Shown: in pieces, positions 1-64,000 of the stretch
Numbering within the stretch: the first letter of the stretch is position 1
Layout: each line of letters opens with the position of its first letter
From: Anagrus nilaparvatae
Lineage: Eukaryota; Arthropoda; Insecta; Hymenoptera; Mymaridae
Direction of reading: 5' to 3'
DNA length: 64,000 bases
NCBI GenBank assembly: GCA_022575985.1
Contig: JAKSXM010000142.1
Location: 1,612,001-1,676,000, forward strand
The notes under the pieces: model-generated
What the model was told of the DNA's origin: nothing
What the model saw: only the letters and a program-made list of their open reading frames with translations
Databases searched by the model: none
Position numbers and translations under genes: made by a program

Positions 1-3000
1 AAAAGCGACCCTTTTCCTACTAACACATGTATGTATAATTTCTCTTAAAATTCTTTGTTTGTTATTCTCTTTTGTATTAAATTTTTTATCTTTTGATATA
101 TACCTAAGTTTTATTGTTTGGTGTTAGTAAATAAAATTCTCTTTCTCTGTATGTATCAAAAATTTAACTTTAAAAAAGATTATATATAAAGCCAAGTGCT
201 TGCTAGCTTATATCTAAATTCGAAACTTTTATTGCTAAAAGAGAAAAAAACAAGGGATAAAAAGTCCGTCTGATGCTATGTGATCCAACAAACTCGCTTT
301 TTGGAGAAAAAAAATTCTATTTTAGATTTAAGTTTAAAACCTTTTCAATTACAAAGAATATGAAAGTAAATGATAAAAATCTTCTAAAGCTTTTATATAC
401 TCTAAAATAAAAATTTTATTGTTGCAACTGTAATCGTTTTAAATTTTCTATTTACATATAATAATTATAATAATATATTAAGGGTGTTGAGTCTTAGGCT
501 TTTGGTAAAAGTAAAGCTTATTGTTGATTACTTTAATGACGAAACTTTTACACCCTTGTTAAATATGGTATTTTCTTGCTGGTGAATGGGACTATAATTT
601 TATAAAATTTTTTGCGTTAATTTAGTTTTTGGAACTTAGACTGCAAAAAATATCATATTAGAAACACAAGCATTATAAGTTGAAGCCTTCAGTCAGTTTT
701 TGATATTTTTCAAGTTGCAGTAAAATTTTTCTCATTCAAAAATAAATAATTACTTACAGTTACCATTCACTAAAATATAAATTAGTAATTCAATCATAAC
801 CTAAAAAACAGAAAATTTTTTAAATTATAGTATATAGCTGTTACACCCCAAACGTGTAATTGACCATTGATTAATGGCCCAAGAGCCATTTTTCTGATCA
901 GTGGCCTGAAGTCATATATATCTCCCAGTGACTGAGTGTACGGCAAATACAGGTTTTTTGGCCACTGACGCAAAAAAATAGTATACGACTCTAAGCCATA
1001 AAAAAAGAATGCCCTAAATCGAAGTTAATAACCCTAGGCTTTGCCTCGAATAATAATTTGCGTGTATTTAAATAATTTGGGTCATTCTTTATTTTTCGGG
1101 CCATGGGTCATAATGTAGTTTTTCTTTGACAGTGGCAAAATAATACGTCCTTTCTGACCCACAGTCAAAAAAAAATATTTAGAAAGCAAAAATATTCGTA
1201 TAATAAATTCTATAAAATTATAAGGTAAAACCAGAAAATAAATTATATTATGCCAAACACACACAAATACTCCAAATATAAAGTATATTTCAAGCAAATA
1301 TTTCATTGTCGATAAGTGATCTATAGTATGTACAAACACACATCCTCTCGATTAAACCTGTCATTTTGACAAATGTATGCGTTCAATATTTCCATATATA
1401 AAAAAACAGCATACGCACCAAAATTTTTCTATCCAAATAAAAAAAAAAAGATTCTTACAAAACTGGACAGGATATATTCAATAAATATATATTTTTTTCT
1501 GAACTTTCTTATTGCTACATAAATATAAATTTCTTATTTTAATAAATGACTGCTACAACTAAAGTTGATGGGTTTTTGAAAAGGGTGCGTAAAATTCTTA
1601 CTTTTTTTTCCTTGAAGAAAGTTCAATAATTTAAAAAGCTTTTTTATATAAAATATCTTACTTTAGGGATAATACCTTTTTTCGTAATTAACGATAAAAT
1701 TTGTTAAACACTTTTTTTATCAAGGGAAAAATTTTGAAATAAAAAATTTTTTTTTAAGAACTATTCGAAGGTAATAAAATTCGTCGCAATGGATTTATCA
1801 CCCTTCGAATATTTCTTTAAAAAAAGGGCGGGTTTATGTCCAGTTTTTATTTTTTTAGCTTTTTGTAATATTAATGACTGTAAAAGATGGCATTTTTTGC
1901 TGATATATTTCATTCTACTTACTTTTAAATTTTATTTGATTAATCTAAATAAATCAAAGCTTTTAACGTCGATTAGAAAAAAGCTAATTTATAAAAATTA
2001 GTTATACTCTGTTTAATTTGATGCTTTTGCCAATAAAAAACTAATAAATAAAAAAAGCTAATTTTAATAATTTGAAGATTAATCTTTTAATAAAACTGCA
2101 AAATTAATAAATTTTATAGCTGAATCATGAAATTTAGTAATTAAAATGTACATTTTCTTCTGTATTTAAATTTCCTAAAAGTATAAATAAAACCAAATGT
2201 CACTTTAAATAAACTTTCGTATAGAATAAAAGCTTCCAAAAAAAGCTTTTATTTTCCTTAGAAAATAATTCATAGAAAAAAGACAAGTAAAAATAAAATT
2301 TGTCTTGTTTATCCTAACCTAAAAGTAATCTAGACAGTAAATCTTAACTAAAAAAAGTATTTGATTAAATATAAAAAATCTTGATAAAATTAGAATTTGA
2401 TTGATAAATTATATAAGACACGTAGAAAAATATTGAAGAAAAGAAAAACGGATTGAAATTTTCTATAGAAGAATTCTTAAGTAGAATAAGACTTAAAATG
2501 TTCGGACAGACTGTGTTGTGAGTGTTTTCGATAAGAAGTGTAGTAAGATATTGTATTTTATATATATATATATATATGCTGACTATGCTTTGTATTCTAA
2601 TCCACTGAATTACTTGGTCGAAAGAAAAAGCTTTTCTTTTACTTTCATCTTGATCTTCTTCAGTTTTCTTCTTTGAATAAAAACTTTGTTTTATTTTTTT
2701 ATCTTATCAAAAATATACATAATTTTACATTTTCTTGTTCTATAATTTTCGAATAAATTATTTTTCGAAATAATCTTAACGAACGATCTCATTAATTCGT
2801 TAGATACATAAATTTAATTAATGAATAAATTTTCTGAATTTTCGATTTTGTCATATTTTTCAAAACTTTTATTACAAGTATTTTATTTTCTAAGTAATTT
2901 AATAATTCAAATCAATGAATTTTTTTAAGCACTGAGAAATTACTAAAAGTTAATTTGAAATTTTTTTTTTTTATTATTTACGTCAAAAAAAAAGAACTCA

Positions 3001-3527
3001 GTTTGAAAAATGAAGTTCTATAAATTTAAGCTTTCAACACCTATATCTTGATTTAGAAAATTAATGGATCATGATAAAAAAATTTTAAAAAAAGCTTAGT
3101 TTTTTTTATATATCTGGAAATATTTATTCGTACAGGAACTATCAAAGTAACTTAAAAGAGCGTATGTGTGTAAGTGTGTACGTTCGTTAATGTACGTGAT
3201 TTAATAATAAAATAGATAGCTCCTAATTATATAAAAAAGTATGAAGGTAAAAAACAATTTTAAAAGCTTTGCTCTCTTTGAAATGAAAATTAAATTTTAA
3301 ATGAAAATTTTTGCTAATTTTATATATAAAAGAACAAAAAATTAAGTAAAAAATTGGTAGCAGCATTATTGTAATTGCGCATGATAATAAATGGATTGCA
3401 TAAGCAGAAGAAGGCTCATTATTTATTAATTCATAATTAAAGCATTTGGTCCTTCGGGCCTAATTTTTATTAATAAACATATTTTCTGATGTTAATTAAA
3501 ACTATAATTGTTCGCAAAAAAGTAATA
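1..3527. other. A+T-rich intergenic DNA, no gene seen
   Basis: No open frame here looks coding: the longest are low-complexity F/I/Y/K/N runs typical of A+T-rich noise. A somewhat more G+C-rich patch at about 840-1020 has a run of GGCC-containing words but no ORF and no clear inverted repeat. A (TA)n tract lies at 2558-2577. Confidence 0.6.
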
Positions 3528-4070
3528 AGTATGACAGCTAAGTTTTTGCACCATGATATTCAAGACCTTAACATACTCACCTTCTGTATAGAAAATTTTT
3601 TTGATCCAGAATTCTTGAAAAAGTTATAGGTCCACAAAGGTATCTTGGAATAGCCTAGATTTGCAAATTAGGCCAAAAATACTAATTGTAAGTTTATATT
3701 TAAAAGTTTTTTTTCGGTACGTAGGTTCTGAAGCACTAGGTCTCGCTATTGTAGAACCGCCGTTTACCCGCGCATAAAAGTTTATAATTTAAAGCGCGGG
3801 TAAACGGCGGGCCATTTAAAGCTCAAAAACTTTTCCCTTTAAAATCTAGATACCGAAAAATTTCAAATGTAAACTGAGTACGCTTTGGCCTAATCTAAAA
3901 ATCTAGGCTACCACGAAGCGTCATTCTTTCAGTTTTTTTTTGCAAAAAATTGGACAACTTTGTGGCCCCATAAAATTTTCGAGAACCCATAACCAAAAAA
4001 ATATTCTACAGAAGGTGACTCTGTAGATTGGTCTCAAACATCTCTGTGCAAAAATTCAGCTTTCATAATC
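3528..4070. mobile_element. Long foldback (inverted-repeat) element
   Basis: The two halves are imperfect inverted copies of each other over about 250 bp. For example, 'TCACCTTCTGTA' near 3580 pairs with 'TACAGAAGGTGA' near 4007, and 'TAGGTCCACAAAGG' pairs with 'CTTTGTGGCCCC'. The centre is a perfect 17-bp G+C-rich inverted repeat at 3757-3773 and 3794-3810 (CCGCCGTTTACCCGCGC) with a 20-nt loop. There is no coding capacity, so this is a non-autonomous element. The superfamily is unknown and no target-site duplication was recognised. Confidence 0.75.
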
Positions 4071-5814
4071 ACATGCACTCACTACAGGCTCCAAAGCTAT
4101 ATACAATTGTTTCCCTGCAAACAAGAACTATAAACGCAATTTAAAATAAATTGCATTGTCAGCTTAAATAAATATGCGTATATATACTTATTAAAAGCTT
4201 TAATAAAATTTTATACAATAAATTTTCTATAAATTCAGTATATATTTTATATAACAGAAATTAAATAATATTAAATTAAACTTAAATTATTTTACGTATA
4301 AGTTTATAGTTTTTGACAGTACATTAAAATAAACTACAAAGATACTTGGAAAATTTAACTGTTTAAAAATATTAATGTATCTACGGATGAAAAGATTTAA
4401 ATTCAATTATAAATGTAATTTTAGTTATAATACATAAAAGAGATTTTCTATAAACTTAAATATTACGTTATTTATTTTAAGATTTAAACTTTAAGTATTT
4501 TTAAAAATATTACAATTGAAAACTTTTTTTTACGTTTATTAAAAAAAAAAAATTTTCTTTTTTAAAACATTAATCTTTTAGAAAAATAAGAAATAATCAT
4601 AAAATTAAAAAAGAAGCAACCAGTGGTGATATTGTAAATGTTGCCAAGTTTTTTTTATTATTTATTTTAAGAATAAAAGAGAAAAGCTGTAGAAGAAATG
4701 GAGAAAAATATTAATTATCCAAGAATGCTATTTTTTTTTAAAGAAAAACTTTTATATAAAGTTTTATGGAATAAAATAATGTAAACTCAGCAAGATCTTC
4801 GGTAAGAATAAGAATTTTTTCGACAAGAAGAGTCTTTTACCACTTAAAGTATGTATGTGTAAGATAGTAAGAAAACAAAAACAAAAAAAAGCTACACTGA
4901 CACATAGACAGAGTTAAAAAAAAAGTATGAAGTTAATCTAAAGAAATGAAAAGCTTGAAAAAGAAAGAAAAGTTTGAAGGAAAAGCTTACTTTTTTTACA
5001 GAATTCAAACCGCGAAGTCAAAAGATGTGTATATAGTACGCTATTATAACAATAAAACCCAAAGGTACAATTTCTCATGAAGCATAAGGGGGCGTAAGTA
5101 AAAGTCATAGTTATACAATACGTATGTTAAAAGTTTTCCCATTATTATTAACACTTTTCCCTGTCCCTTGACTACTGCAGACCACTGTAACTTTTTAAAA
5201 AAAAAGGGAATCTATACTCACATAGAACTAGATTTTCAGAGTCTTATACTGAATTTTCTACTTAACTTATTGTTAATGTTTTCATATATACGTGGTTAAA
5301 TTGTGGAAAGAGGCCATTTTACAAGTCGTTGTACATGAACTGAATAAAGAGATTCTTTATTGTAAAAGGCTACCTGTAGAAATCACGTAGATTTTTCATA
5401 GTAAAGTAACCAGGAGTATATTTTAACATGTATTTTTTTAAAATTAGGTCATGCTTCAATTTTATTCAATAAGTTTAATGAGAACATACTTTTTTATGAT
5501 TACTAATTTTATTTTTATACAAAATCTTGATTACTAACTGTTTTATGAGAAATGTAAATATAAAATCTGTTCTACTCATTTTTCAAATATTTCCTTTAAC
5601 TTTTTAAGTCACTTTTTCAAAGAAGCTTATACACCCAAAATTTTCATGAAATAAATTTGTATAAGTAAATAAATTTTTAGTGAAAATTCTTGATAATAAT
5701 TATATTTAATACTATACTAACCAATTTTTTATTTACTACTAAAATTAATAAGAACCAATTATTTAATTTAAATGATAGTACATTATATTATTCAAAATTA
5801 TTAGTAAATTAGCC
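4071..5814. other. A+T-rich intergenic DNA, no gene seen
   Basis: No coding frame, RNA gene or clear repeat was recognised. The sequence is low-complexity A/T with short runs of A or T. Confidence 0.6.
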
Positions 5815-6149
5815 TCATTTACACAGGAGCCAAACAGGGCTAAAATAATTCAGTTAGGCCCAAATTAAGCTCAAAGTAGGGTAAGACATCTATCCCTACC
5901 CAAAACTAAGAAAATGAAATCGGCAGTGTAAACGCTATTGGGCCAATTTAAAATATTTGTAATTCTTATTAATTTATTGTTTTAATAGCTAATTTTTAAG
6001 CAAACTATATTTTTTAATTATTTTATTCCAAACAAAATATGTTTACATTGGTCCATTTATTTTTTTTAAATTTGCATCTTGGCCCAAATGCGATTACCAG
6101 GAAGCCTATAACTTAACTTGGCTGAAAAATTTGGCTCCCGTGTAAATGA
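5815..6149. mobile_element. MITE-like element with about 20-bp terminal inverted repeats
   Basis: The left end TCATTTACACAGGAGCCAAA is matched at the right end by TTTGGCTCCCGTGTAAATGA, one mismatch in 20. Internal 'GGCCCAA' words are also inverted between the halves. At about 335 bp with no ORF it is a non-autonomous DNA element. The target-site duplication is not clear. Confidence 0.75.
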
Positions 6150-6393
6150 TTATTAATTATATCCAGTAAACATCTTGATGTTTGGGTTTTAAAAAAATAG
6201 TTTTAAGGTTATTCCTCCCTCACGACACATTCAGTTTAATTCGTCATAGTAAATTCTCAAATTAGTATTCCAGTTATATTGGTAACTAAAAATGCATGAA
6301 TTAAATTAGATTAAATAGAGTTAATTTAAATTTTATATTCTTTTTGTATTACTTATTTTATTATAGCTTCTGTGATTACGAATTACCTAGTTC

Positions 6394-6434
6394 TATTTAT
6401 ACACTTAGGAAACCATTTCATTTGCGAGAAAATA
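6394..6434 (-). promoter_or_regulatory. PSE-like motif + TATA module (copy 1)
   Basis: On the minus strand TTTTCTCGCAAATGAAATG is followed by exactly 12 bp (GTTTCCTAAGTG) and then TATAAATA. The upstream flank (GCGCTTTATTTTCTC) resembles that of copy 2 (GCACTTTATTTTCTC). A start about 30 bp past the TATA would fall near 6371, and the first T5 run on that strand is near 6290, so an RNA of about 80 nt is conceivable. No RNA was identified. Confidence 0.55.
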
Positions 6435-7676
6435 AAGCGCCTTAAATAATAAATTTACAAATACCATACATAAAGCTTTATTTCACTTCCTGCTATAATT
6501 TTCATTAACAGATCATAAATAAATAATTTATTTTAATTTAGCCTTAATATATCATAAAAAAGTCAACAATATTAATAAATTATTATGAAATAAGTAATTC
6601 TCACGAATAAATAATAAAAATCCAAAAAAAAATAGTAAAAAATCATTTCTTATATTTAGTTCGTGATTAGAATGTAAATATCAGATAATATAAGCTGTAT
6701 TTTTTTTAACTCGTATAATATTAATGTTTAACCTAAGTGCCGCAATGTTTCGTGCCTCATATTTCAATTCTATACCGATAATATAAATTTTTTTTTTTTT
6801 CTTTACTTTTCTTTTTATTTTGATTTACCGTCATTGCTCTTATTATTATTATTATTGTAGTCTTAATATTTTCTTTTTTTATGAGTTGTAGGTAAATATA
6901 AGGTTTTTTTGGAATTTATGTATTCGATAGAAGAAATAATTTTTTTTTATTTATTAATTCCTAAGGGGAATAAAAATTTAGCTTTATTTATTTATTTTTG
7001 TGTACTTTTTTTTGCAATTTTATGTACGGAAATAAGGAAGTGAAATAAGTAAAGGGACAAATTTTTAGTATTATTGTTGTAATCACTTTTTGCTAGTGTT
7101 CGTTTAAAAATAAATATTAAAAATGATGAATTTCTCGGAGTTTATTACTGTACAGCGAAACAATGCTTTCTAGACAATGGAAAAAATTTTTATTCATATT
7201 GAAAAATAAAAAGTTCCCTTTTATATATTTTTTATATTTACGTATTCAACGAAACAAAAAGTTCAAAATTTCTTCAAGCCTTTAAAAAAATTTATCGCTT
7301 CAAAAAATATTCTTTGTAGCGTAACTTGGTCGGAAGAAAAATTTTATTTTTTTGTCAAAATAATAAAAAACATTTTTAATTTAAATATTAAAAAACCAAT
7401 TTTCAAAATGTAATTGAAACTGTAGATACAGTGAAAATATTTTAAACTATCAATAAGTTAATAATTTTATTTCGTAATCATGTTTTCATAGTAGTATAAT
7501 AGTTTTTTATTTTATCGCAGTTAAGTTTTCAAGAATTCCTGGAAAAAATTTTCCTCGTTTTTTCATTGATTTGAATCCTATTGATTTTAAAACGGCAGCC
7601 TAAATTCACATATTTTTATTTTATAAGCTTATGTTTAAATTACTATTCTAAATAATAACTTGATATATGGCACTTT

Positions 7677-7716
7677 ATTTTCTCGCAACTAAAATGAATT
7701 TCTATTTCTATATAAA
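7677..7716 (+). promoter_or_regulatory. PSE-like motif + TATA module (copy 2)
   Basis: TTTTCTCGCAACTAAAATG is followed by a 12-bp spacer (AATTTCTATTTC) and TATATAAA at 7709-7716. The motif departs from the others at one or two positions (CTAA for GTGA). The first T4 downstream is at about 7754, so any Pol III product would be very short unless that tract is read through. Confidence 0.5.
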
Positions 7717-7992
7717 GCCGTACATTGCTTGATCTTTATGTGTATAATAATAATTTTAAAACATAATTTAATTCTTAATAAAATATTTTAAAGTCTTATA
7801 CAAGTATAATAAGTAATTATTTTTGGTTATTTATAAAAATATATACAGATCGAAACTTTTTGGGATTACACCTCATTGAAATGGTGTAAAGCAACAAGTT
7901 TTATAAAAAATTTAATCGTTTAAATTAGCCATTTCGTATCGTTTATGTGGAAATTTTTTATTGCATTCCATGTGGTTTTACTATACTAAAGA

Positions 7993-8058
7993 GTATACAT
8001 ACGTATACGTATGTCAAATACGTATACGTATGTATAATTATATACGTATACGTATGTC
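7993..8058. repeat. Tandem palindromic repeat (TACGTATACGTATGT)
   Basis: Three copies of a self-complementary unit close to ACATACGTATACGTATGT stand in line, separated by CAAA- and AATTATA-type linkers. Each unit can fold on itself. It is a small satellite-like cluster with no coding content. Confidence 0.8.
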
Positions 8059-8120
8059 AAATCACACAAAATTAAAAAAATTAATTAGGTCTAGAAAGGG
8101 CTTTTAAAATTAAATATTAA

Positions 8121-8291
8121 GCTCTTTTTACATTAGATTAAAAATCGAGATTAAATCTAGTCTAAGATAATAACTTATATAGTGTAGTTAGGGATTTTTA
8201 CTATTAATCGTGAATAACTCCCAATTACACTATAAAACTTTTAATGCTAGACTAGATTTATATCGACTTTTAATCTAATGTAAAAAAAGGC
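8121..8291. mobile_element. Palindromic MITE-like element
   Basis: The left arm contains TTTTTACATTAGATTAAAAA and a TCTAGTCTA-containing segment, both matched in inverse order in the right arm (TTTTAATCTAATGTAAAAAA). The arms are about 80 bp each and meet near 8205. No ORF is present. Confidence 0.75.
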
Positions 8292-8579
8292 ATTATTTAA
8301 ACACTTTGAAAAAACATAATTCATTGGTTCATTGCACGCAGTCGCAGACAGCATGCAAAAGTTGAACCCCATATTTCCCCCCTTGATTTAAAACATAGTT
8401 TTACGGGAATAACAGGCGTTCCATTTAAATTAAATAATCTTTTTAGTCCTAAATATTTTATTTATTTATTGCTACCAGTTGTACAAAATACTTATGTACA
8501 AGATATAAATATTAGAGTACCATGCAGAGATTGTCAAGTCAATCCATATGCAAGTACTAGTACAATGAATAAAAAATTT

Positions 8580-8740
8580 TAATTATAAAATTAAAAAAAT
8601 TCTCAAATTCTCAAATTATAAAATTAGAAAATTGTATTGTAATGTTGAGTAACATTTGTATTCTACCTAGTCCTCAGCTGGAAGTAAACATGTTCCATGC
8701 ATTTAGGTTGTGTTTAAACAAACCGGTTATAAGTTTTTTT
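8580..8740 (+). repeat. Dispersed repeat family R1, 3'-part copy
   Basis: It shares long identity with 41455-41590: both carry GAGTAACATTTGTATT, a CCTAGTC-containing stretch, AAACATGTTCCATGCATTTA and CAAACCGGTTATAAGTTTTT. A shorter terminal match lies at 54630-54690, and an inverted copy covers 11440-11900. The copy stops just before the 309-bp tandem array. Confidence 0.75.
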
Positions 8741-8888
8741 TGTATATTATTTAAGGAATTAGAAACATTATTATAGTCTCCAACCCAAGCCTGAATACTA
8801 TAAAATGCAATGTTTTGAAAAAGTGCATAGTAGATCAGAAATAGTACATTTTTATTAACACTAGGGAGCAAGAATGAAAATTCTGACA

Positions 8889-9715
8889 ATTTTCCATAAA
8901 CCTCTTTCGATTTTGGTTAAAATAAAAATTATCCAAAAATTTTAAAAGTCACTTAAATTCATTCATGTCATGTTTTTTAAGCACACTGACCTGGTAAACC
9001 ATTGATTTAAGTTTTCAACTGCTTCAAATCTTTTCGAGTTCAAAAGAACGAAACATCTCAAAACAAATAAAATTTGACCTTTTTCCATACCCCTTTCGAT
9101 TTAGGCCAAAATAAAAATTTTCAAAAAAATCCGTTTTCCCCATTTCATCAGCCCTTTTTTTTATTAGAAAACTTGGTTTTTAGTGATTTTTAACCAATTG
9201 AAATGATTTTATGCAAATAAAGTCAAAATTTCTAAAAATGCAAAAATTTTAAAACTCACTTAAATCTATTTATACTAGATTTTTTGGGCTCTTTAACCCA
9301 GGGAACCATATTGATTTAAGTTTTTCACTGTTTCAAACCTTTTTCTGTACCAAACAACGAAAAATTAAATAAAAAAAATTTTTGACATTTTTCCATACAT
9401 ACCCCTTTCGATTTTTGCGAAAATAAAAATTTTCAAAAAAATCCGTTTTCCCCATTTCATCAGCACTTTTTTTATTAGAAAATTTGGTTTATAAGGAATT
9501 TTAGCCAATTCAAATGGTTTTATGCAAACAAAATCAAAATTTCTAAAAATGCAAAAATTTTAAAACTCACAAATCCATTCATGTCAGGTTTTTTGAGCTC
9601 TCAGACCCGGTAAGTCATATTGATATAAGTTTTTAACTGTTTCAAATATTTTTTTAGAGTACAAAACATCGAAAAATTTTAGAAAAAATAATTAGCAAAT
9701 TTCCATATCAACTCC
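8889..9715. repeat. 309-bp tandem repeat array
   Basis: Units begin at 'TTTCCAT' near 8891, 9082, 9391 and 9700. The second and third units are both 309 bp and align throughout (CCCCTTTCGATTT, then TCCGTTTTCCCCATTTCATC, then a GGGCTCTTTAACCC-like stretch). The first unit is 191 bp because an internal block is missing, and the fourth is only begun. No coding frame is present. Confidence 0.85.
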
Positions 9716-11439
9716 TTTCTTTAAATAATATGTTACATAATTTTTGTCCCAATTTTTTCAATAACTGTAACTTTAAATGTTTTGAACATATGAAAATAAA
9801 AAGCATGAATTGAATGTTAAAAGAAACAAAGTGCTAAGTATAAAAGTATAGGTAAAAGGTTAAATGGCCAAACGATTGTATTTTTATTGAAAGATTTTAC
9901 AAAATTGTTCCCTAAGGACATTAATATACTGATATTTTAAACGTATAAAATAGATAAAAGAAAATTTTTTCTGTCCAAAATCTGAAGCACTTTAAAGATA
10001 AAATTTTTTAACAAAGCTTAATTTAAAAATTTCGTATCGCTAATTATGTCTTAGATCTTTTGCATTTTTTTCTTTATCCAAGTCAGCATATTAATCCTAA
10101 CAATTGATCAATACCTATCAATGTTAAAAAATATAAAACTATAGATATACTTTGAATATCCTAAAATGAACGATCAATACAATAACAACCAGACTAGACT
10201 CTATTGTTTTCACATAATATTGCACAGTAGCTCATGATCCCTTTATGAAAAGACTTTCAACAATTTTCCTATGTAAATTACTATATAATTCATACTTTCT
10301 CTCTCATACCTTATCCATACAAAAACGTACACATTCATACAAAGAAAATAGCAAAAGAGCTTAACAAATAATAATAAATATGAGACAAGCTAAGTGTCAG
10401 AGAAGTTTACAGTCGAGTGTATCTAAATTTTAGTTGATCTTCATCCATGAATAATATAACAATCTTTTATATAGAAAATGAATTTTCCATTTTCCTACTC
10501 GTTTTTACTTAATCCTTTTATTACAATTGAATATATTATTTCAAAATGAGTAATGCCTTAAGACCTGAATTTAGCTTTTACGAATTTACAAAATTCATAA
10601 ATCATTTTTAAATTTAAAAATATTATTTTTTAATTTAGAGTTAATTAAATTTAATACAATTCAATAAATTTTACATAATGCTCAAAGTTATAATTATTGA
10701 TTAAATTTTCGATACATAAATGTAACTTGCTTGGTTAAACTCGCATTTAACTGTTTATGACGTATTGATTTTAAATAATTGTGCACATAAAAGCTTCTCA
10801 TCAAAAAGGCATTTTTTTACATTCACATATTACATGACAATACATTTAATTACACGTCAAACTATGATACTTTTAAAAAGAGGTATTTGTTGAAATTTTA
10901 GACAGAGAGAAAGAGAAGTAAATTGTTTTGAAGTTCAATGAAAGTTTTTGATATAGAAATTTTCTATAGTTAAAAGTTAAAGGTTATGCATGTATGCAAA
11001 AACCTTCATTTATCGATTAAATATCAAAAGGCTATTATATTTATAGAAAATTATATATTGAGAGAGAGGTTCAAGTTTGATATGGGTCTATGAACTTTAT
11101 TTTATTATTCTGATTAAAATACTTTGAAATAAATAATATTCTTTTGTTATTAACTTTGGAAATAATTGATTAGTTTTTTTTGAATTTTGGTTTTAGTACG
11201 TTGATTGTTTTATAGGGATTGAATAAGATTAAATTTAGTGGAATTAAAGTTAAGTTAAATATTATTTTTGGTGTATGAATGTACCATCACCAGATTTATT
11301 TTTTGAATAAGTTTCTATTTCATTGTTGATACTTTTTGAATTATTCACCTAAACTTTGAACTAAATTTATTATATAAAATTCACTAAGATTTTAAACAAA
11401 TACTCCAGTCTAAAAGCGAAGAGAGAAGATGGTTTGATA
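9716..11439. other. A+T-rich intergenic DNA, no gene seen
   Basis: No coding frame or recognisable element was found. The sequence is ordinary A+T-rich intergenic DNA with short A and T runs. Confidence 0.55.
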
Positions 11440-11900
11440 TCGACGAACCATTAAAAAAAACGTCTACTAATGGTTTTTGAGATGCTGATTCGGAATCCAG
11501 GGTCCAAAATTGTTGGAAAATAAGAAAACACGAATACAAACAGGCATAATGCAAATGTTACGCAACATTACAATACAATTTGCTATTTTCATAATTTGTA
11601 ATTATCACCTTACCAGATGTTAAGATTCTAAACCTAAACTATTCTGATTCCCTAAACTCATATTATTCTAGGACCCTAAATAGAAAATATTCCAAGTCCC
11701 TTAACCTGAATTATAACAAGTTCCTTAACCTGAATTATTTCAAGTCTCTAAATCAAAATTATTCTATGTCCCTAAACCCTAAACTATTTCAAGTTCCTAA
11801 ATCGAAATTATTCTAAGTCCCATTTGCACCCCTCCTTGATTTTTAGATTTCCAGTCCCATATGAACCCCTCCCTATTAACATATTCCAACTTAAAAATAA
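11440..11900 (-). repeat. Dispersed repeat family R1, inverted copy with internal minisatellite
   Basis: This is the reverse complement of the 41090-41500 copy. It holds CCCCTCC-rich sequence, then a degenerate run of about 24-bp units (core CCTAAA..TTATTCCAAGTC), then ATAATTTGTAATTATCACCT and a CAACATTACAATACAATTT-like end. The minisatellite part spans about 11630-11825 with seven or eight diverged units. Confidence 0.75.
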
Positions 11901-13674
11901 TTTTCATTCATTTAAAAGGCGAGTACCGAGACATGGTAAAACTTAAAATGACAAAAAATTTTTTTGATAAAAACAAAACAAAACTATTTTTTATGTTTTA
12001 TGACGTTTCAACTATTAAAAAGCAAAAAATATTTCTACTTCCAGAATTCCGGTAACGGTAACGACACTTTTAGTGTAGGGATTTTTTGCAATATTTTGGA
12101 ACTGAAGCTAAAATAATCAAATTTTACTTTTTAAAGAGTAATTAGCAAAATATACTAAAAAATTGAGAAATTTCTTGGGTACAAACTGCTCAAACAAACT
12201 CTTTTTACCATACATATTAGCTCCTTAATTTTCCTCAAGAAGGAATCTTTTTGTACAAAACATCCATCAACCAGAGTATTATTTAAAAAAATTTTTTTTT
12301 CTTTCTTATCCTAAAACCATCATCAAAATTTCATTAAAACAACCCGTATAATATTTAAATTTAAACAAAAAGACTCCAGAAAATAATTTAAACAATATCA
12401 TTAAATTAAAATGAATAATTTATATTTTTTTTTTCAATTTCAAATTTATTTAAATAAATAACCTACTTACATATAATTTATTTAAAAATAAAGAAAAATT
12501 AATCTAAAAAAAAATTTTAATATAAATCTAAATTTAATTTTTTTTTCATCAATAACAAAAATTTAAACCCTCTGCTGTATAAAAATTTTTTTTTATTTTT
12601 ATTTTATAAATCCATAAATTTTACAATATTATATATAAAAATATCCTGAATGACGTTACATGACAATGATAAATGAACTTAAGAGTTCATTGATCCATTA
12701 TTTTTCAATACACCATGCAGTATATAAGTAAGTTTTTACCTTTTTTCCTTCATTGGACTTCAAGAAAATTGGACAAAAAAGAGACTTTTCTTTTTTTACC
12801 AATATTTTGTACATGATATAAAAAAAATTTTCCAATATTTTATCAATAGATTTAGTGAATGAGGCAATACAATACTTTAATATCCATTATTCTGTTCTTT
12901 ATGTCATTAAAACTTTTTATCCCTAAAAAAAAACCTTGATCTTGAAAAACGATTTTGGTGATAATCAGAAAATCTAAAAAAGGACGATAACACTTCAGCA
13001 ATAACATTTTCATTTGCAGTATACTTTAAAAGTTGTAGTCTTAACACACCCACACATATTTAGGAATGAAAAAAAGGAACGTATAGAGAGAAAATTTTGT
13101 GCTATAGAGTGCAGCAATTCTAAAAGCAGCAATGTGACATTATATGTTATAAGTATAGAGGATTTTCTTTGCGGTCGTCGACTGCAGGTTTGCACAAGTA
13201 AATTAATGGCTTAGGATATATATCTAACGTCTAACCTCCTTAGTTGGGATTAGTATTAACACGGGGATGTTGTATAGCAATGTCATTTAGAAACTCTGAT
13301 TCCCTTTTTTGTCTCTTTCTTTAAACTATAAAATAATCCTCTTTCAACCCTCTCTTTCTCTCTTTTTGTCTTTATCTTTTATTTATAATATTATCATCTC
13401 TTTTACTTTTGTAGACAGATCAGATCTGACCATGATTTCATATAAATACAGATGAAGAAAGTTGTTTCTCTTTAGGGATTTTCAAAATATGCTGATTTAG
13501 CACATGTATTTGTATTTATGTTTATAAGTACTATTTACAGACTATTTATGGGTAGTGTACCGTGTTATATTGAATTAGTTTTTATTGATTTATATACTTT
13601 TTGATTAAATTGTTAAGTAGCTTAGAATATATGGATTTTTTACAAAATACCGAAAACCATTCATTATGATAATT
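11901..13674. other. Intergenic DNA, one weak open segment
   Basis: Mostly low-complexity A+T. At 13010-13214 both strands stay open for about 60 codons and a TTTGCAG|T acceptor-like site occurs at 13018, but the translation matches nothing I know. I do not call a gene. Confidence 0.5.
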
Positions 13675-13866
13675 ACATTCCAAAAGGTAAAAGTAGACAA
13701 TCTAATCATTAATTTTAAAAATCATAGTTCATTGTAAAAGGGACATGTTCCTAGAAAGAAGACATAATACTGAAATGGTTAAGTTTTGACATTATAGTTA
13801 TAAATATAAATTAAATTCATTTTATTTAGACACAATTTAATATCAAAAAATGAATATTGTGATCTT

Positions 13867-13907
13867 CTTATATAACATCAAAAACTCATTTCACTTGCGA
13901 GAAAATA
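13867..13907 (-). promoter_or_regulatory. PSE-like motif + TATA module (copy 3, array unit 1)
   Basis: On the minus strand TTTTCTCGCAAGTGAAATG, 12-bp spacer AGTTTTTGATGT, then TATATAAG. This best matches the consensus. A start near 13844 is expected by analogy with U6-type promoters. The next T4 on that strand is near 13737, so about 105 nt could be transcribed. Confidence 0.6.
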
Positions 13908-14078
13908 AAATAAAATTTAATATAGGTATAATAAAATTTATTACAAGTATTCATCTGATTTAAGAAAACGTATTGTACACACGTCTGAAATTCACATAAA
14001 TATCAATCAAATAAATTACAAATGTTATATTCAAAAAGGTAAAAGTAGACAATCTAATAATTAATTTTAAAATTCATA

Positions 14079-14847
14079 CACGGAGCCGCGTTTGGTATAG
14101 TGGCAGCACCAACGTTCACAAGTACAATATACTTGGTATTATAGAGAAACAATGTTGTTCGTGTGACGCTACCAACTCGGTGAATTACATAAAATCAGCG
14201 CGTGCAGCGATTTTTAGAGTTTTGCCGTTAAAAAAAAATTTTTTGCTATATGTTATTTTGTATACTTACAATAACATGCTTTTTTAGAATAAAAAAATAA
14301 TAATATGCGTTATAATTTTGTTCGTATATTTATTTTTTTTTTTTTAATATTTTAGATAAATTAATATTTTTAGTATATTAGACATGTAAAACTAATATAC
14401 TAAAAATATAAATATATTTTGAAAATGCATTTTGATCATAAAATATGAAAATAAGGATTGATAAAAAGGAAAAAAAACGTTTTTAGGTGATAAAATTTTT
14501 ATATTTTTATGTATTTTTAAATATAAAAATAATATGTTTTACAATAATAATATTTACAACATCTGCGATCCTAACCTAGTATTATATTTTAAAATATATG
14601 CTTATTTTTTAAAACTTATTATACCGACTATAATTTAATTATAATAATATTATTTAAAAAATTCTTTTTTATAAAACAGTGAACTATTTATACGCGTTTA
14701 TCAATAATTATAATGCAATTATAACGAGACAACCGGTTTTAATTTATTTACATAAAAAGTACAACTTGGCACTCTCACGATACCAAGTTTTACTTATTAT
14801 AATACCAGCGCTACTGGTGCTGCCACAATACCAAACGCGGCTCCGTG
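14079..14847. mobile_element. 769-bp MITE, Tc1/mariner-type (TA target site)
   Basis: Terminal inverted repeats of 33 bp with one mismatch begin CACGGAGCCGCGTTTGGTAT. The element is flanked by TA on both sides (14077-14078, 14848-14849). Sister units of the surrounding tandem array preserve the empty site (15214: AATTCATAGCTCATTG), which proves insertion at a single TA. A TA target-site duplication is the hallmark of the Tc1/mariner superfamily. There is no transposase frame, so it is non-autonomous. A related end occurs at 49825. Confidence 0.88.
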
Positions 14848-15007
14848 TAGCTCATTGTTAAAAGCCACTTTCAACCAGGACATAAAAAATTAAATTGATG
14901 AACAAATATACTGAAATGGTTAAACTTTTGACATTATAGTTAAAATATAAATTAAATTAATTTTATTTGACACAATTTAATATTTAAAAAACGCATATTG
15001 TGATCTT

Positions 15008-15048
15008 CTTATATAACATCAAAAACTCATTTCACTTGCGAGAAAATA
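15008..15048 (-). promoter_or_regulatory. PSE-like motif + TATA module (copy 4, array unit 2)
   Basis: Same motif, 12-bp spacer and TATATAAG as copy 3, on the minus strand in the second array unit. Downstream sequence (AAGATCACAATATGCG) is homologous to copy 3 because the whole unit is duplicated. Confidence 0.6.
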
Positions 15049-15382
15049 AAATAAAAAAAATTTAGTATAGGTATAATAAAATTTATTAAAAGTATTCATC
15101 TGGTTTAAAAAAACGTATAGTATATACGTCTAAAATTCACATAATTATCAATCAAATGAATTACGAGCACTACATTCAAAAAGGTAAAAGTAGACAATCT
15201 AATAATTAATTTTAAAATTCATAGCTCATTGTTATTAAAGGCCACTTTCAATCAGGACAAAGCATTTAATAGAAAAATTTAATACTGAAATAGTTAAACT
15301 TTTGACATTATAGTCAGAAATATAAATTAAATTAACTTTATTTTGACACAATTTAATATTTAAAAACGTATATTGTTATCTT

Positions 15383-15423
15383 CTTATATAACATCAAAAA
15401 CTCATTTCACTTGCGAGAAAATA
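15383..15423 (-). promoter_or_regulatory. PSE-like motif + TATA module (copy 5, array unit 3)
   Basis: Identical motif, spacer and TATA box to copies 3 and 4, in the third array unit on the minus strand. Its perfect retention contrasts with indels elsewhere in the unit. Confidence 0.6.
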
Positions 15424-15520
15424 AAATAAAAAAATTTAATATAGGTATAATAAAATTTATTAAAAGTATTCATCTGGTTTAAAAAAACGCCTTGTATAAG
15501 CGTCTAAAATTCACATAAAT

Positions 15521-18200
15521 CTTGTATTTCATATCATATAGTATCAAAATTATTAAAATAACGTTAATAAACTTTTAAAATATAATAATCTTAATTAATT
15601 TATTCAATTATACACGTAAAAAAGTTTTGAAAAAATAAGTAGCTTTTATTTTTTATGCTAAAACTTTATAAATTAAAATAAAAAAGTAGATTATTACATT
15701 ATCTAATATATTAATAAATAAAAAGTATACTTGCACGTGCATAAAAAATTTTCTCATTTAAAAAAGTACAAAGTTTAATATTATATGAAAAAAATGAACT
15801 TTTTTTTTAAAAAAAGAAAAAAATTATGTAAGTTCATTTTATGAATGTTAAAATCTAATAAAAATAAAATTTTATTACATTTAAATAGTCGTTAATTTAA
15901 ATATTAACAAAGAAATTTTATTTTATCGGATTAAATTCAGTATGATAATTCGTACGAGATGATAATAAGAGAGCAATCCTTGATATTCAAATTTTATTTT
16001 TTACTTGATAAGAAATATTCTAAAGCATCGTTGAAGAGTAGAAAAAAAAGTCAAATCAATATTTAAATTTAGTTTTTTGTTAGTTGGAATAAAATTTGCC
16101 TACATTTATTTTTAAAATATAAAACTGGAAGATAGATTTGCAATGTTAAATAAAATAAAAATAGGTATAATCTTGAATATTTAAAGTATAAAGGGAGACA
16201 CAGGTGTAGTTGGATAATTGAGGGATATAAAACGAGTACTTAAAATATACACTGTGGAATATTTGATAATCTTTTTGGGGGCTTGTTTTGTACTTGTGAA
16301 AATACAGCTTTAGTTATTTTTGTTTTTTGGAAATGGCTTGGTAACGGTGAAAAATTTGGTTAATTTTGCATTAATTTTTTTAAATTTACTTTTTTTCGAG
16401 TTGCTAGCCATTGTGCAGTTAAAAAAAATATAATTCAGAGTTTAAGAACTGAATATTCTTAGTAAAATTAGTACGGCGAAAGACAATGGGTACCCGAATG
16501 CTATTTTGGATCAGGTTGGGCCAAATTAACTTTTGGGGAAATCCCGAAATTTATTGCAAAAAAATGCAAAGTACAGAATTAATCATAAATTTCTCTGGCT
16601 AAAAATTCAAAAATTCTCCAAAAAATCCTAAATTTTTAAGTTGTGAACCCGAAGGTTGGTCTATTTTTAGATAGATGTAGGGTTGTGGCGGACAAAATTT
16701 GCCTACTATATTTATTTATAATTTTCATTTTATGCCAGCTCGTTATTTTTAGCAATTCATAAAAAATTGCTAACTTCAGAAATACATTTCATTTCAGCTA
16801 AAAATACACCAAAACTAACCATGCATATAATTATAAAAAAAAAATAAAACTGTCTTTTTAATTAAAATAATGTACCCGTGCGTTTAAAATTTAAATGACA
16901 AAATCACATGAAATAAAAGTTACACAACCTTTACGTAAGAATTTCTATTTCCTATACTTACATAATTATTTTAAATAAATAATTGAACTTGAATTTTCAT
17001 TAACCCTTGACTACCATAAAAAAAACAGAAATCCTTGATTTAATAAAAATTCAAATTTTCCCAATTTCATGAAATATTTTTATAAATAAAATTGTAAATT
17101 ATTACGTTAAATAAAAACACACTAGTCAACACAATACCCAATAATTCACAACCACCCATACGAAAAAAGCATAATAGGTAAAAATCTCATTATCTTTTTT
17201 CGCACACACACACACACACACACACAAAACAAAAATAATAATATAATTTTCACTAGCATACAAAATATTCAACGATTGGATAAAAATTATCAATAATAAC
17301 CTGTTAATCTCATTGATTTTCCCTGTACCGACTACCATCACCACCTTCCATTTTCATACATTTTTCATATCAACACAATCAAAATAAATTTTTATTCATA
17401 TTTTTTTTTTAACAATACAAAAAAAAAAGTTATCGGATGTTTGATTTATAAAGTCGTATTTAGTACGTAGATTTAAATCAAAAGTTTTTATAGAAAAAAA
17501 TTGTATTTTTTTGTACTTGTCCCTCTTTTGTTTTTTTCTTTATATATTTATGTGAAAAAAAAGATGAAAAAAGTTAAATAAAAGTTTTTTTTTTTTTTTT
17601 TATAAATTATATGACAGTCTGATAAAACAGAGAATGGAAGTTTTTGTAGTTAAACAAGTAAAAAATTCATGTACAATTAAAAAATATTATTTTTAGCTTG
17701 AATATCATTTATTTTATTTTTAATCAAAAAATATCTTAAATTTCAATATAACTTTGAATTTTTCATTTTCTTTACTTAAGACAAGTTAAATAAATCCCGA
17801 ACGAAAAAAAAAGAGTTGAGATATAATTGGATATTATCAATAAAATTAATCTCTCTTACTATTTATAATACGGATTTTCGTTATTAAATTTTATTGTAAG
17901 GAATATAAGGATCGATAAAGGAAAAAGATATAATTAAAGGAAAAAGGGGAAAATTCGAGATATTAGACTGTTCGTTATTTTATAAGTTTTTAGGCACTTG
18001 TTAGGGTTTACCATTCTTGAAAAATATTTTTATTTTGAATAGGAACTCGGTAAGTGCTGGAAATTTGGAGTCGGGGTTTCGAATGTTCGAGCTTTTTTCA
18101 GATAGGATTGGGTCGGATAAGGTTTTGAATAAAGTCCAAAAGGCCTGCAAGCTCGACTAACCGCTGTCCCTCTTCGTAAGCTAGGTAGTAGAGTAACGTA
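15521..18200. other. A+T-rich intergenic DNA, no gene seen
   Basis: No coding gene was recognised. A (CA)n microsatellite lies at 17203-17226. A more G+C-rich patch at 18030-18190 has no recognisable protein on either strand and resembles 43060-43130 (GTCGGAT..GGTTTTG words), so it may be an old dispersed repeat. Confidence 0.55.
17203..17226. repeat. (CA)n microsatellite
   Basis: Twelve uninterrupted CA dinucleotides. Confidence 0.95.
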
Positions 18201-18483
18201 CACTGTAAAAAATAACTTTCTTAGATTCACAAAAGAAATAGAATATTTTCGAAAAATTAATAATTTTTCGAAAAAAATCGTAAATTTACTAAATTTAGTA
18301 TATTAACTAAAAACTTGAGTATTTCCAATTTTTTTTTGTAAATTCACGAGAAAAAATCGAGAATTCTCGAATTTGTTGTTAATATACTAAATTTAATAAA
18401 TTTACAATTATTTTCGAAAATTTACTAATTTTTCAAAAATATTCTATTTTTTTTGTGAATCTAAGAAAATTACTTTTACAGCG
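18201..18483. mobile_element. Palindromic MITE, family M2 (CACTG..CAGTG ends, TA-flanked)
   Basis: The left end CACTGTAAAAAATAACTTTC and the right end TTACTTTTACAGCG are inverted matches. The body continues as an imperfect palindrome with TTTCGAAAA words and a TTTAGTATATTAAC motif mirrored across the centre. TA flanks both sides. A second copy of the family lies at 33687-34050. At 283 bp with no ORF it is non-autonomous. Confidence 0.85.
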
Positions 18484-19229
18484 TATTTTTAATTTAAAGT
18501 GTGTTTTTTGATCATAATCGTTTGATATTTTAACCCATATCTTCCCAAGCGGACTTAAATATTTGATTGGGCTTTCGGCTAGGAAACTTAAAAAATAAAA
18601 AATAAAAACTTACTTTCGACAAAAACGTTCAAAAATATCAAGGATTTGAAAATAACACGCAGCCTAATATATAAATAGTTAGAGATGCATAAAAATGATA
18701 AAAAGTAGTAAAAAAACAAACAATAATTTAAAGTGTGAAATAAAATCTAAAAGAATTTAAATACTTTCTTGCTCTACGTATGCATTTTTCGTATTTTTTT
18801 TTTATTAAACTCGAAAAAATATTTTATAGAAGAATTTTTCCCTCTAGACGCTTGTATAAAGTAAAATCGTTGTTCTCAATCTTGACTTTGCAAGTCATAG
18901 TAATAATAAAAAGTATAAGTTTTGTCGCAATTGTGTCTCTTTTAGAAAGAAGTATATAATACGTTGAAGACGAGTACGATAACAGAAATGTTTTACAATT
19001 GTTTACTGTTCTATATATGTTTAAATGAAAAATACGTGACTTTTTTTACTCTATTTTTTTTTTACTGTATATGTTAGGGAAAAAAAGTTTATCTTTTTTA
19101 ATTTTTTATATTAAATGATTCAGATAATATTTTAATTACTTTATGCTTTACATTTTTTAACGATATTCGTTATATGCTAAGATAATTTTGGATTTATTTT
19201 TTTTTAGTGCTTTTTTTAATATTTTTTGG

Positions 19230-19510
19230 TTCCTCATAGAGGTTTTTACAAATTTAAGGGTAAAGTGCCAATTTTTAGTAAACAGTACTCTGAAATTCGT
19301 GACCAGCGACCCAAAAAACCTATGTTCGCTAAATCTAGACTGAAAGTGCGGAAATATCAATAATACCCCTTTTAGGGTTTGTTTTTGCTAATTTAAAAAT
19401 AAAATATTAATTTTAAAAAAAAAGTCCTCAAAATAGTGACTCAAAAGACCCATGTGAGCCAAATCTGGTGGTGGCCTAAATCTTACCCCCCCCCCACTCC
19501 ACCATATATC
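19230..19510. repeat. Dispersed repeat family R3, fragment
   Basis: It carries GAAATTCGTGACCAGCGACC and CAAAAAACCTATGTTCGCTA, which recur in diverged form at 45022-45064 and 57840-58020. It ends in a C-rich run (19488-19496) and a CGACTGGAATAAA motif, also seen at 45122 (GGACTGGAGTAAA). Confidence 0.65.
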
Positions 19511-22299
19511 GACTGGAATAAATTTGTTAGTTAACTTTAAATTTTAGCAAACATTTGCACAAATAATTTGTACAGTAAATTTTACATGCTCTACGTTAAT
19601 CAATATTCTCAATATTGGTTTAAAATGCATTTAGCTAATATTAATGATTGGTAAATTCTAACCTACACCACTTAATATAATGAAAAACCACAATTACGCC
19701 AAATGTATTTCTAATTAATTAAACACACGAAATTCTATATTTACTCATAAACTGAAAAATAAAATTCAACATAATTAAAAACATATTTGAATAAAATTCA
19801 TAGTTAATTTCCCTTTTCGTTTCGGTCAGTAATAATCTCTTAGTCTCCGGTTTCCCTAAAAAGTTTTTAAAATAAAAACAAAAAATTAATTTCAATATAG
19901 GAAATTAAACATTTTCAGGTATTTATATTAAAATTAATGAATACATAAAATGATTTTATACGCTTTTCAAAGTTTATTAACGTCGCTGCAAAATTGGACT
20001 ATCCGGTAATTAGTGACTAGACGAGAAAATTTTCATATAAATTAAATGCTGTGTAATATATGAATCAATAAAGACTTATATATAGAAAATTTTCTTGGAA
20101 AATGCTAAAAAATTTTAATTTATATTTCGTTAAAATTATTTTTTATGTCTGACATATGAAAATCTGTCTCTTTTTGTAAATAAATTTATTACGTACGTTT
20201 TTATTTTGAAATTACTTTTTTAATTGCATTTGTTTGTCCAAATTACTATAAAATAGTATAAATATTTTTTTGGAAATGAAATAATCTGAATTGCAGTGAT
20301 ATAAATTTAAATAAAAAGCTTATGTTTTGTGAATTTATAGTAAAGGGAAAATTGTAGTTTTTGTAATCTGCCAAAATTCTTTTGCTATGGTAATTGAGTT
20401 TTAGTGTTTGTTAAAAATATTAAAAATTTAAAAATAGTACTTATGGATATTCAAAAATGTTTGAAATACATCTGTACCTTACACTCTTGTTGTGAAATAT
20501 ACTATTTTCGAGTATACTTGAAGTGTAATTTTGAACATATTAGTGCAGCTGAAAATTGAGTGCAGTTAAAACTGTTGAAAAGTGATGGACAGCTGTATGT
20601 TCAAAATTAATTCGTAAACCTTTCAAAATAACAACAAAGTATTCAAGTTAAAAAATAGCTACCTACTAAAGCTGATAACCGTAACTGCATGAAATATTAA
20701 ACAATGTCTTCTGAAGTACAGTAATAGAGATAGCAAAGAAAAAAAAAGGAAAAACATAATTTTTTACTCTTATCTCTGAGCATTTAATTAATTTAACAGA
20801 GCAAAATATATGCTTTTTTAAATAGAAACGTCTAACATAACCTATAAAGTAAAACGTAATATAACTTTGAATCAAATACATCTGTTAATTAAACAATGAA
20901 CGTATAACTAGAAATTACTTTACACATGTATTCGAGTTACAAGTAAGTGACATGAATAATGTCCATCAATAAGTAGTAGGATATTCACATATGTCTGAAA
21001 GCAGTAACAACACAACAATAATAACCTATACTAACATTCTTGGATATGAACGTGAGTTAGTTGAAACAAAAGAGGTGTCAAAACCAACTTAAAATCGATT
21101 CAAGTGACGAAGAAATTCACTCATTTTGATGTGTATTCAACTTTGGGTTATTTTGGACTGAGCTTGGGGTATGAGGGCTCTAACCTATAAATTAATTTTT
21201 TTTTGATTTTTAGCTCAACGTAAAAGTGACATTGCATTAATAGTGCCAATAAATCCAAAATTTGAAAAAACTCTACTACATTATAAGCAAAGACCTAATA
21301 TTTTCAAAAATTTAAATAAAAATATTCAAAAAATTATAAATATATCCTTTAAAATAATATTTACAAAAAAAAAAAAATGAAAAATTCAGATTTACCTTAA
21401 ACTTAGATATAAAAATAAAATTTAAATTTATATTCAAAAATAAAGCAAAAAAAAGGAAGAAATTTAAGTAAATAAACATTTTTTCTGTTGTTTGTTTATA
21501 TATATATATTTCATATACTTTTTCATGCTTATTTACTTTTCATGGATAAATGCCAAAAGTATATATTCCTTCAGTAGTAAAATCCGAGTACGATCAGACG
21601 CAACAAGGACTTTCTTTTTTTTTTTAAGAGGTCACTTTGAAAAGATTTTGTAATTTTAATATTTTTATTATACATATAAATACTTGATTATAATTTTTTT
21701 TTTTTACTGGAAAGTTTCCATTTTTTTAGTAACTTGTTATCAACAAATATTTATTATTCAAAAAACAACAACAACAAACTTTTATAATCCAAAAAATTTA
21801 TATTACAGTATTAAATTTTCAAAGTTTACAATTTTTTTTTAGAAAAAAGTAATACAAAAATCTCATTAATTTACACTATTTTATATGTGTAAGTTTAAAT
21901 AAAAAAAAAAAGTTTATCATTTTTGCATTTAAAATATATTAAATTTTTTTTAAAAACTTTTTTATTTTTTACCTATTTATAAAGAATTTTTTTTATAGTA
22001 TCAAGAGCGTAACTAAATTTATTATTAAAGTTTATGCTATGATAATTATAATAAAAATAATAATAAAAGGATTAAGGTAGCCATTTTTTTTTTAATAAAA
22101 AAAGGTCTATGTATACATGAATGAATCTTTAAAAATTTTAAATTTTTGATAAAACAGATTATGTAAAAAAAATAGTTAAATAAGAAATTAAGGCGTAAAA
22201 AATTTTGCATTAGTGAGTATCTAAAACCATTCATACATGGATAAAAAATCCCTTAAAAATGAGTCGTTCTGTTTTGGGGAAAAGAGGGGGGGGGGTCTC

Positions 22300-22520
22300 A
22301 AACTCAAAAATGGGCAAAAAACTTATAACTGGTTGACTTACAAAAGTTTGAACTTATATTTCTTAATTATTATAAGTCCTTGAACCAAAATTATAATAAG
22401 TCTCTAAGCCTAAATAAGTCCCTAAATCAAAATTATTCTAAATTAAATTTGTCCCTTTCTCCCTGAAACCTTCTATTTTCACTCCCTCCCCCCCACGTCC
22501 TTATAAAAACTTCCACTTTT
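22300..22520 (-). repeat. Dispersed repeat family R1, partial inverted copy
   Basis: It contains degenerate minisatellite units (AAGTCCCTAAATCAAAATTATTCTAA type) followed by CCCTCCCCCCCCAC, as in the 11440-11900 copy. The ends are not clear. Confidence 0.55.
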
Positions 22521-25500
22521 CATTCCCTTGAATTTAGGGCCTTTTTCAAGTACCCCTCATGTTAAAACATGGGTAAAAAATACCCTAAAATTAAGTTGTC
22601 CTGTTTTTTGTTTTTTTGGCAGGGATGCTCAAATATGGGTAAAAAACCCCATTAGTTTGAGTATCTGTGTCTCCATTAGATCAAATAATAAAACTACCCA
22701 CGAAACTACCTAAAAACCCTAAACCAGCCAATATCCACAACTTTTTAGGACTTTATCACGTATATTAATATTAAAAGACTGAATTTAATGACTTTATATC
22801 GTGCTGGGTAAATTCATAAGCTAGTAAAAAATGTTTTCTCAATATTGATTACGTAAAAATTTTTTAAAATAACAAAAATAAATATTATCTCATCAGAAAA
22901 AATCTAAAAAAATCATTAATATTTTTTGTGCTTTTTTCGCTATCTTAATTTTTCTTAAAATGTTAAAAAAAAAAATACAACGAGAAAAAAGAAGCTTTCG
23001 TCTATATACATAATAATAATTTCTATATATTAAAGTAACGCGCAAACGCAATAGGAATATTATAAGCTCCCTTCCAGTACAAAAATATTTTTAGTTTCAT
23101 GTATATAAAGTCTTTTCCGGGCTTTACCACGAGGCGATAGTTTTAGTATTTGAAAACGTTTCGTATTGTAAACATCTAAATATTGAAAATTTTTTTTAAT
23201 TAAAAAAAAAAGTATCTGAATATTAAAATTAGTGAATTTTCGTTACTAAAAATGTGAATTAGTGAGAAAAATTTTTTTTGTTGTGAATTTAAGTTAAGTG
23301 TGTTGGATGTAAAATATAAAATTTTTGTTTTTTAATTAAAAAAAGGGGTAAATAAAACACTGGATTTTTATTTGAAATTTTACATTTTTTGCATACCAGA
23401 ATATTCACAAAAACTTAGCCTGGTATAAAAAAAATGTAATTAAATTTTATCACACAAAATATCTGTCAAAAAGTAAAATTCTGTAAAACACACAACAAAA
23501 TGTTTTATGTTTTAATACTTTCCCTTGATGCTCAATTAGTTAAGCTACTTAAAGTAACAAACACTTAAAGCAATTACACAAACAATTGTTTTTTATTTTT
23601 ACAATTAAAGAACTTAAAGCTTAAATTACATCTATAAATTATTTATGTCCATTAATAAAATATTATTTTACTAAATAAATTTTCTAATTTAGTTTATAAA
23701 TTTTCTCTCTATACATGAATTTATACGTTTTCTGTTCTTTGTGCATTAAATCAAATTATGCTTAATGAATATTTGCATATTTAATGCATGCAGAAAATCT
23801 CATTTTTATGTATATTCTAGGTTTTAATCAATTATTATTGTTTCTGGAGTTAATTAAACTTTTTTTTTAATTAGTATGTAAATTTTTATTTTATTGGCAG
23901 TTTATTAATGGAATTACAATTTTTTTTTTGATTTTTTTGAAAAAAACTGTAATTTTTAAGCAGAATATTGTAATCAGTAGTGTTACCTGAAACTGATCTG
24001 ACAGCACGTAAAGTTTTTACATTTCAATTTTAAGCAACCAAAATAATGTTTCACTTAATAGAAATTTATTGTTTTGTTGAAAGGGTTAGAAAGGTTTCAG
24101 CTAAAAGTGGTAACAACTGTTTAGTTAAATTATGGTTTATTTTGTTACAAATCTAAAAATAACTTTCGTACTCACTCTAACTCGTGCAAAACATAAATTC
24201 ACAAAAAATTTTCAAAATTTTGAGATAAATAATATTTTACACAAGAAACAACAATATTAAATCCACATTAAATTGCAAAATATTGATTACACAAAATGAA
24301 ATAAGCTTATTTTAATGAAATGCAATCTGCAAATATTTGATATTGATCCCTACGAAATAACATAAATTTTGCAATTAAAATTCAGCAATTAATTCCAAAA
24401 TGTTAAATAAATACAACAGTTTTATAAATAAAATAACCCTTCTATGATACAACAAGCTATTAAAGTAAAATTAAATCCTTTTTTTTATATATAAATATTT
24501 ATGTTTATTATTGTACACACATGGTTTATCTAACAAAATTTATGTTTGTTGTAAGTATTGCTTTATACATAAATGACCGCAATTTCTGTGTATTGTAAAA
24601 TAAATAACCAACAGGGTTTACGTGTTTATATTATATTCAAATAATTTTTATATGACTCTGTTTTTTATATTTTTGATATTTTGATGTACTCTGGAAGTTT
24701 TTCGAGTCTGAATTTTAGTAATTGATTCTTAATTGGGCTTTTTTGTAAAATTACTAAGTTTTTGATTTTATGACTGAAATGTTTCTCCTTCCTCTAATTT
24801 TGAGTCTTAGTTTCTTGAGATGCAGAAATTCAAACAACCCATTTGTTTCAAAAATACCTATTTTATGCTAGAAAGTATTTTCCCCAACACTTTTAGAAAA
24901 AAATGAATCAAGACCATTTAATTATTATAGAAATTTCAAGCCAATAAATTTTTCCAAACCGAATACAACAGCATAATAAAATTCTATAAAAATCAGAAGA
25001 ACCCCTCAGGCCCAAAAATTTTAAAAAGTTAAAAAACAAACTCATATACTAAATAGCGTGTATTTTAATATTATAAGTTGAATAACATTTAAATTTGGAC
25101 GTATTTATATTAGGGCTGATTATCATTTTACAAATTTACTTATTTATTAATTTCCTTACTCGAAAAACTGATTTTATCTACCAGAAACTAAGATCATCAA
25201 CATTTTAGACTTTTAGAACTTACTTTTTCGTACTTTACTGAAAATTCTATTACTGTAAATGAATATTTAGTAAAAAATTGATTAAAAAATACAACAAAAT
25301 TTAATATTTCAAAAATTGCGATTAAAAATAATAAATACGTTTTTTGTTCAGTCACGCATTTGTATTTAAATAATTTTACATATTTTTTTATGTTTTATAT
25401 TTCATTTATGTATCGTTAAATATTTTAAATGAAACTAAAAAAAAATATACATCTCCCATGTTTTTTTTTTAAATTTTCATTGTTATAAAATACAGGAACA

Positions 25501-26527
25501 AAAAAAATATGAATATGAAAATTTTTTGTTATCTTTTTACCCATTTTTTTAAACATGAGTTTGAATTAAAATAATTGTGGTAAAGTTAAGCATAAAAAAG
25601 ATAAAAAATATGATAAGAAACACAACATTTTTTGTTTAGTAAAACTTTGGTAGTCAGCGTAGAATATCATGTTTATAAAAAATCAAAGTTAAATTTTGTA
25701 GTTTTTAATTTTTTAATTGGTTTACAGAAAGTAATAGTGCAATTTACTGCAACTAATGAAATATTTGTTTTAATTAAACCAAGAATTCATAAATTGCATG
25801 AAATATTAAATCTCAAAATTAACAACAGTAACTAAGATTTCCAAGCTCAAATTCCTCTCAAAATTACCAACTAAAATCAATCAGTTAAATATTTTCACGT
25901 TCTACAACTGTGCAAGAATGTAAAAGCAAACCTCAAAGTTAATAAAAATAATTAATAATATTTCTAGAAAAGCCACAAGCAGAAAAATAAATTTTTATAA
26001 CAAAAAAAATGTATAAGGCCATATCATAACAGGAATAGTATTGATTTCTTGATATATATAAATGTATTCTTGCAAAATAGGTCAAACTGATAGAAATAAT
26101 ATTGAGTGAAGGTAAAAGTTCGAGATAATATAAAAGTTAGCAACAGATACGTCAAGGACTATCATGTATTTATGAGCTTTTTAATTTAAATATTATTTAT
26201 AACATAGTTTAAATATTTCTTTTGTATTTTCATTTAAAATCAGTTAAAAATAAATTTTTAACAAAATTTTCTAAAACTCAAGTTTTCTAAATTTATTGAT
26301 AATGCTTTTTTAAATTTATAAATTTTACGAGCCACTGGCTTGTAATATTTTTTCGCATTCAGAAAAAAACTGGTTTGAAGTATTTATGAATTCAATGCTT
26401 TGAGTATAAATTGAATACTGTAAAGATTTTAGATTCAACTGTACGATTCGATATCCACGATGCACTAAATGTCGTAGAAATCACGCATACATTTCTTGCA
26501 TTACGTATCGCTATAAATCAATTTAAA

Positions 26528-26566
26528 CTTTCTCGCAAGTGAAATGCGTTTGTAAGAATATATAAG
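26528..26566 (+). promoter_or_regulatory. PSE-like motif + TATA module (copy 6)
   Basis: CTTTCTCGCAAGTGAAATG, 12-bp spacer CGTTTGTAAGAA, TATATAAG at 26559-26566. A T10 run begins at about 26599, only about 10 nt past the expected start, so this copy could give at most a tiny Pol III product and may be decayed. Confidence 0.5.
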
Positions 26567-26846
26567 GAATCTCGTCAGAATATTGAAAGTAATAAGAATT
26601 TTTTTTTAATTTATTATTGTATACCTTTTTTGATGCTTTGTTTAAAATATACACCGTTTTCATATGAATCATAAAATGATTAGAACTGAGTCATTATTAA
26701 GTATTTGCGAGAGTATTAGCAATATTTTTTTTGTCATGTGGGGGGGCTTGGATTGTAAATTAAGAATTTTGGATGATATTTCGATGAAGAATTTTTTTAA
26801 TTTTTTCTGTAGACTTTTTACATTATAATTGCTCCAGTTCTTAGTA

Positions 26847-27176
26847 GTCCTGTCGCCAGCAATGCTATTTAATGCCATAAAATCCTAAAATAGCATAAAA
26901 GTTCCATGGAAAAAAATGGGTGGTATTTATGTTTTTTGACCCGCTAAACACGAATCCGGGGTCTATTTTGCGAAATTCGTGGTCAATTTTTTTTTATTAA
27001 CAAATTATTGGCCAATTTTGCAATAATTTCTTGATAACAAAAAATTGACCACGAAATTCGCAAAACGGACCCCGGAATCGTGTTCAGCGGGTCAAAAAAC
27101 ATAAATACCACCCATTTTTTTCCATGGAACTTTTATGCTATTTTATGGCATTAAATAGCATTGCTTGCGACAGGAC
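26847..27176. mobile_element. 330-bp near-perfect foldback MITE (TA-flanked)
   Basis: Arms of about 150 bp are almost perfect inverted copies, beginning GTCCTGTCGC and ending GCGACAGGAC. Both contain GCAATGCTATTTAATGCCAT and TTCCATGGAAAAAAATGGG. TA flanks both ends. The left arm has an extra ATCCTAAA-like insertion. High arm identity suggests a recent insertion. No ORF with transposase features is present. Confidence 0.85.
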
Positions 27177-27186
27177 TATAGTTAAA

Positions 27187-27225
27187 TTTTCTCGCAAACG
27201 AAATGCGTTTGTAAGAATATATAAA
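27187..27225 (+). promoter_or_regulatory. PSE-like motif + TATA module (copy 7)
   Basis: TTTTCTCGCAAACGAAATG, spacer CGTTTGTAAGAA (identical to copy 6), TATATAAA at 27218-27225. It lies directly beside the 26847-27176 MITE. No T4 run occurs for over 130 bp downstream, up to the next MITE at 27366. Confidence 0.5.
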
Positions 27226-27365
27226 CAATGCTAAAATAATGAAGTATATTATTAAAAATGATGAATATAATTTATAATTTAATTTAATTATCTTCATTTC
27301 TGACCTATTAAATTTGAGATTAAGATAATACATTAACAATTTGGTTTCAAATTGAAATCTATTAA

Positions 27366-27697
27366 CAGAGTATTCCGAAATACGGGCGCACGGCGCTAAG
27401 GTGTTCCAAAAATCGTGCGCGCCGCGCTGTTCACAAAACGTAATACGTATTTAAAAATTTGATTTTTTCTGATTTAAGTACGTAATAGCCTGAAATAAAG
27501 GAGAAAATTGTTATTGTTTGTTATTAAAAAGTAAAAATTATAAAAACTTTTGTCTTATTTTCATTTATAAATAACAAACAATAACAAATAATTCTTTTTG
27601 ATTCAGGTTAGTACGTACTAAAATCAAAGACGTAGTTGAAAACCATGTTAAAAACGGTACACTTTAGCGCCGCGCGCCCGAATTTCGGAATACTCTG
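27366..27697. mobile_element. MITE with CAGAGTATTCCG ends and TAA duplication
   Basis: Left CAGAGTATTCCGAAATACGG and right CGGAATACTCTG ends are inverted, and G+C-rich GGCGC-containing blocks follow in both arms. An inner inverted repeat (TTGTTATTGTTTGTTATT with AATAACAAACAATAACAA) forms the core. TAA on both sides would fit a 3-bp TWA duplication as in PIF/Harbinger elements; that assignment is inferred. No ORF is present. Confidence 0.8.
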
Positions 27698-29691
27698 TAA
27701 GATTATTGGTTGACTATTACTATTTGTAAGAATACCTTTTGATTAATTATTTATCTATCAAATATGAATTGTTAGACAAGTTTTAAGTACCTATAAAAAC
27801 ATTTAAATAAATTTTTAAGAATCTTTTCTCATGGATTGAGTTTTCTTACGTCAAAAAGTCTAAATATCGCGAAAAAACAAAAAATTTAAACATAAACACA
27901 TTGCTCGTTAAATTTTTGAATGAAAAAATTTTTAATAAATATACGTTTTTTTTCTACTTTAATGTATTTAATGCACGCTTAAATACTTTTTGCGATAACA
28001 ATAATGCTTGTTTAGTATACTATAAAACAAGCTAAGTTGGTAAATATTATGAAAAAAATAGTATACTATATGAAAAAAAATAAAATATGTAAATTATTTA
28101 AAAAAAAAAAAAACGTTTATTGGTTAATTAAGAATTTTAACTGAAAAAATTAATTAATTTTTATACTGTCAAAAGAAATGAGTTTTATGTTTATAATGTA
28201 AATAGTAAAAAAAAATAATAAACATTTTAGTTTTTTAATATTTGGCTGACTGTAACAAATAGTAAATTACGGTAGTTAACCGCATGAATAAACACTACGT
28301 TTGAGAATAGTTTACATAAAAGAAAAAAAAAGCAGAAAGAAAAAATTTATGTTTTTAAATTAGTTCTACTTTTATTTTATTCTCGTTTATGTGCACGCTT
28401 CATTTGTGTTAAAAAAAAATGGGTTTTCAACTTTTTTCCTTAAAATAATTTGCTATTAATGTTATTTTAATGAAATACAAAAAATATTTTCAAGATTATA
28501 AAGATAACTTCTGATATTTTTGAAGAAAACTTGGCCAAAATAAACGTAACGTTCTTTAAAAAGCTTTAAGTAAAAGTTTTATTTTTTATAAAATTGTCAA
28601 AAAAAAAATTTGAAAAAAAAATTTTTTAAATTGCATAAAAGTTTTTCAAAAGTTTCTTGTAAGAAATTTTTTCAATTTTTTTTTGGTTTTCGTTTAAAAA
28701 AGAGGGGTTTAATGAGGTTAAGATGTTGAGAAATATTTTTGATTCGATAATTTAATTTGTTATTACTTTTTTACAAGCTTATAAAATAATTTCAAGTTAA
28801 ATTCAAACAAATTTTTTTTTGATTCTTAACTTTTTTGGTGGTTTGTGCACTGAAAAAAAATTCGGTTACGACTACTGGATTTCCAGTTGCAACTACCGAA
28901 GCTTCGGTTGCTACCAACGGAAATCTGATTATGGCAAATGGATTTTTCTTTTAAAACGTAAAGAAAAGTTCAAAAAAAAATTTTTTAAGTCCCACCATAA
29001 CGCCTCGCATTGTAAATGAGTGAAACTCATTTTTGCAACTGCAAATTTTTTTTCGATGTAGTTTTGTATTTACCCTTTTACTTTGAAAAAACTTTGAATT
29101 TTGGTTTTCACATAAAACTGTAAAAATTTAATGATTAAGCATAATTTAAATTAATTTTTTCAGCTATAAAAAACTTCAACAGCATGCACTTTATTGTAAT
29201 TTCAATAACCTCGCTAAAAAACTAAATTACTTAATAAAAAACGTACGAAGGAAAAAATGTGCATAAAAACTTTAAAAATATAAAAATTTTACAATTAAAT
29301 AATAAAAAAAAAAATTTATGTAATAAAATAACATTTTAATATAACCTTCATTTTTTTATACCAGAAGATAAATTTTTTTCTTTTATTATTCATAAAAAAA
29401 AGAAAACGTTGAGATAGGATATAACAAATCGATATGTAAAGGTTAGGTTTTATAATATCTAATTGAATTTTCAACAAATAATAAAAAGATAAAATTTACG
29501 TTTTCTTTTTTTACAACTGAAGATTCTTTTTTTACTGTGGATTTACGTAATTGAATTTTTTTTCAAAGTAAAAATTTTTTTTACGAATTAAATTATTGTT
29601 TATTTTATTAAGCGTTTTATTTAGATGTCCTAACCTAAAAATTGAAAAATATTTATTTCCTTGTTAATACACTAAAACTTTGCTAAAACTA
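27698..29691. other. A+T-rich intergenic DNA with one small inverted-repeat element
   Basis: No coding gene was seen. At 28848-28930 a CACTGAAAAAAAAT-type end is followed by a strong hairpin centred on the 14-bp palindrome ACCGAAGCTTCGGT (28895-28908). It is probably a diverged relative of the CACTG-ended MITEs. Confidence 0.55.
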
Positions 29692-30190
29692 GTCAATGCA
29701 CCAGCAATGTTAAATGCATCTAAAAGTTTTAAATTGAGTAATATGGATCCAAAATAGTGGGTCATATGCATTTTGCGTCGCTAAAAACGATTTTGAATGT
29801 TTCATCAATTTTCTGATGGCTAGTTTTGAGTAATAAATGCTGTATCACCCAAAATAACTAAAAAAAATACAATTTTTTGAAAAATATTTCTTATTGAGCT
29901 TAATTTTAGTACACCAAAAATCTGCACTTCGTCTTTAAGATGCTAGAATCGTCAAAATCATCATCAGCTATCCCGAAAACCTAAAGTACACAAAAATTTG
30001 GCTAAATTAGTAATTTTTTTTAAAAAATTGTACTTTTTCGGTTATTTAGGGAGATATAGCATTAATAACTCAAAACTGGTCATCAGGATATGGATGAAAC
30101 CTTCAAAATTTTTAGCAACAAATAGCGATCCAATGGGATCCATATTACTCCATTAAAATTTTTTGGATGCATTTAACATTGTGCCTTAAC
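29692..30190. mobile_element. Foldback MITE, family M3 copy 1
   Basis: Imperfect palindrome with ends GTCAATGCACCAGCAATGTT and AACATTGTGCCTTAAC. Both arms contain GAGTAATATGGATCC and AAATGCATC. TA flanks both ends. It is homologous to 32888-33511. No ORF is present. Confidence 0.8.
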
Positions 30191-32007
30191 TAAACCACTA
30201 ATTTACAACTTCTACTCTTTCAACAAAAGAACAAGTACTTAAGTACCTAAAATAAAGTTTATTAAAAAAAGAAAATAAGTGAAAAGAAATAAAAGAAAAA
30301 AAAAACTATTTTAAGCTCATAATATTTTTTAATTAAATAACGCGTATGATCACGTACAACAAAATATTTTATATCCCCTTTTTTAATAATTTTTTTAAAA
30401 ACCTAACATGTAATATTGAAAAATGCGTTTATTAACTTGAGCAAGAATAATGCAAACTAACTAATGAACGAATTACATTTTTTTATTTAAAGTTTTGTAT
30501 ATTAAAGAACAAAGTTAAGATTTTATACTCTAAGTTTTAAACATAAAAAAAAAGTTTGTAATATAAAGCTGTTAATAAAAACAAATAAAAGTTATTATAA
30601 TTAATTTTATTATTAAAACTAAGCAAATTTTTGCAAAATTAAAATATTCACAAATTCAAAGTTATAATGTTTATAAATTTTTAAAGTTTATTTAAAATTT
30701 ATGGAAATTAGTAGGTAAAAATGACCTAATTTTTAACTCGGTTTTTTGAAAAATTCAAATATTTTTTTATTTTGAATGTGTATTAGGTTTTCAAATATCA
30801 GGGGTTGTGTAACTACACTGAAAAAAAATCTGTTTGCCTCCAGCGGAAATTTTCCGTTTACGACTATCAGAAATCCTAACTTTTAAATGGAATTAAATTT
30901 CTACGACATTTATCGAGGGAATAGCTAAAATATTGATACTCCAATTAGAGCATAAGTGATAAATGGTACCCCCTAAGTAAAAAAAACCTAAAATTTGTGA
31001 CTTTAATAAAAATCCATTAATTATTTATCATTACCAACAGCTCATTATTTCCATGTACCATAACCGTAAGCTTGAATAAATAAAAATTACTAAAATAATA
31101 ATACATTATTTTGCAAGTGCAATAATTTTCTATTCATTTTTTGTGTATAATTTCCCATGTGTGTCTGGATTTATTATTACTTTTGCATATTTTATATTGA
31201 TGCATTTATAGATATTTTTTACAATCACTGATTCGTAAAAAACTAACAATTTTTTGCCTCTATTTTATTCAGTCGAACAATTTTTTTTAATGTAAATTTC
31301 CAGCACAAATATTATATTTTATTATCATTAATTTCAATTTTGTCAACTCTTCTTTATTTAACATACTTTTTCCCTACATTTATTTTTCGTACTAAAAATA
31401 CATATATTATCTTTTCTCTTAATAATAACACTCGTCTCTTTTACATGTGTAGTGCCTACTGAAAACAAAATTTGCTAAAATTTGTGTTATTATTTCATTT
31501 TTTAAATTTAAAAAAAAATATTGATGCGCAAAAAAAAATAATCATAAGCATCTACACTAAAAATAACACTGGCTCCCTAAGTTTAATGACACTTAAATTA
31601 TGTACACAAAATTATTTCTCAATGGCTTAAATGTGACGTCAAAAAAGATAATATTTGGCAATTTTTTTTCAAAAAATTTATAAATATTTAGATTTTAAAA
31701 GTGAAAAAATATTTTGTAAATAAATGTCTATTTAAAAAAGAGGGAGAAAAACTATTTTAAAATTCAAAAATACATAAATTAAAACATTGTCGCATGAGAC
31801 TAAGCAGTTTATCTTTTTTGATGACAAAATTATGTGCTTTTTTGTATCTATTTATAAATATTTAATTTTCTTATACATGCATGCATATTACACTCACTAA
31901 TTAGTTCGTATTCTTAAACAGAATTTTTAGCCATTTAAATAAACGACAGATATTTTGTATCTTAATGATAGTACACTAATATTAATAAAAAAATATTTTC
32001 TTTACAG
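30191..32007. other. A+T-rich DNA upstream of the plus-strand exon
   Basis: A CACTGAAAAAAAATCTG end at 30816, flanked by TA and followed by the palindrome CGGAAATTTTCCG, marks another fragment related to the CACTG-ended MITEs. No coding exon or promoter was recognised. Confidence 0.5.
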
Positions 32008-32148
32008 GATTATGTTGATTAACAAAAAAGTAAAATCTAAAATTAATAATGTAAAAATAAAATATAACCTAAAAATCAATTTTTAAATTAAAAAAAGAGA
32101 TTTTAAAATTAATATAACTGAAAAAAATTGGCTAAAAAATAATTATAT
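32008..32148 (+). other. 5' UTR of exon, with upstream ORF
   Basis: A good acceptor (TTTTCTTTACAG) ends at 32007, so the exon probably starts at 32008 and an upstream non-coding exon exists elsewhere. The 141 nt before the main ATG hold a 24-codon upstream ORF starting at 32012 (MLINKKVKSK..), and an in-frame TAA at 32140 fixes the main start at 32149. Confidence 0.45.
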
Positions 32149-32316
32149 ATGTTAGAACCTACGAGAATCTTAAAAGAAATTGAAAAATTTCGTCAAGAAT
32201 CGGTAATCCTCGTTAATACGAGGATAAATAATACCGATTCAATGGTTCAACCAGTAACATCAGAAAATAATAATTCAGCGTTAGATATGGAATCACTTGA
32301 TGAAATGCTTCGTAAG
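32149..32316 (+). CDS. First coding exon of an unidentified gene (56 codons)
   Basis: ATG opens 56 codons (MLEPTRILKEIEKFRQESVI.., ending ..ALDMESLDEMLRK) followed by a GTAACT donor; read through, the frame stops nine nucleotides later. Codon use includes ACG, TCG, CTC and CCT, and composition is unlike the F/I/K/N noise around it. The peptide is hydrophilic, with a charged helical start (residues 6-20), an Asn/Ser/Thr-rich middle and an acidic helix before the donor. The exon ends in phase 0, which fits the acceptor at 40616. The ATG context is weak (T at -3). The family is not recognised; the function is unknown. Confidence 0.6.
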
Positions 32317-32887
32317 GTAACTAATTAATTTTATCTTTCCATTTTATAAATATAAATTTGACCACCCACAAAGTATAGAAAGCTTATTCTTAGAATAAGT
32401 ACTTTTAAAAAACTAAAAAGATACACAAACAGTCCAATTTTCTGAAATATAAACATTATTTTCTGCAATTGGTTATTTTAAAAGAAAGTGTATAAACACA
32501 TAGTAGCAGTAAAAAGATATCATAATAGAATAAAATTGCAATGAAAATGAACGTATTATATTTACACTTAATATAAAAAAAGTTTTAAAGAAAAATTTTT
32601 TTTTTTTTGTTTTTTACTATTTTTCTCGCACTTTATGTAGGATAATGGGTTCAAACGTTTTATTAGCTAATAAAAGTTAATATCAACGATATATATGCTC
32701 TGTTTTTATTATTAAAACATTCAAGATATTTATATAGGTTAGACTTGACTTTGTTTTAAGAATTTTGCTCGTTTTTGAGTTTTCTTTGGAGATGGAATTG
32801 AGGGTGATTTGAGACCAAAAATTTGATTTTTAAAACTTGGGGCTCCTTTTAGCTGAAAATTAATTTCTTTTATATTTAGTCCATTTC

Positions 32888-33511
32888 AGTCAAGACACCA
32901 GAAATATAAAATGCATCCAAATATGGATCCAAGTCAGTAGATCTTACGTATTTTTAGTCGGTAAAAGCGATTTTGAACGTTTTATTCATTTTCTGGTGGC
33001 TAGTTTTGAGTAATTTACGCTGTATCGCCTAAAATAACCAAAAAATATTGCAGTTTGAGCCGAATTTTAGTAAACCTATGTAGTTTTGCGGGTCGGTAAT
33101 ATCGATTTTGAAATCAGATTTTTTAAATTCAAAATGGCGGACTCTAGGTCCCACAATTTTAAGTTTTTAACCTCAAAATCTGTAATTCGTCTTTAAAATG
33201 TTTGAAATAGTATAAATTATCGATTTTAAGGTTAAAAACTTAAAATCGCAGGACCTAGAATCCACCATTTTGAATGTAAAAAATCTAATTTCAGAATCGT
33301 TATCAGCGACCATCAAAATCTCAGAGGTGTACCAAAATTCGGCTCAAGTTGCAATATTTTTCAAAAAATTGTATTTTGCTTATTTTGGGCAATATAGCAT
33401 AAATTACTCAAAACTTGACAATCGCTTTTAGCTACCAAAAATACGTATAATCCAATGGTCTGATCCATATTACTCCATTTGGATGTAGTTAACATTGCTA
33501 GTGCCTTAACT
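32888..33511. mobile_element. Foldback MITE, family M3 copy 2
   Basis: It is a palindrome with arms of about 310 bp, homologous to 29692-30190 (shared TAGTTTTGAGTAAT, AACATTGCTAGTGCCTTAAC and ATATGGATCC). It has an extra central block in which TTTTAAGTTTTTAACCTCAA is mirrored by GGTTAAAAACTTAAAAT. The left terminus has mutated (CA in place of TA). No ORF is present. Confidence 0.8.
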
Positions 33512-33686
33512 ATTTTGATACTAGTCATTTTTAAAGTCGAAATTAATTTTTAGTAGACAGAGAACTTTAAAGCTTTTAAACTGTGATATCATTAAAATTG
33601 ATATTGATATTGATATCATTAATATTTTAAGGAAACAAGTGCAAAAAATCCTTGTTTTAAGTGTCACTCCTAAAAATTCTAAAATA

Positions 33687-34050
33687 CACTGAAAAAGTAA
33701 CTTTCTTATATTGACAACAAAATTAGAAAATTTTCAAAAAATTAGTAATTTTTCGAAAAAAATCGTATATTTACTAAATTTAGTATATTAACAAAAAATT
33801 CGAGTATTCTCGATTTTTTTTTGTAAATTCGGAAGAAAAATTGATAATTTACAATTTTTTTTCGAAAATTTACAAAAAATAGTTGTGAATTTACAATTTT
33901 TTTCGTAAAATCACGAATTATTCGATAATATACTAAATTTAGTAAATTTACGATTTTTATCGAATATTTACAAAATTTTTTGAAAATTCACTAAATTTTC
34001 GAAAAAATTCTATTTTTTTTGTAAATCTAAGAAAGTTACTTTTTACAGTG
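33687..34050. mobile_element. Palindromic MITE, family M2 copy 2
   Basis: Ends CACTGAAAAAGTAACTTTCT and AGAAAGTTACTTTTTACAGTG are inverted and flanked by TA on both sides. The internal TTTCGAAAA and TTTAGTATATTAAC words match the 18201-18483 copy, with a longer centre (364 bp). No coding capacity. Confidence 0.85.
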
Positions 34051-36437
34051 TACCTATGTAAAAAAATTAGGGTATTTTCTTTTTTTAAATATCTAGTTTT
34101 TGTTCAAAAATTATTAAATATATACAGGGCTAGTATATATGTTTCCACCTGCATTGTTTAAAAATAAACAAAAAAGTAAAGTTTAATGTTGATTTTATTA
34201 GTGTTTAAATTTTATTAAATTTTCATTGCGTAAAAGATTACGACATATAAGATTAAATTTAATTAAGAATCTTTATTACACTCAAACGTGTGTATATTTT
34301 TGTTATGTAGTGCTTATTAGGTAAACCCATTTTAAATTAACATCTGATTCATCATAATAAATGGAGATGGTTAAAGATCACGTACAGGTCAATTCAATAA
34401 AGACCTCATAATTTTTTATACTTTATTCTAAAAAATAGTACGACTAATCTTATTTAATTTCTAGTGTTTTTGCTTGAATTAATCTTTAATTTTAGCACCT
34501 TTGAGAAAAATTTTTTTACACACGACATAATATTCAGTGAGCGACTCGTTTAATATATGTTTTACATACTTGTAAACCAGCTCATCTGCATAAATATATA
34601 CAAGACTAATTAATGAGTTACAATTTGGCACCTCAGTCGTGTGCTTTTAGTTATAAAAGCATTTCAGTAATTGAATAATTTTTGCTTGAGTGATTGTTTG
34701 TGGATATGTATGCTCTTTTGTACACTTGTATGCTTTAATGTAAGTATTATAAGTGAACTTAATTTTGGGTTTGGAAGTGTTAAGAATAATTGTGTGTAAA
34801 TAATTTATAATAAAAATAGTGCATTACGCAACATGACCAGAAATTTGGATTTCCCAGTTTGCGTGATTTAATGGTCGAGGATTTCTGATACAGAATTGCA
34901 TACAAATCATAATTTGCAGATAACAAGAGGCCTAATTAAATTTTTGTAGACAATTTAGAAGTAAATGAAGCAATACGTCCTTTTTTTGTTTTGTTACAAA
35001 CCACCCTTTCATTTCATTCCTCAAAATATTACGAACTTGAAAGAAATAAAAACAAAAAAAATAAAATAATTATACTTCATAAAATTATAAAATCTTTTTT
35101 TTCGTAACAAAAGAAAAAAACTTGTTTTAATAAGAAAAAGTACAAATGTGTACAGAACAGCATAAAAAAAATTACATAAAGTACCTTTTTTTGTTGGTAG
35201 ACAAAATTTACCGTACTTTTTTACTAAATTTTAATATCACTCATATACTCCATACGTATAAAAAGCAAACAATTTTTTAAAGCTTTCAAAATGAAAGTCC
35301 ATACCTAATGCAAGTTTAATGTTAAAAAAAAAGCTCGCGTCCTTTATTTCCACGATATTTTCGTGTGAAAGTCAAACGACCACTGTATGCTTTTTATATG
35401 TATGTTGCTTCTATTATTTTCATATGGTGACTCTGTAGATTTATTTATTTTTTTAAATTAGTGCGCTGGTACGTATATTTTTCATTTCCCTGTATATTCA
35501 ACTTTGACTAAATGTATCTGCACATACGTATTATTTCCAGGTTAATATAACATGGATGGATTTCCCTTTTTTTTATTTACCCTGGGAACTTTTATTTATA
35601 ACCTTTTTTTCATTCTTTTCATCAAAATTATGTACACTAGACTTTTTACTAAATAAAATTGGGTTCTCCCAAAAGGCAGATTGAGTCGGTTTTTTTTTTT
35701 ATTTCTTTGAATGCCTACAAAGGGGATTTTTTAAGGCTTTAAAAACTTTGGTATAATCCAATTTCTCTGTATTTTTAGGAATTTTTGAGCCAAAAAACTT
35801 CATTATTTTAATTTTAAACCTTTTTAATGATTTGTTTTAGCATAAACGATATAAGATTACAAAAATTAAAAAATTGAAATCTGTTACTTTTATGGGAAGT
35901 CTCATTTTTTAAATGTTTCACCAATAAAGTTTGGATCTAATAAATAAAAAAAGTAACTTCCCTAAATAGCTGCCAGTCCAATATACATCCACACTGTCTA
36001 TACACATTTTTTTTGATTGTACACATATATGTCTACGTCAGCATTATCCTCTTTTATGAGTATTCATGAAAAAGAAACTACGAATAAATATAAATACAGA
36101 TTTATTGTATTGAAGTTTGATATTTGATTTATAAAAATCACATGAAATTCACAAATCTAAAAATAAAATCATATTAAAAAACATTCAATAGGCTTCAATA
36201 AACAGAAAATAATAGCAAAAATTTACTATACTTAGATGAAGAATTTTTTTTATGGTTTCCAGACACTTTTTTTCAGTGTACATAAAATAAGACATGATAA
36301 TTATGTCTGAGTTTAAGAAAAGAATAAAGTTTAAGTATCTTTTAAAGAATTGATTATTGAATACTCTGAAGTTCTTTTATTCAACCCTGAAAAGTCAAGA
36401 AATCTAAAAAAAAAGGTATATAAAAAGTTTATATCAG

Positions 36438-36505
36438 ATGATACCGACACGACGCGACGGTCAAGGAGATTTAGTGAACCTTCAGAAATTGGAAAAGAAG
36501 ATTAG
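36438..36505 (+). other. Isolated coding-like segment (possible exon)
   Basis: After TTTATATCAG a G+C-rich island begins (CCGACACGACGCGACGGTCA). In one frame it reads DTDTTRRSRRFSEPSEIGKED then stop. In the frame set by the preceding phase-0 exon it opens with ATG and stays open for 58 codons (MIPTRRDGQGDLVNLQKLEK..). The RRSRRFSEPS stretch looks like a basic phosphorylation-type motif. No clear donor follows, so a terminal exon or a relic is equally possible. The protein is not recognised. Confidence 0.3.
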
Positions 36506-36969
36506 ATTTTTATCATCTTACTATTTTACACTTGATTTAATTTCAAGCTTGTTTTATTTCAAAATTTTTAATTTCTATGTGCAAAATTTTAGTATTTTTG
36601 CACGTATTGGATAAACGAATGCAAATAAATGTTTCTTTGTCTGCATAAAAATATATAAATAGGATAAGTTGCTGAAATAAAGAGAAGCATGTCCACCACT
36701 ACCTCTTATTTGTAAATAGGCTTGTCATTTTTTCAAACTTTTAATCTACTTAATTTAACTAACTGAATCAAAATCTGCAATTCTGACTGGGATAACGTGA
36801 GTTTATTTGAAATTAAAAAAAAAACACATTTAGGGTGACTGTACCAATTAGTGACCCCCTCCCCCAATTAATGCCAAATACCATATTATACTTATGAAAG
36901 ACGAGTGGTAATTAATAGAAAAAACTTTGGTTACTAATTCGCCTCTCTTTGCGATGACATGGAAAAAAA

Positions 36970-37073
36970 TTTATTAAAAAAAAATTATTGTACAAAATGA
37001 GCAAAAACCGGTTTGAATCTTTATTAAAAAAAATAATAATTGTACAAAAAGAGTAAAAACCGGTTTAAATCTC
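36970..37073. repeat. 50-bp direct tandem duplication
   Basis: Two adjacent copies share TTTATTAAAAAAAA, ATTGTACAAAA and AAAACCGGTTT in the same order, with a few substitutions. There is no coding content. Confidence 0.8.
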
Positions 37074-40000
37074 AGATGTTGCCTGCTTGAGGACAGAAAT
37101 GATAATAACAAATTTTAAAGCCGGCTGATATTTATATACTGTGTAGGCCACGCCCTCTTTTAATGCGCACGCTTGAACATTTTATAACCAAAGTGGGGAT
37201 AAAAGATATACGCTGCGCGCGCACAACTATACTATAGCATTGCATTGTTAAATAAATAAAATTTTTGTTATAAAAAAATCACCCTAGTCGAAAATAAACT
37301 TAATAATTACATTCTACGATATATTTTTTATGTGTTATAATTTTTTTATCAAAAACTGTACTCAAAAAATGCTAAAATTTTCTATTTTAAAATGTCGACC
37401 CATAAGAATCTATAAAATGTACAATGAAGAAATCACCCTGGGATCTTCAAATTTTTATTAAAATCTCTGCTTAAACAAAAAAGTTAGTTAACATCCTTAT
37501 AAAGTATCCTGCGCATGCGTATAATATTCTAGATAATATTTGAAACTCTTTTATTTTTTTTGGTTTTTGTAAATTTTTGATTCACCCTTAAACTTTTTCA
37601 AAAAAATTCGGGCTTCAGTTAAGAAGTTAGGGTACATTAGAGCCAAAAATTTTACTCCCTCGATGTTGTTTACTATTACTCCACATGTTGTTTTTAAAAA
37701 AAGGCTTTCATAAATATATGCTAATCCTTTTACCTTTGCTTCTTCACAAAGCAAAAAATCTGCATCTGTTTTTTTAAGCTAATTCTCTCTTTTTTCTAGT
37801 TTACCAAAAATTACCATAAATATCATCATAATTTAAAATTCATTACATTACTCATGTATATAATTTTAATTTTATATTTAATTTAATGAATATTAAAATT
37901 TTATACATAAATAATGTAATTTTTGTACTATAAATTTAAATTAATTAAAAGTACCTACAGATTAATCTCTGAACTGTAATCAATAATCTAAAAGTTATTA
38001 TCGGTCATTTTACTCTTCCCTTATAAATAAATGACTCTTTTAATTAAACTCTAATGTATTAAAAAAAGTAATACTTTTTGATGAACGTTAAACTTAGCTT
38101 TAAGTTTTACAGCTTATTAAAAATATAAACACTTTTTTAATTGAAAAAAAAGGAACTCGAAGTTAAACATTAATTTGATAAAAAAAAGTTAATAAACTTT
38201 TTATAATTTACCTTATTTTTAATGAATTTAAAACTTCTTTTTTTCTGCTTTTTTAAAGATTCAAGTTATTTTGGTTTAATTAACTTTGTGGGGCTTTATG
38301 TAATTATTTTATATTTAATTAAATAAGTTATTTTATTTTTGATTTTGAAAATTTTTGTGTTTGTTTATTAATTTATGTAATATGGGAAAATTGATATTTT
38401 TTTGGTGCAAGGATAATTTTATTTCAGAATGCTTATTTTGAAAGTGAAATTTTGGATTCAGAAATTTAATGTTTTTTTGCCCAAAAATTAATTTTAGTAA
38501 AATTGTTTAATCTAAAAAAAAATTGGTACTCCAGAATCTCCCCCCTTACCATTAAAATGCATAAAAAGCTTTAATCTTTATTTTTTCCAAATGTAAACAA
38601 TTCTCTTAAAACAAAAAATAAAAGTTCAAACCCACTTCTTTTACTTTTACACTGAAACTTCAAAACTTAAACACTTGAAAATATCTTTTTATGCATATGC
38701 ATAAAATCTCTTTTACGCTTATCTTTAATATCATTTTCACCAGCTACACACATACACTCACACACATTCATGCATATAACAACTGTTTTACTACACTTTT
38801 TCAAACTTATATTATAAAAAAATTTTATTCGACACTTTACAACTAATTAACAATTCCCAAAAAAATGGTTTTATCATAAATTGCAAAATTTCCAATATTT
38901 CTGTTAAGCCCTTTTTAGAGCCAATTAATTTTTTTTAATCTTGTGTACTTTGACTATACTCTTTGGTACAGTAAAAGCATATAGAATTAAAAAAATTTTA
39001 GATAAATTATTTAAATTCTAATTTTTATTATTTAGTAATAAATTCTAGTAATTATCTTTCTGTATTAGTTTTATACTTTGAAAGTTACCATACCCTATTT
39101 TATTAATTGGTTTTAGATAAGAAACTAATTCATTCTAATTTCAGTTCTGTAATTAGATTACTCTTGAGAAAGTTAATTTGATAATAAAATTTTATTATTT
39201 TTATCTATTTTAAATTTAAACTTGTTTTTAAACCAATATTTGACTCAAAATTCATTAAGAAATCAATGTCTTTAATTAAAATTTAAATAATTTTCTTAAT
39301 TAAACGTATTTCATCACAGTTTTATAAGTGAATTTCATTAAAACAAAATCAAGAAAAGAATCACAATTCAACGTATTTTCCTTCTGTTTAATCCTTAAGA
39401 TAGAAATAATACTTTTTCCTCCAAAAAAAGTTATCTTTTATTTTATTTACGTTTTTTCTTATAGTGCTTAATCTTGTATTTCAGTTTTTTTTCTTCTTTT
39501 TTTATCGAGTTTGTTTGTGCTTTTTTTTTGACTTAAATAAATAAAAATAAAATGGCATTTGATACTGATGTGCAATAAAAGTGTCAGTCAAGAAATTGAA
39601 GAAACTTTTTTAAAAAATGGTGATTTTTAACTAAAAAATTTTTGAATTATTTACATTAAAAAAAGCAATTACGTTCTTCAATTTCCTTACCCACTGAAAT
39701 ATAATCTTCGATCTAAAAAGCTTCATTAACTTAAATCAAGAGTAAAATTGAATGTAAACGAGATAGGTCAATTTAAAAAAAAATCTTATTTACTTCATCT
39801 CCCTCATTCAAATTTTATGCTACAACGTTGACACGTGAAGGGAATAAAAATCAGACTTGATAAAAAAAAAATTGAAATATTATATAAGAATTTTAATCTC
39901 TCAAGAGAGCAGAAAATAATGACGAAAAATAAAAAAAAAAATTTTTTTAAGAACCCAACATAAACGATTAGTGTGTATTACAAAGAAAAAAAGGTTCATT

Positions 40001-40616
40001 AAGATGGAAAATATAGTTTTTATGAAATTTTAGAAGGTAATTTTTGTCAATTAGTGTAAGAACAAAAAAGAATCTTTTTTTAAAAGTAAAAGTAATTTTA
40101 GAAAATTTTCTTTTATTTTTCTTCTATATATAAGTGAAAGCTATTATATATACGTTTTATGTTTTTGGCGCGTTCAACTGAGTTGTAATTGAAATTTAAT
40201 CTTTTTCTTTCGTCAGGTGCAGATATTGTATTTTTTTTTATGTTATAAATTTAATACGTAATTTTAAATTTGTTTGATTGTAATGTAACACTTGTTTTTG
40301 AGATACATTTTGTTGGAGGTATTGAGACATTTATGTGTGAGTGACCCCTTTATTTTAATGATGTCCCTAGTCTCCCACTGTAATTTATTTAGGAAATAGG
40401 GTCAATAAGAATGTAAGATTTTTGGTATGAAATCCCTTAAAAATGGACCCTTTTTTCGAAAATATCAGATTATCTAAAAATTTATTGGGTGTCAATTATG
40501 TGGTACAAAATTAAATAAAATTTGCGATTATTTACTACAATAAAATAAATATAAAAATTTAATTTAAAAAAAAAATATTACTCTAATTAAATAAAATTTT
40601 ATTTTTTCTGTTTCAG

Positions 40617-40702
40617 GTAAGAAAAAGAGCTTATAATCCTATTTCTCTTTTGGCATTCTCTAATTACATCATTAGCATATTAAAAACTTCTATGCATAAT
40701 AC
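40617..40702 (+). CDS. Second coding exon of the unidentified gene (28 codons + 2 nt)
   Basis: A strong acceptor (ATTTTTTCTGTTTCAG) and a strong donor (AC|GTAAGCAG) bound an open 86-nt segment reading VRKRAYNPISLLAFSNYIIS then ILKTSMHN. Entry in phase 0 fits the donor at 32316, giving ..DEMLRK-VRKRAYNPIS... The first residues are strongly basic, followed by a hydrophobic stretch of about 14 residues. The exon ends in phase 2 and must join a downstream exon outside what I can recognise. The family is unknown. The exon boundaries are inferred from splice signals only. Confidence 0.5.
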
Positions 40703-41089
40703 GTAAGCAGTAAACTCTTTTTTATATTTATAATTGCCTAAGATTATGAATTTTTTTTTTTTGAATTGCAAAAATTAAAGAAAAGAAAATGCTTAATTAA
40801 AAGAATAAAATTAATTTAAGGTCTTAAAAAAATGGGATATTCAAGGGGTTTTTTAATCCTGTACCCTTTTTACATTCTTGGTGGATAAATGATATTCCCT
40901 TTAATACCCTTGCTTGTTTTAATTTGGGTATATGGGGAAGTCCAGCTGGAATTGCTCGGTGGAATATTTTTTAAAGAATTTTACTTAAAGTTTTAAATAT
41001 TTTTTGGGTCTGAATATTTCTTTGATTATTGAAAATTTTACGATTCCTCAAATTATCCATGAGACATTCAAGCTCAAAAATTAACTTTT

Positions 41090-41590
41090 TGACATGGAAC
41101 ATGTTTATAGGGAGGGGGTACTTCAGAACTTGAAAATTAAGGTGGGGGGGTGAAATTTGTCCTATTTAAGGGGGGGGGGGGTCAAATGAGACTTAGAATA
41201 ATTAGGTAGATATATATTATATATAAATGAATAAAATACTTTTAAAAGACTTTGAAAAATCTGGGCTTAAGGACTTAGGATAATACAGGTTTATGGACTT
41301 AGAATAATATCTTGGAATAATTCAGGTTCAGGGATTTGGAATAATTCAGGTTTAGGGACTTGGAATAATTCAGGTTTAGGGACTTGGAATAATTCAGGTT
41401 TAGGGAATCAAAATAGTTTGGGTTGAGAATCTTAACAGCTAGTGAGGTGATAGTTACAAATTATAAAAATAGAAAATTGTATTTTAATGATGAGTAACAT
41501 TTGTATTATACCTAGTCTTCATCTGGAAATAAACATGTTCCATGCATTTAGGTTGTGTTTACACAAACCGGTTATAAGTTTTTTTAGTTA
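41090..41590 (+). repeat. Dispersed repeat family R1, fullest copy, with 24-bp minisatellite
   Basis: In order: an AGGGAGGGGGTA block, G-runs at 41144-41150 and 41170-41179, GTCAAATGAGACTTAGAATA, about seven units of a 24-bp minisatellite (GGTTTAGGGACTTGGAATAA core; best units 41320-41405), AGGTGATAGTTACAAATTAT, and the conserved end with AACATGTTCCATGCATTTAG and CAAACCGGTTATAAG. Inverted or partial relatives lie at 8580, 11440, 22300, 54610 and 63700. No ORF is present. Confidence 0.8.
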
Positions 41591-44500
41591 TTAAATATAA
41601 TTTTTGTGGATTCCTGAAGCCTTTTGTAATTTTTTGTTATTTTTCATATTGTGATTTGCATCGAAGGACCAAATAACGTGGTTTGTAATATTTTAGATGG
41701 TATAAGGGAAAAAATTATTATTGTTACGTATTTTAAATAATTTCATGAAAATTATACCAAAATTTTAGAAAAATTTACTGAAATTTTAATGAATAAGAGA
41801 AAATACATCGACCCCAAATGAAAAAAAAAACTCAAAAATCTAAAAAAGGCATTTTTTTGATTTTTGCAATTGAACTGAATTTTCAAAAGCCTAGTAAATT
41901 ACAAATATTGCGTCCCAAAATACCAAACAAACAAAACTTAAAAAAATTTGTTTTCATCAATTTAAGCTGAAAACCTCTCTGAATAAATTCTATCATTATT
42001 CTTTCTTGAAAAATAACCTTAACAGAAAAAAGCAGCGTAAAATAAAAAAAAAAACAAAAAAACATCATTAATTCTTATAAATTTTACTAGTATATACCAA
42101 ATCCTCTGCCACTTTAAAGTTTGACAAAACAATATAAAAGAAGACTTATTATCTAAGAAATGTGTGAGAGTGTGTGTGTGTAAAATGTCGCCCGTCACTT
42201 CTTATCTTACTTCCGGATGCTCATCGCCCTGGCAATTTCCTCAAGAAAATCGTTGAGAAAACCTTATCCTCATTTTCTCTCTTATCCACCAAAGTATAAA
42301 CTTTACTACTATATATTGAAGAAAATCTCATTGCTCTTAACACCGTCGTCAAAAACTACAAGCGTGTATTTGACATATATCTTAAGATATATTTCGACAT
42401 AAGTTCAATTATAATAACCTAAAAAAAATTTTTACTTTTTTTTTTCTTACTTACTTTTTTTTTGTTAATCTTGTCAAAATATATAAAGATTTGTTTTTTT
42501 TGCTGTACTTTTTTCCCGTTGTTATTATTAAATCTAAAGAATATAAGATTTCTATTTCTACGATATATTTTTTTGACATTTTTAATATACAAGAATAGAA
42601 AATATCATGTTTTATTCAACAAGATACAAATTTTTCTTTCCTTTTTTTTTTTTTTGTTTGTTTGTCGAATATATGAAATGTAGATTTTAGAAAAATATAA
42701 AATATTCGATTTTGTTGTTGCTGTTCTTTTCTGTGCATTTGATTTTTACATATGCAATATTTTTATTTTTCTTTTTGCAAGATGTAATATTACGATAAAA
42801 GTTTTTTTTTACATTCTTAAGTTACTTTTTTGTTTTTAGAAAAAAATTTTATTTACATTAAATTTATAAGAGAATGTATTTGTCAAAGATAAATATGTAA
42901 CTTTTGCAAAAAAATGTTTTTGTAATTTTGGCACATTAGAATTAGAATTTAAAATAAATTTTTTGCATTTATTTGATCACGTCTTTTAATTGTTTCAAAA
43001 ATTATTAATTTTCTTATTTTTCTTTGATGGATTGCGCTAAGAGAGTGCAGTTAACCGAATCTTGGGTCAGGTACCCTTTTTTCAGTTAGCATAGGGTTAA
43101 GTCGGATCAGGTTTTGTGTAAGAATTTTTTTGAAAAAAGTATGCAGGTACGGTGTGAATCAGAAAATTCCTGGGCTAAAATTCCAAAAAATCCAAAACTA
43201 AACTATGGTTTTCCAATCGGTCACCCAATAATTCAGACATCCCTCCCCATACACCCCATTTTTTTAAACACTGCACAGCATTTTAAATTGATAAAATTTA
43301 TGATTGTAAAAAGTTAGTTTAAAAGTACCATATTTTATCCTCAAAAATTGACCCAATAAATCAAAGAAAATTGCATATTTCATTGAAAAGTTTCATGCAC
43401 CTCGAAAAATCCATTAAACTTAAAAAAAGCAAATATACAATTGTAAACATTTCTTGTTTACTATCCAATTCAGCCTCTATATCCAAGTTTGGCAAGTTAT
43501 CTTAAAAGGTTACAATAAAAAGATATGGAGTGCACTTCTAGCTTTCTGTTAAGTCAAATAAACTTTTCTGCTGTTTAATACAAACTAAAAAAAACTCTAT
43601 CAATAAAAAAAAGTATCCAAAAAGTAGTATCTTTTAATTTTGTAACTCAATTTTAAGTTTTATAACTTTTGGCTAGATATTTTAGAAAAAAAAATTTATT
43701 GTACTAGATAAGAAATATAAACTACTTTTTAATAAAAAAAATTATATCTCATTCATTTTTACATCATGAAAATATTTCAGTTTTCATATTAAGTAGTGCA
43801 AAGTTATTACTCAGCTAGTAAATTCTTCATTTTATAAAACATTTTCTTCATTTTAATTTCTACACTGTACTTAGTAAATGTTTTACATCAACTTATATAT
43901 CATTTTATTTAACAAAAGTTTTTTAACTTAAAACATAAAATCTTTTCTTTTTACAGTTTCTTATCGACAAAAATGTCATTTTTTTTATATCAAGAGAAAT
44001 AAGGGGTGTAAAGTAATGAGAGAAATTTTCTGTTATATTTCTTTTATTAAATAAAATAAAATTATATTTTAATCAAAGAAAACATAATTATTATCTCACA
44101 GAATTTTCAGTAAAATCCAAAAAAGTATATAAAAAAATTCTTTGATTAAATTTAAGTACTTTGTAAATTTACAAAAGAAAATTATAAAAAACTTTAATTG
44201 ATTACTTTTCTTAGAAAATTCAATGAGCATGAGTATGACAAAGAAATAATTTTTTACTTTGCTAGAAAATAACTTGAGATTAATTTTCACTTAAACTATA
44301 AACTATGTTTTGTAGACTTTATATACTGTACTTACTCATTAAAACTTTAAGATTTGTAGTTAACTCTAGATTTTTTTTATAAACTAAATATTGTATAGAT
44401 TATAGGATACAGGAAATTATATTATTGAAAAAGTTTTTTTTGAACTTTAGTTTGATTTGGATTTTTTTTAGTTTAATGTCTCCAATATTCATATTTTAAT

Positions 44501-44844
44501 AATTTTTGGTGATTCGCCTAATTTTAACCTATTTTTGTAAATAAAAACAGTTTGTGGAGGAAAATGTATAGAAAATAGTAGTTATTGGGATTTAAGGTCC
44601 TAATTTTAATTATTAATGAGAAATAAAACGTACTATGAGAAATCTAGGACATTAATGACAGATTTTGTTAATTTGTAAATAGCGTTGGTGTGAAGATTAA
44701 CATTATGCTTCATAAGCAATAATCTTAATTTTATTACTTCATTCATAATATTACCATAAATTTCGAGGTTATTTAATTAATAAACTGGGGCTTCAAAGCA
44801 GGGGTATTTTTAATGTATTCGCTATTTGGGTATCCAAATTTGAT

Positions 44845-45064
44845 CCATATAAGTTTTTTGAATCGCTGATCATGAATTTCGGGGTCCTGGGTCCTGACTA
44901 CAAAAAACTGGCACTTCACCCTTAAATTTAAAAAACTACCCCTAAAAGAATACATAAACAATACCCATTTTAAGACAGTTTCTACAAATTTAATGAAAAA
45001 ACGCAAATTTTTCAAACACAGGACCCCGAAATTTGTGATTAGCAACCCAAAAAACTTGTATTAG
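44845..45064. repeat. Dispersed repeat family R3, foldback copy
   Basis: CCATATAAGTTTTTTGAATC and TGAATTTCGGGGTCCTG on the left are mirrored by CAGGACCCCGAAATTTGTGA and CCCAAAAAACTTGTATTA on the right. Related sequence lies at 19230 and 57540. Confidence 0.7.
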
Positions 45065-45584
45065 ACCAAATCTGACGCGAATCTGATGATGTTCAGTAAC
45101 TAAACGCTCTCAGCCGTATTTGGACTGGAGTAAATATATAAAAGTAATATTCCATATTTAATTGGAACGACATATTTCTTCATATTACAGCGCCCTCTCG
45201 GGCATGCAACTAATTTAATTTTCTAACTTAGGGACTTTCTATAATTAAGCGGTTGATGCCTGCGATTGAGCGTAACCTAACGTTACGTTGTGCAGAAGTC
45301 AATTCCTCATATCAAAAAACTAAAAATAATAAAAAAATTAAAGCGTTATTACTTAACAAATATTTTCTTAGTGGCAACTGTAGTATGTATGAAGGGATGA
45401 TTTAAATGTTTATTGCATCAAAGAATTGATGTAAGATGAGATACGCTAAATTGAGATTACAATTCACTTGCAAAAGCATTATAAAAGAATAAAATGTCCG
45501 ACATGTATCATGTATGCTTTACGGTTAAATAACTTATGAAAATAAATAGTATAACGATTTTAACTTTTCGTTTGCAAACTTATA

Positions 45585-45625
45585 TATTTATACTTTATCG
45601 TGATCATTTCTCTTGCGGGTAAAAT
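45585..45625 (-). promoter_or_regulatory. PSE-like motif + TATA module (copy 8, diverged)
   Basis: On the minus strand ATTTTACCCGCAAGAGAAATG, exactly 12 bp (ATCACGATAAAG), then TATAAATA. The motif departs at several positions and the spacer is unlike the others, yet the spacing is kept. Confidence 0.45.
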
Positions 45626-45778
45626 TTGAATAAAATATAGTTCATGTTGCTGCTTCTCAACTTTAATATTACATACTTATTTTTATCACATTTTTTGTGT
45701 TTAGTATTTTCAATACAAAATTTTATTGTTCCTATATTGAAAATTTTTTCAACTTGCTGCAAGCGAAAATTTTCTCTT

Positions 45779-45942
45779 GCCTCAAGCGGATATTTTTCTA
45801 AGGCTGATTCCAGACTTGGCATATTTTCTAATGTTTTTCGCTCGTTTTGAAATCATATGTGGTTTTTTGAACATATTTTATATGGTATTCCATGTGGAAA
45901 TATTCAAGTCTGGAACCAGCCTAAAAAAAATCCGTTTGAGGC
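45779..45942. mobile_element. Small inverted-repeat element
   Basis: Left arm GCCTCAAGCGGATATTTTTC and AGGCTGATTCCAGACTTG are mirrored by CAAGTCTGGAACCAGCCT and ATCCGTTTGAGGC. Arms are about 40 bp around an 85-bp centre. It has no coding content. Confidence 0.75.
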
Positions 45943-46617
45943 AAGTGGGCATCCACTTGCGGTAAGAGGAAAATATTTGCTTAGCAAGTGTAATTTATTT
46001 GAAATAAAAATCCAAAAACCTTTAAAAAAAATATAATGACCAACAAATAGTAAATATATGTATTCTCTTGGGTGTAACCACTTTACTAAAAAATATCATC
46101 GTCCTTACAAATACTTTCAAAACCCAAAAAAAATCCAATAAAACATAAAGTATAGATAAAACAAAAAGAAAAACAATTCAGTCAAGATCGACTCTAAAAA
46201 GCAAGTAATTCCGCTTGGGAATTATCTATGAGAAAGGTGTAGGCTACATTTCACCCCTTCCAAATGATATCTGTTGGTTATTTTTAGTAACACTTATATT
46301 TTATATTTTTTTCAGTAAGACACAAATATTGTTTACATTTACGAGATAAAAATTTAGAGAGATGAAAATTATTCCGTAAAAAATCATAAATAACGAACAT
46401 AATATTATAAAAAGCACATCGTATAAGTAAACCGATGAATATAGCAATTTTTTAAGAGCATATCAGCATTTTTTTATGACCATAATAAGACTAACACTCA
46501 GCTTTCATATACACTTTTATTATTATATAAATTTTTTTTTTAAGTTTGAGGGTAAAAAACAGGGAAGTTTTTTTTTTTTAAGCCAAAAGGCAAAAAAAAA
46601 GACTAAGAAATAATAAA

Positions 46618-46650
46618 ACGCATATGGGACGCATATGGGACGCATGTGGG
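46618..46650. repeat. Triple 12-bp repeat ACGCATATGGG(G)
   Basis: Three head-to-tail copies of about 11-12 bp, each carrying CATATG or CATGTG (E-box-like hexamers). Possible cluster of binding sites or a minisatellite seed. Confidence 0.6.
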
Positions 46651-48363
46651 TTACGACGAGTTTTTGTATTTTATAGGTAAAACAAGTAACATTATTTTTC
46701 TTTTTTTATTTAACAAGCTTTTAAGAAATATTTTTTATTATTTGTGTGCTTAAAGCATCGTATTTTCTATATTTTATACAAACACACACAGACAAAATTA
46801 AATTTTAAAGTAACGAGAGAAATGATTTTATATAAAATAATTAACTAAAATCATCCTAAATCTACAATTAAATTTGATTAGTATTCTATCAGAATGGTGT
46901 AGTATTACTGGACAAATATTTATTCAAAATATTCGCATAGTATAAAGTTCTTGACCAAACTATTCGAACATGTATTTGTAAAGTGAACGTTCGTTAAGGT
47001 ATAAAATCAGAGTTATTAAAGCAAAGAGCTGTTTTATATGGTCTTGAATACTAAAAGGTTTAAAATAGATAAAATAATGGAAAATATATTTTTATCATTA
47101 TTTTGAGTGAGTTGAATTTGTAATTTTAGATATTTTATTAAAAATTTTTTTTTTTTAATATGAGAGGATAATTTTTGGTTTTGAATGTGAATCAATTTTT
47201 TTTCATGGATTTCTTGCTCGTTTTACATTACAAAACAGACGTTAAACTCTGAAGCAGAGAAAAAAGCTCTTAATAGAAGATCCCTGAAAAAGGTACTCAT
47301 AAACACTTGAATAAAATTAAAGTTTTACAAAACGGCGAACCCTGAAAAAGCAAAATACTAAATTTATTCATCGGTGAAAAGAACCAAAAATTATCATTAT
47401 TAATTGTGAGTATTCATAAAACCCAAAAAAAATTTTTAAATAAATTACTAAAAAATCCTGCAAAAAAAAATTGACATTTACTAATAACGTTATTTTATTT
47501 TCTAGAACAATGCAGTAAACAGTAAATCTTAAGATAAATTAAATGGCTTAGAAATGAATAATTAACTACATAATTCATTTAATTAAACATTTATTATACT
47601 TAAATCTAAGTAATAAATAAGTAATTACTTTAAAAAAAAAAAGATTTGGCAAAGTCCGATCAGCCATAAAGAAGAAAAAAAAACCTTTTGAATCTCGCTT
47701 TTAAGTTTGGCTTGCATATAATCCAAAAAGCTTTTCGAATTTGGCTTAGAAAAAAAAAACGTTTTAAAGCTTTCATGAACTGGAAACGATAGGCGTTTAT
47801 CTTTTCTTATTTTCCTTTTTTTAAAGAAAAAGTAGACGAAGAATAAGCAAAGAAGAAAACGACATATTTAACATCAAAAACTTTCTAAAATATAAGAAAA
47901 TTTACTTGAATGAGAATTTTCGTTAATTAGAATTTTAATTTTAAAACTTGTGGTTTTTATTATAATTACAACTTTTTCTTTTTGGCTTCTTAAAGTAATA
48001 ATAATTTGTCTAAAAATTTTATGTCAACTAGAGTATAAAAAAACGTTAAATTCAATTTAATTTTATTTAAATAAGTAAAAAGCCTTTAATGAAGAAGTTG
48101 TTAGATTAAAGTATAGATTTTTTTTATCAACTTGTCAACTGCACGCTCTTATACCGGATAACTCCAATTCGTATAATATAAATTGTGTGAAGTACCCTAT
48201 AATTTATTACAAGCAAAAAAAAACCCTTTTTTTTAAAGATTTTACTGATTTTATACCTCTTTTTTAGAAAATGCTGCGATTGTACGTTGCACTAAAATTT
48301 ATTTCTTTTTAAGGTCGTACATTTATGGAGGTGTGCTTTTTCTACTTCTTCTTTAAAAAAGCT

Positions 48364-48365
<2 letters not shown>

Positions 48366-48395
<30 letters not shown>
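48366..48395. repeat. (TA)n microsatellite
   Basis: About fifteen uninterrupted TA dinucleotides. Confidence 0.95.
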
Positions 48396-48397
<2 letters not shown>

Positions 48398-49693
48398 CTT
48401 TTAAATGTAATTTATCTAAGCTATACTGTGACTGTATTCTCTATTCAACGGTGTCGCTACCAACTGGTATAGTTAAAAAAAAATGTTTTTTCTATGGCTT
48501 TGAAAATGTATTGAAAAGCTTTATGGATTATCATTTATTTTCTATTTTCTTTTGGTTTTCATTTCTATAACTTTAAATTAATTATTTTTTGTTTTTGAAA
48601 ACTAGCGAATCCATAGGTAAAAATATAATTTTCGTTAATAGAAATCAGAATGATTTCGTCGCCAAATTTTTCTTCTTAATCGTAGATAAATTATTGGTAC
48701 TACTATTTTCTTATTTTTTTTTATTATGTCACAAAAATACATGTACCGTAAAGAACGAAATAGCTTACTGCAAAAGTACCCAATAGAGAAAAAGAGAGAT
48801 AGATAGAGAAAGGTGATATTTATAGTTACTGCAAAAAACTCGATATCTTCGATTTTTTTGCTACTTTTCTTATTTTTTTTTTTGGTATAGTGTAATAATT
48901 TTTACACTTTTTCGGTGTTTTATTGGCTTTAACAATTGTTAAAATTATTACATTATTATTTTTACTTATGTTTCTTTTTGAAATCGTTTATGTATCTGCT
49001 CCATTAAATTATTTTGTATTGGGATTTTCGTAAATAAAAAATCATAGTTTCAAATTTGTGATTTTTCCAAATGTTTTCGCTTAATTTTACGTATTTTAGA
49101 TATTTTATAGTCCAGACACGGAAAATAAGGCCTAGGTACATGATGGATTCAAAAGGAAGAGATTATGCAACTTAAATTTGTTATGTGCTGATTATGAATG
49201 TTAGGTCTTTTTTCCAGAAAATAGTCACATTTTTAGCTGTTTAGCACAATTTAGATAATTTTTGTCAATTTTTTTAATGTTTTGAGCCCTGAATTAAACA
49301 GAATGAAATTATCCTTAAATCGCCTTAAATTGAACTTATACATTTAATAAACAATGATGAATAATTCAGGGAACGTGTTGCAAACTGTTTGTAATTGCGC
49401 GAATGCTTTATTTTTAAGTATCACTGGGCTTCTTTACAAATAATAGTTCGAAAGATTTTCAAACCCATTATTTATTCTCTAAATGATAATTTTTTTAGAA
49501 ACTAAAATTTATAAAAGATCACAAAGATACGCTAAGGTCAATCGAGATATCAATCTAATCTAAATTTTTTTTCAATTATTATAAACACTTAAATATTCAT
49601 CAGTAAATTATATGAGCAACAATCAAAAAAATATTAAATAAATTTGTAATTATTAAATTTGTAAACTATTCAATGAGTTAATCTCTTAACTGA

Positions 49694-49734
49694 CTTATAT
49701 AATGTTTAAAATGCATTTCATTTTCGAGAAAAAA
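49694..49734 (-). promoter_or_regulatory. PSE-like motif + TATA module (copy 9)
   Basis: On the minus strand TTTTCTCGAAAATGAAATG, 12-bp spacer CATTTTAAACAT, TATATAAG. A T7 run on the same strand near 49628 would end a Pol III transcript of about 45 nt from the expected start near 49671. Confidence 0.58.
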
Positions 49735-49824
49735 AAAGTGGTTTTTATGGCTTCAATTTTACAAATTTTTTGAGGAATTTTCAAACCCCGTATTTTATTC
49801 TTTAAATAATTTTTTTAGAAACTA

Positions 49825-49884
49825 CACTCAGCGACTATTGGTATTGTGGCAGCACCAACGTTCAAAAGAACAATAGACTAGTCT
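49825..49884. mobile_element. Fragment of the TA-targeting MITE seen at 14079
   Basis: Directly after TA it reads CACTCAGCGACTATTGGTAT and then TGTGGCAGCACCAACGTTCA, matching the terminal and subterminal sequence of the 14079-14847 element. The sister tandem unit (49490-49520) lacks it, so the empty site is again visible. The other end is lost in an A-run. Confidence 0.65.
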
Positions 49885-50055
49885 ATAAAAAAAAAAAAAA
49901 ACACATTGTGAAACGTTAAGATGCATTTTTTTCAATTATATACTTAAATGTTCATTTGCAAATTATATAAGCAACAATCAAAGAAATAATAAACAAATTT
50001 ATTAAATGTTAATTTTAAATTAGAAAACTAATCAATGAGTTTCTCCGTTAACTGA

Positions 50056-50096
50056 CTTATATAATGTTCAAAATTCATTTCATTTTCGAGAAAAAA
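50056..50096 (-). promoter_or_regulatory. PSE-like motif + TATA module (copy 10)
   Basis: On the minus strand TTTTCTCGAAAATGAAATG, 12-bp spacer AATTTTGAACAT, TATATAAG. It is the sister of copy 9 within the tandem duplication. A T4 run on the minus strand lies near 50024-50027. Confidence 0.55.
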
Positions 50097-50102
50097 AAAG
50101 CT

Positions 50103-53100
50103 GATTATATCAGTCATAATAATTATATCAAAATCAACATTATTGTTGTAGTAATTATGACTTCTCATTACATTTGTACAAAAGTTAAGTATTGATTATT
50201 TTACAATTAACTGAATAATATTTTTAATTTTAAAATTTTTGATAAGATGCATAAAGTCAATACCCTACAGCAGATATTTTTAGTATGTTACTTTAATCGA
50301 TAAATTATCTTCATTAATATTACAAACTATACATATTTAATTAGATTTTAGATTATATTAAACATCCTTTAGAACTATTCATAACTTAATCAAAAATTAC
50401 AAGTTAATCAGAAATATTGTTTTATTTAGAATCTATGAAAATTGTATTATGAATAAATTTATTTAAAATTCAATTAGCGACAAAATATTTGTTTTTAAAT
50501 AAATTATTTAAAAACATTTTTGATGTATTTTATAAGGTAAGCTCACAAAGTTCTTATTGACACTTGTATTTTTATAGCGTATATGTATTGTATATACTTA
50601 TAGAGAATGATGTCTAGACAGATTCGATTGTAACTACACGGTGCTCTACAGAGTATTTTGCAAAGAATTCCTTTGAAACAGCTATAATGTTTTTAATTGC
50701 ATTTTTGAAACATATAGAACCGGATTCCAATGAGGCGTGTTAGGACCTCTTCTAACTTCGATTTTACTAAAAAATATTTTGCTAAATTTTTAGACATACT
50801 GAAAAAATAATCCAGTTATTGTAACCAAAATTTTCTGTCACTATAATCCTGATTGTGGTAGGTGAAATTTTTTTTAATGGTTTTGAATGGTTTCAGAAGT
50901 TAAACATTTTTTGGTTCCTTATTGTGATATGTGAAATTTTGATTTTTGATTTTTTGTAATTAGATGTAATACCTCATTTTTTTTCCATAAAAGTACTAAT
51001 ATCTAGAAGTATCGTTTTTACTCGATATCTTGAATCTGATACTTAATTTTTTGAAAATCTTTGCTACCAAAATATCCAAAAACAGAAAATTCATACAAAA
51101 TCAGTCTCTTTTCTTTCACATTTTCAAATTAAATTATTCATACATATTTATCTTTATTAAATTTTCTTCAAAAAACAAAGAAAACAACATTATAAAACAC
51201 TATCTTTTTAAAATTTATTCTACATATCCATATAAATCGTATAAATGTGCAGTCAAATAAAAGATCACGTCTGTCAACATTAAGAAAAAATATATATACA
51301 CACACACACACACAACCATGTATATAAATATATTCAAAAAGAGTTAGAAAAACGAATTTGTACTACAAAGTAAAAAGTATAGAAAATAATATATACCACG
51401 TATGTATGAAAAAAAAATATATATTTAAAATATATTAGAAATACGCAGGTTTTATCTAATTTATCTACACGTGTGTAGAATTCTATTCTTTTTAAGTACT
51501 TAGTATAAGTAAAATCTAGTAGGTAAAAAGTAACCAAATTTTTCAACTTTGTTGGGTTCAAAAAAAAATTATAAATACAAATTTTTGGCATTATTTATTG
51601 TTGTATTTAATAAATACTGTAAAACTCAGTTACAGAACGATAATTTAGCCAAGATATTTTATGTTGAGAAGAAATATTCTCGCACGTACATAAGTAATTC
51701 TTTTCAATTATTTATTTTTATTTTGTGCAATGTCAACGTTAGACATTACGTGTCATATGTATATTATTCAAAATTTTTATAAAGTTCAAAAGAATGTAGT
51801 ATACAAATATAAAAAATTTTTTTTAAAAATGCAAAAATTGAGTTTAATTTTAGGCTTAGCTTCAGGGTCACTTTTTTTTCTTATAAACATTATATTCTGG
51901 CCTCAAATTTTTATCGAATAATTTGATAAATAAAAATAAAATTTTTCTCGAAAGTGAAATGAGTTTCAGAACTTATATAAAGAAAATTAAATCAGTTTTT
52001 AATTCAAGCATTTATTAATACATTTTTAAAAATTTAATTGTAAACATATTACCTATAAATTACAAATAACCTATCGTTCAAAATTTTCGAATGTGCTGTC
52101 CAACCTTTGCCATATTATAAATATTATATTTGTTTAAATTTACTATTTAGCTTATTTAGCCTGTATTGAGTGTTAAATTCTTAAATTAAACAGTAAAAGA
52201 TACAAATAACCCTTATGTATATCATAAACTAAAATGAAAAAATTTAAGCCATCTACTCTACTACCATTCCATGCATAAATATTCTGTACTAAATATTTTA
52301 TAACTACTAAATCATTGGGTACAAAATATATAGGGTGCTACACTAAATAACGTAAGTATGCTATCAATTAGGACATCAGGCATAACAAGTACCGCATGCT
52401 GCTTTTAATATTTCTGCTTGAATAAATTTTAATACCCTTTTGTGCAGAATATGGACAGTCGTCGACAATTAGTTGTTATTTAATTTCAGTATTTTAAGTA
52501 CTCAAAAAGGTTTTATTTTTTTTTTGCTTTAAATTTTTCAACTATTAAACTAAAACAACATGTAAGTCTTTTTTAATATTGTTTAAAACAGTTAACTAAA
52601 ATAAATTCTTTTTTAAAATAAAGTAATAATTTAATAAAATGAAAATTTAACCTTACTTAATTACGTATAAATTCATTTAATAAAAATTTTTAATAAAGTT
52701 ACATAAAGTTTAAACTAAACAGGGGGTAAAACGCATAAAACTTTAATAATGTAGTATTTTATATTACATTACACGAATATTTACTTAATAAAATTTTAAT
52801 TTAAGCAAAAGTTACTTCATATTTTTTTAAATTAATTTTTTTTTTCTTTTTTCCTCAAAAATAGACTTTTTTTTTAATATTAAAAAATAAAGTGTTAATT
52901 GACGTTCATTTATACGTGTCAGTTGTACATTTCTTTATTTGACTGTACTATGTGATTGCTTTAATTACAGTACGCATTTTATCTGTACATGAATGATTGA
53001 TGAGTCTTTGACAATTTATTGGATGACGTTTTGATGGGTTTATTTGAATTTTGATGAAGAACAATGATAAATTGCAGTAAATTTTTGAATTTGAATATGA

Positions 53101-53103
53101 ATA
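50103..53103. other. A+T-rich intergenic DNA, no gene called
   Basis: At 51829-51921 (plus) a short frame reads MQKLSLILGLASGSLFFLIN then IIFWPQIFIE and stop: a hydrophobic segment resembling a membrane anchor, but with no donor or continuation. A (TA)n(CA)n microsatellite lies at 51290-51314. Nothing else was recognised. Confidence 0.5.
51944..51981 (+). promoter_or_regulatory. PSE-like motif + TATA module (copy 11)
   Basis: TTTTCTCGAAAGTGAAATG, 12-bp spacer AGTTTCAGAACT, TATATAAA at 51974-51981. T5 runs follow at about 51996 and 52023. This copy stands alone, outside any visible tandem unit. Confidence 0.55.
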
Positions 53104-53109
53104 TTTATT
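53104..53109 (-). terminator. Candidate polyadenylation signal (AATAAA)
   Basis: AATAAA on the minus strand about 147 nt past the CRAL-TRIO stop codon. It is the first canonical hexamer downstream, so the likeliest signal, though A+T-rich DNA gives such words by chance. Confidence 0.4.
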
Positions 53110-53255
53110 GTGTTTAAAATTAAGTTAAATTAATTGTAATTAAAAATTACATTTTGTACCTAAAATATTCTTTAACTATTATATTGTATGTAACCGTGTT
53201 TACAGGATTCTGAAAAAAAAATATTAAAATTAATTTTATGCTAAAAAAAGGGAAA

Positions 53256-55472
53256 TTAAATTTTGGATTTCTGTTTACCTATGAAGTCAGTTTCGAATGT
53301 ATACAAACAATTATATAACGAATCGTCAGTAATTTCATCAGAAAAATCACCTTCGCCACCTAGCCTTTTTGGTAATGCTTTGCTATCAACGTATTTCATT
53401 AACGATTCTCTGTCTGTACCATGGAAATAAATTTTATCACGTAAATTTGCCTGTAAATACAAAAATAATTTTAGTAAAAATTGAATAAAATTTTGTAAAA
53501 CAAGACTTACACTAAGAAATGGTTTAAAAATAGCAAAACCAATATTAAATATGAAAGGTTGATTAATAATATGTATTCCTCTTAATCTGATTGGTAAACA
53601 ATATTGTACTAATTCAACAGCTGCTGCTGCAAAACTCGGTGTTATTTGTAATGCTTGTGTTAATGTCATTCCTTCTAAATCTACAATAAATCTTGAACCA
53701 CCTACCTAATAAAATAGATTGCAGTTTATATATAAAATGCAACATTAAGTTAATTTATTAGTTACTTGTGTTTTTGGCTCTGAAACAACTAATTGATCAA
53801 TTAAGACAATTCCACGAAGCATTTTTTCCATTGATATTTCTTTGTGATTCCATCTTTTACCAGCATCCATTAATAAAACTCTTGCACCTTCGAATGTTCT
53901 GTTTGGTAATACTCTTAAGATACCTGATAGTAATAATTTTTCTTCATTTGATGGAATTACATTTTCACAGTATGTTGGGTATTTTAGGCGAAATTTGTAG
54001 TAACGTTTTATCTGTTTTAAATTGTAGAGGATATTTGATTTTTTGTGTAAAAATAATTTTTTTTTTTTTTTGATTTTCTTACCAATTCAAATGCATTTTG
54101 TGCGTACCATGTACTTGGTCTTAAGAATTTTACTAAAAAATCATCATCTAATGGAATAATTAAATTTTCTTCTTCTGAAAATAAAATAAATTAGTTTTTA
54201 GCATAGAAAATGTTCATAAGAAGAGGGGCCTGAACATTTTTAGGGGGAGTCAAAAGGACGTAGAATATTTTCGAGTTAGGTACTTCTGGGGACCCTAGGA
54301 TACTTTTGTTTATAAGGGTTGATTTCATGGAACGTTTTCTTATTAGATTCCAGGGACACTGGGGTTGAAAAAATTATTTATGAATCAAAATATGTTAAAA
54401 TTCTGCTCAAACAGCATAGATTTAATAGCCTGGGAGCAAAGATTTAATAAATTTTTCGTGATAATTACTAGGGTTCAATTGTTTCAACTCTAGTGTCCCT
54501 AGAATCTAGTAAGAAAATGCTCAATGAAATCAGCCCTAAGAAATAAGGATAATTTTAATTTACGGAATTATTATAATTTCGGTTCTAAAACTTAAAATAA
54601 TTAAGGAGTATACGTTAAAAATGTTATTAGTAAACATGTTTCATGCTCTTTGGTTGTGTGAATACACAAACTAGTTACAAGTTTTTTTTTACTTGTGATT
54701 TTGATTTGGCTCAAATTTAAATAATTTGCATTTTTTTGTAACTATTACAAAATTTCTGCAGCAGTATTAAAAATATTTTTTTGATTTTAAACACAAAATA
54801 CCAATTTTTTAAAACTGTAAAATTTTTTGTTTTTAAAAAATAATATTTGGAGAATTTTTTTTTGGTATCAATTTTATGCAAACACTTTTACTAAAGTTGC
54901 AAAATCACTCGAAGAACCACTTTGATTTTTTGAAGTAAATCTCTCAAAACTAAAAATTCAAAATTTGACCCAAAACGAGTACATTTATGAACAAAATTTT
55001 TCTAAAAAACTTTCAAACATATTCGTAAATAAACTATGAACTAAAAAAAAAGAAACTTTTTTAAATAAATATTTCACAAGTATAAGCAAAGAAAAGTTAT
55101 AAATCACCTTACTTATTTGACTTTTAAATATTACTTTATTTGAATATTTTAATTAATTTAATACTCTTGTTTAAATAAAACATAAAAAACTTTTTCTACG
55201 ACATTTTTACATTAAAATAAAAAATAAAAAAATATTATATCTAACTAACCACTTAAAAGTTTTTTTAAAACACTTAAATTTTCTTCAACAATTTCTGGTA
55301 ATTCACGTATTTCTTTTTCAGCAATTTTTCGAAAATTTTCATCCAATTCTTCTGGATCAAATATCATTTCTGTATTACCCATCATTAATTTTGGTGCTGA
55401 TTTCATGTGTTCTTTCCATGAATCTTGAAATGTTTTTTTATTTTTATTTTTTTTAATTTGCAAACCTAACAT
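53256..55472 (-). CDS. CRAL-TRIO domain lipid-binding protein (alpha-TTP/clavesin-like), 316 aa, five exons
   Basis: Coding exons (minus): 55472-55250, 54174-54083, 54011-53766, 53705-53511, 53450-53256. All introns are GT..AG and all joins keep frame, giving 316 residues, the usual size of the family. Residues ~30-105 form the helical CRAL-TRIO N-domain, ending DDDFLVKFLRPSTWYAQNAF. Residues ~120-270 form the lipid-binding fold: ILRVLPNRTFEGARVLLMD, GGSRFIVDLEGMTLTQALQI, then PIRLRGIHIINQPFIFNIGF and the KALPKRLGGE close. These proteins carry hydrophobic ligands (tocopherol, retinal, phosphoinositides) between membranes; the ligand here is unknown. The basic RLRG stretch matches the phosphoinositide-contacting face known in alpha-TTP. 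No signal peptide: cytosolic. Introns 2-4 are 71, 60 and 60 nt; intron 1 is 1,075 nt and carries a MITE. Confidence 0.93.
54311..54545. mobile_element. Foldback element in intron 1 of the CRAL-TRIO gene
   Basis: AGGGTTGATTTCATGGAACG, ATTCCAGGGACACTGGGGTT on the left are mirrored by AACTCTAGTGTCCCTAGAAT and GCTCAATGAAATCAGCCCT on the right; arms are about 60 bp. No ORF. Its insertion, with the adjoining R1 fragment, explains why this intron is so much longer than the others. Confidence 0.8.
54610..54690 (+). repeat. Dispersed repeat family R1, terminal fragment
   Basis: AACATGTTTCATGC, TTGGTTGTGT and ACAAACTAGTTACAAGTTTTT are diverged matches to the ends of the copies at 8690 and 41540. It lies in intron 1 of the CRAL-TRIO gene. 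Confidence 0.65.
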
Positions 55473-56255
55473 TTTTTAAGGCTATGTTACACACTTGACT
55501 TATAAAATAATGACTGAAAGGAAACTTTTTAATACTTTTTGTGTAATAATAAATTAAACATTAAAAGAGAGAGAGAGAGAGAGAGAGAAAAAAAATATAA
55601 TTATTATTCACGTTTACGTAAATAATCACCTTTGTTACAATACAATTTTTATGTATTTCAATAATAATGTCAAGTTTTAAATAATTAAAAATAAAAGTCA
55701 ATTACATTTTTTTTTATTTGGACTGACGATTGAAACTTGGATTCAATAAAAAAAATTATTAAAATTTTTGAATATTACTTGCTAATTAAAATATCAAAAA
55801 TAAAATAAAGAAACCAGTTTAGTTCCATTTAAATTAATTAGCATTTCGTAAAATATTTGAAATTACAAAGTCTGTGTAATTGGATTTTTTATGATATGGT
55901 TTCAAGGTTCTTTCACGTTGCTCAATTTCATCTCAATTAAAATTGCTTTTTATATCTTTAGTTTTAAAAAATAAATAAATCATCAGGTTTTGAATTAAAT
56001 AATAAAAACAGTAGTTTTGATTTAAATATGAAAAATTTTGTATTTTTAATTTTTTATAAAAAAATTTTCTACAATATTAACTTCTAACAACAATTTTTTT
56101 ACTAAAACTTATTATAATATTCACAGTCATAATAAGATAAAAAAAGTATTTCTCAATAAAATTACTAGCATCACAATTTTTTTTTTGAAAAAAATATAAA
56201 CAAGTCAAAAATGGTCAAACTATTTGAATAATTAAAAAACAAAATTTATAAATAC
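55473..56255. other. 784-bp intergenic region between the two minus-strand genes
   Basis: It must hold the 3' end of the cuticle gene and the promoter of the CRAL-TRIO gene. An ATTAAA variant polyadenylation word (minus) lies at 56045-56050, about 205 nt past the cuticle stop. A (GA)n tract lies at 55566-55588, some 95 nt upstream of the CRAL-TRIO ATG; GAGA-type tracts are common in insect promoters. No TATA box was clear. Confidence 0.5.
55566..55588. repeat. (GA)n tract upstream of the CRAL-TRIO gene
   Basis: Eleven GA dinucleotides. It may be a simple microsatellite or a GAGA-factor-type promoter element of the gene that starts at 55472. Confidence 0.85.
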
Positions 56256-56761
56256 TTAAAATCTAGCTTGGTTGTTTCTTGCATTGGCAAGATTGTATTC
56301 AATGGATCTTTGGATGGCGAGTGGTACTTCAGGTGCAACTGGAATATGGGCACCTTGTGCACGGTATCCATTTTCATCAGCAACGTATTTGATTGTGTAT
56401 TGTTGGTTGTCTGGACCAGTGTATGTGTATTCTCCTTCTTGTACAACTGCTGGACCTTCTGGACCAAGAGCTCTTGGTGAACCTGAACCTACGACTGTGA
56501 TACCATCACCAGTTTGATGACTGTGTTGGAATGAACCGTCTGGTTGTAAATCGTATGATTGACCAAGAATTGGTACTGGTTCTTGGTGGTAGTTTTGGGC
56601 ACTAGCCAATGCAATGACTGCGAGAACAGCGATCTGTAACAAAAATCAAATAAAACGTTTTTTTATTTTTTTATTTTTGCAAAAAATATTTTTTTTTTTT
56701 CTTAATTTTATTCATGTAATTTATTTAAAAATAATTTATTTTTACTTACGAAAGATTTCAT
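56256..56761 (-). CDS. RR-1-type cuticular protein (chitin-binding, CPR family), 129 aa, two exons
   Basis: Exon 1 codes only MKSF (56761-56750, donor GTAAGTAAA). Exon 2 runs 56633-56256 after a TTTTTGTTACAG acceptor. The tiny first exon splitting the signal peptide is usual for cuticle genes. Residues 1-16 (MKSFIAVLAVIALASA) are a signal peptide; the mature protein starts at QNYHQEPVPILGQ. The extended Rebers-Riddiford region runs from about residue 36 to 102: DGSFQHSHQTGDGI, a Gly/Pro loop, then GEYTYTGPDNQQYTIKYVAD and ENGYRAQGAHIP. This is the RR-1 form expected in flexible cuticle, where it binds chitin outside the cell. The tail (PLAIQRSIEYNLA) is typical of endocuticle proteins. Odd: usual aromatic positions in the first strand are His (FQHSHQ). 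Confidence 0.95.
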
Positions 56762-56805
56762 GTTGAATAGAGAGATGATGATTTTTGTTCAAAACAAAAA
56801 AGTAA

Positions 56806-56810
56806 ACTGA
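56806..56810 (-). promoter_or_regulatory. Arthropod initiator (TCAGT) of the cuticle gene
   Basis: TCAGT on the minus strand, with the A at 56808 as likely +1, lies 33-34 nt from the 5' end of the TATA box and 47 nt before the ATG. It is the only TCAGT in the right place. Confidence 0.6.
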
Positions 56811-56834
56811 TGATGATTTTAAAAATTCGCAGGG

Positions 56835-56842
56835 TATTTATA
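56835..56842 (-). promoter_or_regulatory. TATA box of the cuticle gene
   Basis: GGGTATAAATACCC on the minus strand, a strong TATA box in G+C-richer context than anything nearby. With the initiator at 56808 it gives a normal core promoter. TATA-driven stage-specific expression is usual for cuticle genes. Confidence 0.75.
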
Positions 56843-56869
56843 CCCAAAAAAAATCGTCGAAAAAGAAAT

Positions 56870-56885
56870 TACGCCTATAGGCGTA
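56870..56885. promoter_or_regulatory. Perfect 16-bp palindrome upstream of the cuticle-gene TATA box
   Basis: TACGCCTATAGGCGTA is fully self-complementary and lies 62-77 bp upstream of the inferred start. Such a dyad in a proximal promoter suggests a dimeric transcription factor site. The factor is not known to me. Confidence 0.45.
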
Positions 56886-56899
56886 TGTATATTGAAGAA

Positions 56900-57535
56900 T
56901 ATACTGGAAGAGGATCCTTAAAAAAATAAACTTTCACAACGTATTACGAAATCAATTAATAGTTAAATTTAAGTTATTATTTTATTTTTTGTTTTTTTTT
57001 TAACCAGTTTTATTTTAATTCACATAAATTAATGAGTTTTGTCTACAAAATAAAATTATTTTTTTAAAGGTTTCAAAAAAGTCACAGGGTTTTAAATTAT
57101 TTAATTTATTTTATATTGACGTAAGCGAAAAGGATTAATGAACTCTTTAAATACGAATATGAATATACTTAATATTATGTGTTTGAATTATTTCATGCCT
57201 AATTAAAAATTAAAACAAAAGATTTTTCTTTCCACCGTCTAGAGCACGTATTTTTCGGATGTTTCATGGCTTGCAAAATTTTTTTCTTAGAATTGATAAA
57301 GAAAAATCGATAACGTATACGTATTCTCGTTTGTTATTTTTCTGGCCTTAAGTCGAAATATACACTGTTAAAGGCAACTTATGTAAATTTTCAAAAAAAA
57401 TAGTTTATTTACAAAAAATTTTGTCAGGTTTTTTGTAACAGCTGGTTTATAAAGGGCATCATACAAAATTTTTTTATATGAATTTTTTTGGTACTTGGTA
57501 CTTACTACAATCAAATCGTGATTTAGGGTGTTTAG
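56900..57535. other. A+T-rich DNA upstream of the cuticle gene
   Basis: No gene was recognised. TACACTGTTAAAGG at 57361 resembles the CACTG terminus of the M2 MITE family but no matching right end was found. Confidence 0.5.
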
Positions 57536-57539
57536 TTAG

Positions 57540-58045
57540 TGGCCTTCACCAGATTCGGTCCATATAGGTTTTTTGGCTTGATAATCACTTGCTTCGGGGT
57601 ACTTACTACAAAAAACTAGCGCTTCACCCTAAAATTTGCAAAAATTACCCCTTTAATGGATAAGATAGGATACATAAAAAATATCTTTTTTAGGGGTAGT
57701 TAAAAAATATTAGGGCGAAGCCCCCAGTTTTTTTTTAAACAAGCAAAATTCGTAGTCAAAGACCTAAAAAACGTCTCTAGACATAATTTGGACACTACCC
57801 CTGCAAATTTAAGGATGAAGCGCTAATTTTTTTTAGATAGGTACCCGAAATTCGTAATCAGTGACCCGAAAAAACCTATAAAGCCCATATCTGGTCACTT
57901 AAATAGCGAATACTTCAAAAATACCTCTTTTTTGGGGTAGCTTTTTTTTTAAGCTTTAAATTCTCACAGAAAATACTCCGATTTTTGTGATCAGCGACCA
58001 AAAAACCTATAGTAGACTAAATCTGGTTTCAGACAGCAACTAAAC
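57540..58045. repeat. Dispersed repeat family R3, complex foldback copy
   Basis: CCAGATTCGGTCCATATAGG and GGTTTTTTGGCTTGATAATC on the left are mirrored twice on the right, at 57841-57895 and 57955-58027 (AACCTATAAAGCCCATATCT; CAGCGACCAAAAAACCTATA). Internal blocks (AAAAATTACCCCTTTAATGG-type) recur. It is related to 19230 and 44845. No ORF is present. Confidence 0.7.
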
Positions 58046-61000
58046 ACCCACCCCTATCCGCGATTTGACTAGAGTATTTTTTTTTGTTGAATTATTTTTT
58101 ATGAATGTTATGCATTTTTGGGTTCTAATTTTTAAACAATGGTGCAAATTATGTTTACTCTCACTGTTAAAAGTATCCCTTATACAAATGTACAGAAAAA
58201 ACGTTAATTTACAAAAAATTGGTAAATTCTTAAAAGCATCTTCTACCTAAAAATCGAGAATACTCGAATTTTTTTGGGAATTATTTTTTATGATTTTTAT
58301 GCATTTTGATACCAATTTTTCTGCAGACGATCTTTATCGTAAGTAGTTCATTTATATATTTTTTCTGCAGTATGACCAGGAGTGTCAATTTTTATACAGT
58401 TTTTTTTTAGGCAAAATTATATGTAAATCTAATTATATATTCATTACATTATACGAATATTTTATTTTTTAATATTACATAATTTTTAAGATTAAAAATA
58501 ATATTATATATTCATAAAACACGTGGTGATTTTTAATTAATGATTACAGGAATTATATTTTTAGTGAAAGTATTATAATAAAAAAATATAAAATTTGTAT
58601 TATTACATAATTCATGTAATTTAAAAAAAAAAAAAAAAATCAAAAAAGGATTCTTAAAAATACTAATTAACTAAAAGTACAAAAGTTGTTAAATATTTAT
58701 TTTAATATTTTTAAAAATTTATTATTTACCTACTAACTAAATTATTTAAGACATTCATAAAAAAAATTATTGCGAAATAATTTACAAGATTAAAGGTATC
58801 AACTTATAGACGCTAAATTTCGTAAATAATTTTTGCATAAAATTATATTTTTAAGATTTTATTTTTATTTAATTCATTCAAGAATCTAGGGTCAAAGTCA
58901 CTTTGATATTTATTTTTTAATAAAAATTTTTTCTATTTTTAGCCCCCCAGCCTTGAAATAATTGTAAATCGGATTTTTTTATTGTAATTATTGACATGAA
59001 TAAAACACAAATAATTTCATCGTATTTTATGACAAACATTTTAGAAAAAAATGTAAGGATAAAATAAGCTAGAGAAAAGGAAATATCATTGGTTACACAC
59101 ATAAAGTTTTGGCATGAAATTGGCATATTTAGAGACCCTTGGGATATAGAACGTGCAGGATAATGTTTGTAGAAATGTATTCTATTTGAAAGAACTGTTT
59201 TTTTAAATTTTTATTTTTCATTCATGTAATAATTAATTTTTTTGAAAAATTTAATTATTTTAGGATACTTTAATTTAAAAATTTTGTTTAAATTAATGGC
59301 CTAGTTAAATTACGTACTAATTTTTAAGACAGGTAATTTTTGCCAAAAATTACCTAAGCTAATTTAGAAGCCATAAAAACTCTATTAATTTCATAAATTC
59401 AGTACCACAAAATATTTCTAAAATGAATTCCAATCTAATATACATTCTACAAAACAAATTTTAATTTAAAATTTTGTAATTACTAAAACCATGCATAAAC
59501 AAAACCAAAAGAAAACTTAGTAATATTTTAATTACACATGAAAAATTAATTAATTTATTAATATTTAACATCTGCATCATTTTCCCATTTTTAATATTAA
59601 AATTTCAAAATGAAATTTTAATTTTAAATTAAAGTTCACAATTATTTAAAATTACAAGCTTTTTAATTATTGTATATGAAACCCTTTTTATATTTGTTTC
59701 TTTAAATTAACATATTTATTATTATTATTATTATTATTTACTGAGTGTATTTAAAAGGCTGATACATAAAAAGTCTCTAAAAAGCCTATATAAATAAAAA
59801 TTTTATCTCTTTTAAGCTTTGTATATATTAGGCTGGGCATTATTAAAAAATTTTTTTTTAGTTTCTTGTAATAAACAAGCCAAAAAATGTGGTGGTTTAG
59901 CTAAAAATAATATTTTGCGAATTTGCGCCCTGTAATCAAATTTTCGGTACCAAAAGTATGTCTGGAGAATGTGAAATCAAATTTTTGCCCCATATTATTT
60001 TTGAAATTATTTTAAAATGGACTGAAATTTAAAGAATTTTTATTTTTGCATAATAAATAGAAACTTGACCACATTATTTTGCACCAAAAAAATAACCAAT
60101 TTTCTAAACGAGATTCAGCCTAATATATAAATTCATAAATAAATGAAAAAGTATCTTTCCCATATTTAAACTCTATATTATATTGTTGTTTTTAAATCAC
60201 CCCCGGGAGTGCAATACGTTAATTATTCACACCCTCGTTATGTATAAAAAAATTTTTTCATAGTGTATTTCCTAGCTTCAGAAAACCAGCCTACCATAAT
60301 ATTTTTAAAAGTGTTAGGGTTACAAAAAAAAAAATTGTATGTTAGTGTGGTTAACTTGAATAAACAGTTTTAATTCATAATGAGAACTTTTTTTTACTTG
60401 AATACGAGATAAAACTTTAAGAAATATAAAGGTTAACAGGTTTTTATGATTGTTGAACTGCATGAATGTTGCATGAATGATGTAAAGTGAATATGGAAGA
60501 ATATAACTATTTTTTTAAAGAGCAAGTTTCATATGATATTTGAGATTATTATTTTTTTTTGGAGTTACAGAAGATTTTTTTTTTTAATAAAAGATGTACA
60601 AAAATCCAATTATTTAAAAAATTTTTTACGAATCTAATAACGCACGTTTTTATCGATACAAAAAAATCTGTAGTTATGTGTTAAATAAAAAGCAAAGAAA
60701 AGCATTCAAACTTTAGAGAGTCGTTCTCGTAAAAAGTAGGAAAAGCTCAGATTCATTAGAAACAATGTTGAAACAATGTACGTTTTACACACACAAAGAT
60801 AGATAAGGTAAAAAAAAATGTGGTATAAAAAAGAAAAAAAACTTGACAATCGAAAAAAAAAATTTTTTTTAGGTGTTAGTTTGTCAGTTGTTATGTGCTA
60901 CATAAATGAAATGACTATGACTCCTTAAATTTCTTAAATTGTATATGGATGGGTTCAGATGAAATAATTTTTTGAGTAATTTTTGATTCCTAGTAATTTA

Positions 61001-63699
61001 ATTTTAACAATAATTAAAAAATTATTGAAAATTATTTAAATCTGAAAAAACATACACACTAAACCTAAAAGAATTTTTTATTACGCAGAAAAGAATTAAT
61101 GTTTATTTGACTCTTTAGAGAGGAACTATTTTGAGTTTAATTCTTTTAAAAACAATTATTTTGAATTTAATTCTTTTTGAACAGAATTTTAAAATTTTTA
61201 TTTTTGAAAAAAAATTATGCATAGAGGCCCAAGTTTTTAGGTTATGTCTTCCCTTCAAGATTTCACCCAAACTTTTGCCCAAAATTGGAACCTACGCTAC
61301 CCACACAAAAAACTAAGTCAACATAAAGCACCCCATATACTTAAATATTTCTCACCTTATCTTTTTAATAGTCCCCATACATTTTCACTTTATACATGAC
61401 AGTGAAAATAATTTTCATTCGTACATTTATCGTTACATACCAAAAAATTTTATCACACAGTGCATAATAATAACGATTCTGTATCCGATATAGGTTATGA
61501 TGGTCTTCCATTACCGAGTCTCATCTATGAGTTAAATACGTACTAAATTTTTATGTATTTCAGGTTCTTTATTTTTTTTTACTGCACTGATATTTTATAC
61601 TCATGATTTTTTAGGTTATATAGAAAGTTAATGGTGGTTATAAAAAAAAGAGCTTGTATTTATAGGTGTATCTTGCATATCTTATAAATAATATATGATA
61701 TTGTTAGAATTTAGTACTAAAAAGGTGTGCAAATAAGGCTATAAAATAAAATTTCATTATTTTTTATACTGTTTTGCTTTTATAGCTGAAGAAAATCATC
61801 TAATATTTAATTTATAAGGATTGTATTTTTTTTTATTATTAACACTTGCTGTTAATGATGCTGATGTTAAAGATTAAGTTAGATCCAAGATTTGACTCAA
61901 AAAAATGAAAGAATGCTAGCTCTCCAAATCACAATATAGTAGGCTTTAGCTCAAAAAAATATCTTGATAAAGTGTCCTTTACAATTTTAGGGCTTTTCTT
62001 TTGATATTTTTTCACCTTTTAATATCAAAGCACGGTTTTAATTGGCCAAATTTTGTTAGCTATTTCACTAGCCTGTGATCCAAAGAAAAAGGCACTGGTA
62101 TACCACATTTTTTTATTTATAAAATCAGCCTGAAAATCAGTTATTTTGACGAACTTTGAATTCCTTGTACACTTAAATTATCTTTAAGGTCCACCCAGCT
62201 GTAAAATCTCTCGTAAAACCCAACACTTTAACCTTCAATAATGTATTAATTTTCGGATACACCAATCCAACCAAGAATCTTTCATATACACACACACTTC
62301 AACTAACCAACACACAGTAAATTTAAAAGCTCGTATATTTAATTAAATCAGTGTGGACATTACTTCGAACGAATACATCAAGTTTCAATTAGTAATATTA
62401 AATTAAATCATGTTCCTGTTAAAAAAAAGATTTTTCAAGTAAAATAGACATGATTAAATTTCCTTTTTAAAATCACCTCCAATTAAATATTAAATAGAAT
62501 AAAAAAATGTTAATTTTATTAAATATGACATAAATTTTATTATAACATAAAATATAAAATCCAACAAGCTTTTACTATTTTTTTTTACAACTAAAAAAAC
62601 CCCAAGGGAATCATTGTAAAGAAAACGAACGACTTTATTAAAATACGTATTAAATTTTAATGTAACAAAAGCACTGATTTTCTATTTAAGTAAAATCTTT
62701 CTCTGTATTACACATTCGTAAAAAACTCAAAACCAGAAAAATAAGTAATTAGTATTAAATACATTTTTTTCTCTAAAAAAAAAATACAATAGAAAAAAAA
62801 CTTAAGAAGATTATTTGGTATAAAAAATGGAAAATTTTATATGAAATGAGGACATTTTTTATATGTAAGAAAAATAAAAGGATTTTTTTTACTCGTGTAT
62901 AAAGGACAATACAATTTTTTTTCAGAAATAGTAAATAAAAGAAATGAGGTCGAGTTAAAAAATATATAGAGAAAAATAATATACTACTTTGAGATAGCAT
63001 TACATTTTCATGATGTGTAAGCTTCTTTACTCTATTTTATATGTTATATAGCTTTTTTTCTTTTATTTTTAAAGAAACAACATTAATAGAACAATTGTCG
63101 TTTATCGTTTTATTTTATTTCTTTTAATATTTTATTTTTATAGTTTACTACGTTGGTTAAATAAGTATAAAATGTAATATTAGTTGATTTATACTGAAAT
63201 GTGGTTTATTACTTTAGTTTGTAGTTCATTTTTTGAAATGTAGATGGCGCTTCAACTCGTAAAAGAATTGGAGTTTGAATGTTATATAAGTAGCCTTTCG
63301 AATTGATAAAATTTTATCTAGAATTTTTAATATTTTAATTCATAAATAATTAACTATCATATCTATTATCAGTTTATTAAATGATCTTTTTTTGATTTTA
63401 CATTCAATAAAATCTTCGTCGAGCTAGAGTTTTAATAAGTCTAAAACTTCTTATTAAAATAAATTTAATAACAATTTTTGACTAAATTTTTCATGTTTGC
63501 AATACATTTTTTTGTATAATCCTAGCCTAATTATAACTAAAAGACATAATTACGCCGACTGCATCAGGAAATGTCTAGCATATGCGTTGATATTTTTTAT
63601 TAAGAAATAGGCGAATATATCATTTTATAGAAACCAAAAATTCAAATTATATTATTCAAATTATTGTCTGTTTAGTTTCGAATAAGGATTTTAAAATGG
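58046..63699. other. A+T-rich intergenic DNA, no gene seen
   Basis: No coding frame or RNA gene was recognised. A (TTA)n tract lies at 59714-59739. Longer open frames are low-complexity and lack any family signature. Confidence 0.55.
59714..59739. repeat. (TTA)n microsatellite
   Basis: Eight to nine TTA trinucleotides in a row. Confidence 0.9.
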
Positions 63700-63905
63700 A
63701 AATATTTATAGGAAGAGTTTACCCTGGAAATCTAAAAATCAAAGGGGGAGGTCAAAAGTGTATGATTTAAAGGGGGGGGGGGTCAAATGGGACTTAGAAT
63801 AATCTGGATTTAGGGACTTGAAATAATCTGTGTTTAGGGACTTGAAATAATTCGTGTTTAGGGACTTGTAATATCTTATAGGTCAAGGGACTTTAATAAA
63901 ATATT
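63700..63905 (+). repeat. Dispersed repeat family R1, copy with minisatellite
   Basis: AAATCTAAAAATCAAAGGGGG, an 11-G run at 63771-63781, GTCAAATGGGACTTAGAATA and four units of GGTTTAGGGACTTGAAATAA type follow in the same order as at 41090. The copy fades at about 63905. Confidence 0.75.
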
Positions 63906-64000
63906 TTCGACTCAGTAGTCTTCGAATTTTTTTTATCTTAAAATTAAATTCAAAGAAATCATCAATCTTTTATTATCATGGTAATCTAATTCTGTTTTAC

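Follow-up and report, generated by a model that had tools for sequence, protein, structure and literature searches.

Dispersed modules with a fixed 12-bp motif-to-TATA spacing in Anagrus nilaparvatae: candidate snRNA-type promoters of short non-coding transcription units

Introduction

The snRNA-type promoters of animals are known from only a few housekeeping RNAs. Insects make piRNAs from the transcripts of long clusters, transposons and genes, and are not known to make them from many genes with one promoter each. Among the closest described arrangements to the one analysed here is the fly U6 promoter, which consists of a PSEA, 12 bp and a TATA box (PMC4227766, available excerpt). In Hymenoptera, such type 3 promoters also drive telomerase RNA, and PSE-led sequences that include a template-like region can be predicted by the thousand in most insect genomes (PMC9841428, available excerpt). 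Here we describe modules of comparable layout in a 64-kb stretch of DNA (the window) of the mymarid wasp Anagrus nilaparvatae, where an earlier note had claimed 11 dispersed promoter modules with a single spacing and eight different spacers.

Results

All 11 claimed sites exist, with two starts corrected (7678 for 7677 and 51943 for 51944), and each of them has at least 16 of 19 matches to TTTTCTCGCAAGTGAAATG and a TATA box at exactly +12 bp. The spacing is thus single (11 of 11 sites) and the distinct spacers number eight, as claimed. The best position in the window outside the sites reaches 14 of 19, leaving a score gap from 16 to 14, while 30 first-order Markov sequences of equal length held on average 0.03 positions with at least 16 of 19 matches (maximum 1). 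Matrices of motif, spacing and TATA, built with one group left out at a time, scored the sites at 21.4-43.6; site 45623 (minus-strand sites are named by their higher coordinate) obtained 21.4 on a matrix built without it, far over background, and gave no alignment with the other modules in blastn at E 1e-3. The sites represent seven independent groups, not 11 independent events. Two groups are clear tandem duplications (13905/15046/15421 and 49732/50094), with tandem units conserved out to about +140 to +170, and 26528/27187, similar over about 48 bp only, is a probable one. The modules and the GC-poor stretches downstream of them are as follows.

6394..6432, minus: module group 0, motif at the high end, 12-bp spacer, TATAAATA
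6326..6365, minus: GC-poor stretch downstream of the group 0 module, columns 67-106, GC 0.075
7678..7716, plus: module group 1, motif, spacer, TATATAAA
7745..7784, plus: GC-poor stretch downstream of the group 1 module, GC 0.05
13867..13905, minus: module group 2, tandem copy 3, TATATAAG
13799..13838, minus: GC-poor stretch downstream of tandem copy 3 (group 2 mean GC 0.108)
15008..15046, minus: module group 2, tandem copy 2, TATATAAG
14940..14979, minus: GC-poor stretch downstream of group 2 tandem copy 2
15383..15421, minus: module group 2, tandem copy 1, TATATAAG
15315..15354, minus: GC-poor stretch downstream of group 2 tandem copy 1
26528..26566, plus: module group 3, TATATAAG
26595..26634, plus: GC-poor stretch downstream of the 26528 module (group 3 mean GC 0.10)
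27187..27225, plus: module group 3, TATATAAA, preceded within a few bases by the end of a 334-bp hairpin element
27254..27293, plus: GC-poor stretch downstream of the 27187 module
45585..45623, minus: module group 4, most diverged of the 11, TATAAATA; without GC trough (0.225)
49694..49732, minus: module group 5, tandem copy 2, TATATAAG
49626..49665, minus: GC-poor stretch downstream of tandem copy 2 (group 5 mean GC 0.062)
50056..50094, minus: module group 5, tandem copy 1, TATATAAG
49988..50027, minus: GC-poor stretch downstream of group 5 tandem copy 1
51943..51981, plus: module group 6, TATATAAA
52010..52049, plus: GC-poor stretch downstream of the group 6 module, GC 0.075
63252..63290, plus: group 7, probably a twelfth, diverged module, with 12-bp spacing and TATATAAG
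63319..63358, plus: GC-poor stretch downstream of the probable group 7 module, GC 0.10

With the matrix of motif, spacing and TATA, a single additional site with the 12-bp distance came up, 63252(+), scoring 18.3. Of 100 second-order Markov sequences, 2 attain this score at 12-bp spacing (p 0.02), whereas 31 do so, which is not significant, once any spacing of 6-20 is accepted; the motif part alone (9.2) is ordinary. By its sequence, 63252(+) is probably, though not certainly, a diverged twelfth module, and with it included the upstream element and TATA are 12 bp apart in 12 of 12 cases. Since it is only probable, the GC trough was judged on the seven original groups. Weaker motif matches at 28162(+), 571(+) and 16803(-) were rejected, as they have no TATA of the module spellings at +12, and the first two have no GC trough either. 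A literature search with the motif letters returned unrelated papers only, and viral contigs searched with two module patterns gave no match; a pattern match in a Bacteroidales contig, which carries TATAAC, was attributed to chance.

Between sites of different groups, mean identity is 0.865 in the motif and 0.86 in the TATA box, and in the spacer 0.52 for bases 1-5 and 0.31 for bases 6-12 (chance 0.31). Upstream, it amounts to 0.32 at columns -20..-6 and 0.42 (z 1.9) at -5..-1. Downstream, it is 0.35 at columns 38-42 and 0.26 at 43-61, and the 0.42 (z 3.9) at columns 62-100 arises because this part is AT-rich. Cross-group similarity is mainly found in the motif, the first spacer bases and TATA, with the remaining spacer bases and the adjacent flanks at chance level. 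Most alignments between groups cover columns -5 to 38 and do not continue beyond the module; the widest cover -15..34 (6432/7678), -17..41 (26528/51943) and 0..61 (15421/51943). Downstream 8-mers (1 mismatch) are shared by up to four of the seven groups and likewise in two of three random controls, a comparison of nine such words in 11 site sequences with controls of 7 sequences each.

An origin of the modules from a transposon or another kind of repeat would fit the tandem copies and the several hairpin or inverted-end elements in or adjoining units (4 of 10 listed elements, expected 1.2, p 0.025, post hoc). It is largely excluded within the window and very improbable: within the spacer and in the near flanks identity drops to chance level with the spacing unchanged at 12, and the inverted-end element 14077-14849 has inserted into one of the units at a TA, unit 15421 showing the empty site. 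As constraint is limited to motif, spacing and TATA, we regard the sites as constrained promoter modules and not as a decaying repeat. This view, already taken in the earlier note, is well supported by that constraint together with the phased downstream composition.

A phased, A/T-balanced GC trough lies 36-75 bp past the TATA start in six of the seven groups (GC 0.05-0.11 at columns 67-106), group 4 (45623) being the one group without it. Where the trough lies and how wide it is were settled after the profile had been seen. With one site drawn per group in 12 different ways, p ranges from 0/5000 to 0.0006, and a comparison with 100 TATA boxes not among the eleven, which take in that of 63252, gives GC 0.098 vs 0.242 (p 1.2e-4). 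No comparable trough was found upstream of the modules or at columns 120-380. The phased trough at the modules is a new observation. It is not a T-run terminator, given that A and T are balanced and T4 runs at columns 56-105 are not enriched (9.3 vs 8.4 +- 1.8 in shuffles).

Classical type-3 Pol III genes with a U6/7SK-like promoter, producing fast-evolving small RNAs that end at T-runs, are a possible but doubtful explanation. A PSE-like element, 12 bp and TATA form the fly U6 layout (PMC4227766, available excerpt), and the hymenopteran use of such promoters extends to telomerase RNA (PMC9841428, available excerpt). Against this stand the lack of T4 enrichment, the balance of A and T, the first T4 after TATA+31, which lies anywhere from 5 to 214 bp away, and the lack of a known RNA family in Rfam searches of the window. 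With these scattered distances, the modules in the window have no regular T-run terminator position. The early T-runs which had been held against a small-RNA family carry little weight either way, because downstream T4 runs are about as frequent as composition predicts.

At gathering score, no Rfam family was found in the 64-kb window, nor was an snRNA or tRNA product. At E <= 5, the window has 17 matches (16 to microRNA families and one to a Wolbachia sRNA at 54338-54522), none of which overlaps a module or the first 250 bp downstream; those at 26959-27072 and 33133-33269 fall within hairpin repeats and those at 7993-8061 within a tandem repeat. Folding of the downstream RNA gave no signal at the 11 sites (z -1.0 to +1.1).

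TATA-type Pol II promoters of duplicated, fast-evolving longer genes, either protein-coding or long non-coding, with the motif as the site of another factor, are an unlikely alternative, for which the borderline similarity to known PSEs and the conservation of tandem units to about +140 to +170 can be cited. TATATAAG and TATAAATA are also good Pol II TATA boxes. However, a strictly fixed distance between motif and TATA is unusual for ordinary activators, inspection of the ORF lists by eye revealed no convincing ORF or coding exon behind the modules, and tandem copies are distinguished, again by eye, by indels that break the frame and by stop codons close to the start. A GC-richer conserved block behind 15046 and 50094 was considered as a shared coding exon; this reading was dropped, as the block is one inverted end of an element flanked by TA.

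Compared with known PSEs, the module motif has borderline similarity to those of human H1 (p 0.05 for the 19-mer, 0.014 for the 25-mer) and human U6 (0.16 and 0.03), and shows no similarity to the fly U6 PSEA (0.45 and 0.76); combined, p is 0.056 and 0.016. As a yardstick, the same comparison gives 0.51 for fly U6 with human U6, 0.008 for fly U6 with human H1 and 0.0006 for human U6 with H1. The snRNA type proposed in the earlier note is a candidate reading on account of the fly U6 layout (12 bp to TATA) and the borderline similarity to human PSEs, while the missing similarity to the fly U6 PSEA speaks against it.

Discussion

The modules combine fixed geometry, constraint against free flanks, local tandem duplication and phased downstream composition. 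We consider it about an even chance that they belong to a dispersed family of short non-coding transcription units with snRNA-type promoters, and their products, as far as sequence can tell, may be small non-coding RNAs. Each unit would start with an approximately 24-bp PSE-like element (TTTTCTCGCAAGTGAAATGnnTTT), with 12 bp from the 19-mer to TATA. SNAPc and TBP would bind the module, transcription would begin some 25-31 bp downstream of the TATA start, and the polymerase, Pol II or Pol III, would come off the template early, within the GC-poor stretch or past it, yielding short non-coding RNAs without a fixed sequence.

The 12-bp gap between upstream element and TATA is the same as in insect U6-type (type 3) promoters, as far as the available excerpt of PMC4227766 describes them. 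The modules differ from these in their many copies without an snRNA behind, in the GC-poor stretch downstream and in a motif that is only a candidate PSE. Hymenopteran telomerase RNA genes likewise place an snRNA-type promoter outside the classical snRNAs; according to the available excerpt, that work sought telomere templates and left other PSE-led predictions aside (PMC9841428).

Nematode motif-dependent (type I) piRNA genes are likewise dispersed single units, each led by a short motif of its own; they share no conserved product and have low-melting DNA downstream, whereas TATA, present at 11 of 11 modules, is absent at P. sambesii piRNA loci (PMC6436959, available excerpt). The GC trough resembles the low-melting half of the nematode piRNA pausing signature. 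In nematodes the motif is snRNA-derived and the product is a capped precursor of about 28 nt that is loaded into a Piwi protein; for the module motif, similarity to known PSEs is borderline. The high-melting stretch which precedes the low one in nematodes is not convincing at the modules: GC 10-25 bp past TATA is 0.29 vs 0.22 at control TATA boxes (p 0.03), and the high-then-low-melting contrast of two windows gives p 0.03-0.10 with its optimum at the scan edge. It seems quite unlikely, though conceivable, that this insect evolved many single-RNA genes separately from nematodes, each with an snRNA-derived promoter and a low-melting early stop, whose products enter a Piwi pathway or some other small-RNA pathway. 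Should the rest of the genome be as dense in modules as the window (11 or 12 in 64 kb), it would carry thousands of them. Such a dispersed family, if true, would be a new use of the snRNA-type machinery, and perhaps an independent parallel to the piRNA genes of nematodes.

Promoter modules with constant spacing

At eleven sites, named here by motif start, the 19-mer TTTTCTCGCAAGTGAAATG is matched at 16-19 of its 19 positions across the whole window, and each of the eleven carries a TATA box (TATATAAG, TATATAAA or TATAAATA) exactly 12 bp past it. All remaining positions reach at most 14/19 matches, and thirty first-order Markov sequences gave a mean of 0.03 positions with at least 16. The eleven sites with fixed motif-TATA spacing reported in the earlier note are all present at this threshold of at least 16/19, with coordinates correct within one base. 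A scoring matrix over columns 0-23 and 31-38 (column 0 being the first base of the 19-mer), with one weight per group of sites related by duplication, scored them at 33.8-46.2, and at 21.4-43.6 when each site's own group was left out. There are seven such groups (6432; 7678; 13905/15046/15421; 26528/27187; 45623; 49732/50094; 51943).

Averaged over site pairs from different groups, identity is 0.865 in the motif and 0.86 in the TATA box, and near chance (0.31-0.32) in columns -60 to -6 and 38-61. The last seven spacer bases are at 0.31 and the first five at 0.52, so that the promoter element is nearer 24 bp and includes TTT. Identity of 0.42 in columns 62-100 follows from the AT-richness there. 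Part of the spacer has drifted to chance in sequence while the spacer length stayed at 12. With motif and TATA box constrained and late spacer and near flanks at chance, the sites are a constrained module and not a repeat, and the earlier proposal of a promoter rather than a decaying transposon is well supported; they form a constrained promoter family. The triplicate 13905/15046/15421 shows no difference between its copies over columns 0-39, but adjacent 20-column bins range from 13/20 to 20/20, so this support for constraint is modest.

The sole further position scoring above 11 at the 12-bp spacing, 63252(+), is probably a twelfth module. Its score of 18.3 combines an ordinary motif (9.2) with a full TATA box (9.1) and was attained by 2 of 100 second-order Markov sequences at 12 bp, or 31 of 100 when spacings of 6-20 were allowed. 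Modules 6432(-) and 7678(+) are divergent, lie some 1.25 kb from each other and have bases in common immediately before the motif (GGCGCTTTA / GGCACTTTA); GATGGCGCTTCA precedes 63252.

Tandem copies and inserted elements

Sites 13905, 15046 and 15421 form a tandem array of units (module plus DNA behind it), spaced 375 bp (15421-15046) and 1141 bp (15046-13905). Of the 1141 bp, 773 belong to an inserted element (14077-14849, inside unit 15046) that is bordered by TA and has inverted ends of 35 nt; its empty site is visible in unit 15421. Unit 50094 contains a related end at 49823-49898 (75% over 76 nt). Sites 50094 and 49732, 362 bp apart, are 82% identical in an alignment that begins 6 bp ahead of the motif and runs to about +168, with no alignment upstream of the motif. 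Sites 26528 and 27187 are 659 bp apart and alike over about 48 bp; 334 of the 659 bp are a near-perfect hairpin element with TA at its ends (26845-27178), just upstream of module 27187, and a second inverted-end element (27365-27698) lies just downstream. Of ten inverted-end elements, picked by hand (one source gave 25 of 37 pairs), four extend into the 400 bp that follow a module, against 1.2 under random placement (p 0.025, post hoc). One reading is insertion into open chromatin at modules.

A downstream GC trough

In a window of 24% GC, group-averaged GC drops from 0.26-0.31 in columns 40-56 to about 0.10 in columns 67-106 (36-75 bp past TATA start) and returns to 0.24 by column 112. This trough is new to the present analysis and absent from the earlier note. 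When the deepest 40-bp bin was sought throughout columns 38-298, the trough gave p values of 0/5000 to 0.0006 over 12 ways of choosing one site per group, its width and place having been picked after the profile was seen. At fixed columns 67-106 it withstands removal of any single one of eight groups, 63252 included (0/20000 each, uncorrected for choice of place). No comparable trough occurs upstream (GC 0.19) or in columns 120-380 (0.21). With groups as units, GC at this position is 0.098 at modules versus 0.242 at 100 control TATA boxes of the same spellings outside the eleven (p 1.2e-4). The trough is absent at 45623 (0.225); at 63252, detected without using that stretch, GC is 0.10. Because A and T are balanced in columns 56-105 (0.44 each) and T4 runs in the trough region are neither enriched nor depleted relative to shuffles, the trough is no string of Pol III terminators.

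Other features of the window

The nameable protein genes of the window are:
53259-54190 (-), CRAL-TRIO (alpha-tocopherol transfer protein-like) gene, in pieces joined by eye, from protein matches
56259-56645 (-), RR-1 cuticle protein exon, from seven protein matches

Top named matches of the former are to Hymenoptera, Nasonia first (53%), then Eretmocerus, Ceratosolen and Phymastichus, all chalcid wasps; the named matches among the latter's seven are all to other insect orders. The DNA is probably that of a hymenopteran. Minisatellite arrays of ~24-bp units (11628-11821, 22365-22436, 41311-41406, 63789-63873) look related, centred on TTGGAATAATTCAGGTTTAGGGAC and its complement, and a 309-bp unit stands in tandem at 8934-9693 (2.5 copies).

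Comparison with snRNA promoters and nematode piRNA genes

The layout is that described for fly U6 promoters in PMC4227766, with PSEA and TATA 12 bp apart; according to PMC4227766 and PMC9652321, polymerase choice in the fly is set by PSEA sequence, not by TATA. In sequence, the module may resemble known PSEs at a borderline level, with p values (19-mer, 25-mer) of 0.05 and 0.014 against human H1, 0.16 and 0.03 against human U6, 0.45 and 0.76 against fly U6, and 0.056 and 0.016 for the three combined. As a yardstick, fly and human U6 PSEs do not detect each other (p 0.51); fly U6 versus human H1 gives 0.008 and human U6 versus H1 0.0006. No Rfam family or tRNA was found behind any module in the window, ORFs there being assessed by eye only. 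On the most likely reading, SNAPc would act at the modules, with transcription starting about 25-31 bp past TATA start and ending early, which would yield a short non-coding product.

Nematode motif-dependent piRNA loci, as described in PMC6436959, give about 28-nt capped precursors from an snRNA-derived motif and carry a high-melting stretch (start to +19), then a low-melting one (+20 to +40). The low-melting stretch is common to both systems and strong at modules, whereas the high-melting stretch is weak there (p 0.03 versus control TATA boxes), and the two-window contrast has p 0.03-0.10 with its optimum at the scan edge, TATA+7. The modules differ in having a TATA box, absent from P. sambesii piRNA loci in that account, and in a low stretch that would lie at about +5 to +50 from the assumed start, earlier than in nematodes. 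The modules may function like nematode motif-dependent piRNA genes.
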